Source: Coffea arabica
Lineage: Eukaryota; Streptophyta; Magnoliopsida; Gentianales; Rubiaceae
Direction: 5' to 3'
Assembly: GCF_036785885.1 (NCBI RefSeq)
Contig: NC_092329.1
Location: 2,728,001-2,792,000, forward strand
Length of the DNA stretch: 64,000 nt
Each line of letters starts with the position of its first letter. Within the stretch, counting starts at the first letter, position 1. The notes beneath the pieces are model-generated. The model was not told the origin of the DNA and did not search any database. It saw nothing but the letters and a program-made list of their open reading frames with translations. Below, in pieces: positions 1 through 64,000 of this stretch. A program made the position numbers and the translations under genes.

Positions 1-921
1 GCAAAATAATGCACGTCATAAGTTTTGATATGTTAGAGCTTATTGGTTCACATACCAAATCTATTACAACTAGCATATTCATTGGGGCAAATCTTGCTAC
101 ATACGTTTCAGAGAGATCTTTCAGGTAAAAAGCCCCCACATCACTACAATTGTACCATTCTCAAAAGATACTAATGCTGTGTTCTGCCCTTTTGGATGAC
201 ATTAGAGCACATATTTTTCACATTAGCAGAAGTACATTTTGCACAAGTATGCCACAAACATAGCAAAATTCTACTGGGCCTTATGGTCTATCATTAAATT
301 TACAGTATTCTACTAGTAAAGTTGTTATGAACTTAAAGGAAAAGCAAGAATCCAAAAGATTGTAATTCAATTCCACGAACATTATCCTGGGCATGAAATT
401 GAAGAATGTAGTGGCCTTGTTAGAACAATTTTAAAACACAGAAGCAACTAAAAATTATGAAATGTCCATGTAGCAAATTAACAACTATTAATCACTCGTT
501 CAACCTTCAAAACGGAGAAGAAAATGTGTTCTATCCGTACCAGCAAGGAGGTGTTTGCTTTGAACTTTACTTTGTAGTTTCCCAAGAAAGTCACTAACCT
601 AATGCATTAAGCATGCAACAAGAGTTTCCATCTCCGATATATTATGTCGAAAAAGGTTGCAGCCAGATTGAATTTCACTTTCATAAATTAAAAATTAGCA
701 TTCGAAATCCAGAAAATCATGGTAGGCATTTTAAAAAACTTAAAGTATGCAGAAGAAAAAACGGAATCAGCCAAAAAATGTGCTCAACTGGACAACTAAA
801 TGATTTGCCCAAAAAAAGTAGAATTTTGAACTACATAAAAAGATAGATGACAAACTTCAAATCAAAACAAAAACAGATAAGTGATAACAGAATGCATCAT
901 GGAAAGTAAAATTTGACTAAC
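1..921. other. Last intron of AP2S (partial)
   Basis: AT-rich sequence following the donor of the fourth AP2S exon. No exon, RNA gene or repeat was recognised. It should run into the final AP2S exon outside the window. Confidence 0.6.
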
Positions 922-2843
922 CTTGTGAAAATTGAAGACCAAATCTAGCTCACATACGTTGCTGAAGAAATGATCAAGTATCTCCACAAATAAATGGATA
1001 CACTCGAGATAAGCCAATTCATTATCTGTTATATCCACGCACAAGGAAAAAAACAATCCTGCATATCGCCTGTAGATCACCTTGTGGGTGCGGAACTGAG
1101 AGCAAAATCATGTAGAATTCATCAGCAGATCAAGAAGGTGATGAAAATTAACGTAAATTGTTAGCCAAGAGAAGTACAATGGAGATTGAAACAAACCATC
1201 CTGGTAAACACCAAAGACCAGAAGGTAATTCTATGCAGTTCATGCAATAGGAGAGGCAATTCTTCACTGGAAAATGCAAAACAGCCTCCTTTTGGGGTGC
1301 ACAATTTACTGATTTAGAGGACTATCAGAACAGAAATGAATTCAGGGTAAACCTTACAAATTTCCTTTATGCGTAATGGTCCTTATAATTTTAAATTGAT
1401 CTCATTTACATCCCATGCTGTCTATCTTCTTATCTCAAATGTGAAATGAAGTAACAAGTTTTAGTCAATGCACAATCATGTATGAAAGAAATAAAGAATA
1501 GCTTGATAGTTATTTATTAAAGTCTATTAAAATCTATTAGCCATATGAAAGTATTGCGATCCCTAGGCATATTTTCTGAAGCTGCAGCAGACCCAAGAAT
1601 TCAGTCAATTATCTTCGTCACAACATGATTCATGTCAACTAGGCACATAACTCAGTGACAAAGGTTCATATTCTTGTCTATCTCTTTCTCTTTCTCTGAT
1701 ACAAACAACAAGATATAAACCTTTCTTTCCAATAATGGCATACGATAATGTCACATGCAGAGTAACAAAATGCAACTTAGATTAAAGTTAAACAGATAAC
1801 TGAGCAACTATTACAACCACAATACAAGCAGATATGAACAACAACAACAGAAAAATTGAATTCTTAACGGATCTTAAAAGCCTAGGCAGGAACGTTACTC
1901 TTGCATGGGCAGCTACATTTTGCAACAATAAAATTTAAGAATTGCAGTAAAAAAAAAGAACTTCTAAAAGGAAAAAAAAAAAAGATTTAGATAATCAGTT
2001 TGGGTGGAGAAGGGGTTTCTAGTGCCGGTCATTGCAAGGTAATCATATATTAGCATTGCGAGTTGCCAAAATTTTTCTTAGTATTATAAAAATTCTGGTC
2101 TCTTGCTGTAGGACTAGCATTATAGAGACTTTAAGTTCAGTTATTTTGGATGTCCTTTGGTCAATGTCAAAAATGCCTAAGGCATCTCATCTAGTTTCTG
2201 TTCAAATTGCATTCATGTTTACAATATAATCTTGTCTAGTTCTACCATATTTCCAAGATAATACCCTAAATTTGACTGATACTACAATATCATCTTGTTA
2301 TACATAAATGATCCGAAATTCTTTACCTTTTAGCTCAGGTTAGTATGTGATCAAGAAGATGAAACTTAGAAAATCAGAACCTTCAAAAGCAACTTAATAA
2401 TTTCCATATATAACAGGATCGAAATACTTTACCTCTACAAAGTTGGTGAATTTCGGATCTCTGTTGACAACCAAACGGTGAACCTACCGGCCATATTACA
2501 AATGGAGATAATTAAAAGGAAGAAGAAAAGACTAATCTTCAATTGGAAATGAATGATAAGAGTGAAAATACCTCGTACTCGACTTTGTGCTTCTCGGATT
2601 CCTCGAGAGGAATGTAGTACTTGGCGAGACGAGTCTTGCCTTGCCTGTTCTGAAGCAATATGAATCGGATCTACCGTTGTCCAAATTTATGCAAAAAAAA
2701 AAAGGACAGAAAAAAGAGTAAAACTCTAATCAACCTGCTTATTTCCACAGTAGAAGAAATAATGGTTTGATTAATGTTACGAATAAAGATCAATTTTGTA
2801 AAATTTTCTTCATTTGCCTTAAATTTTTTAAAAAAATTACCAT
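922..2843 (-). CDS. AP2S: AP-2 complex sigma subunit (partial, last exon outside window)
   Basis: Small (sigma) subunit of the AP-2 clathrin adaptor, which helps select cargo and build coated pits at the plasma membrane. Exons on the minus strand: 2841-2843 (the ATG alone), 2572-2670, 2433-2483 and 922-1095, all with GT-AG borders and in phase 0, giving 109 residues. The protein opens [20 protein letters not shown], passes through [17 protein letters not shown] and contains [16 protein letters not shown], all hallmarks of AP-2 sigma. The family is about 142 residues long, so roughly 33 C-terminal residues should lie beyond position 1, after an intron of at least 921 bp; I see no matching exon in 1-921. 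The first exon is inferred from an ATG directly followed by a GTAATT donor; the rest is strongly supported. Identity is firm, AP-2 rather than AP-1, -3 or -4. Confidence 0.93.
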
Positions 2844-4195
2844 TTTTTAGGACAATGTTGATGGAGCTGGAGACGAAACCGGGCGACGGAGATGGAGGAG
2901 GGAGGCAAATCGAAGGGCAGCAACTTGAGAAAAGGGGAACTTTGGGAAGACAAGTCCAAGGTCAAAGCCGCTAACTGTTGACTAAATCGCAGACGGGCCG
3001 GGGAATAGCGTTCAAAACCACCATCTCACGTTGATTTCTTCGTAATCCACTTCTAAAATATTTCATGACCTTTATAAAATTCAATGGAATCTAACCCAAA
3101 TTATATTTATTTTTTTCATAAAAAAGAAAGGTTTGACAAAATGTTATTAACTTAAATTTGTAAAAAACGTAAAATTAACATTTTAAAAGTGAATGACAAA
3201 AAAAATTCAATTAGTGAAATGCGATAAATATTTTGAACGATTTTCTATTTTTATTATTCATTTCTATTATTACCAAAATAAATAGTCTTTTGTTTAGATT
3301 GAAAAAAAAAGAAAAGTGATTATTTCAAGCAGAAAAATAGAAAATCCCATCTAAACAGCAGTATGTTGGGGAAATTTCATGACGATATTTATTACTAGCT
3401 TATATCATCCGGCATCCATATTACTAGCTTACAAATTTTGGGTCTATCTAAAGAAATGAGATATAGGTGCCCTCACAGTTTTTTTTTTTATTTTTTTATA
3501 AACTTTATGTGTAATCTAATAGAGTAATTATCTTTTAAAATTGGAAGAGATGCCAGAGTGGACTAAAGAGGGAAGTAAGGTAACAATAATTATTACTGTA
3601 TATTCACGTGATAAATTGATAAGTTAGGCACGATTTAAATATAAGACATAGTTAGAAAAACTAAAAAAAAAAATTCTACTTGCTAAGCAAGTCTTTTCCT
3701 GCATTTTTTTTTTCTTTGAACTTTCATAACAACTTCTTGAAATAAACACTTAGAAATTGTAGGTGCTACAGGATTAGGAAAATAAATACTTGAAACACAC
3801 TCATATAGCGCTGGATTAAATTCAGAACACCTGTTTTGGATAGTATTGCATTTGTCAGTTGGCACTCTTCTGATGTTTCAATCCCACAGGTCTTAGGATC
3901 CCATCCTCTAGACACAGCATAACTTTTTCCCAGCTTTTGCATATTAAATTAGCAATACTGAGAGAATAGCCTAGCAGCATAAAATCAAAAACAGTTCATG
4001 TTTACTCATAAACGGAAAAGCATTGAATTCATATTAAGAAGTACAGCAGTTGGTCATTTAACAGATTATATTTCACGATGTTGCAATCCCTATATCTGAA
4101 TCCAAATGCAAATGCCTTCTCGATTCTCTGCTAAAGAGAGAATTTCTGAGGGGGGGAAAAAATAACCAGTCCAATGAATTAAAAGCAACACTGGC
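2844..4195. other. Spacer: AP2S 5' region and hexokinase 3' flank
   Basis: About 2844-3060 is relatively GC-rich and probably holds the AP2S 5' UTR and promoter. 3060-3700 is very AT-rich with A and T runs. 3880-4195 is the likely 3' UTR of the hexokinase gene. No coding region was recognised. Confidence 0.55.
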
Positions 4196-8148
<3,953 letters not shown>

Positions 8149-10397
8149 TGTCGGTGAGATCAAGAAATATGTGATTCACAAGAAAGACAGGCTAGTGAAA
8201 GGGTTCGGTAGCTACTACTACAATTATGAATTATGAAGTGTTAAAACTGTGACCGTTACGTGAATCTTTGTGTCGTGATGGGAAGTTTGAACAGTCAGAT
8301 TTGAGGACAACAAACAAGAAATTTTAAGAGTATAACTGTTTCTTCTGTGGGTAATTTTTGAGTCTGGCTCGTTTAGCTGACAACTTAGCTGGTCGTTTGT
8401 TTATTTGTTTATGACTTAGCTGGTCGTTAGTCTCATTGTTATTGTTAATGTGCGTGTATATATATATATATATATATATATATTTGATTATATTTTGGTA
8501 ATAATTAGATTCGGATTAATTAAATTAATGTTGTGGGCCTGTGGAAAACAAGATTGTGCTGCGGGACCAGAGTCCAGACAGGTTTGGGGGTGCAATGGGC
8601 GGACAAGACGATGTTGATGCAACATCTCTACTTTGTTCGGACAGGTCCGAACTGTTGTTAGGAAAATCGTTCAGATAGATTTTGTGTAAAGTATACGAGA
8701 TGTAAATTTGTATGTATATGATGTAATTTGCTTTTAACAATGTATAATTATATAATAAAATTTTATGATTCTCACATATAATATATAAAAAATACTATAT
8801 AAAATGTAATTTAGATCTTTTTTTTTTTTAATCAAATCTTGGCTATGAACCTTCAGGAACAATGTTTCGTGCTACAACCGTTCATGCCCCTCTTCCACTT
8901 TGTTCTTGTTTGGATCCGATTTTTTGATGATTTCGTTGACTCCATTGCACATCATAAAGAATTTCAAGGATTGCTCAACGAGGAATTGCCGCACGAAGAG
9001 AACAATGGTACATTGGGGCCTCGCGCTCTAATTTGCTTTTTGCATCGTAGTCTTTGGGAGAAAATTTTTATTTCTTTTGTAAACAAATTTCCACATAAAA
9101 GTCTTTATTTTTACACTTCAACCGGGGCGCTTGAATTGCCTCTCTCATCGTAGATTACCAAAAAAGAAAACAAAGGTAGAATGCATAAAGAGTATCAGAA
9201 AACATCTAGAAAGTATCTCGCATCATTAATATGTCACTTATGTATAGCATAAGTAGCACGTGATTATCTACCCTTTAGATTTTTTAATCAAAATTTTTTG
9301 AGCAGGCAATCAAAAGTAAAGGGAAGGGGTGACTAATTAAAATGGATAACAATTGGTAGCCATGCGAGATATAGGCCTTGAAGTTTCTCAAGTAGCGATA
9401 TTTTCTTCTTTGGGAATCACCTCAACAGCTGTATTATTTCAAGAGCCAAATCATATTCATCTTCAATGGCAGAAACTTTAATAGAATAGAATCTAAGGGT
9501 CTTCAAAGTTGTAAGGCTTATACCACATTTTATGCCAACACGAACAAAGACAGCATTTCATTTAGAGTCAATTTTCCCTCTCTTGTTCTTGCTCTCGTAA
9601 CACCCTCTAATTCTTTCTTGTATTAAATTGCATAATTTTTACCCCCGATCAATTTCAAGTAATATTCAAAGAATATACAGTGATGTGTCCGTTCGATCTA
9701 GCAGTGAGAATCACTTCCTCTAATCTCCTTGATTCAATTGGAATTTTCTCTAAACAGGTTGAAATAAGATTAGAAGTAGGAGTAGTTTCGTAAGAGTTAA
9801 CATTGACAAAAATAAAATTCAAATCACACTCTTGTCTGTCTTTGTAATGTTTCTTTTCCCTAATATCCAATGTTCCACCAAAAAAAATGACACCAATTCA
9901 TTCCGAAATAAAGGCATCACAAAACCTTCCCATTCTCATAGGGCCAATCACGCAAAGAAATAACAGTGACGGTCGCGCCGCAAAACAGACCTATAGATGC
10001 AGTTGGTGGGCCAACTGTTGGATGGTATTAGTACCAAACTATCTAATATGGGCCCCCGGGGAACCAAGAACAATATAATCCTGAAAGCCCATCCGCCTCT
10101 GGTTCACCGATCACCAGCTTGAGCTTCAAAAATAGCAAGGACAATTCTCCAGTGAAGTAGACGCGAAGTAACGAAGCTTTTCACATGAATGTATATATTT
10201 AGTAGTGACAAGTAATATTTTTCACTCTCCATTAAAAGGCTTCGACAAGTCATTCCAACGATTCTATTCTTCTGTCTTGCTCTCTCACTTGTAGATAAAG
10301 AGACAGCGACAGCCAAAAGAAAATTTGAAGAAATTATAGAAGGCTGATATATATATATATACATATACATATATAAATACACATATTGTTGGTGAAA
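8149..10397. other. Divergent spacer between hexokinase and WEB gene
   Basis: Holds the 5' regions of two genes that point away from each other. A (TA)n microsatellite occupies about 8457-8482, and a TA/CATA-rich stretch at about 10351-10380 lies just before the WEB-family ATG. A 100-codon open frame near 8850-9153 has no recognisable homology and is not called as a gene. Confidence 0.6.
8457..8482. repeat. (TA)n microsatellite
   Basis: Uninterrupted TA dinucleotide run of about 13 units upstream of the hexokinase gene. Likely length-polymorphic. Confidence 0.9.
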
Positions 10398-11667
10398 ATG
10401 TCGAGAATGAATCAAGGTGGCGCAGATGAGGAGGGAGTGATAATGATGAGGAAGGCTGAGATTGACACCAGCGCTCCTTTTCGTTCTGTTCAGGAGGCTG
10501 TATTGTTGTTCGGCGAGAGAATTTTGGCTGGCGAAGTCTATGCCAACAAACTCAAAGAGGTAATTAATCATTGGCAAGCATTGATTAACTGTTTAGCATT
10601 TACCAGTCAAACTTTGATCTTGAGGTCCTAATTGAGATATATGGCCCAGTATTGTGTATGTGTTATTCTTAATCAAAGTTTGTTCAGAGAATTAAGTGAT
10701 CATTGTACTGAAATCCAACTTCTTGTCATCTAATTAAGGAAGGCAATTTCATTTTCCGACTTTCCATTTGGGCCACGACGCGACGTTTACAGAACTTGTG
10801 CTACTTGTATTTATTTATTTATTTATTTTTGACAAATTCCATAACTTGATCGCGTTGAATTTCAGAAGGACGCAAGTATTTGATGTGTGATAATAATTCT
10901 TGAATCAACTACCATCACCTTGCATGTATCTCACCATCTATATTGTGGAAAAAAGGAACAATATATATTTAGGTTCTGCTTCTTTACACTTTGTTGATGA
11001 CGACATTTATGCCAAAAAGTGCAAGTTTGCTTCAACGTGAGTACAAGCGCTTTTTATGGTTTTGAGTAATTAACAATGGTAGACCAGTGTTTTTTTTTTT
11101 TTCTGGTCAGACCAAATTGTGTTGGAGGAAAAGTATATTCCTAATTGTGTTTCAAAATTGGAGCAGATGCATGATGGAAGCATCGAGAATGGTCACGCTC
11201 CTTCAAGGCTTGGAAATATCACGGCAGAGCTAGAGGAGACAAAGCAAAGTCTCCAAAAGGCACAAGCAGAAAGCTTGGTCATGGCTACTTGCCTCTCTTC
11301 TTTACAAGAAGAACTTCAGCGGACAAAAAGAGAGCTCCAACACCTAAAAGAAAGAGAATCCCAGAAAAGGGCCCTCGAGCTTGAGATTGAAGATCTCAAG
11401 TTTGTTGAGGATATAAAAGATGAAGAAGAATTTCAAGTCAAGATCACAGAAACTATGATCCACCAACAACAAAACGTGGAGTTTCAAAAGAAAAGATATG
11501 TAACCTTCGCAGATCCACCATCTTTAGCCCAAGTTGTACCACCAGCTGATGCTCTACTACAGAGGCACCCTTCTCTGAGGAAGAGTAAAAAGAAGCCTTT
11601 GCTCCCGCTGATCAAGGGCATCTTTAGGAAGATAGGCAGCTCTGGAGTTGGACCGGCAGGAGCTTGA
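10398..11667 (+). CDS. WEB-family coiled-coil protein
   Basis: Two exons, 10398-10559 and 11167-11667, joined in phase 0 to give 220 residues. The family (WEB, formerly DUF827) is plant-specific; its founders WEB1 and PMI2 act in light-driven chloroplast movement, but the small members like this one have no settled role. Exon 1 encodes a conserved opening ([20 protein letters not shown], then YANKLKE). Exon 2 starts MHDGS and carries a long charged coiled coil, including [19 protein letters not shown] and the stretch [20 protein letters not shown]. The C-terminus is basic and hydrophobic, with [19 protein letters not shown] near the end. The start is the first ATG in frame; MSRMNQ follows. 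The length agrees with small WEB proteins. Membership is clear; function is not predicted. Confidence 0.88.
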
Positions 11668-12976
11668 TCATGAAAAGCACACATGCCATTCGATCGGAAG
11701 AGATCAAGGACTCATTTCCCACCATAAGAACATTATCTTAAAGTTTTTGACACCAAAACGAAGATGATATACGTACAATAGTGTAATTAATTTATATATT
11801 CCCAGATAAAATCTCAAATAAGGTATAAGAACAGTGGAAGTTATTGTAATTTTGTCTATTGATTATGATGCTATAGTGTCCGATAATGGATTTTCTTCCC
11901 TGGTGGGGAATTAAAATTGAATTATGTGTTTCCCTTTTATAATTCTACGAAAACTTGAGCAAGATTTTGACGGTAATCTCTCCTTGAATCTATGAGAATT
12001 AGGATATGTTTCGAGATGCGTGGTTGAATCATGTAAGACCAAGTGAACCTTTTTCCCCTTGTTTCCCCTGATCATATCATGTTACTAACTTACCATGTTA
12101 GTTTTACTTTCAAGTTGCTTCGCTTAGGCACGGGCTATAATGTGGATATGGTAGTACTAGACGCTCTTTGAGGACAAAACCATCTTCTAATATTTGTCAT
12201 ACACATAGGGCATTGTTGCAGAAAAAAAAAATTAAGGCTGGCTTCATATGGTTTTGGAAAAGTTCAGTGGGCTTATTCAAAATTATAAAAGTTTCTAGGT
12301 GAAAAGCTACGTATCGAGGAAATGAAAGGCAATAAAATCTTATTAAACGTAATAAGAAATTGTTATAAAATCAGGTATTGTATAATTGGTGCCCTGTCAA
12401 CAAGCGAGTCACGAATGTCTTCCATTTGAACTGCAAAGGATAACTCCTTCTTGACCAAATTGTGAGTACTGACGGCCTTCAGTCCCTAGCTAGCTAGCTG
12501 TAGTCTGTCGGCCCCCGACGAACTATCAAGAGAATTTTGTTCTCCTGTTCAATTTATTATAGTGCCGTTTTTAATTTTTCTTAGGAGAACTGAAGATGGA
12601 ATAATATTAATAGAATTCTATCTCATCTAATTTAAACTGTATATGTCAATAGCAGGTTGTTCTAGTTCCACTCTACCTTGAGTTTTACTAATGAAGAACC
12701 AAAGCCATGAGAAGAAATCTATCAAAAGGCACATGAAATACCGTGCACGTTCGTACACCAAACGTTTTCATACAATAGAAGCTTCGATGGGACAATCTAT
12801 AATGTACATAACACGGGGAACCTTCTGTTCTTATTTTGCAATAGATCACTAGCCCACAAGGTAATAAGAAGCTGAGAACTTCACCAAGAAGTGTTAAACA
12901 GAAAAGCTGCCATGATCTTGTGTATTATTATCACGTACATACCCAAGGTTGGATGATTCTCCAAAACGCGAAAACA
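11668..12976. other. Spacer between convergent WEB gene and small minus-strand gene
   Basis: 3' flanks of the two neighbouring genes. AT-rich; no gene, RNA or element recognised. Confidence 0.6.
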
Positions 12977-13393
12977 TCACACCATAAAATCGGAGTTGCG
13001 GCCCGAAAACAAGCCCTGATGGGACTTGTTCAAGAACTCGATGCAATCAGCAATGGCTTCGTTGTGGTGAGAGTTGGAAGAATAGTAAGAGCTGCATGAA
13101 GTCTTTGGAGGATCAGGCCGCGTGTCACATGATTTACGTCTAGGTGCTGAACTTGACGTTGTTTGTGAACCTTTAGAAGAAGAGGAAGAAGGGATCGAGA
13201 GAATGAAGCGCATTAAACTTTTGCGAAAGCGATCAAACAGCTTCATTTTGAAGGTGGAGAAACTGAATTTCGCCCGACGAGAAATAGAAGAAACCCTAGC
13301 ACTAGCAGGTCTTTTATGGTTCTGATGAAGTTGAAGGTCACCACCGCCACCAACGACTTCAATAACAAAGCTCTCTTTCTGCGTCCTATGCAT
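12977..13393 (-). CDS. Small basic plant protein of unknown function (josephin-like annotation group)
   Basis: Intronless frame of 138 residues starting at a true ATG (MHRTQKESFVIEVV) and ending TGA. It is rich in Ser, Lys and Arg: a basic middle (RRAKFSFSTFKMKLFDRFRK), a serine-rich stretch with SSSSSKGSQ and RRKSCD, and a conserved-looking end containing NEAIADCIEFLN. Many plant genomes carry short proteins with this E-A-(I/V)-x-D-C-I-E-F tail, often labelled 'josephin-like', although they lack a recognisable Josephin protease fold. I see no signal peptide, membrane segment or catalytic motif. That it is a real gene is supported by its composition and the tail motif; the function is unknown. 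Convergent with the WEB gene. Confidence 0.7.
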   Translation of the reverse strand: MHRTQKESFVIEVVGGGGDLQLHQNHKRPASARVSSISRRAKFSFSTFKMKLFDRFRKSLMRFILSIPSSSSSKGSQTTSSSAPRRKSCDTRPDPPKTSCSSYYSSNSHHNEAIADCIEFLNKSHQGLFSGRNSDFMV

Positions 13394-14330
13394 TCTAATT
13401 TCTATCTAGAAGCTAGACAACAGGATAGAAGATATTCCCCTGGAAGTGAAACGCTATCATGTCTATCATATGGGGAATAAAAGGGTGATGTTTCCCAAGA
13501 TCGGTTTTATTCTACAATAGTTGTATGTGGAGATGATGACCGAAGGGAAGCGCATATTAATATTAAGAAGCAAAAGATGTTGTCTCAACCATGTGACTAA
13601 ATCATTTACATGGGCTTCCAATGTCTTTACCAAATACTATAGTTTAATACGTTTCTGTCACAATCTTCAATCGTAAGCACTCTCTCAAAACACTCCACCC
13701 CCCTCAAAAAAAAAATTAAATGTTGAACCAATTGATTATTAAGCTCGTAACAATTACAATCTCAAACCTTGCTTTCCATACCAAAATAGAAAAATTCCCC
13801 GAATTCTTTTTTGTCTAATTTGAATGTCAAACTTTCAGTTTTGTTGCGCCTATAATTATGCATGTCCTTGACGTCTTGCCCTATTCTGAATCCTTGCAGC
13901 ACGTATTGATAGAAAAACAGAAGCCACAAAAGGGGAAAAAAAAAGTTTTGGATGGGGGATTAATACAAGAATGGCCGTACAACAAATGAAGGACAAGTAT
14001 ACAAGAAGATTCAAGTATGCATATTTGGAGTTGAGTTAATATTTTAAATATTTCATAGGTAATTTCGGAGGTATCGATCTCTTCGAATTCATGATGAATA
14101 TAGGATTAAGCATGCATAAAAATGGTTTATCCAAAGTTGAGAATCTAACTTCCGTCGTTGTCCTTATCAAAGTTTCATATCCGAAAGCAGCAGATGAAGT
14201 TCAATGTCTTATTCTGCAGATCCGACATATATTTGTAGCATCAAATTTATGGTTCAAGAAGCCTATGTGACTAATCGACTTCTGGAATAATTAAGCACCG
14301 TGATTCTAAAGCCCCTCATGGAAGCTAAAG
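13394..14330. other. Upstream region of the small minus-strand gene
   Basis: Probable promoter and 5' UTR next to 13393, then AT-rich spacer. No gene or element recognised. Confidence 0.5.
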
Positions 14331-14561
14331 CTTTATCAAAATAATTGAGTTTCAACAAACAACAGGGGAAATGGTCCAAGAGGCAAACAATTGAGACAAG
14401 CTTTATCAAAATAATCGAGTGTTAACAACCAGCAGGTAAATGGTCCAGAGGCAAACGATTGAGACAAGCTTTATCAAAATAATTGTGTGTTAGCAAACAG
14501 CAGGTAAATGGTCCAGACTCCAGAGGCAAACAATTGAGACAAGCTTTTATCAGCATAATTG
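14331..14561. repeat. Tandem repeat, about 70 bp, three units plus a partial one
   Basis: Units at 14331-14400 (70 bp), 14401-14468 (68 bp) and 14469-14543 (75 bp), then a partial unit to about 14561. Each begins CTTTATCAAAATAAT and ends near TTGAGACAAG. The units differ by substitutions and small indels; the third carries a short internal duplication (GTCCAGACTCCAGAGG against GTCCAGAGG). The divergence suggests a moderately old array. Confidence 0.92.
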
Positions 14562-15180
14562 CATAAGGAATTAATCTACCATAACACAGAGACTTTTACC
14601 ACTCAACATATATGATGAGCGACTATCTTTGATTGTTTATCCCCTAATCATGTACTCCTAGGGGATGACTAAACAAATCAGACTTTTTACTTGTGGGTCC
14701 TTGTGATATCTATTCATTTAGTTTTATATATTGGTTCGCAGGACCACTGTGATGCATCAAGCCCATTAGAAAACGACGTTGTCCAACCTTCGTTTCATTG
14801 TCCGACCCTTTTTTTCAATGGTACACTTTATTAGCTCTTTAAATAAGTTTGTTTGTTTCATGATTATTTTTATACCTACAGCTACAATGACGCTTTCAAA
14901 ACAGGGAAAAGAAAAGGTCTAAAAACGACGCTTTGCCGCTAATTTGACGTAGCTAATTTGACAAGAAGGCAATTAATTGGTCCTTTCAAATAGTGGTGGC
15001 AATCGGGTCAAAAACGGATTGGCGGATCGGGTTGAGATCCGGATACAACAGAAAACCTGCTAACCCGAACGCGACCCGTCAACCCGAAACGGGTCAGTAC
15101 CCGGAAATTTCGGGATGACAGGCCAACCTGAATGACCTGAAACATAATTTCAGCTTATTAATTTACCGTTGTAGTTTCTA

Positions 15181-16664
15181 GGGAAAATTGTAGAAACCTC
15201 CCCTGAGATTTCTGACATTTGCACTGACCTCCCCTATCAATTTTGAAATAGCATTAACCTCCCCTAGAAAAAGTTGAAACCAATTTAAAAGGTAAAAGTG
15301 TGTGAATTTACTAGAGTACCCCCAATTGTATTTGATTTTACTAGACGAAAGATTTGAGTACTTTCATCAAAACCAACGTTTAATTTGTTAAACAAATTAA
15401 ACTAATCAAACTATTTCTGCATAGTTAAATTAATTAACTAATTAACTATTAACTAATTAACTAATTTCTATTTATCTAATTAACTAATTAACTAATCAAA
15501 CTATTTTCGCATAGTTAAACTAATTAACTAATTAACTAATTAACTAATTTCTGTTTATCTAATTAACTAATTAACTAAAGCTGTTGTCTATTCGAAACTA
15601 ACAAACTATTTGCATGTTAAACTAATTAACTAATTAACTGCTTAACTAATTAACTAACTAATTATCTAATTAATTAATTAACTAATTAACTAATTTCTGT
15701 TTATCTAATTAACTAATTAGTTAATGCGCTAATTGGTTAATTAGCTCCACAGGCCAACAAATTGGTTAAATAGCACATTAAATATAAAACCTGCCAGTTT
15801 CCCCTAAAGAGTTGGTATGTTTTGGGCAATTTTTTTTTTTTACTTTCACATATTTAATTTATGTTAAATACAAAACATACTAGTTTTCCTTTGGGCGCTA
15901 TTTAACCAATTTTTTCCATAAAGAGCTGGTATGTTTTCCATAAAGAGTTGGTATAAAACATACTACAAAACTTGCCAGTTTCCCATAAAGAGCTGATATG
16001 TTATGCGTTATTTAACCAATTTTTCATATTTAAACAAATTTATGAAAATTAAAATAACGTATTTGAAAGTTGCATTTTTATTTGGAAGAACGCATTCCTT
16101 CGATGCGTTTTTCACCCTTTGGGAAGAGACTCAAAAATCACCACCCTTTAGAAAGTTAATTTAAAAATCGCCACCCTTTATTTTCTAATATTAATTTTTG
16201 TTATGGTTTATGATTTTCTTATATTTTATAAAAAAAGTTAATAACTATTGTACTTACAATTATGGAGATGTTAATTTGTCGTATGTGTAATTCTTTTGTT
16301 TTATAATAATTGTTATATCAGGAGTAATTTTGAAATTTAATTGCATTTAATTCCAAAACACTCATCAAACCAAGCTAGATATTGGAATGAAAAATATGTT
16401 GCATTTATACCCCCTGAACTTGCTTGATCCTTAATGCCTATGCTCCTTCTTTGTTAATACTAATTGTCAAGCAAGATCAGGGCAAAATTGGAAGAAATTT
16501 CTTATCTCACTTCTACAAATAATTTTTTAATGGGACATCAAGGCTCAGGGGAGGTTTCTGCAACGAATTGTTCCTGTTCAGGGGTGCTGAATGTCATTTC
16601 TAAACCTAGAGGGGAGGTCAGTGCAAGTGTTAGAAACCTCAGGGGAGGTTTCTGCAATTATCCC
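15181..16664. mobile_element. Mutator-like DNA transposon nested in the hAT element
   Basis: Begins GGGAAAATTGTAGAAACCTC and ends GTTTCTGCAATTATCCC. The terminal inverted repeats are long, roughly 55 bp or more, built around GAAACCTCCCCTGAG and CACTGACCTCCCCT on the left and their complements at about 16550-16664. It is flanked on both sides by the identical 9-bp duplication TAGTTTCTA (15172-15180 and 16665-16673), the Mutator hallmark. It is 1,484 bp with no recognisable transposase, so non-autonomous. The interior is low in complexity: a TTAACTAA-type satellite at about 15415-15735 and duplicated segments at about 15785-16020. Confidence 0.9.
15415..15735. repeat. TTAACTAA-type low-complexity satellite inside the Mutator-like element
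   Basis: Many copies of an octamer-like word, TTAACTAA/TTAACTAATT, separated by recurrent longer motifs such as TTTCTGTTTATCTAATTAAC and CTATTTTCGCATAGTTAAAC. This shows both a short and a longer period. Confidence 0.85.
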
Positions 16665-17179
16665 TAGTTTCTAACAGAACCAATTTTGCACAAGACTAAT
16701 TGCATAATCAAGTAATAAAAATTTCGATAAATCAATTTCAAACCAAATCTGAAATAAATTAAAACACCATAAAAGTGTTTTATCCCAAACCAGATATAAA
16801 ATAAATTAAAATACTATAAAAATAAAAAATAATGTAATATATCATTTATCCAAACATAATAATTCCAACTTCACATAAGTTAAACAAATTCATTTAGAAT
16901 TAAGTAGTTAATGCCTTTGGGGAAAAAAGAATAACTTAGTTTAGTTAGATAAAATATTTTTATATTTATTTAATTATTTTTAATTTATAAACGGGTTATT
17001 GGGTCAACTCGTGGGTGACCTGAATTTGACCTGTTCTTGTTTTTTTTTTTTTTGGGTTCATCAAGTTCGACCCGATTCTGACCTGAACCCACGAAATCTC
17101 AATCCAAACCCATTAATTTCGTATTATATTCATGTTGTATTTTCAAATCGTGTCGAAAATTGCCACGCCTGCTTTTAAA

Positions 17180-17910
17180 TCCAAAAAAAAAAAAAAAGTT
17201 GGCAATAAGTCCAGATTGGCCCAGTGAGCTGAGAGTACTTGTCACATCCGCCTTTTCTCCAGGCCCTCAGTATTGCCCAAGCGCAGGCCCATAAGTAACG
17301 TTAGTTGCTATGGTTTCATGCATTAAAACTCAAAAGCCATCAAGAACCTATTATTATTTCTTGGAGTTTCATGAGTTATGCTACAATCTTCTGTTACGGC
17401 ACGCGGTACATCTACGAAGCTCCACTCCGGAATCGACTGCCAAGCATTTTTATCAAACTATTTCATGTCTCACTTCCTATTCCATCGTTGACACATCTCC
17501 AACAACATCTAGTGGTGTAGTCAAGAATGTCGAAATTTATCGCATTTATCCCTTTAATTTATGGAACTTACTTGATAAATAATTAATAGGTTATGTGGTG
17601 TAGTTAAGAAGATCGAAATTTTGTATGTCAACTAACTTATTGAAACTTGAACTCTAATTTTTAGCGAAAACGAATGATGAAAACCATCACCAAATGAATC
17701 CTTTCGTCAAATTAATAAGACAAAACAAAAAATGAATCCTCGAATTTCAAGATTGCAAAACAATTGCCATCGACGAATAGTTCATGTGATCATTAATTCT
17801 TCAAAGTCCAGATCCTTGGGGAAAGTTTCAAACTAGAAACTTTTCCTTGCAAGTAAACTTTCAACATAAATCCCAGCTGCAACTATGCAAAGTATGCACA
17901 ATGCAGGTTA
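17180..17910. other. Spacer between two hAT elements
   Basis: Contains an A run near 17185-17200 and otherwise unremarkable sequence. The two overlapping short frames at 17305-17582 have no recognisable homology. Confidence 0.5.
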
Positions 17911-18102
17911 CTGTAGTGCCTGACCCGATTGAAAAGCAGGTCACCTCTTCTATTATTAGCAATGTTTTGAAAACCGGACTGGAGGCATGGCCGGTTCGCG
18001 GTTCACCTGCAGTGCCCGACCCAATTGAAAAGCAGGTCACCTCTTCTATTATTGGCAATGTTTTGAAAATTGGACCGGACTGGCCGGTTCGACCGATTGA
18101 AC
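17911..18102. repeat. 96-bp tandem duplication covering a hAT end and its flank
   Basis: AGTGCCTGACCCGATTGAAA at 17915 recurs as AGTGCCCGACCCAATTGAAA at 18011, an offset of 96 bp. The similarity continues through the target-site duplication and into the transposon terminus (17960 and 18056). The copies differ by scattered substitutions, so the event is not very recent. Confidence 0.88.
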
Positions 18103-18355
18103 CACGAACCGGCGATGCCTTCGGTCCAATTCAATTAAAAATCCAAAGAATTAATTGAACCGGTCAAAACGGTAAAAATCAGGAGGTTCAACCGATTTTA
18201 TTAAGTATTTATTTTTTAAAATAAATATTTTAGTTTTATTCAAAATGTTTAATACTAAAATGAATAAAAAATTATTAAACCTTTGAACCGGGGGTCGAAC
18301 CGGTTGAACTAGAAGGTTTTCCGGTTCACTTCCCAGTCCGGGTTTAAAAACATTG
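17960..18355. mobile_element. Small non-autonomous hAT element (MITE) with a duplicated left end
   Basis: Ends are CAATGTTTTGAAAACCGGAC on the left and CCGGGTTTAAAAACATTG on the right, an imperfect inverted repeat. The interior has the alternating CCGGTTC/GAACCGG words typical of this widespread plant family. The flanks carry an exact 8-bp duplication, ATTATTAG (17952-17959 and 18356-18363). A second copy of the left end begins at 18056, also preceded by a near-identical site (ATTATTGG), because a 96-bp segment spanning flank and terminus was tandemly duplicated. Confidence 0.85.
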
Positions 18356-18363
18356 ATTATTAG

Positions 18364-20383
18364 TCTCAATCGATAGCAACATGCTTTGCTTGGAGACAAT
18401 GCAAAACGTTCGGACTTAAATACGTATATAGGACCTTCTTCTACAGTATTAATTTTGCATCTTCTTCTGTCTTAAACTCTGAATGGTTGCTTTTAAATCG
18501 CATATTCCTGTTCGTGTATTGATCTCTTCTTTTATGTCTGCACTTTCTTTGATTGTTCCAAGGATCACATGCAATAACCCGTGTGTGCAAATGCAACGAC
18601 ACATTAAGCTTGTTCGGCCTTACCTTTGATACAGAAAGAAAGGAGCTTGCAGGCCACCAGGAAAGCAAGAGGCCTGTAGGAATCAACCCCGTCTTTTGTC
18701 CAGATACATCCTTTAGATTCCCATTCTAATTTTCAGAAAAGAAAAGAAAGAATAAAGTAAACTAGTACTACTAGAAGAACCAATATTTTTATTTTTTTTA
18801 CCAACAAAAAATAAAATAAAACCTCTTATTGCCTTCCATTGCTGATGGGTACCGGGCAAACTTTTAAATTTTTGGGAGAAGTTAAAGAGGGAGGGCCAAT
18901 GATTACTGCAGCAGATGGGGTTGGGGGACAAATAGCAGACGCCATTTAGATTTAGGACAGTCTCGCAAGGACACTGCTAAGCGCTACCTAAGAAATCACG
19001 CGAATCTCAGTCGTCTAACAAATACTACTACTACAAGTGAGATTAACTACTACTGACAAAAAACGGGAAGTTTCTGATGGGTGTACGAAATTACTTTAAT
19101 AATGCTAACCATCATTTTCCATCTAATTTCATGTACGACCTCCTGCATGTTATTCCGCGACCGCAGTAGGTAGGTACACATATTGTAGTACTAGTATTAA
19201 ACACTGAAGGACGTACCTAACCCCCCATGCAAGTTTCTGATTAATAGGGTAGTTGGTTAAAGTTTAATGTATTAATTGGTGGAGATCTAAGTAATCAGCT
19301 AATGGACAGATAAATTTACCTTATCTTGAATTCAGAGACTTGGAATTTTAACCAGAAAGAAAGAAACTAGGAGAGTAATGACGCTGCAGCATATGCCGAT
19401 GCACGGATGCATGTGCGCGCAATAATATCTTTCTGAGAGAGAAAGAAAGAAGGGAAGAGCGCAAATGCGATTGGTCTCTCTCAGGGATCACTAGGATGTG
19501 CTTAATTTTGCTCTAATGATCAGTCTCTGGTCAAACTCATTTTTCTTCCATATTCCCACTTAATGGTCATCCCGCGTGCCCCCACCACGGCCCGTTTTAC
19601 CGCAGCTAGCAAGCATACTACTATGTGGACATGGTGCCAGCTCCCTCGAAATACTATGGGGTAGTAGAATCAAACTAAGAGAACATATCACTATGAAAAT
19701 ATTACGGAGGTGAGATACTAATCAGTGTTTGCAGATTTGTTTGGATCGGAAAATTTTTACGTTTTTTGTAAATACAATTATTTTACTTCACACACATCAA
19801 ATCGTTGTAGTATATCTTTCTAAAAAATCTTCTAAAAATAGCAATCCATACGACTAAAATTTTGCGCTCTTTTCTCCTAAAAATCGAGGTATCAAAAGGA
19901 CAAATGTAATAGTCAAGATAAGTAATTAATGGGATTCCCGGTTTTTGCCAACAAAGGCAAACCCAACGGTTGTGTGAAAAGCGGATTAAAAGACAACCCG
20001 GGTATTAACTCCAATGTAAATCACAAATTAACCTGAAAAGAAAACAAAAGGCACAAATTATTCATAAAGTGGGGCAGTTGAACCAGACAAGGCTCGTCAA
20101 CCTTTTCCTCTTTTGTAAACAATTTGACAAGTAAATGCCACCCAGAAAGCATCTTGTTATGTACAACACCGAGAATGGTCCATCTCCTAGCCATCTGTAG
20201 TCGTAGATTTAGTTTATTATTCCTTTCTTTTTCTTTTTCTCTTCCCTCTGTTTTCTTCCTCAGACTTTGGAACTTTTCTTCCCAACAAAAACAGTTGGGA
20301 ATATGGATAGCCACAGTAAAATGGTAAAACTACAATCGCGTCGTACAATACAACACAGAAAACTACGTGAGAAAACGCCAAAC
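18364..20383. other. Spacer 3' of the C2H2 gene
   Basis: AT-rich, with no gene recognised. 19735-19852 may be a small MITE: it opens near TTTGGATCGG and closes near GCAATCCATAC, partly inverted ends, but I found no clean target duplication. 20030-20383 is probably 3' UTR and flank of the gene at 20384-23574. Confidence 0.45.
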
Positions 20384-23300
20384 CTAAGATTCAAGGGCTT
20401 TGTAGATCACTACGAAACAAGGTAGGATAGCCCTGGGATTAAATACGTAAAGCTCCTCGAGATTCGAGTACACTCCGGCGTACCCGGCTACCGAGTCGTA
20501 TGAGCCGGCAGCCAACGTGCCAGCATCGTCCTCCTCCACCGCCGCATCATCCGCCATGCGCTTCACCCTCCCTGCTATTACACGGCAAACCAACATCGCT
20601 CTCCGGCCACCGTCGGAGCCCAGGCCAAGGCAGTCGTGGGCCCTACCACTGCTTGCGGTCGTGCGGACTCCACTCGACTTGTTACCTTGGAAGCCGTGCC
20701 GGATGATAGTGCATACTCCACAGCCGGGGACTAAGCCGCACAGGCTGGAGGACCCGCGTGCGCCGAGCGAGCAAGTGAGGCTGGTGCAGTGGAATCTTAG
20801 CAGCTCGTTGCCATCGGCGGCGCACCGGGGGTTTTTCTTGCTGTTGCTGTTTGCACGTATCTTCACTGCATCTCTGCAGTCCTCGAACCGTTGGATCGTG
20901 CGTTGAGTGTTGTGGACCTTTAGGATCCGTTCGATGCTGCAGATTGGATTGTCCTTCTTGAGCCAGCTTGATTTGAAGATTATCTCCACGATATTGCGGC
21001 TTGAATCTTCGGGTCCCAGCTCACCCACTGTAGCATGCATGCACATAAGTAAATAACCCTTTCCTTTTTTTTTTTTTAGGAAAATATCCCACAAAGATAG
21101 ACTAACTGCAAATTGATTTGCATTAAGGATTTGAATAAATCTTGTATGCACTAATAGGCTGCTGGATGCATCCCACATGTACACCCAAAAAAAAAGGGTT
21201 AAAGTTCAATTTGATATCATATGCATCCATGCTCGTTTCTATAGTATATATAAAATTAATTCTTAAAATTTTAACTTTTCCTTTCATATATATAATACAT
21301 AGTTGATATTGTGGCAACTGAGAGTTTAATGCCATGGCAATTTTGTTTTAATTACCAAAAATACTCTTCTAGGATTGAAATTAATTTAAAAAAAATCAGT
21401 GTGGCAAATTGAAAGCCAATGTCACCTGCATATGTTTCAAAACTAGTTTTACAAGCAAGGAGAATAGTTATATGGAAGGGAAGAATTGTAAGATTGAAAA
21501 AGAGCTTCTCAAAAAATATGAGACTCTTATATAGAGGTAATTCCCATTTTCTAGAAATGGAATACATGCCCACTCATAACATCTTGAAGTAGAAGAGGTA
21601 GGAGAATTTGGTTCTCTTCAGTAAATTTTTTCTCCATTTTTTATAATAAACATCTCATGTAGATGTATGATGTAATGTATGACATGTGTCATCATTTATT
21701 GAAAAAAAATATGATCGTTTTAAATTTGATTAATTATTATTATTATTAATAAATGAAAATATATATCATGCATTCAAATGTGTAGTACAAAAAATGAAAA
21801 ATAGAGAAAAAATCCACTGATAAGGGGCAAAGTCCGAGGTCGTAGAGCACACAAGAATCAAATGATACCCAAAAAAAAAAAAAAAAGAAAATCCTAATCA
21901 GCCATTGACCTATATTAGAAGGTTAGATCATCCAAGCAACACGTAGAAATCAGATAATAATAATTGTTGACCAATAACAATCAGCCACGGTCTGAACGTC
22001 GGGTACTTATCGATTTTATGAGGTGACAACTGTAAATTTGTACCCGATGGTCCACAGCACAATGAAGTTGGCGAAGTACTGGTGTCTGTGTAGCAGAAAA
22101 GGGAAGGCAAATGCTTATAATGAACCATAAATGTCGTACTATCAATTTTTAATATGGCCATAAGATAGCAATTAATGCCGTTTGCCTTGCACTAGCAGCA
22201 CATTTTCCCCCCAAAAACTTTGGAGATTCAATTTTGTTTGAGGTCAACCTCAATTTAAGGAGTTCTCAACTTTGTACAGTGTGATGCTTCTAATTTTCCG
22301 GACAAGATAAATTGATCAAAGTCTTAGAAGCGAAATGAAGAGGGATCCTATAGGTATAATTGTACTAACAATCGATCTAATACCAACCGTAGGGTATTGT
22401 ATTACTTCCTCCTACATAACATCTTTACCAACACAAAACAGTATTCTCTTTCTCCTAAAAAAGTTTTTGATTTTTGTTTTGCTGTAGAAAAAAAAGTTTT
22501 TGATGTTGCAGTTGACACAAATTTCAGCAAAATGAACAGTCAAAATAGTAGCACAAGAAAACCAAGTTGAGAAAAGCTTGGTCATCACTCGTCTCCATCT
22601 TTCGTTCAAAGAGGGCATCCTCATATTTATTGCTAAACTGAATTTCATCTGTGTCACCATGAATAGAAGAGGAAACTATGAAAATTAGTAGTTTTAGTAC
22701 GAATGCTGTTGCAAAACCATAGACTAGAAGGGATAGGCTCACAAGACATGATTCCAGCCTTCTATAGGAGGGTCAACCTAGCTAAAATTATACACAGTTA
22801 AAAATATAGAAATGGTAAAAACGAAAGAAGAAGAGTACCAGCATGCCTGACCGCTTGATGATGCTCCAAGCTCTCAATTTTTGGGAAGACCTCTCCGCAT
22901 TCAGAGCAAGCACATATGGTTGTCCTTGGCAAAGGATACCTGCATAACCCCCCCAAAAAAAAAAACCTTCAATTCTCAAGACAGAAAATAAAAAATAAAA
23001 GTAATTGTAGTTAAGCAGCTATGCCTTATGACCTGCTAGGATCAACTATGGTGTGGCACTCATAACATCCAGAGAGCTTTCTGAATTGCATGCCTCTACA
23101 GGACCCATTGTTGTACGTCACACTAGTACCGTTTGATCTGAGTGAGCTTGAGAAAGACCTGGAGGATGATCCATGAGAAGATTTCTTGCTAAGAAGTCGC
23201 GTTTCCTGTCCAACGCTACTGCTTTCAGGAGAATTATCAGCTCTGTGGACCACCCTGCTCGTGTTCCCATAAACAACATCCCTGAAAGAGCATATTGAGC

Positions 23301-23574
23301 TGCAAGACCCCAACTTTGGGATTGAGGGATCATGAACTTTTGACCCTTCGATCTGCTTGCAAGTCAACAAGTTCTTGAATTGGTCCCACGATGATGGTGG
23401 CTTCTGAGGTTGTTGCTTTTTCCTGCGTTTTGATGGATGTTTCTTGTTATTATGACTGGTCTTCTCTGATGGCGTCTTCCGTGGTTCTGGTAAGGAAGTG
23501 AGCAGTGCCATGAAAAGTAGAGCTACAAAACACAAGCGAAGTTGTGGTAATGAAGAGGGACCTCTCTCATTCAT
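20384..23574 (-). CDS. C2H2-type zinc-finger protein with PARP-like C-terminal region (At1g75710-like)
   Basis: Three exons on the minus strand: 23033-23574, 22839-22939 and 20384-21027. They join in frame to 429 codons including the stop (428 aa). I chose the ATG at 23574 because MNERGPSS is followed by a long conserved-looking frame and the upstream sequence reads as a leader. Residues about 11-28 are strongly hydrophobic (LRLCFVALLFMALL), then comes a Lys/Pro/Ser-rich linker. A single C2H2 finger (CSECGEVFPK then HHQAVRH; C192, C195, H207 or H208, H213) is coded mainly by exon 2. Exon 3 holds the large conserved domain with RFHCTSLTCSL, GCGVCTIIRHGF, RRAMLVCRVIAGRV and a YAGVYSNLEELYVFNP stretch. 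This resembles the plant family usually annotated as C2H2-like zinc finger, whose C-terminus has a PARP-like fold. Biochemical role unknown. Confidence 0.9.
21619..21819. mobile_element. Possible MITE with AT-rich inverted ends
   Basis: CAGTAAATTTTTTCTCCATT on the left matches, in inverse orientation, ATAGAGAAAAAATCCACTG on the right, framing about 200 bp of AT-rich sequence within the second intron of the C2H2 gene. No convincing target-site duplication was seen, so the family is left open. Confidence 0.5.
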
Positions 23575-25117
23575 GGAATGGAGAGAAAGAAAGAATATAA
23601 TGGGGAAATTGGTTTTTAAAACTTGGAGACTTGAGAGGGAGGACGTTTCTTTAATGGAAGTGGGGAGGGATCCAAGATGGGGCAGCAGGGAAGGCAAAGA
23701 GAAGTTGGCCGGGCCTTGATTTCGGCTGGGGGAGTCAATAATGTTTCCTCTTTACTCTATTCCAATATGCCCCTTTACTTTTACTATTATCCCGTAATTA
23801 CTTGATTTGTCTAATGTACTTTTAATCAAACTTCTTTATGGGGTCCAATTACTCTTTGCTCTTTGCTCCTCGTGTTTGTCATTCTATTTGCCCCTATACC
23901 TCAGAATTAACAAGTAATCTCTTCATTTGTCTAAAGTGCTGACAGTCAAACCTCCTATGCAAGACTGTAAAGACGTACAAAGAAGCTGATTAAAAGGATT
24001 TTGTGTCTACTTGATTAGACTTCCATAATCATAAACATCTTTAATTTTTCAAATGTGCTTTACCTTGCGGTTTGTCCTTCCTTAGTAATCCATTCGGGTT
24101 ACATATTAAAGATTAAAAGCAAAAGCTTATAATCAAACCTACTTTATAATCTCTGCTCTCATTAGATTTGACATTTCAGGAGACCAAGTCAAGCCATTGC
24201 ACATCAAGTGGTAAGGACTACTCGATTAAGCTGGACCCATCATCCAATTTATGAACCAATTTATGAATTTGGGTATGAAGAGCAAAGCGTGTGGAGGGGT
24301 TAGGCCGGCTAACTTCGCTTGTGCGTGCAGGTAGTCTGCTTTTATATGGTAAATTTTATAGCATTTTTTTCTTCTTTTGATCTTTTTCTCTTAATAATAG
24401 TGGCGAAGCAAGAAAAGAAAGAAAAAAAAAAAAAAAGTGGCGAAGCAAGCAAGCTAGCAGAACAGGATTTGCCTTGCATCGGAAAGGCATTATGTCATTT
24501 TCTTCCTGTCATTCTAAAAGAAAAACAGTGGAAGGCCTAGGGATACCAAATTGACGCCTTTGCTTTAAGGTTCTAAATGATGAACAAAGTGCTTGACAGC
24601 TCAAGTGAAGATTATAGGATTATCATTTTGATTTGTGTATTTAGCTTATTGTGATACTTCTCGGATGCTGTTTGCTTGTTTTCCAGAAATCGGCAAGCTT
24701 AATTCAATATATACTGGATATTCCTTATTGTCGACGAGTTAACTGATGTTGAGCATACATTTGTTACTCGATTTGGTTTCCTCCATGTATAATTGAAAAA
24801 ACATTATGTATTTCTTTTCGTTTAAGCCGGTTCAATTTTGATCACTACTATAGGTCATGATATGACTTCAAAATCATAAATCAGTTGCAAAAATTCTTAC
24901 AAATCGTCCACTAATATGATTTATATGTTAACTGGATTCAAACACATGAACTTTTGTCAGAAACGTATGACTAAACGCTAACTAGCCCGTATGAAGATTT
25001 TGCTTATTATCCTCCAAAAAAGCACCAAGCCCCCGTCCACCGGGTAACGAACAAATGTGTAGTGTCTTAGTTCACCTGCTGTACTGCTACTCCTGTCAAC
25101 AGACATAAAGTGTTTAT
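23575..25117. other. Upstream region of the C2H2 gene and spacer
   Basis: 23575-23720 is purine-rich on the plus strand and is probably the 5' UTR and core promoter of the C2H2 gene. The rest is AT-rich with no gene recognised; the short open frame at 24319-24540 runs through an A-rich tract and is not supported. Confidence 0.5.
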
Positions 25118-25827
25118 TGTTAGATTCATGAGTAAAGAATTATATCTCACATTGGTTCGATAGATAGAAAAAGAGCGGTTAATACGTAAGTAAAGCCCGA
25201 AACTCAATGGCTTAAGTTTTTTGGTCAAAGTTGGGTTCCTGACTTACATATTGGATTCTTTGATGTACTCTCGAGAGATATTTCTCCCTATCAAATTGGT
25301 ATCAAAGTTTTAAATTGCGAGACTGGACTACTCATGGGGCAAGTCGATCCTTTTCGAAGTTGGACTAGTGAAAATTCTCTTATTGGTGGTGGATCGAAGT
25401 GTGAAGAAGTTTGGTTGGTGTTGGACCAGGTAAGTCATGGGTTTAGCAGGGAGTCCAGTTGGTGTTAGACCAAGGAGCTAAAAGTTGGCAGAGGTCTAGA
25501 ATGCAGTTTGGATGTTGAAAAAAAGCGAGTTCATGTTTAGGAAAATATGTGACCTTAGGCGATAATATGGGTTAACATTGAGTATTATAGTTGGTTTGAA
25601 GAAGAACTTATAAATTTGGGTTTAATGTGAGGGGTTACTGAGATTTGTTAGATTCATGAGTAAAAAACTATATCCCACATTGGTCCGAGAAATATGTCCT
25701 ACATTGGTACGAGAAATAGAAAAAGACCATCCAAGATTTAATGGTTTAAATTTTTGGGTTAAAGTTGAGTTGTTGACTTATATTCTGAACTATTTAGTGG
25801 ATTGTTTTGAAATGTTTCTTCCTATCA
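25118..25827 (+). mobile_element. TRIM (terminal-repeat retrotransposon in miniature), fossil
   Basis: Two direct repeats, 25118-25293 and 25646-25827, both open TGTTAGATTCATGAGTAAA and close with CTATCA. Just inside the left repeat, TGGTATCAAAG (from 25297) resembles a primer-binding site for initiator methionine tRNA. A purine-rich stretch with GTGAGGGG lies shortly before the right repeat. The flanks TTTAT (25113-25117) and TTCAT (25828-25832) are a near-match 5-bp target duplication. At 710 bp with no coding capacity it fits the non-coding TRIM group of LTR elements. The two repeats have diverged clearly, so the insertion is old. Confidence 0.82.
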
Positions 25828-25832
25828 TTCAT

Positions 25833-27985
25833 GATATGTTTGATAGGAAAACTATCGGACTTTATTGAACCGTAGTTGATAGTTCTTATCGATATTTACG
25901 CACCTATCTGTGTGCCTATAATCATATACTAGTATTCGTGCGTTTATTCTTCTTCTTTCCTTGAAAACGAAGCGCATATTTTCCTACCATGCTGGGCATA
26001 GCTAAACTCTTGAAGCAACTTGAGCCTCATATATATGGGTAGTGCGCATCAAGATTCCAAAACACAAGCATAAGAAAAAGCGCAAGAGCCAAAAGAGAGA
26101 GGCGTCGTGCATGCTACAACACAACGGGAGCAAAAACAACGATTGACCAACTGGCGTATTTGCATATTCAATGTCTTCTTCCTAATCCATATATATTGGT
26201 ACATCTAATCCAACCAATCCGTCCCATTTGCCCAAAAACTGGGCTAGAATTCTCCCATGACGAATCTCCATCAGTGACGTACCATCATTCAGCCACCATG
26301 TGAAATACAACGAACGTGCTAAGCTTAGTCTCTAACTCCACTCCTACGCATCCTAAAATCCACTCACTCTTTATCTCCAAATATCAAAGCATTTCCAAGT
26401 TATTGTGCAAATATTGAGGACTAAAGCGTCAGCAACCCAAAAAACAAAAATTTCAGGAGCATGTTGGCATATTATTATTGTTATTGGTGTGCCTTTTTTG
26501 TCGTCAATTATACAGCAGTCAACGACAAGGCATGCCCTTTTTTTTTTTTTTTTTTTTTGTATTTACATATATAATAAACTAGAGCGTGGCATCTTCTTGG
26601 TTGAGTGCAAGCATCATCGTCTCAATAATAATAAGAAGAGTAGATAATCCGAGCAGTTAGAAGTCAGATATTGTGATGCTGATTCTAGCCAACAACTATA
26701 CATAGATAGACGCATATGTTTATTCATGTTTGTTTTCTCATATACGCATGCGAACCTGTGTGACTTTGTATCTAATTAACTTGAATCTGATTCATCACAA
26801 CGTAACTTGAACGACTTGTAAACGATTCCCATCAGCAGTAGAAGTATTAAAAAGATGGTCCTCTTTAATTTGATGGTGATCGAATTGAGAACTAACTTGC
26901 TCTTCCACAAGCGTATTGTACACTTAAGCACTGGCTTTGGCTTTATTATAAATTATATAAGCAAGAAAAATAGTATATGCTTCCTTCGATAGTCTTCAAT
27001 GTTTTGTCAAGCTTCCCTGATATTAAAATTGCGATAACAATAACAGAAATGCCATTGAGGCTTTTTTAAGGAGAGGTCCAAAGTTGAACTAGTCAATTGA
27101 TAGGATCATTGTTTCTTCTTTTTTTTTTTTAATAATATATTTGCTTTTGCAATATAATTGATGGGTCTAGTTAAACAAACAGAGTGTAGTTTTTTTTTTT
27201 TTTTTTAAAATAAAAGTTGATCAGAAAATGTATAAACTGCTGCATGCAGAAGGCAATAAACGTAAATGTATGCATTTACATAATAAGTTGAGCGCAATAA
27301 AAAGATCCATAATAACTAAATTGGGCGTGCTAACAAAACCACTTATTCGTAAAACCAATAATTAAGTTTCCTGTTAATTTCTCTTCTCAAGTGACATACT
27401 AGCTTGGACAGAAGAACTGATGGATCAATTAGGCATTTGAATATTACCTCTTGGGTGTGTTGCAATTAGCTAATCAAATGTCATTATTCCACAACCTAAT
27501 TTTATAAGGTTAATTTCAAAATATATTGAATACCAATTGCTATGCTGGCTCACAACAGAATAGACTTTCCAACAAAACAGACATGCCGATAAAGCATTAA
27601 GTTTAGTAGAAAATGCATCCCAAGAATAAAAGACAGAATAAAAATTTAAAAAAAAAAAACCAACTCGAGAACTACAAAGTTACTGGACCTAGTGGGCCAT
27701 CCATTGACTACCCATTGAGCAGCCCAAACAGTTGGGCCATTTAATAGACCGAGAATCGAACAATAGCAGCCCAGAAGCGCACAGATTGGAGCCGATTGTT
27801 TTACTACTTTCCAGTTTCCGGTAAACCCTTTTCTAGGGTTTTAGTCCTTCAATCTTTGATGTCCCAAAAATTCCAAATCCTTAATCAGAGCCTATTAGCT
27901 CTTTTAATCTTTTCAATAATCGTTTGAAATCTTCCAATATTGAAATTTATTTATTTTTTTAAAAAATCAAAATCAAAATCCAAAG
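25833..27985. other. Spacer between TRIM and TRM6
   Basis: AT-rich, with T runs at about 26539-26559, 27118-27131 and 27189-27206. 27660-27985 probably contains the TRM6 promoter and 5' UTR. No gene or structural RNA recognised. Confidence 0.55.
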
Positions 27986-30900
27986 ATGTCGATAAGTAAA
28001 ATCCAGGAAAATACCAGTAAAAACAATGCTAGATTGACCTGGGAAGGCTGCAGCATCTTGCTTGACATCAACGATGGTGAACGAATGGTTTTTGAACGTT
28101 TGACTGCAGGCGCGTAAGTTTTCTTAGCCGCGCAATTGGTGCATTGCATGAATTTTTTTTAAAAAATTCGATTTAAATTTTGGAATGTTGATCGATGAGT
28201 ATTAAGTTAATTGGTTTTTAATTTCCTTCCCCTGCAGTACATTGAAGGTTGGAAATAAGAAGTGCTCTCTTCAGCCTTTTATTAATTGTCCATTTGGGTC
28301 TCTGTTTCAAGTAGAGAACGGAACAGATGGGCCTTTTTTGTCTCGCATTTTTTCGACATCAGAAGGTTTACTTATTTAATTTAATTTGTGTTTTTCCAAT
28401 TATCTTAACATCCAATCTAAATTCAGCTCCTCTTCTGACTCTATCGGTCCATGGCAGTTTCGAGGGATTCTTTATTTTGTTCTTTTGGTTACTTAAAAAT
28501 GAAAAAAAAATGAATTTTGTATGGAAATATTGAAATATGAACCCTGATCAGATTATATTAAATGGTCCAAATTATTATCATCCTCTGCTGTAAGCCTGGT
28601 TCAAATTTGATCAGACTTTACTTGCTGATTATTTGAAATTCCACACTTCTTGAAAAGAGTAGGCTACATTTTGCACTTGCAGTGATGGCATAAAGTGGTA
28701 CAAGATGCTTGACAATTGCCATATCTTCAAATTAAGAATGAGGGCAGTTTTCATGCCAAACAGCTCATAGACCCCCAGAAAACAGTCTTTTGTACCCAAG
28801 AAAGTTTCTTTGGGAGTATGCATTTGACAGATCACTGTAAATGTGGGTGATTAGAAGGCTAGCACAATCATAAAATGAATTCTGGTTTTTCCTTTTATAT
28901 TCACAATGTGTGTAGCGTACAGGGAAAGTGTGAGGGGGGGGGGGTGAAATTTGGTCATTTTCTTCTAAATTTAGCAATTCGGAGTTCACATGAGAGGTGC
29001 TTTTGGTTTTATCTTGAATTTTGGGTTCCTTCCCCTACCCCAAAAAAAAACACTTCTTTTAGCAAACTTTCTCCAGAACTGTGTTGAGCATTTTGCTGAA
29101 TTTTCACTTTCAGGTAGTAATGATCTTCAAGAGGAAAAGGAGTCTCCTACAGTTTATGGTTCCAAAGACAACAGAGAATTGATGGATAATAATACAGCCC
29201 AGTCTCTTACAGGCGAAGATATAGATGAGCTGCGAAGGTTAGAACTTTTAAGTATTTTTTACAATCATTGATCTTTTGACCAAATAGTATCACTTGATTT
29301 TAAGGGTTACAGAAACTACCATAATTTTGTATAATCATGTGCGAGAAATTGGTCAACCTAAATTTTGTCGATATGCTTTCTTTTGTAACTGGTGCCACCT
29401 TGTGAGGCTGTGAATCTCTTATAGTTGTTTGGCCAATTGTTCACCTCCATTGAAATGCAAGAGAATAAAGTTAATCACTTTGATGCAGAAAGGGAGCCAG
29501 TGGAGTTGAAATTATTGAAGCACTCATCACTAATAGTGCAACATTTGAAAAGAAGACATCATTTTCACAGGTAAGCTGGGAATATATGTAATAAAGAATG
29601 AAACATCTGTGAACATATGCTGAACTTCATTCTAATATGCAGGAAAAGTACCGTCTTAAGAAGCAGAAGAAATACTCACCCAGAGTACTTTTAAGGCGTC
29701 CTACTGCAAGAAGGTTAATTCATACCTTTTACTTGCACTGCTTTAGAGGCTTAAGCTTTTAATTTTTTTTTTCCTGAGATCATAAGTTCCATTGAACATA
29801 ATATGCTGCACAATATTAGTCAAATGTTCTATGTTCGCTGCTACTAAAGCTTGTTTTGCAGATAATATTAACTACCCCTTTTCCCTGCTATATTAGCTTG
29901 GTTGTTGTTTTCTTGATGAGTTTAGCTTCTCATATTTATGCTCATTTTGTTTGAATGGTGAAATCTCTGAGCACCAGAGTTTTTGCTAGTGAATTTGGGT
30001 ATTGATGTTTCTATTTCCTGTTGCCTTAAAGCCAATATTTTCCAAAGGCTGAACCAAAATTCAGCAAAACTTTCTTAGTAGATTCAATCGAAGGGATCAC
30101 AAGTGCATTGATGTTTCTATTTTGTTCTAATAAGCCCGTAATGAGCTCAGAAACTCTTTTAGCCAAGGTTTACCGATGTTTGTAATGCGATAATTTGTTG
30201 GTTATCTTCAATTTAAGATTGTTTGATGTATGGTCATCTTGTCTGCTTTTTAACTGTCTTCGCTCCCTTAATACCCTAATTATGCTGCCTTCAAGGGAAA
30301 ACCACTTTACTTGAACTAGTGATATCATTCCTGTAATTTTGCTTGTTTGAAATGGGAGCTGAGGGTGCGGTCTCCTTGAGACATGTTATTTTATGATTTC
30401 TTCCTCCAATTTTACCTTTTTAAAAGCTCAAAGCATTTTTTTTCCCAAAAATAGTCATCTCTATTTGCTAACATTTTGTAACTGGGCTTTTATTTTTGCA
30501 GCATATGTGAGGCATACTTCAAAAAACGTCCAGAACAAATAGGGTAAGGATGTCATGATGTCCAGCTTTGACTCTTTTTTTAATATATTTTTTATATTTT
30601 GTGTCTCAAACTTAATTGTATGATGGTTAGGTTCTTGCGAATGGACGCATTAGCTCTTCTGCTGTCCATGGCTAGTGTAACTTCACATTCAGACGTGCTT
30701 GTAGTGGATATGGTTGGTGGACTTCTTACTGGTGCTGTGGCGGAGAGGTTGGGAGGTCTGCTTTTGTTTCTTACTTAAAGATATATGCTTCTGATTGAAT
30801 TTTTGTTGTACCTGCATATGATACATTAATGGCAACCAATGAAACTAAATCAAATTCATGATTACTATTATGAGCACAGGATGCTACGTGTGAACTTCAT

Positions 30901-32802
30901 AAGGTGGCATAAACCGGTAAACTGATGAAAGTAGCTCATGGTATTGGGTAAAAACTTAAGTTGAACTAAGTAGAGGTTTTTGTCCTCCCATCTCTTTCAA
31001 TTCAGATATAAATTCTTGTAAATTGCATGTACAGCTTGATTGATGGTAAAATTTGGCATTGTAATTTTCTACCTTGGTATTGATTTTACTAACTTGGGTT
31101 GGAAAGAATAAATTGATGAAGCAATCAAGTGAACAGCTAAGTGTCTTTTTTTGTCCTTTGTTTCTTTCACATTCTTATTAGTAGAGTATGTGACTTTCTT
31201 AGTTAGCTTTGTTATTCTTGATCATGCACCTGTTTCCTAGGTTGATAGAAACTGTAATGTTGCTGTTATTTTCTACATCTCTGTCATGGTTTCATTGGTT
31301 TTATTTTTTGACTCAGTTGGATTATCTTCTGGATTTAATGCCCCATTAAATATATCCCATCGTAATTTGTATGTAAACCAGACTATCAAATTGAGTTTTC
31401 TCTTAAAGTATACTATAGATGTTCTTAAAGTATTGAGAACCAGTGGTGATCAGTTTAGTAGTCATCAGATGCATACTTTTTTCAGGTAATGGTTATGTGT
31501 GCAATACGTATCGTGGAATTACACCGTATCCCATTGATATTGTCCGGATGTTCAACTTTGGTACAGAGATTTGTGAAAGGTAACTTCTCTCTGTGCTTGG
31601 ATTTCAAACTATTTAGTGGTGTGGGTTTTGGGAGCCAAGTTAGCTTGTATTTTAGTGTCCTTCTAGGTTGTTTCAAGTTATTGCCTTGTTCGTAGCAGTG
31701 ATATTTTGTTACTGCTTTTTCCTTGCTCTAGGATTGTAAATTCTCCCTTGACAGAGTTATGTGCAACTTCAAATGTAACTTCAGTATCAAGCAGCCAACT
31801 GGAAGAAGCCTGTGGCACCAGAAGCCAGTCAAATGTAGGATACATTTGCTTGTTATCCTTGCTGCTTTTCAATTCATGGCGTCTTAACTTACAGGTGGCC
31901 ATTTTTTTCAGGAAGAAGGTCCTTCTTCCTCTGTGCCCTCTCTGGACACGGGTGAAATTATGATATCCTCTGAAGATGGCGACACAGACATTAGTCCTGC
32001 TTCTCTAGCTGTCAAACCATGTAAAGCTACAAAGGTCGGTCAGAAGGCACCACTGGATGCTATTAAGTCATGGAGGGAAAATGGATTCTCTAGGTTGACT
32101 TTTCCATGCACATGAGTTGTTCACTGTCTCACGCAATGTTTTGGCTGTATGGTCTGAATTTTATTTCTTTTTCAGTTTAATAATCGCTGCTCCACAAATT
32201 GATGCTTGGAGCATGGTCAAAGAACTTCTCCCTCTGCTGTCATTTTCAGCTCCTTTTGCAGTTTATCATCAGTATCAGCAGGTTTTTTTATGTTCTAAAG
32301 TTCTCAATTTGGACATTTTATATTTTGTTTTGAGATGGGCTTAAATACAGAAAAAGCTATTGAGAATCTTTTTCTATTTCATTGCAGCCTCTTGCTCTCT
32401 GCATGCACAATTTGCAGGTCGGGAAAATGGCTATTGGTTTGCAAATATCTGAACCCTGGTTACGTGAATATCAGGTCTGTTCTACTTCCTGGGTTATCCT
32501 TACTGATCATTGGTTCCTTCAAAATTGGCATGGTCAATCGAGTTTCATTTGTTGAGTAGAAATTAGTTTTTTAATGAACTATCCTTTTGGACATATTGGC
32601 TGCTTCAATCATTTTTTGGTCTTTCCAAAGCGTATGTTTTCCTTTTCCTTGTTAGTGTATTTATCACTTTTTTGCGGCTCGTCTGGATGTTTAATGATAG
32701 TTTACAACACAGGTCCTTCCATCCAGAACCCACCCACACATGCAAATGAGTACATCTGGCGGGTATATACTGAGCGGGACCAGGATATATGGTTCCAAAT
32801 AG
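27986..32802 (+). CDS. TRM6: tRNA (adenine58-N1)-methyltransferase non-catalytic subunit TRM6
   Basis: Partner of the catalytic TRM61 in the nuclear complex that makes m1A58 in tRNA, including initiator tRNA; the yeast homologue is Gcd10. Thirteen exons: 27986-28113, 28238-28365, 29114-29237, 29489-29570, 29643-29713, 30502-30543, 30631-30755, 31486-31579, 31732-31834, 31912-32093, 32176-32281, 32388-32474 and 32713-32802. All borders are GT-AG and the exons join in frame to 454 codons including TAG (453 aa), about the plant family length. Diagnostic stretches: DNRELMDNNTAQSLTGEDID, KYRLKKQKKYSPRV, SICEAYFKKRP, VDMVGGLLTGAVAERLGGNG, NTYRGITPYPIDIVRMFNFG and AAPQIDAW, ending VLPSRTHPHMQMSTSGGYIL and a short tail. 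No SAM-binding motif is expected in this subunit. The gene looks whole. Confidence 0.95.
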
Positions 32803-33789
32803 CAACTTGTAGTAATTAGATTTGTGCCCTTCCTTCTGTTGCATCTTAACCATTCCTTTAACAGAGCATGCAGTTCTTTTTCTTAGATCTCACCCTGCTG
32901 TTTCTCAGAAAACATTTATTTAGTTGATGTCTGCTTTCTTCTGTAGACATTTTTCAACGGATGAGCTAATTATCATCCTGCTTGAGGATTGTATCAAATC
33001 TAAAGGGGATTTCTCATGCTGCTGTACATTTTTTTTTTTTGGTGTTTTTTTTGGGGGGGCGGGGGGGGTGGTTGTTGTTGAACTCCCCTATGGGCGTCTC
33101 GTAGTCGGCACCAGTAAAGATAATGCAGCAAAGGATTGACGGAGCAGAAAAAGTCCGTGGCCCAGATCTGGTAATATGAACAAATCTTTGTTGGGCTATT
33201 TACTTCCTTATAATCACCCATAGACGGAGCCCAAGGGCCATCAACCGAAACAGTACCTTCGGCCTCATTCTATCGCAACTCAAGTTAAGGCCAAGAGTCT
33301 ACTGGCAATCTAACTCGCAATGGTGTCTGTACTTGGCTCTATTATCATTCGAGCAAAGCTCAAACTACTTTAAGTCAGCCACAAGTTGGAATGGAGCCTA
33401 AATCGATCCACTCATTATTTTGTGCATGGTTGAGACGTTGGTTTTCCGTTGAACTCAAACAACTTTAAAAAGTTGCCAAACAGTAAATATTGTTTGAGAT
33501 TAAATTAATTGGTCAAGCTAGATCCATACGAGGTGTGTAATGCATAGCTAAAAAGACATCAAGTCACTATTCGAATGACTAAACAAATACCAATTGACGA
33601 ACTGAATCCCACCAATACCTAAAAAGATTGCAAGTACTGAATATTCAACAAGTTTAAAGATTACACTGTCAATATACACAAGATTTACTCTTGTCAAAAA
33701 TTAATTTTTAATTTCATCATATTTTCACATGCTCTCATCTAAGAGTTTTTTTTTTTTTCCTTTATCTGGTTCAGTGGCGGATCTCAGCC
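32803..33789. other. Spacer between TRM6 and the E2F array
   Basis: TRM6 3' UTR, then a T-run/G-run tract at 33029-33071 (eleven Ts, then mixed T/G, then long G runs). The remainder is unremarkable. The last single-copy base on the left of the array is about 33789. Confidence 0.6.
33029..33071. repeat. Poly-T followed by poly-G tract
   Basis: A run of Ts is followed by a second T run and then G runs of seven and eight or more, broken by single bases. The G-rich part could form a quadruplex on the plus strand and is prone to sequencing and length error. Confidence 0.85.
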
Positions 33790-33965
33790 GTTACAATTGG
33801 AAAAGAATAATGTGAGGATTTGAGAGTTAAACAAAGATTTCACGGTCACTTAACTAATCCCTCTATCAGTTTAAGTTGATCTTGGATCTTGTATTTGTCT
33901 TGGTGCCCTAATCCTACTCATATTTAGGGGTTAATTGGCCCATTCAGCCGTCATTTTGTCAAAAA

Positions 33966-33973
33966 CCGGGAAA
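33966..33973 (-). promoter_or_regulatory. Candidate E2F-binding site (copy 1; repeated in every unit)
   Basis: CCGGGAAA on the plus strand reads TTTCCCGG on the minus strand, matching the plant E2F consensus TTTSSCGS. It lies about 235 bp before the E2F ATG and 27 bp before a TATA-like element. The same octamer recurs at 39315, 44664, 50013 and 55362. Autoregulation is an inference; an octamer match alone is weak. Confidence 0.5.
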
Positions 33974-33999
33974 AGCCCAAGGAGTTCAAAGGGAGGGAG

Positions 34000-34007
34000 T
34001 TTAAATA
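34000..34007 (+). promoter_or_regulatory. TATA-like element of the E2F gene (copy 1; repeated in every unit)
   Basis: TTTAAATA about 200 bp upstream of the ATG, followed by a CT/CA-rich probable leader with ACTC repeats (about 34068-34090). It is the best TATA-like word in the roughly 420 bp upstream of the ATG that each unit carries. It lies next to the G/A site that varies between copies (33993 in copy 1). Confidence 0.45.
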
Positions 34008-34206
34008 TGACGCGCACCGCCAACAGGCTAAGACTTCCCCCACCTGGCATTCGGTAGCCATCCACGCACTCACTCACTGACTCACTCACCTATTTTTCCG
34101 CTCGTTTTCCCTAAACCAACAAGATCTTTCAAAACTCCCCCTCTTCGGTCTCGTCTTCAGACTCTCCCATTCTCTTTGGGCTTTTCCCCTGGAATTCCTC
34201 CTCCTC

Positions 34207-37200
34207 ATGTCGACCTCTGGTGATGGTAGAGGTAGAGGTAGAGAGAGACACATTGACATTGATTTGAACGTTAGTTTAAACAGCAGTTTCGGCAACTTAT
34301 CCCTCGCAGCTTCTGGTGTTCCTCCCCCTCCTCGTTTGGAGCCACAACATCGTTTCTCGGTTCCCGTGGTCCCGTCCAGAGTCTGTGAACGGCTCGACCC
34401 TTTTGCCTCTATACATTCTCCTCCTGCTGCTGCTGATCCCTCTGCTATTATCAATTACTGCATAGCTCCCAATTTTCTAGATATTCAGCCTAAGGACTCC
34501 TTCACAAGTCGGAATTCACCTTCACTTCTCGGTCTTCCGGTATATTTCTGCTTCTTGACTTTGGTGGGTTTTGTTTCTGATTCCCCTGGTTGAGCTTCCA
34601 GTTGAATTGGTTTTCTTTGTTTTTTTTTTTTTTTTTTGCCTTTTATGGTACGCAAATGTATGACGGCCTTGACGGCTTAGTATCTTTGAAGTGTGTGATC
34701 AAGCAAAGAAAATTTTTTTTAAATGTTGTTCCGTTCTGGATTTTGATTATTCAGTAATTTTTTTATGTTTGAGATTTATGTAATTGTGGGTTCAAAGAAA
34801 ATTCGGTGATCCTTCTCTTCTTTGATTTCTCTCTTTTACTTTTTTTTTCTGGAGGTTTAATCATTAATTTGCGCTTTCACATCATGCTTGAGGTTCTGAT
34901 GTACCATGATAAATGTAACACGAATGTCGAGGAATTAAGAAGAACCTTTCACTATTAAATTCTCACGTCAGTTTTTGTTTGTTGGCGTGTTTTTGTGTGT
35001 GTGTGTAAAACATGATAACATGATAAGCAAGCGCGATAAGCTTCCTACATCTTTGGATAGCTGCCAGCTTGCTGTTCTTTATAATTATTTTGGCGTCAAA
35101 AAGGTTGAATTTGTCACCATTAACCTCTATTATCCGCTGGCAAAAACATATCATACTTGCTTTCTCCTGGTTGGACAAGATTTCAGTTCTAGAAGTAAAA
35201 TTAGTGTTGAAGTATTGGACATTGGTAAAGTACCCTAATATTAGTGATTACCTTCAGCATCTGTATAACTTTCGGTTAGCGAGTTTGTGGTCTCGAGATG
35301 CTATATGAGAATCTTATTGTGGATTTAAGTTTCACGACTTCAGATAAAATGGTTGTGTTATTGCATGCCTTGGAGCAATGGTTAGTAGACATCTAGTTCT
35401 ATAATCTGCAACTTTTGTTGCATGAAATTGTAATTTCTGCTTTAGCTAGTTCATGCTTGTAACTCTACTTCATCAGTGTATTTATTTCGGATAACATGTT
35501 GCAATAATTTATTAGCATATCTATAGATATTTGAGCTCCTGAACCAGCAAATTACTAGTCAATAATTGCATTGTAGATTGCCAAAACATTTAATAATGTC
35601 AGCAATTAATTTGTATTCCATGAGCATATTAATTACAATGCGTTTCCATTTTTGCGAAGGATACGAATGAGCATGGCATCTTTGAAGCTAATAAAGGCAC
35701 AAGTAAAACTAGCTCGGTTCATGACATTACTCAAGCTGTAAATGCCGCTTCACTTAAGCTGCCAGTATCTCTCCTTGAAGCTAAGCAATGCAGCAAAGCA
35801 AGAGGCTCAAATCACGTGAAACCAGGAACGTTGGAACCAAATGCAGGTTAATGGCATATCAGTCGGATTAGACCTTATACAGTTAACCTTACTTTTACTG
35901 TCGTTAATAGCTTGTTGATTCTATTCTTACAGAGGTTCTTGACAATGTGGGTGTAGTAGGTAGCTGCCGATATGACAGCTCTCTAGGTGAGGCAGATTTC
36001 AGAATTTTTAGATGTTAAAAGCCAATTTAATAACATTCGTGCATGGGAGGCTTGATGCATTATTTTTCTTTTATGCCAAGCATTTGTACTAAAAGCTCCG
36101 GAAGTCATGTCTTTGTTGTCTGGCAGGCTTGTTGACAAAGAAGTTCATTAAATTGATACGGGAAGCTGAGGATGGATGCCTTGATCTCAATAGAGCTGCA
36201 GATCTGTTGGAGGTATTGTAGTTTATAGAAGATTACTTGCAAAATATCTTTTCTTCTCCACCCTTAGTAGACAGGATTTTGAAGTAAGGAGTTTTTATTC
36301 TTTTACCACTATTTTTGTTTCACAGCATGCCAAATGCATGTAATATTTATTTATTTATTATTTATCTCAGATGGTTGCTTTCTATCTACAGGTACAGAAA
36401 AGGCGAATATATGATATTACAAATGTCCTTGAAGGAGTAGGATTAATTGAAAAGACTACAAAGAGTCACATACGTTGGAAGTAATGTTGCTAACCTTTGT
36501 TAGTTCCATTTTAATGCCTTTATCGACTTATGATACTAGCATTTTTATATCAGGGGATATGAGATGTTTGGACCGGAAGAGTTGAATAATCAAGCAAGCA
36601 TTCTGAAGGTGATCTGCTGACAATGTTCCTTTTTATGGACATGCATAAATAAATGCTATATGCAACTTGTGTTCTGATTATCATTATGCCCTTGTTAATT
36701 TGTTCATTTTGTTGCACAAGATTAAGTCAAAATACTTGGCTCATTGGACAACTATCTTTCTTCTCATATTGAAATGGGCAAAGCTTAGGATAAACCATCC
36801 TTCTTGAGAAAGTACTCCAATAAGGAACTTGTGAGGTACTATATAGCTTCTGCTACTCTAATGCCTTCGTTGCAAGCTGACGCATAGTCTATTACTGTCT
36901 ACTTCCTGTAGCTAAAAATGGATTTTGCATTACGCACCCCTCCCTTGCCCACTTGAAAGGGAGAAACAAATGATTAGGAACTAGGAGTAATGCATTTTGA
37001 AGCCGTTCTCAAAATTTCGACCATCTAACTGAAGTGGTGCCAAAAGCGAAAAAACGTGTCAATCCCTATGTGATTGTGTAAAAGCAGTAGATTTAACCAA
37101 TAGCTTGCTAAAACTGTAACCAACTGCAAGAATTTTTTGTATGGAAATGAGAAACATGTTGACTATTAAAAAAGTTCAAAACTATTGTCATTATCATGTG

Positions 37201-38557
37201 AATGTGGTAGAAATTTGTTTAACTGAATCATATTTGTTTTCCCCCCTTTATTGGTCCCCTCCTTTTTTTTACTTTTTCTTTCAAAATCCCTTTCCTTTCT
37301 AAAAAATCAACCTAAAGAAATCGTTTGGAAGTTTTTTTTTTTTACCAGAAAACTTGTGGTGAGGCTTTAACTGCAATAACCTTTTGTTTTCCATGACAGG
37401 CTGAAATTGAACGTTTATTTGCTGAAGATTGCAGGCTTGACGATTGCATAAGGTTTGATAATCATGATATGGAAGAATGCCTCTTGTAAATTTCCTAGGA
37501 TTAAATGTTTGGCTTGGATCTTATCCTGCAGGAAAATGGATGAGAAGATGAATGCCCTAGTGCATGCTGGAACTTCTCAAAGGTAAATAATGTCTTCCTA
37601 CGTTTTATTTGTTTACTGGATGCATAACTTATATCACAGTGTTCATCTGCTTGGACTGATTCAGGACCCTTTATTTGACTGAGGAAGATATCATGAGCCA
37701 GCCATGTTTCAGGGTTAGTTAAATTTGTTTCTCTTTGCATTTATATCTTTTTCCCTTTATGTTTGAGATGTTTATGCTGTATGTTTTCTGCAGAATAAAA
37801 CTGTTATCGCTGTAAAAGCTCCACATGCTAGTACTCTTGAAGTTCCTGATCCTGATGAAGTGAGTCTTCTGTACTGACTTAACCGAGAGGTGCCCTTTAA
37901 AGATTTGGATTCCTTGGCCTCTCATAGTGCTGATTGGAATTTTTTGGCATCTGAACAGGATATCGGATTCTCAGAAAGGCAGTACAAACTTATTCTTCGA
38001 AGCACTACTGGACCTATTGATTTGTATCTCTTGAGGTATCTTTTTGCTCAGAACAAATAAGCTACCCTGAGAATATCTAGAGACACCATTCAGATTCAAC
38101 TTCCTTTTCTTCACATTTTAAATTCAGAAGCATGCATGCATGCATGTATTCCAGCTTCTGATGGCTTTGATAATCATTATGACCGTAGCAATCATGGAGG
38201 ACATCATGAAGATGTGAAGGTCAAGCGCAGAAAATTATTGGATTCATCAGTTGTGAATGGTTGCAGACAAGGGGCGGACGACGCGTATTATTCAGATGCT
38301 TCTGGTTTGCAGAGCTCTGATGTATCTGGCATTAATAAAATAATCCCATCGGATGGGGCTGTAAGTTTTCCCAGCCAAACCGACTTACCTTGCAGGGAAT
38401 GAGAACAAAAGGGAATAAGCTACAGATATTCAGAAGAAGTTTTACCACCCTCTAATAAATACCTTGCTTGTGTGACCTGCAGGTTAATGATGACTATTGG
38501 TTGCGATCAGATTACGCGGTCACTGCTACAGATCTGTGGGGTACAGAATGTTCTTAG
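34207..38557 (+). CDS. E2FC: E2F transcription factor (E2FC-like), array copy 1
   Basis: Cell-cycle transcription factor that pairs with DP to bind TTTSSCGS sites; Arabidopsis E2FC mainly represses and promotes endoreduplication. Exons: 34207-34539, 35660-35846, 35933-35986, 36127-36212, 36392-36480, 36554-36608, 37400-37452, 37532-37582, 37665-37713, 37794-37859, 37959-38035, then 38128-38360 and 38483-38557. The first eleven join in frame to 366 codons. DNA-binding domain about 183-251: [24 protein letters not shown], and [12 protein letters not shown] at 224-235. Dimerisation and marked-box region about 251-366, with [15 protein letters not shown] and [12 protein letters not shown]. Exon 13 encodes the conserved end [20 protein letters not shown]. 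With the simplest acceptors exon 12 enters a frame that stops at 38159-38161 (product about 377 aa); the downstream frame needed for exon 13 is open. E2FC rather than E2FA/B rests mainly on remembered synteny. Confidence 0.9.
38131..38147 (+). repeat. GCAT microsatellite at the start of E2F exon 12 (copy 1; repeated in every unit)
   Basis: CATGCATGCATGCATGT follows the acceptor TTCAGAAG, about four GCAT units in all. A change of one 4-bp unit would switch the reading frame of the rest of the exon. All five copies show the same length (also at 43480, 48829, 54178 and 59527). Confidence 0.9.
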
Positions 38558-39555
38558 CAGGCAAATCGTTATCCATCTATTGCAGAAGTTTAGGATCAAA
38601 ATCAACGAGGCTCTCCATTTCACCTGTACATGCATTTATTTATATAGCATTAAAGGAATAGGTTAGTGTTTAGATCATTGATTATTATAGTTTTCCTTGA
38701 AGGACTTGTACAATCCACATCCCTTCCTTCAAGTGTAAAATTGACATGCAGTAAATGCTAATGAATTGTAGGTTCATTAACTATTTTCTTCATCTTTTTT
38801 TTTGCCCCCTTTCTGCCGTTTTTGATACAATTGCTATGCATCACATGGTCGATTCACTTCCAAGGCTGATGTTGCTATCTAACTCAAACGGGCTTTGTAG
38901 TGGCATTAAAATGGTTTGCCTTCTTCACCATTCCGACCTGCATTTCTGCTTTTCCTCCTCAATAGTATCATGTTTACGTTGTCTTCTTAATTGCCTCAAC
39001 ACCGAACATGTTTTCAACATACTTTATGAACAGCTTAGTACGAGATACTAAGTTGAGGTAAACAAAAATGTACCATATGTTTTCTACAGCGAAGAAAGAC
39101 TGGGCCATGCTGGGAGTTTTGACACAAATAAAACGGGAGTTACAATTGGAAAAGAATAATGTGAGGATTTGAGAGTTAAACAAAGATTTCACGGTCACCT
39201 AACTAATCCCTCTATCAGTTTAAGTTGATCTTGGATCTTGTATTTGTCTTGGTGCCCTAATCCTACTCATATTTAGGGGTTAATTGGCCCATTCAGCCGT
39301 CATTTTGTCAAAAACCGGGAAAAGCCCAAGGAGTTCAAAGGGAGGGAGTTTAAATATGACGCGCACCGCCAACAGGCTAAGACTTCCCCCACCTGGCATT
39401 CGGTAGCCATCCACGCACTCACTCACTGACTCACTCACCTATTTTTCCGCTCGTTTTCCCTAAACCAACAAGATCTTTCAAAACTCCCCCTCTTCGGTCT
39501 CGTCTTCAGACTCTCCCATTCTCTTTGGGCTTTTCCCCTGGAATTCCTCCTCCTC

Positions 39556-42500
39556 ATGTCGACCTCTGGTGATGGTAGAGGTAGAGGTAGAGAGAGACAC
39601 ATTGACATTGATTTGAACGTTAGTTTAAACAGCAGTTTCGGCAACTTATCCCTCGCAGCTTCTGGTGTTCCTCCCCCTCCTCGTTTGGAGCCACAACATC
39701 GTTTCTCGGTTCCCGTGGTCCCGTCCAGAGTCTGTGAACGGCTCGACCCTTTTGCCTCTATACATTCTCCTCCTGCTGCTGCTGATCCCTCTGCTATTAT
39801 CAATTACTGCATAGCTCCCAATTTTCTAGATATTCAGCCTAAGGACTCCTTCACAAGTCGGAATTCACCTTCACTTCTCGGTCTTCCGGTATATTTCTGC
39901 TTCTTGACTTTGGTGGGTTTTGTTTCTGATTCCCCTGGTTGAGCTTCCAGTTGAATTGGTTTTCTTTGTTTTTTTTTTTTTTTTTTGCCTTTTATGGTAC
40001 GCAAATGTATGACGGCCTTGACGGCTTAGTATCTTTGAAGTGTGTGATCAAGCAAAGAAAATTTTTTTTAAATGTTGTTCCGTTCTGGATTTTGATTATT
40101 CAGTAATTTTTTTATGTTTGAGATTTATGTAATTGTGGGTTCAAAGAAAATTCGGTGATCCTTCTCTTCTTTGATTTCTCTCTTTTACTTTTTTTTTCTG
40201 GAGGTTTAATCATTAATTTGCGCTTTCACATCATGCTTGAGGTTCTGATGTACCATGATAAATGTAACACGAATGTCGAGGAATTAAGAAGAACCTTTCA
40301 CTATTAAATTCTCACGTCAGTTTTTGTTTGTTGGCGTGTTTTTGTGTGTGTGTGTAAAACATGATAACATGATAAGCAAGCGCGATAAGCTTCCTACATC
40401 TTTGGATAGCTGCCAGCTTGCTGTTCTTTATAATTATTTTGGCGTCAAAAAGGTTGAATTTGTCACCATTAACCTCTATTATCCGCTGGCAAAAACATAT
40501 CATACTTGCTTTCTCCTGGTTGGACAAGATTTCAGTTCTAGAAGTAAAATTAGTGTTGAAGTATTGGACATTGGTAAAGTACCCTAATATTAGTGATTAC
40601 CTTCAGCATCTGTATAACTTTCGGTTAGCGAGTTTGTGGTCTCGAGATGCTATATGAGAATCTTATTGTGGATTTAAGTTTCACGACTTCAGATAAAATG
40701 GTTGTGTTATTGCATGCCTTGGAGCAATGGTTAGTAGACATCTAGTTCTATAATCTGCAACTTTTGTTGCATGAAATTGTAATTTCTGCTTTAGCTAGTT
40801 CATGCTTGTAACTCTACTTCATCAGTGTATTTATTTCGGATAACATGTTGCAATAATTTATTAGCATATCTATAGATATTTGAGCTCCTGAACCAGCAAA
40901 TTACTAGTCAATAATTGCATTGTAGATTGCCAAAACATTTAATAATGTCAGCAATTAATTTGTATTCCATGAGCATATTAATTACAATGCGTTTCCATTT
41001 TTGCGAAGGATACGAATGAGCATGGCATCTTTGAAGCTAATAAAGGCACAAGTAAAACTAGCTCGGTTCATGACATTACTCAAGCTGTAAATGCCGCTTC
41101 ACTTAAGCTGCCAGTATCTCTCCTTGAAGCTAAGCAATGCAGCAAAGCAAGAGGCTCAAATCACGTGAAACCAGGAACGTTGGAACCAAATGCAGGTTAA
41201 TGGCATATCAGTCGGATTAGACCTTATACAGTTAACCTTACTTTTACTGTCGTTAATAGCTTGTTGATTCTATTCTTACAGAGGTTCTTGACAATGTGGG
41301 TGTAGTAGGTAGCTGCCGATATGACAGCTCTCTAGGTGAGGCAGATTTCAGAATTTTTAGATGTTAAAAGCCAATTTAATAACATTCGTGCATGGGAGGC
41401 TTGATGCATTATTTTTCTTTTATGCCAAGCATTTGTACTAAAAGCTCCGGAAGTCATGTCTTTGTTGTCTGGCAGGCTTGTTGACAAAGAAGTTCATTAA
41501 ATTGATACGGGAAGCTGAGGATGGATGCCTTGATCTCAATAGAGCTGCAGATCTGTTGGAGGTATTGTAGTTTATAGAAGATTACTTGCAAAATATCTTT
41601 TCTTCTCCACCCTTAGTAGACAGGATTTTGAAGTAAGGAGTTTTTATTCTTTTACCACTATTTTTGTTTCACAGCATGCCAAATGCATGTAATATTTATT
41701 TATTTATTATTTATCTCAGATGGTTGCTTTCTATCTACAGGTACAGAAAAGGCGAATATATGATATTACAAATGTCCTTGAAGGAGTAGGATTAATTGAA
41801 AAGACTACAAAGAGTCACATACGTTGGAAGTAATGTTGCTAACCTTTGTTAGTTCCATTTTAATGCCTTTATCGACTTATGATACTAGCATTTTTATATC
41901 AGGGGATATGAGATGTTTGGACCGGAAGAGTTGAATAATCAAGCAAGCATTCTGAAGGTGATCTGCTGACAATGTTCCTTTTTATGGACATGCATAAATA
42001 AATGCTATATGCAACTTGTGTTCTGATTATCATTATGCCCTTGTTAATTTGTTCATTTTGTTGCACAAGATTAAGTCAAAATACTTGGCTCATTGGACAA
42101 CTATCTTTCTTCTCATATTGAAATGGGCAAAGCTTAGGATAAACCATCCTTCTTGAGAAAGTACTCCAATAAGGAACTTGTGAGGTACTATATAGCTTCT
42201 GCTACTCTAATGCCTTCGTTGCAAGCTGACGCATAGTCTATTACTGTCTACTTCCTGTAGCTAAAAATGGATTTTGCATTACGCACCCCTCCCTTGCCCA
42301 CTTGAAAGGGAGAAACAAATGATTAGGAACTAGGAGTAATGCATTTTGAAGCCGTTCTCAAAATTTCGACCATCTAACTGAAGTGGTGCCAAAAGCGAAA
42401 AAACGTGTCAATCCCTATGTGATTGTGTAAAAGCAGTAGATTTAACCAATAGCTTGCTAAAACTGTAACCAACTGCAAGAATTTTTTGTATGGAAATGAG

Positions 42501-43906
42501 AAACATGTTGACTATTAAAAAAGTTCAAAACTATTGTCATTATCATGTGAATGTGGTAGAAATTTGTTTAACTGAATCATATTTGTTTTCCCCCCTTTAT
42601 TGGTCCCCTCCTTTTTTTTACTTTTTCTTTCAAAATCCCTTTCCTTTCTAAAAAATCAACCTAAAGAAATCGTTTGGAAGTTTTTTTTTTTTACCAGAAA
42701 ACTTGTGGTGAGGCTTTAACTGCAATAACCTTTTGTTTTCCATGACAGGCTGAAATTGAACGTTTATTTGCTGAAGATTGCAGGCTTGACGATTGCATAA
42801 GGTTTGATAATCATGATATGGAAGAATGCCTCTTGTAAATTTCCTAGGATTAAATGTTTGGCTTGGATCTTATCCTGCAGGAAAATGGATGAGAAGATGA
42901 ATGCCCTAGTGCATGCTGGAACTTCTCAAAGGTAAATAATGTCTTCCTACGTTTTATTTGTTTACTGGATGCATAACTTATATCACAGTGTTCATCTGCT
43001 TGGACTGATTCAGGACCCTTTATTTGACTGAGGAAGATATCATGAGCCAGCCATGTTTCAGGGTTAGTTAAATTTGTTTCTCTTTGCATTTATATCTTTT
43101 TCCCTTTATGTTTGAGATGTTTATGCTGTATGTTTTCTGCAGAATAAAACTGTTATCGCTGTAAAAGCTCCACATGCTAGTACTCTTGAAGTTCCTGATC
43201 CTGATGAAGTGAGTCTTCTGTACTGACTTAACCGAGAGGTGCCCTTTAAAGATTTGGATTCCTTGGCCTCTCATAGTGCTGATTGGAATTTTTTGGCATC
43301 TGAACAGGATATCGGATTCTCAGAAAGGCAGTACAAACTTATTCTTCGAAGCACTACTGGACCTATTGATTTGTATCTCTTGAGGTATCTTTTTGCTCAG
43401 AACAAATAAGCTACCCTGAGAATATCTAGAGACACCATTCAGATTCAACTTCCTTTTCTTCACATTTTAAATTCAGAAGCATGCATGCATGCATGTATTC
43501 CAGCTTCTGATGGCTTTGATAATCATTATGACCGTAGCAATCATGGAGGACATCATGAAGATGTGAAGGTCAAGCGCAGAAAATTATTGGATTCATCAGT
43601 TGTGAATGGTTGCAGACAAGGGGCGGACGACGCGTATTATTCAGATGCTTCTGGTTTGCAGAGCTCTGATGTATCTGGCATTAATAAAATAATCCCATCG
43701 GATGGGGCTGTAAGTTTTCCCAGCCAAACCGACTTACCTTGCAGGGAATGAGAACAAAAGGGAATAAGCTACAGATATTCAGAAGAAGTTTTACCACCCT
43801 CTAATAAATACCTTGCTTGTGTGACCTGCAGGTTAATGATGACTATTGGTTGCGATCAGATTACGCGGTCACTGCTACAGATCTGTGGGGTACAGAATGT
43901 TCTTAG
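39556..43906 (+). CDS. E2FC: E2F transcription factor (E2FC-like), array copy 2
   Basis: Same exon structure as copy 1 shifted by 5,349 bp, with the same splice signals and the same frame change at the GCAT repeat before exon 12 (43477 onward). I saw no coding difference from copy 1. The upstream position that is T in copy 1 (33850) is C here (39199). Only about 420 bp of unit-borne sequence precedes the ATG, and upstream of that lies the 3' flank of copy 1, so any distal enhancer of copy 1 is absent unless it acts over distance. Confidence 0.88.
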
Positions 43907-44904
43907 CAGGCAAATCGTTATCCATCTATTGCAGAAGTTTAGGATCAAAATCAACGAGGCTCTCCATTTCACCTGTACATGCATTTATTTATATAGCATT
44001 AAAGGAATAGGTTAGTGTTTAGATCATTGATTATTATAGTTTTCCTTGAAGGACTTGTACAATCCACATCCCTTCCTTCAAGTGTAAAATTGACATGCAG
44101 TAAATGCTAATGAATTGTAGGTTCATTAACTATTTTCTTCATCTTTTTTTTTGCCCCCTTTCTGCCGTTTTTGATACAATTGCTATGCATCACATGGTCG
44201 ATTCACTTCCAAGGCTGATGTTGCTATCTAACTCAAACGGGCTTTGTAGTGGCATTAAAATGGTTTGCCTTCTTCACCATTCCGACCTGCATTTCTGCTT
44301 TTCCTCCTCAATAGTATCATGTTTACGTTGTCTTCTTAATTGCCTCAACACCGAACATGTTTTCAACATACTTTATGAACAGCTTAGTACGAGATACTAA
44401 GTTGAGGTAAACAAAAATGTACCATATGTTTTCTACAGCGAAGAAAGACTGGGCCATGCTGGGAGTTTTGACACAAATAAAACGGGAGTTACAATTGGAA
44501 AAGAATAATGTGAGGATTTGAGAGTTAAACAAAGATTTCACGGTCACCTAACTAATCCCTCTATCAGTTTAAGTTGATCTTGGATCTTGTATTTGTCTTG
44601 GTGCCCTAATCCTACTCATATTTAGGGGTTAATTGGCCCATTCAGCCGTCATTTTGTCAAAAACCGGGAAAAGCCCAAGGAGTTCAAAGGAAGGGAGTTT
44701 AAATATGACGCGCACCGCCAACAGGCTAAGACTTCCCCCACCTGGCATTCGGTAGCCATCCACGCACTCACTCACTGACTCACTCACCTATTTTTCCGCT
44801 CGTTTTCCCTAAACCAACAAGATCTTTCAAAACTCCCCCTCTTCGGTCTCGTCTTCAGACTCTCCCATTCTCTTTGGGCTTTTCCCCTGGAATTCCTCCT
44901 CCTC

Positions 44905-47900
44905 ATGTCGACCTCTGGTGATGGTAGAGGTAGAGGTAGAGAGAGACACATTGACATTGATTTGAACGTTAGTTTAAACAGCAGTTTCGGCAACTTATCC
45001 CTCGCAGCTTCTGGTGTTCCTCCCCCTCCTCGTTTGGAGCCACAACATCGTTTCTCGGTTCCCGTGGTCCCGTCCAGAGTCTGTGAACGGCTCGACCCTT
45101 TTGCCTCTATACATTCTCCTCCTGCTGCTGCTGATCCCTCTGCTATTATCAATTACTGCATAGCTCCCAATTTTCTAGATATTCAGCCTAAGGACTCCTT
45201 CACAAGTCGGAATTCACCTTCACTTCTCGGTCTTCCGGTATATTTCTGCTTCTTGACTTTGGTGGGTTTTGTTTCTGATTCCCCTGGTTGAGCTTCCAGT
45301 TGAATTGGTTTTCTTTGTTTTTTTTTTTTTTTTTTGCCTTTTATGGTACGCAAATGTATGACGGCCTTGACGGCTTAGTATCTTTGAAGTGTGTGATCAA
45401 GCAAAGAAAATTTTTTTTAAATGTTGTTCCGTTCTGGATTTTGATTATTCAGTAATTTTTTTATGTTTGAGATTTATGTAATTGTGGGTTCAAAGAAAAT
45501 TCGGTGATCCTTCTCTTCTTTGATTTCTCTCTTTTACTTTTTTTTTCTGGAGGTTTAATCATTAATTTGCGCTTTCACATCATGCTTGAGGTTCTGATGT
45601 ACCATGATAAATGTAACACGAATGTCGAGGAATTAAGAAGAACCTTTCACTATTAAATTCTCACGTCAGTTTTTGTTTGTTGGCGTGTTTTTGTGTGTGT
45701 GTGTAAAACATGATAACATGATAAGCAAGCGCGATAAGCTTCCTACATCTTTGGATAGCTGCCAGCTTGCTGTTCTTTATAATTATTTTGGCGTCAAAAA
45801 GGTTGAATTTGTCACCATTAACCTCTATTATCCGCTGGCAAAAACATATCATACTTGCTTTCTCCTGGTTGGACAAGATTTCAGTTCTAGAAGTAAAATT
45901 AGTGTTGAAGTATTGGACATTGGTAAAGTACCCTAATATTAGTGATTACCTTCAGCATCTGTATAACTTTCGGTTAGCGAGTTTGTGGTCTCGAGATGCT
46001 ATATGAGAATCTTATTGTGGATTTAAGTTTCACGACTTCAGATAAAATGGTTGTGTTATTGCATGCCTTGGAGCAATGGTTAGTAGACATCTAGTTCTAT
46101 AATCTGCAACTTTTGTTGCATGAAATTGTAATTTCTGCTTTAGCTAGTTCATGCTTGTAACTCTACTTCATCAGTGTATTTATTTCGGATAACATGTTGC
46201 AATAATTTATTAGCATATCTATAGATATTTGAGCTCCTGAACCAGCAAATTACTAGTCAATAATTGCATTGTAGATTGCCAAAACATTTAATAATGTCAG
46301 CAATTAATTTGTATTCCATGAGCATATTAATTACAATGCGTTTCCATTTTTGCGAAGGATACGAATGAGCATGGCATCTTTGAAGCTAATAAAGGCACAA
46401 GTAAAACTAGCTCGGTTCATGACATTACTCAAGCTGTAAATGCCGCTTCACTTAAGCTGCCAGTATCTCTCCTTGAAGCTAAGCAATGCAGCAAAGCAAG
46501 AGGCTCAAATCACGTGAAACCAGGAACGTTGGAACCAAATGCAGGTTAATGGCATATCAGTCGGATTAGACCTTATACAGTTAACCTTACTTTTACTGTC
46601 GTTAATAGCTTGTTGATTCTATTCTTACAGAGGTTCTTGACAATGTGGGTGTAGTAGGTAGCTGCCGATATGACAGCTCTCTAGGTGAGGCAGATTTCAG
46701 AATTTTTAGATGTTAAAAGCCAATTTAATAACATTCGTGCATGGGAGGCTTGATGCATTATTTTTCTTTTATGCCAAGCATTTGTACTAAAAGCTCCGGA
46801 AGTCATGTCTTTGTTGTCTGGCAGGCTTGTTGACAAAGAAGTTCATTAAATTGATACGGGAAGCTGAGGATGGATGCCTTGATCTCAATAGAGCTGCAGA
46901 TCTGTTGGAGGTATTGTAGTTTATAGAAGATTACTTGCAAAATATCTTTTCTTCTCCACCCTTAGTAGACAGGATTTTGAAGTAAGGAGTTTTTATTCTT
47001 TTACCACTATTTTTGTTTCACAGCATGCCAAATGCATGTAATATTTATTTATTTATTATTTATCTCAGATGGTTGCTTTCTATCTACAGGTACAGAAAAG
47101 GCGAATATATGATATTACAAATGTCCTTGAAGGAGTAGGATTAATTGAAAAGACTACAAAGAGTCACATACGTTGGAAGTAATGTTGCTAACCTTTGTTA
47201 GTTCCATTTTAATGCCTTTATCGACTTATGATACTAGCATTTTTATATCAGGGGATATGAGATGTTTGGACCGGAAGAGTTGAATAATCAAGCAAGCATT
47301 CTGAAGGTGATCTGCTGACAATGTTCCTTTTTATGGACATGCATAAATAAATGCTATATGCAACTTGTGTTCTGATTATCATTATGCCCTTGTTAATTTG
47401 TTCATTTTGTTGCACAAGATTAAGTCAAAATACTTGGCTCATTGGACAACTATCTTTCTTCTCATATTGAAATGGGCAAAGCTTAGGATAAACCATCCTT
47501 CTTGAGAAAGTACTCCAATAAGGAACTTGTGAGGTACTATATAGCTTCTGCTACTCTAATGCCTTCGTTGCAAGCTGACGCATAGTCTATTACTGTCTAC
47601 TTCCTGTAGCTAAAAATGGATTTTGCATTACGCACCCCTCCCTTGCCCACTTGAAAGGGAGAAACAAATGATTAGGAACTAGGAGTAATGCATTTTGAAG
47701 CCGTTCTCAAAATTTCGACCATCTAACTGAAGTGGTGCCAAAAGCGAAAAAACGTGTCAATCCCTATGTGATTGTGTAAAAGCAGTAGATTTAACCAATA
47801 GCTTGCTAAAACTGTAACCAACTGCAAGAATTTTTTGTATGGAAATGAGAAACATGTTGACTATTAAAAAAGTTCAAAACTATTGTCATTATCATGTGAA

Positions 47901-49255
47901 TGTGGTAGAAATTTGTTTAACTGAATCATATTTGTTTTCCCCCCTTTATTGGTCCCCTCCTTTTTTTTACTTTTTCTTTCAAAATCCCTTTCCTTTCTAA
48001 AAAATCAACCTAAAGAAATCGTTTGGAAGTTTTTTTTTTTTACCAGAAAACTTGTGGTGAGGCTTTAACTGCAATAACCTTTTGTTTTCCATGACAGGCT
48101 GAAATTGAACGTTTATTTGCTGAAGATTGCAGGCTTGACGATTGCATAAGGTTTGATAATCATGATATGGAAGAATGCCTCTTGTAAATTTCCTAGGATT
48201 AAATGTTTGGCTTGGATCTTATCCTGCAGGAAAATGGATGAGAAGATGAATGCCCTAGTGCATGCTGGAACTTCTCAAAGGTAAATAATGTCTTCCTACG
48301 TTTTATTTGTTTACTGGATGCATAACTTATATCACAGTGTTCATCTGCTTGGACTGATTCAGGACCCTTTATTTGACTGAGGAAGATATCATGAGCCAGC
48401 CATGTTTCAGGGTTAGTTAAATTTGTTTCTCTTTGCATTTATATCTTTTTCCCTTTATGTTTGAGATGTTTATGCTGTATGTTTTCTGCAGAATAAAACT
48501 GTTATCGCTGTAAAAGCTCCACATGCTAGTACTCTTGAAGTTCCTGATCCTGATGAAGTGAGTCTTCTGTACTGACTTAACCGAGAGGTGCCCTTTAAAG
48601 ATTTGGATTCCTTGGCCTCTCATAGTGCTGATTGGAATTTTTTGGCATCTGAACAGGATATCGGATTCTCAGAAAGGCAGTACAAACTTATTCTTCGAAG
48701 CACTACTGGACCTATTGATTTGTATCTCTTGAGGTATCTTTTTGCTCAGAACAAATAAGCTACCCTGAGAATATCTAGAGACACCATTCAGATTCAACTT
48801 CCTTTTCTTCACATTTTAAATTCAGAAGCATGCATGCATGCATGTATTCCAGCTTCTGATGGCTTTGATAATCATTATGACCGTAGCAATCATGGAGGAC
48901 ATCATGAAGATGTGAAGGTCAAGCGCAGAAAATTATTGGATTCATCAGTTGTGAATGGTTGCAGACAAGGGGCGGACGACGCGTATTATTCAGATGCTTC
49001 TGGTTTGCAGAGCTCTGATGTATCTGGCATTAATAAAATAATCCCATCGGATGGGGCTGTAAGTTTTCCCAGCCAAACCGACTTACCTTGCAGGGAATGA
49101 GAACAAAAGGGAATAAGCTACAGATATTCAGAAGAAGTTTTACCACCCTCTAATAAATACCTTGCTTGTGTGACCTGCAGGTTAATGATGACTATTGGTT
49201 GCGATCAGATTACGCGGTCACTGCTACAGATCTGTGGGGTACAGAATGTTCTTAG
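44905..49255 (+). CDS. E2FC: E2F transcription factor (E2FC-like), array copy 3
   Basis: Same structure as copy 1 shifted by 10,698 bp. It carries A at 44691, nine bases before the TATA-like element, where copies 1, 2 and 4 have G; copy 5 shares the A. No coding difference was noticed. The exon 12 frame question is identical (GCAT run at about 48828-48844). Confidence 0.88.
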
Positions 49256-50253
49256 CAGGCAAATCGTTATCCATCTATTGCAGAAGTTTAGGATCAAAAT
49301 CAACGAGGCTCTCCATTTCACCTGTACATGCATTTATTTATATAGCATTAAAGGAATAGGTTAGTGTTTAGATCATTGATTATTATAGTTTTCCTTGAAG
49401 GACTTGTACAATCCACATCCCTTCCTTCAAGTGTAAAATTGACATGCAGTAAATGCTAATGAATTGTAGGTTCATTAACTATTTTCTTCATCTTTTTTTT
49501 TGCCCCCTTTCTGCCGTTTTTGATACAATTGCTATGCATCACATGGTCGATTCACTTCCAAGGCTGATGTTGCTATCTAACTCAAACGGGCTTTGTAGTG
49601 GCATTAAAATGGTTTGCCTTCTTCACCATTCCGACCTGCATTTCTGCTTTTCCTCCTCAATAGTATCATGTTTACGTTGTCTTCTTAATTGCCTCAACAC
49701 CGAACATGTTTTCAACATACTTTATGAACAGCTTAGTACGAGATACTAAGTTGAGGTAAACAAAAATGTACCATATGTTTTCTACAGCGAAGAAAGACTG
49801 GGCCATGCTGGGAGTTTTGACACAAATAAAACGGGAGTTACAATTGGAAAAGAATAATGTGAGGATTTGAGAGTTAAACAAAGATTTCACGGTCACCTAA
49901 CTAATCCCTCTATCAGTTTAAGTTGATCTTGGATCTTGTATTTGTCTTGGTGCCCTAATCCTACTCATATTTAGGGGTTAATTGGCCCATTCAGCCGTCA
50001 TTTTGTCAAAAACCGGGAAAAGCCCAAGGAGTTCAAAGGGAGGGAGTTTAAATATGACGCGCACCGCCAACAGGCTAAGACTTCCCCCACCTGGCATTCG
50101 GTAGCCATCCACGCACTCACTCACTGACTCACTCACCTATTTTTCCGCTCGTTTTCCCTAAACCAACAAGATCTTTCAAAACTCCCCCTCTTCGGTCTCG
50201 TCTTCAGACTCTCCCATTCTCTTTGGGCTTTTCCCCTGGAATTCCTCCTCCTC

Positions 50254-53200
50254 ATGTCGACCTCTGGTGATGGTAGAGGTAGAGGTAGAGAGAGACACAT
50301 TGACATTGATTTGAACGTTAGTTTAAACAGCAGTTTCGGCAACTTATCCCTCGCAGCTTCTGGTGTTCCTCCCCCTCCTCGTTTGGAGCCACAACATCGT
50401 TTCTCGGTTCCCGTGGTCCCGTCCAGAGTCTGTGAACGGCTCGACCCTTTTGCCTCTATACATTCTCCTCCTGCTGCTGCTGATCCCTCTGCTATTATCA
50501 ATTACTGCATAGCTCCCAATTTTCTAGATATTCAGCCTAAGGACTCCTTCACAAGTCGGAATTCACCTTCACTTCTCGGTCTTCCGGTATATTTCTGCTT
50601 CTTGACTTTGGTGGGTTTTGTTTCTGATTCCCCTGGTTGAGCTTCCAGTTGAATTGGTTTTCTTTGTTTTTTTTTTTTTTTTTTGCCTTTTATGGTACGC
50701 AAATGTATGACGGCCTTGACGGCTTAGTATCTTTGAAGTGTGTGATCAAGCAAAGAAAATTTTTTTTAAATGTTGTTCCGTTCTGGATTTTGATTATTCA
50801 GTAATTTTTTTATGTTTGAGATTTATGTAATTGTGGGTTCAAAGAAAATTCGGTGATCCTTCTCTTCTTTGATTTCTCTCTTTTACTTTTTTTTTCTGGA
50901 GGTTTAATCATTAATTTGCGCTTTCACATCATGCTTGAGGTTCTGATGTACCATGATAAATGTAACACGAATGTCGAGGAATTAAGAAGAACCTTTCACT
51001 ATTAAATTCTCACGTCAGTTTTTGTTTGTTGGCGTGTTTTTGTGTGTGTGTGTAAAACATGATAACATGATAAGCAAGCGCGATAAGCTTCCTACATCTT
51101 TGGATAGCTGCCAGCTTGCTGTTCTTTATAATTATTTTGGCGTCAAAAAGGTTGAATTTGTCACCATTAACCTCTATTATCCGCTGGCAAAAACATATCA
51201 TACTTGCTTTCTCCTGGTTGGACAAGATTTCAGTTCTAGAAGTAAAATTAGTGTTGAAGTATTGGACATTGGTAAAGTACCCTAATATTAGTGATTACCT
51301 TCAGCATCTGTATAACTTTCGGTTAGCGAGTTTGTGGTCTCGAGATGCTATATGAGAATCTTATTGTGGATTTAAGTTTCACGACTTCAGATAAAATGGT
51401 TGTGTTATTGCATGCCTTGGAGCAATGGTTAGTAGACATCTAGTTCTATAATCTGCAACTTTTGTTGCATGAAATTGTAATTTCTGCTTTAGCTAGTTCA
51501 TGCTTGTAACTCTACTTCATCAGTGTATTTATTTCGGATAACATGTTGCAATAATTTATTAGCATATCTATAGATATTTGAGCTCCTGAACCAGCAAATT
51601 ACTAGTCAATAATTGCATTGTAGATTGCCAAAACATTTAATAATGTCAGCAATTAATTTGTATTCCATGAGCATATTAATTACAATGCGTTTCCATTTTT
51701 GCGAAGGATACGAATGAGCATGGCATCTTTGAAGCTAATAAAGGCACAAGTAAAACTAGCTCGGTTCATGACATTACTCAAGCTGTAAATGCCGCTTCAC
51801 TTAAGCTGCCAGTATCTCTCCTTGAAGCTAAGCAATGCAGCAAAGCAAGAGGCTCAAATCACGTGAAACCAGGAACGTTGGAACCAAATGCAGGTTAATG
51901 GCATATCAGTCGGATTAGACCTTATACAGTTAACCTTACTTTTACTGTCGTTAATAGCTTGTTGATTCTATTCTTACAGAGGTTCTTGACAATGTGGGTG
52001 TAGTAGGTAGCTGCCGATATGACAGCTCTCTAGGTGAGGCAGATTTCAGAATTTTTAGATGTTAAAAGCCAATTTAATAACATTCGTGCATGGGAGGCTT
52101 GATGCATTATTTTTCTTTTATGCCAAGCATTTGTACTAAAAGCTCCGGAAGTCATGTCTTTGTTGTCTGGCAGGCTTGTTGACAAAGAAGTTCATTAAAT
52201 TGATACGGGAAGCTGAGGATGGATGCCTTGATCTCAATAGAGCTGCAGATCTGTTGGAGGTATTGTAGTTTATAGAAGATTACTTGCAAAATATCTTTTC
52301 TTCTCCACCCTTAGTAGACAGGATTTTGAAGTAAGGAGTTTTTATTCTTTTACCACTATTTTTGTTTCACAGCATGCCAAATGCATGTAATATTTATTTA
52401 TTTATTATTTATCTCAGATGGTTGCTTTCTATCTACAGGTACAGAAAAGGCGAATATATGATATTACAAATGTCCTTGAAGGAGTAGGATTAATTGAAAA
52501 GACTACAAAGAGTCACATACGTTGGAAGTAATGTTGCTAACCTTTGTTAGTTCCATTTTAATGCCTTTATCGACTTATGATACTAGCATTTTTATATCAG
52601 GGGATATGAGATGTTTGGACCGGAAGAGTTGAATAATCAAGCAAGCATTCTGAAGGTGATCTGCTGACAATGTTCCTTTTTATGGACATGCATAAATAAA
52701 TGCTATATGCAACTTGTGTTCTGATTATCATTATGCCCTTGTTAATTTGTTCATTTTGTTGCACAAGATTAAGTCAAAATACTTGGCTCATTGGACAACT
52801 ATCTTTCTTCTCATATTGAAATGGGCAAAGCTTAGGATAAACCATCCTTCTTGAGAAAGTACTCCAATAAGGAACTTGTGAGGTACTATATAGCTTCTGC
52901 TACTCTAATGCCTTCGTTGCAAGCTGACGCATAGTCTATTACTGTCTACTTCCTGTAGCTAAAAATGGATTTTGCATTACGCACCCCTCCCTTGCCCACT
53001 TGAAAGGGAGAAACAAATGATTAGGAACTAGGAGTAATGCATTTTGAAGCCGTTCTCAAAATTTCGACCATCTAACTGAAGTGGTGCCAAAAGCGAAAAA
53101 ACGTGTCAATCCCTATGTGATTGTGTAAAAGCAGTAGATTTAACCAATAGCTTGCTAAAACTGTAACCAACTGCAAGAATTTTTTGTATGGAAATGAGAA

Positions 53201-54604
53201 ACATGTTGACTATTAAAAAAGTTCAAAACTATTGTCATTATCATGTGAATGTGGTAGAAATTTGTTTAACTGAATCATATTTGTTTTCCCCCCTTTATTG
53301 GTCCCCTCCTTTTTTTTACTTTTTCTTTCAAAATCCCTTTCCTTTCTAAAAAATCAACCTAAAGAAATCGTTTGGAAGTTTTTTTTTTTTACCAGAAAAC
53401 TTGTGGTGAGGCTTTAACTGCAATAACCTTTTGTTTTCCATGACAGGCTGAAATTGAACGTTTATTTGCTGAAGATTGCAGGCTTGACGATTGCATAAGG
53501 TTTGATAATCATGATATGGAAGAATGCCTCTTGTAAATTTCCTAGGATTAAATGTTTGGCTTGGATCTTATCCTGCAGGAAAATGGATGAGAAGATGAAT
53601 GCCCTAGTGCATGCTGGAACTTCTCAAAGGTAAATAATGTCTTCCTACGTTTTATTTGTTTACTGGATGCATAACTTATATCACAGTGTTCATCTGCTTG
53701 GACTGATTCAGGACCCTTTATTTGACTGAGGAAGATATCATGAGCCAGCCATGTTTCAGGGTTAGTTAAATTTGTTTCTCTTTGCATTTATATCTTTTTC
53801 CCTTTATGTTTGAGATGTTTATGCTGTATGTTTTCTGCAGAATAAAACTGTTATCGCTGTAAAAGCTCCACATGCTAGTACTCTTGAAGTTCCTGATCCT
53901 GATGAAGTGAGTCTTCTGTACTGACTTAACCGAGAGGTGCCCTTTAAAGATTTGGATTCCTTGGCCTCTCATAGTGCTGATTGGAATTTTTTGGCATCTG
54001 AACAGGATATCGGATTCTCAGAAAGGCAGTACAAACTTATTCTTCGAAGCACTACTGGACCTATTGATTTGTATCTCTTGAGGTATCTTTTTGCTCAGAA
54101 CAAATAAGCTACCCTGAGAATATCTAGAGACACCATTCAGATTCAACTTCCTTTTCTTCACATTTTAAATTCAGAAGCATGCATGCATGCATGTATTCCA
54201 GCTTCTGATGGCTTTGATAATCATTATGACCGTAGCAATCATGGAGGACATCATGAAGATGTGAAGGTCAAGCGCAGAAAATTATTGGATTCATCAGTTG
54301 TGAATGGTTGCAGACAAGGGGCGGACGACGCGTATTATTCAGATGCTTCTGGTTTGCAGAGCTCTGATGTATCTGGCATTAATAAAATAATCCCATCGGA
54401 TGGGGCTGTAAGTTTTCCCAGCCAAACCGACTTACCTTGCAGGGAATGAGAACAAAAGGGAATAAGCTACAGATATTCAGAAGAAGTTTTACCACCCTCT
54501 AATAAATACCTTGCTTGTGTGACCTGCAGGTTAATGATGACTATTGGTTGCGATCAGATTACGCGGTCACTGCTACAGATCTGTGGGGTACAGAATGTTC
54601 TTAG
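50254..54604 (+). CDS. E2FC: E2F transcription factor (E2FC-like), array copy 4
   Basis: Same structure as copy 1 shifted by 16,047 bp. At the variable sites it matches copy 2 (C at 55188-type leader position 49897, G at 50040). No coding difference noticed; same exon 12 frame change. Confidence 0.87.
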
Positions 54605-55602
54605 CAGGCAAATCGTTATCCATCTATTGCAGAAGTTTAGGATCAAAATCAACGAGGCTCTCCATTTCACCTGTACATGCATTTATTTATATAGCATTAA
54701 AGGAATAGGTTAGTGTTTAGATCATTGATTATTATAGTTTTCCTTGAAGGACTTGTACAATCCACATCCCTTCCTTCAAGTGTAAAATTGACATGCAGTA
54801 AATGCTAATGAATTGTAGGTTCATTAACTATTTTCTTCATCTTTTTTTTTGCCCCCTTTCTGCCGTTTTTGATACAATTGCTATGCATCACATGGTCGAT
54901 TCACTTCCAAGGCTGATGTTGCTATCTAACTCAAACGGGCTTTGTAGTGGCATTAAAATGGTTTGCCTTCTTCACCATTCCGACCTGCATTTCTGCTTTT
55001 CCTCCTCAATAGTATCATGTTTACGTTGTCTTCTTAATTGCCTCAACACCGAACATGTTTTCAACATACTTTATGAACAGCTTAGTACGAGATACTAAGT
55101 TGAGGTAAACAAAAATGTACCATATGTTTTCTACAGCGAAGAAAGACTGGGCCATGCTGGGAGTTTTGACACAAATAAAACGGGAGTTACAATTGGAAAA
55201 GAATAATGTGAGGATTTGAGAGTTAAACAAAGATTTCACGGTCACCTAACTAATCCCTCTATCAGTTTAAGTTGATCTTGGATCTTGTATTTGTCTTGGT
55301 GCCCTAATCCTACTCATATTTAGGGGTTAATTGGCCCATTCAGCCGTCATTTTGTCAAAAACCGGGAAAAGCCCAAGGAGTTCAAAGGAAGGGAGTTTAA
55401 ATATGACGCGCACCGCCAACAGGCTAAGACTTCCCCCACCTGGCATTCGGTAGCCATCCACGCACTCACTCACTGACTCACTCACCTATTTTTCCGCTCG
55501 TTTTCCCTAAACCAACAAGATCTTTCAAAACTCCCCCTCTTCGGTCTCGTCTTCAGACTCTCCCATTCTCTTTGGGCTTTTCCCCTGGAATTCCTCCTCC
55601 TC

Positions 55603-58600
55603 ATGTCGACCTCTGGTGATGGTAGAGGTAGAGGTAGAGAGAGACACATTGACATTGATTTGAACGTTAGTTTAAACAGCAGTTTCGGCAACTTATCCCT
55701 CGCAGCTTCTGGTGTTCCTCCCCCTCCTCGTTTGGAGCCACAACATCGTTTCTCGGTTCCCGTGGTCCCGTCCAGAGTCTGTGAACGGCTCGACCCTTTT
55801 GCCTCTATACATTCTCCTCCTGCTGCTGCTGATCCCTCTGCTATTATCAATTACTGCATAGCTCCCAATTTTCTAGATATTCAGCCTAAGGACTCCTTCA
55901 CAAGTCGGAATTCACCTTCACTTCTCGGTCTTCCGGTATATTTTTGCTTCTTGACTTTGGTGGGTTTTGTTTCTGATTCCCCTGGTTGAGCTTCCAGTTG
56001 AATTGGTTTTCTTTGTTTTTTTTTTTTTTTTTTGCCTTTTATGGTACGCAAATGTATGACGGCCTTGACGGCTTAGTATCTTTGAAGTGTGTGATCAAGC
56101 AAAGAAAATTTTTTTTAAATGTTGTTCCGTTCTGGATTTTGATTATTCAGTAATTTTTTTATGTTTGAGATTTATGTAATTGTGGGTTCAAAGAAAATTC
56201 GGTGATCCTTCTCTTCTTTGATTTCTCTCTTTTACTTTTTTTTTCTGGAGGTTTAATCATTAATTTGCGCTTTCACATCATGCTTGAGGTTCTGATGTAC
56301 CATGATAAATGTAACACGAATGTCGAGGAATTAAGAAGAACCTTTCACTATTAAATTCTCACGTCAGTTTTTGTTTGTTGGCGTGTTTTTGTGTGTGTGT
56401 GTAAAACATGATAACATGATAAGCAAGCGCGATAAGCTTCCTACATCTTTGGATAGCTGCCAGCTTGCTGTTCTTTATAATTATTTTGGCGTCAAAAAGG
56501 TTGAATTTGTCACCATTAACCTCTATTATCCGCTGGCAAAAACATATCATACTTGCTTTCTCCTGGTTGGACAAGATTTCAGTTCTAGAAGTAAAATTAG
56601 TGTTGAAGTATTGGACATTGGTAAAGTACCCTAATATTAGTGATTACCTTCAGCATCTGTATAACTTTCGGTTAGCGAGTTTGTGGTCTCGAGATGCTAT
56701 ATGAGAATCTTATTGTGGATTTAAGTTTCACGACTTCAGATAAAATGGTTGTGTTATTGCATGCCTTGGAGCAATGGTTAGTAGACATCTAGTTCTATAA
56801 TCTGCAACTTTTGTTGCATGAAATTGTAATTTCTGCTTTAGCTAGTTCATGCTTGTAACTCTACTTCATCAGTGTATTTATTTCGGATAACATGTTGCAA
56901 TAATTTATTAGCATATCTATAGATATTTGAGCTCCTGAACCAGCAAATTACTAGTCAATAATTGCATTGTAGATTGCCAAAACATTTAATAATGTCAGCA
57001 ATTAATTTGTATTCCATGAGCATATTAATTACAATGCGTTTCCATTTTTGCGAAGGATACGAATGAGCATGGCATCTTTGAAGCTAATAAAGGCACAAGT
57101 AAAACTAGCTCGGTTCATGACATTACTCAAGCTGTAAATGCCGCTTCACTTAAGCTGCCAGTATCTCTCCTTGAAGCTAAGCAATGCAGCAAAGCAAGAG
57201 GCTCAAATCACGTGAAACCAGGAACGTTGGAACCAAATGCAGGTTAATGGCATATCAGTCGGATTAGACCTTATACAGTTAACCTTACTTTTACTGTCGT
57301 TAATAGCTTGTTGATTCTATTCTTACAGAGGTTCTTGACAATGTGGGTGTAGTAGGTAGCTGCCGATATGACAGCTCTCTAGGTGAGGCAGATTTCAGAA
57401 TTTTTAGATGTTAAAAGCCAATTTAATAACATTCGTGCATGGGAGGCTTGATGCATTATTTTTCTTTTATGCCAAGCATTTGTACTAAAAGCTCCGGAAG
57501 TCATGTCTTTGTTGTCTGGCAGGCTTGTTGACAAAGAAGTTCATTAAATTGATACGGGAAGCTGAGGATGGATGCCTTGATCTCAATAGAGCTGCAGATC
57601 TGTTGGAGGTATTGTAGTTTATAGAAGATTACTTGCAAAATATCTTTTCTTCTCCACCCTTAGTAGACAGGATTTTGAAGTAAGGAGTTTTTATTCTTTT
57701 ACCACTATTTTTGTTTCACAGCATGCCAAATGCATGTAATATTTATTTATTTATTATTTATCTCAGATGGTTGCTTTCTATCTACAGGTACAGAAAAGGC
57801 GAATATATGATATTACAAATGTCCTTGAAGGAGTAGGATTAATTGAAAAGACTACAAAGAGTCACATACGTTGGAAGTAATGTTGCTAACCTTTGTTAGT
57901 TCCATTTTAATGCCTTTATCGACTTATGATACTAGCATTTTTATATCAGGGGATATGAGATGTTTGGACCGGAAGAGTTGAATAATCAAGCAAGCATTCT
58001 GAAGGTGATCTGCTGACAATGTTCCTTTTTATGGACATGCATAAATAAATGCTATATGCAACTTGTGTTCTGATTATCATTATGCCCTTGTTAATTTGTT
58101 CATTTTGTTGCACAAGATTAAGTCAAAATACTTGGCTCATTGGACAACTATCTTTCTTCTCATATTGAAATGGGCAAAGCTTAGGATAAACCATCCTTCT
58201 TGAGAAAGTACTCCAATAAGGAACTTGTGAGGTACTATATAGCTTCTGCTACTCTAATGCCTTCGTTGCAAGCTGACGCATAGTCTATTACTGTCTACTT
58301 CCTGTAGCTAAAAATGGATTTTGCATTACGCACCCCTCCCTTGCCCACTTGAAAGGGAGAAACAAATGATTAGGAACTAGGAGTAATGCATTTTGAAGCC
58401 GTTCTCAAAATTTCGACCATCTAACTGAAGTGGTGCCAAAAGCGAAAAAACGTGTCAATCCCTATGTGATTGTGTAAAAGCAGTAGATTTAACCAATAGC
58501 TTGCTAAAACTGTAACCAACTGCAAGAATTTTTTGTATGGAAATGAGAAACATGTTGACTATTAAAAAAGTTCAAAACTATTGTCATTATCATGTGAATG

Positions 58601-59953
58601 TGGTAGAAATTTGTTTAACTGAATCATATTTGTTTTCCCCCCTTTATTGGTCCCCTCCTTTTTTTTACTTTTTCTTTCAAAATCCCTTTCCTTTCTAAAA
58701 AATCAACCTAAAGAAATCGTTTGGAAGTTTTTTTTTTTTACCAGAAAACTTGTGGTGAGGCTTTAACTGCAATAACCTTTTGTTTTCCATGACAGGCTGA
58801 AATTGAACGTTTATTTGCTGAAGATTGCAGGCTTGACGATTGCATAAGGTTTGATAATCATGATATGGAAGAATGCCTCTTGTAAATTTCCTAGGATTAA
58901 ATGTTTGGCTTGGATCTTATCCTGCAGGAAAATGGATGAGAAGATGAATGCCCTAGTGCATGCTGGAACTTCTCAAAGGTAAATAATGTCTTCCTACGTT
59001 TTATTTGTTTACTGGATGCATAACTTATATCACAGTGTTCATCTGCTTGGACTGATTCAGGACCCTTTATTTGACTGAGGAAGATATCATGAGCCAGCCA
59101 TGTTTCAGGGTTAGTTAAATTTGTTTCTCTTTGCATTTATATCTTTTTCCCTTTATGTTTGAGATGTTTATGCTGTATGTTTTCTGCAGAATAAAACTGT
59201 TATCGCTGTAAAAGCTCCACATGCTAGTACTCTTGAAGTTCCTGATCCTGATGAAGTGAGTCTTCTGTACTGACTTAACCGAGAGGTGCCCTTTAAAGAT
59301 TTGGATTCCTTGGCCTCTCATAGTGCTGATTGGAATTTTTTGGCATCTGAACAGGATATCGGATTCTCAGAAAGGCAGTACAAACTTATTCTTCGAAGCA
59401 CTACTGGACCTATTGATTTGTATCTCTTGAGGTATCTTTTTGCTCAGAACAAATAAGCTACCCTGAGAATATCTAGAGACACCATTCAGATTCAACTTCC
59501 TTTTCTTCACATTTTAAATTCAGAAGCATGCATGCATGCATGTATTCCAGCTTCTGATGGCTTTGATAATCATTATGACCGTAGCAATCATGGAGGACAT
59601 CATGAAGATGTGAAGGTCAAGCGCAGAAAATTATTGGATTCATCAGTTGTGAATGGTTGCAGACAAGGGGCGGACGACGCGTATTATTCAGATGCTTCTG
59701 GTTTGCAGAGCTCTGATGTATCTGGCATTAATAAAATAATCCCATCGGATGGGGCTGTAAGTTTTCCCAGCCAAACCGACTTACCTTGCAGGGAATGAGA
59801 ACAAAAGGGAATAAGCTACAGATATTCAGAAGAAGTTTTACCACCCTCTAATAAATACCTTGCTTGTGTGACCTGCAGGTTAATGATGACTATTGGTTGC
59901 GATCAGATTACGCGGTCACTGCTACAGATCTGTGGGGTACAGAATGTTCTTAG
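55603..59953 (+). CDS. E2FC: E2F transcription factor (E2FC-like), array copy 5
   Basis: Same structure as copy 1 shifted by 21,396 bp. It shares the A upstream of the TATA-like element with copy 3 (55389) and has a private T at 55944 within intron 1, five bases inside the donor GTATAT. The coding exons look the same as in the other copies. Its 3' flank runs into single-copy DNA at 60533, so it alone keeps the original downstream context, whereas copy 1 alone keeps the original upstream context. Confidence 0.88.
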
Positions 59954-60532
59954 CAGGCAAATCGTTATCCATCTATTGCAGAAGTTTAGGATCAAAATCA
60001 ACGAGGCTCTCCATTTCACCTGTACATGCATTTATTTATATAGCATTAAAGGAATAGGTTAGTGTTTAGATCATTGATTATTATAGTTTTCCTTGAAGGA
60101 CTTGTACAATCCACATCCCTTCCTTCAAGTGTAAAATTGACATGCAGTAAATGCTAATGAATTGTAGGTTCATTAACTATTTTCTTCATCTTTTTTTTTG
60201 CCCCCTTTCTGCCGTTTTTGATACAATTGCTATGCATCACATGGTCGATTCACTTCCAAGGCTGATGTTGCTATCTAACTCAAACGGGCTTTGTAGTGGC
60301 ATTAAAATGGTTTGCCTTCTTCACCATTCCGACCTGCATTTCTGCTTTTCCTCCTCAATAGTATCATGTTTACGTTGTCTTCTTAATTGCCTCAACACCG
60401 AACATGTTTTCAACATACTTTATGAACAGCTTAGTACGAGATACTAAGTTGAGGTAAACAAAAATGTACCATATGTTTTCTACAGCGAAGAAAGACTGGG
60501 CCATGCTGGGAGTTTTGACACAAATAAAACGG

Positions 60533-61036
60533 CTCGTTCATATACATTGACAAAGCTTACCAGTGAGCGACAATTGTTTCAACTTCCAAATCCATCGCCA
60601 TTTTGTGGGTCCCACATCTCGAGTAACAATCAATGTAAATAGCGTCATCATCACCGTTAATTCTACAAACTTCGATCGAATCCGGACCGTCAACGGCCCC
60701 AAATCGTTGCAGCTGTTGGGCCCAGGTCCAACCGTATTAGTACCTGATCGTGGAGCGGTGCTCGGCCCCAACTTTTACTTTAGCGCGAGTTACCCAAAGC
60801 ACAACAACGAGAGATATCTAAATCGTTGTTTCCTCGGCCTTTAATCTAAATCAATTATAGCTTTCACGGCCTACCCACTCAAAATCCATCAACTTAAAAA
60901 TCTTGAACATTTATAACCAACGAGTCGTCCAACAACAACAACGATGTACATGCACCATTTATCAGCTCTTAACCTATGCCTCCTAGTTACTCACAATTCA
61001 CAAATTAGGAAGGATAATGGAGGACCCAAGCTCTAC
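60533..61036. other. Spacer between the E2F array and HVA22
   Basis: Single-copy sequence between convergent genes. A 93-codon open frame at 60563-60844 has no recognisable homology. 60900-61036 is probably HVA22 3' UTR. Confidence 0.5.
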
Positions 61037-63291
61037 TCAACGGTTGGATGTAGCACGTGGTTTCCTTGACCTGGCACGCGTGACCCGAACGCTTTCTTCA
61101 ATGACCGTCTCTTGTGACCGAGGTTTGGCATTTTCTGCTCCGGACGAAGAAGCTGAATCAATCTCCATAACCTCAGTTTCTTTTGAGGTTGTAGGTTTTG
61201 TGGTTTCAGTAAGGGGTTCCGTTGGTGTTGTGTTTAGTGCATTTAGGGCCGCCCCAGAAGAATCAGCTAAAGGCGCTTGTGAATGGGCAACATCCTCCGA
61301 CACATCATCTTGGTTCTCACTTGAAGATGTACTAGAAGCTGGAGAAGGGGTCTCTTCAGCCTGTGGCACTGATGTAGCAGCTCCTTTACGAACCTGTGGT
61401 GCATTGTTTTGTCGAACTCTAGCACCTTCTTGTTGTGTCTGTCACTCAAAAGTAAAAGCTTATGATTAAGAAAACTTTCTAAAATAACAGCACAAGAGAA
61501 TTAAAGAACATACGATTCATTCACAGGACAACCAAGGTTACAGGCAACATAAATAACTTCCAGATAGACACTGTATCATAAGTGAGTATACTGATAAATT
61601 ATTGAGGTATAACGTCCATAAGGTTTATATACAGATAAAGTATTGAGGCATAATGTCCTTAAGGTTCAAGTGTACTCCAGACTCCAAAATCCAATTTTAG
61701 AACACTTGTAAGACAACCACACCAGATAACATGGCGTAATATAGGTGAACGTCACTGTGATGGAATGTTGCCAGAAAGAATTACAAACATCCTATTATGA
61801 ATTCGTAAGCCACTATTTGTTTGCAACTGAAATAACGAGGTCGCAGAATGCCATCCAATATAAGAGGCCTTTCTAGAGGAAAGATAGTGGGACATCATGT
61901 CTAATGCATACAAACAATAGGACCCGTTTGTTCAGTCTGATTTTGTTTGTAGCAAAAACTGTCCTCCTTATGTTTGTAAAATAATAATAATAATAATAAT
62001 AGTGATAATAATAAACACACGCATTGCACTCGAAATCTTATGTTCAATTAGCTCTCTAGCCAAAGTCTGCTAATTAGCTAGTTTTCAAGCAAAAAGTGAA
62101 GTATTTAATATTGTGCTAAAGATAAAACTATGATAAAGTTTTTCATACCTCAACACGTCGTGTTAATACATCATCATTTCTTTTCAGGGATATATAAATT
62201 CATTCAAGTATGCCATGACTTCTTTATTGAGTTGTCAATGTAGTCAAGGATTCACATAAATTGTTGAAAAAGTAGTACTGGAAATGAGCAACTAACTTGT
62301 GAAAATGGAAAATTGGATAGTCCTACTCTCAACAAATTCATAGATCTGAGCAAGTTAACCGGACAAATTCATATGTGAAACAGAGTCACACTGGAAATAT
62401 GACCATGGGATAAGATGCCTATTATACTTAGACATTCATACCTGAGCAGGCCGAGGCTGAGCCGATTGCGAAGCAATATACTGCAAGACATCAAATATTC
62501 TTGTCTGACCATAACTAACAGCCTTTTGCCAGTATAGAGCCGCCATATCACCAGCTCTAATTCTCAATTCCAACAGATTACGATCAATTTCTGTCTCGTG
62601 TTCTGAGACTATAGGTCTGAAGAAAGAATCGTAAACATAAGTTGTTCCCTGACATATATTTAGCACCAAAACTGTAAAAAATTAGACACTAAAAAGAGAG
62701 AAAAAGTTTGAAAAGTTTTAATTGAAATTCTGGAAGGAAAAGTAGAGACCTTAGTCTTGGGGAACCACAAATATATGAAGAATGCCAACTTAGCCTCACT
62801 GTACATTGGGACCCTTCATGACAAGGGGAAAATTAATTAAAATAGGGAACAGGAAACAAACACAAAAAAGTTAATTAAGCAAACAGTAATAAAAGTAAGT
62901 CACCATTGTACCCCCTAAATTACTTACCATGAAATAAAAGCATCTCCTACCCTCTCACAAACTGTCAACACTGCAACCAATATCCTTCAATGAAGGGACA
63001 AGGCAGAGTTAACCAATATACTTGTCATCATAAGAATTTCACAGGAACATACATAAACAGTATATTACCAGTACTGGCACCAAAAGCGAAGTTGCTCAAT
63101 GTCAGGTTTATTCATCTCCACAGTTTTGAAGCACTCATAAGCAGGATAAGCATAACCAAAAACCATCCTGGAGAAGAAAGTCATGAAAAATGAGAAAATC
63201 ACACAAGCACAAAGAGAAGCGTATTATATCTTTTTCTTGAAAAGGGATGTAAGGCTTACACAAGTCCTCTGGTGAGAAAAGACCCAATCAT
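61037..63291 (-). CDS. HVA22-like protein (TB2/DP1 family, HVA22h/i type)
   Basis: ER-membrane-shaping protein related to yeast Yop1 and human REEP; plant HVA22 genes are often stress- or ABA-induced. Six exons on the minus strand: 63260-63291, 63069-63167, 62928-62984, 62750-62813, 62442-62648 and 61037-61438. They join in frame to 287 codons including TGA (286 aa). It opens MIGSFLTRGLVMVFGYAYPA, the classic family start. Hydrophobic stretches lie at about 8-24, 44-53 and 70-80 (LAFFIYLWF), and the TB2/DP1 core includes KTKGTTYVYDSFFRP and RAGDMAALYWQKA. The long tail from about residue 154 is Ser/Thr/Pro/Glu-rich and ends with basic VRVTRARSRKPR, as in the longer plant members HVA22h and HVA22i. 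The gene looks whole; its 5' flank extends to the window edge. Confidence 0.95.
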
Positions 63292-64000
63292 CTTGATTAC
63301 CTAATTAACAAAAAAGTAAAAAGTTATAAACGCAGTTCTACATTGGAAAACAAAAGGATTCATAAAACTGGAAGCAGCTAAAACCCCTTCAGCAGCATGA
63401 AGTTGGGAACAACTATTAAAAGCAGATAAACACATCAGCTGCAAAAGCAAAACCTCTACCAGTTTTGTTTTAAAGCAAGCATGTGCATAACTTGCTCCCA
63501 ATTCCATAGGTAAATTTCATACAGAAACAAAGTAAATCCCATTGAAAACCTCACATCAACCTGGTCACAAACAACAAAACAGCAATCCAACTCTAGGTGA
63601 CATATTCCTCCTGCTTGGGGTGGCAAAAGAAAATGCAATACAAGGAGAGTGATCTGAGGCTTAGAAAACCAGAAAACCAACACTCACGAAATGAGGTGCT
63701 GCAGAACTTTATGTCCAAACTTTGCTCTGTACTGTTTTCTGCTTTTACTTTTGTCTAGACATTTCTTGGATCACTGTGGTCGAAATGATTTTGAAGAAAC
63801 TATTTCTCTTTACAAAAGACAAGAGTTATCCTTCATTGTTTTGTCCCATTCTTCCTTTCCTCAGCTTCCAAACCAAGCACTAATACACAAAGCAAATTTC
63901 ATGATCACTTAACTATTTAAAGGTCAATCACAGGGCCTTTTGAATCAAACAATCCAGCCAACTGGGAAAACAAAAGATGACAAAACCGGAAATGCAAAAT
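63292..64000. other. HVA22 upstream region
   Basis: Upstream of the HVA22 ATG: probable 5' UTR (possibly with a leader intron) and promoter. No further gene recognised. Confidence 0.55.

Follow-up and report, generated by a model that had tools for sequence, protein, structure and literature searches.

A putative, very young tandem amplification of a complete E2FC-like gene in the Coffea arabica assembly

The Coffea arabica stretch analysed in this study, hereafter the window (64,000 nucleotides), contains an E2F gene five times in succession in almost identical form. This raises the question of whether the array is a very recent amplification or an assembly expansion, which an earlier sequence-only reading had posed as the two alternatives and which is still the correct pair. 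We favour, with moderate confidence, the first of these, namely that one complete E2FC-like gene was genuinely and very recently amplified in tandem in the plant chromosome. In its favour stand the exact period, the matching filler junctions, the unique outer edges, the low divergence among units, the equal lengths of long homopolymers, the open genes with their E2F domains, the history with a two-unit step and the published cases of Kochia EPSPS and the cucumber F locus, where the same process is described.

Layout of the array, its variable sites and its junctions

Self-match and edge comparison showed that 33790-60532 is made up of a 5,349-bp unit repeated five times head to tail and free of indels. 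The self-match at a lag of 5349 spans the whole array and no stretch was obtained at lags 5348 and 5350, while the array edges were found to be 33790 and 60532 themselves. The array length of 26,743 bp is 5 x 5349 minus 2, since the filler bases described below are absent after copy 5. On the forward strand, the units occupy 33790..39138 (unit 1, 5349 bp, its last two bases GA being junction filler), 39139..44487 (unit 2), 44488..49836 (unit 3), 49837..55185 (unit 4, identical to unit 2) and 55186..60532 (unit 5, 5347 bp, without filler and continuing into the unique right flank). Shifted copies are 99.94-99.98% identical when the window is compared with itself by blastn, and agreement of this degree over 5.3 kb is not a matter of chance. 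In addition, all six homopolymers of at least 8 bases in each unit, T18 included, have equal length in the five copies.

Only three substitutions were observed among the units. At offset 61, copies 1 to 5 read T/C/C/C/C, with the T at 33850; at offset 204 they read G/G/A/G/A, with A at 44691 and 55389 (copy-1 equivalent 33993); and at offset 759 they read C/C/C/C/T, with the T at 55944 (copy-1 equivalent 34548). In the gene model all three are non-coding, the first two lying upstream of the ATG and the third in intron 1, beyond the end of exon 1 at 34539. Otherwise the copies disagree only in the two filler columns, where the bases following copy 5 already belong to the right flank. Four distinct unit types (T-G-C, C-G-C, C-A-C and C-A-T) are thus recognized, and units 3 and 5 differ solely at offset 759, filler aside, as unit 5 has none. 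The exact 5349 period of the five-unit tandem, the restriction to three variable positions and the constant homopolymer lengths had all been claimed from the sequence alone, and our lag self-match with edge comparison, column comparison of the copies and run-by-run count agree with each of them.

The left outer edge reads ...CTCAGCC followed by GTTACAATTG, and the right outer edge reads ...AAAACGG followed by CTCGTTC. Every internal junction reads AAAACGG-GA-GTTACAATTG, so that the same join occurs at all four, and the array consists of direct repeats sharing one junction, as in copy-number loci that change by unequal exchange. The 2-base filler GA lies at 39137..39138 (junction of units 1 and 2) and again at 44486-44487, 49835-49836 and 55184-55185, and is found at neither outer edge. 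A 5,347-bp segment has been joined end to start via this filler, with no homology between its edges. The filler join common to all junctions points to a single founding duplication by end joining, and the remaining copies were probably made by homologous exchange. The filler junction needs real molecules carrying the tandem join (or a circle); the presence of five copies on a single chromosome does not follow from it alone.

A templated filler of the polymerase-theta type was considered and set aside. The junction sequence GGGAGTT recurs near the unit end, yet this is compatible with chance, as matches of at least 7 bases were found within 50 bp in 13.2% of 4000 random pairs of breakpoints with fillers, and within 100 bp in 21.3% of another 4000; these were drawn from the left flank, and some of the cases are random fillers that recreate the flank. 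Likewise, no mobile element was recognized at the breakpoints from inverted-pair and self-match scans. Inverted pairs of at least 25 nt were absent within 29000-39200 and 55000-64000, and no self-match in the window joins the two outer flanks; shorter inverted pairs numbered 13 in 32800-35000 and 10 in 59900-62000, each region being scanned within itself. The sequence CAGTGGCGGATC, immediately left of the array edge, presumably resembles a transposon end. As an exact match it is unique in the window, and at up to two mismatches it occurs 3 times versus 1.4 expected, a count reached by 18 of 100 shuffles.

The E2F gene and its upstream region

Our hand-built model of the gene in copy 1 covers 34207..38557 on the forward strand and comprises 13 coding exons encoding 448 aa. 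The exons are 34207-34539, 35660-35846, 35933-35986, 36127-36212, 36392-36480, 36554-36608, 37400-37452, 37532-37582, 37665-37713, 37794-37859, 37959-38035, 38189-38360 and 38483-38557. The genes of the other copies, likewise on the forward strand, lie at 39556..43906 (copy 2, the copy 1 exons plus 5349), 44905..49255 (copy 3), 50254..54604 (copy 4) and 55603..59953 (copy 5). All 12 introns are GT-AG, the CDS of 1347 bp has a single stop, and the coding sequence is identical and open, with the same protein, in all five copies. In each unit 417 bp precede the ATG and 581 bp, including the 2 filler bases, follow the stop; with the 13 exons, this bears out the earlier claim that every unit is a complete gene including about 580 bp downstream. 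A suspicion of a pseudogene was dropped: the frame was disrupted by the acceptors initially chosen for exon 12 but is preserved by the one before 38189, and the predicted exon start at 38189 was picked for the reason that the frame stays open.

The predicted protein matches PF02319 (E2F_TDP, winged-helix) at residues 188-251 in a single stretch (92.6 bits against a cutoff of 25.7, 1.3e-26) and PF16421 (E2F_CC-MB, coiled-coil and marked-box) at residues 267-367 (93.1 bits against a cutoff of 33.9, 1.2e-26). All four matches among PDB sequences at E of 0.001 or below are named E2F (E2F-4 twice, E2F5 and E2F8); the E2F-4 chain 1cf7_A (8e-23) matches the winged-helix and the E2F5 chain 5tuv_B the dimerisation domain. 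One E2F/DP winged-helix domain with one CC-MB domain is the composition of a typical plant E2F, and these matches support placing the predicted product in the typical class. A 16-residue stretch near the C-terminus, which we take to be the RBR-binding motif, gave no profile match in the Pfam scan of the protein. The protein terminates 5 residues past TDLW, which we assume to be a marker of the C-terminal domain, and a 12-residue stretch is presumably similar to AtE2FC. From these motifs and the short C-terminus, the gene looks E2FC-like. The earlier designation as an E2FC-like E2F therefore holds for typical E2F through its domains, and its E2FC part stands on the assumed motifs and C-terminal length. 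A short C-terminus is described for AtE2FC and DcE2F4 in the available passages of PMC7994507. AtE2FC is likewise a typical E2F in what is available of that paper and of PMC6206300. Unit 1 had no megablast match among plasmids, none of 47 pattern matches of the 68-aa DNA-binding stretch among viral contigs was confirmed, and the tRNA (bacterial code) and Rfam scans of the window were empty.

The copies differ in what lies further upstream. The native upstream sequence at 32803..33789 on the forward strand, from the end of a TRM6-like gene (with a putative last exon) to the array edge, is present in copy 1 only. Copies 2-5 retain 417 bp of native upstream sequence, and the 987 bp beyond are replaced by the 3' region of the preceding copy. 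This absence of the native distal upstream sequence in copies 2-5 and the 2-base filler go beyond what the sequence-only reading had observed.

The 417 bp upstream of the ATG contain no TATAWA on either strand. Exact TTTSSCGC does not occur in the array and occurs once in the window (14932) against 3.62 expected; with at most one mismatch it occurs 109 times in the whole window against 96.6 expected. The 417-bp region upstream of each ATG contains two such near-matches, at 33966-33973 and 34094-34101 in copy 1. With site counts at chance level, the candidate E2F site proposed earlier appears weak, and autoregulation via consensus sites was rejected. A bacterial promoter scan of the window was given no weight. 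As a separate observation, a 17-nt inverted repeat (33968-33984 and 34172-34188, 94% complementary, 187 nt apart) is present in all units and encloses what is probably the promoter and 5' leader.

History of the array and competing explanations

Possible histories were enumerated for 8 ancestral states, each starting as a pair of identical copies; a site could mutate once, and block duplication was the only rearrangement allowed. With single-unit duplications only, none of the 8 ancestral states reaches the observed array; the pattern G/G/A/G/A at offset 204 cannot be produced by single-unit duplication if each site mutates once. When two units may be duplicated together, 3 of the 8 states succeed in 5 events (2 expansions and 3 mutations), on a path of 2 to 3 to 5 copies whose last step duplicates units 2-3. 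Gene conversion or repeated mutation could substitute for the two-unit step. Diversity among the units is pi = 2.6e-4. Assuming substitution rates of 7e-9 and 2e-9, this gives an age of some 19,000 to 65,000 years or generations, which is rough and, because exchange occurs within an array, dates the last common unit and not the founding event. None of the three substitutions lies beyond position 759 in the unit of 5349 bp, so that all are confined to its first 14%, with p about 0.003, or 0.006 counting either end, in a test chosen after the pattern was seen. Uniform mutation does not explain this clustering at the unit start, which counts against the favoured reading.

The amplification that we favour may have proceeded as follows. 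The first two copies would have come from repair of a DNA break by end joining, or from a replication slip leading to the same product, and homologous unequal exchange would then have enlarged the array, one step probably duplicating two units together (units 2-3 giving 4-5). Up to five coding-identical genes may yield more E2FC-like protein, which by homology is predicted to bind E2F sites with a DP partner and to recruit RBR, and the balance of division versus endoreduplication could thereby be shifted. Expression may not rise fivefold, since copies 2-5 have the 417-bp proximal region only and copy 1 the whole intergenic sequence.

A possible but rather doubtful explanation is an assembly expansion of a smaller array, for instance two haplotypes of about three units misjoined in register (1-3 plus 4-5). 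Blocks 2-3 and 4-5 differ at one base in about 10.7 kb, as alleles might, and the homopolymer lengths are constant; the equality of T18 in five copies despite the substitutions is also compatible with smoothing of the consensus during assembly or polishing. Such a misjoin still requires a real filler junction, as the join exists at neither outer edge, and it has to accommodate four distinct unit types in a window that contains no N's. The number five was counted in assembled sequence and is unproven as an exact copy number, as misjoined haplotypes of fewer units could mimic it. The variants that copies 3 and 5 have in common had been taken earlier as an argument for real copies; they do indicate that several different unit molecules exist, and five copies in cis are not proven by them, because joining haplotype 1-2-3 to 2'-3' predicts the same pattern.

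A pure artefact, in which one real unit was multiplied through junctions that are all false, would agree with the very high identity and equal homopolymers, but we regard it as very unlikely. The two junction bases are foreign to both edges, so that overlapping true reads from a single copy cannot produce the junction, barring chimeric reads; the need for real molecules and the four unit types argue against a single-copy artefact. Extrachromosomal circles beside a single chromosomal copy, circled several times by the assembler, would yield the identical filler junction and constant period, but are scarcely credible, as the assembler's walk must cross four different unit types.

Known tandem loci, dosage and the neighbourhood

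With reference to the literature, the nearest precedent is the carrot DcE2F7/DEL3 locus, where, according to the available passages of PMC7994507, an E2F-family gene is present five times in direct tandem, as in the coffee array. In carrot the gene is an atypical E2F/DEL whose copies A and E have termination codons, whereas here it is a typical E2F, identical and open in all five copies. In the cucumber F locus (CsACS1/CsACS1G), the part of PMC7072070 at hand reports a very recent tandem duplication with near-identical copies and ascribes copy-number changes to unequal crossing over. CsACS1G is native up to -410 and then has a different distal promoter, comparable with the 417 bp native in copies 2-5, although -410 is counted from the transcription start and 417 bp from the ATG. 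The cucumber unit of 30.2 kb holds more than one gene, occurs in two or three copies and has a demonstrated sex phenotype, whereas the present 5.3-kb unit holds one gene and is known from sequence. For EPSPS of Kochia scoparia, the passages of PMC6808082 give three to eight tandem copies and propose unequal crossing over as a hypothetical model; they implicate a mobile element, whereas none was recognized at the breakpoints described above.

Arabidopsis has one AtE2FC according to the accessible text of PMC12405181, against five copies in this assembly. No tandem E2FC array was found in the accessible portions of the open PMC literature on E2F, including PMC11110339 and PMC8008544, and passages on tomato and Moso bamboo report no tandem duplication of E2F/DP genes.

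In the available passages of PMC6206300, E2Fc is called a negative regulator of endoreduplication and acts on VND7 in a concentration-dependent manner. Since the literature passages conflict on the direction of E2Fc action, a dosage effect is predicted without its sign. If the five copies are real, they would form a natural dosage series of a regulator that this source describes as concentration-dependent; siblings could then be used to relate copy number to ploidy or growth, and a fresh gene amplification would have been caught early with its founding junction intact. More speculatively, and with little probability in our judgement, the locus could be a natural, unstable dosage locus for a core cell-cycle regulator. 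It would hold five intact E2FC-like genes in cis, of which four have a rebuilt distal promoter; unequal exchange would let the number of copies drift from one individual to another, and this number would govern how division, endoreduplication or secondary-wall formation are balanced. If the array is an assembly error, it would signify caution against E2F gene counts from this genome.

The neighbourhood of the array was also inspected. To the left, hexokinase exons lie on the reverse strand within 4199-8175, all four scanned stretches matching hexokinase models. Directly upstream is a TRM6/Gcd10p-like gene on the forward strand (2 of 5 stretches matched, one above the cut-off), which we take to end near 32802. 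To the right is an HVA22-like gene on the reverse strand, with 1 of 2 stretches matched at 18.3 bits, below the cut-off of 27.2. We assume that HXK3 and E2FC are close together in Arabidopsis (AT1G47840, AT1G47870); if so, the proximity of hexokinase and E2F would fit E2FC orthology. Other repeats in the window include a tandem repeat of 68 bp in 3.3 copies at 14328-14561 and diverged short repeats with an 8-bp period (TAATTAAC and CTAATTAG types), direct and inverted, at 15391-15757. At 17911-18091, a segment of about 88 bp occurs twice in direct orientation with 87.5% identity; both copies lie within an open frame, which encodes PDPIEKQVTSSII twice.
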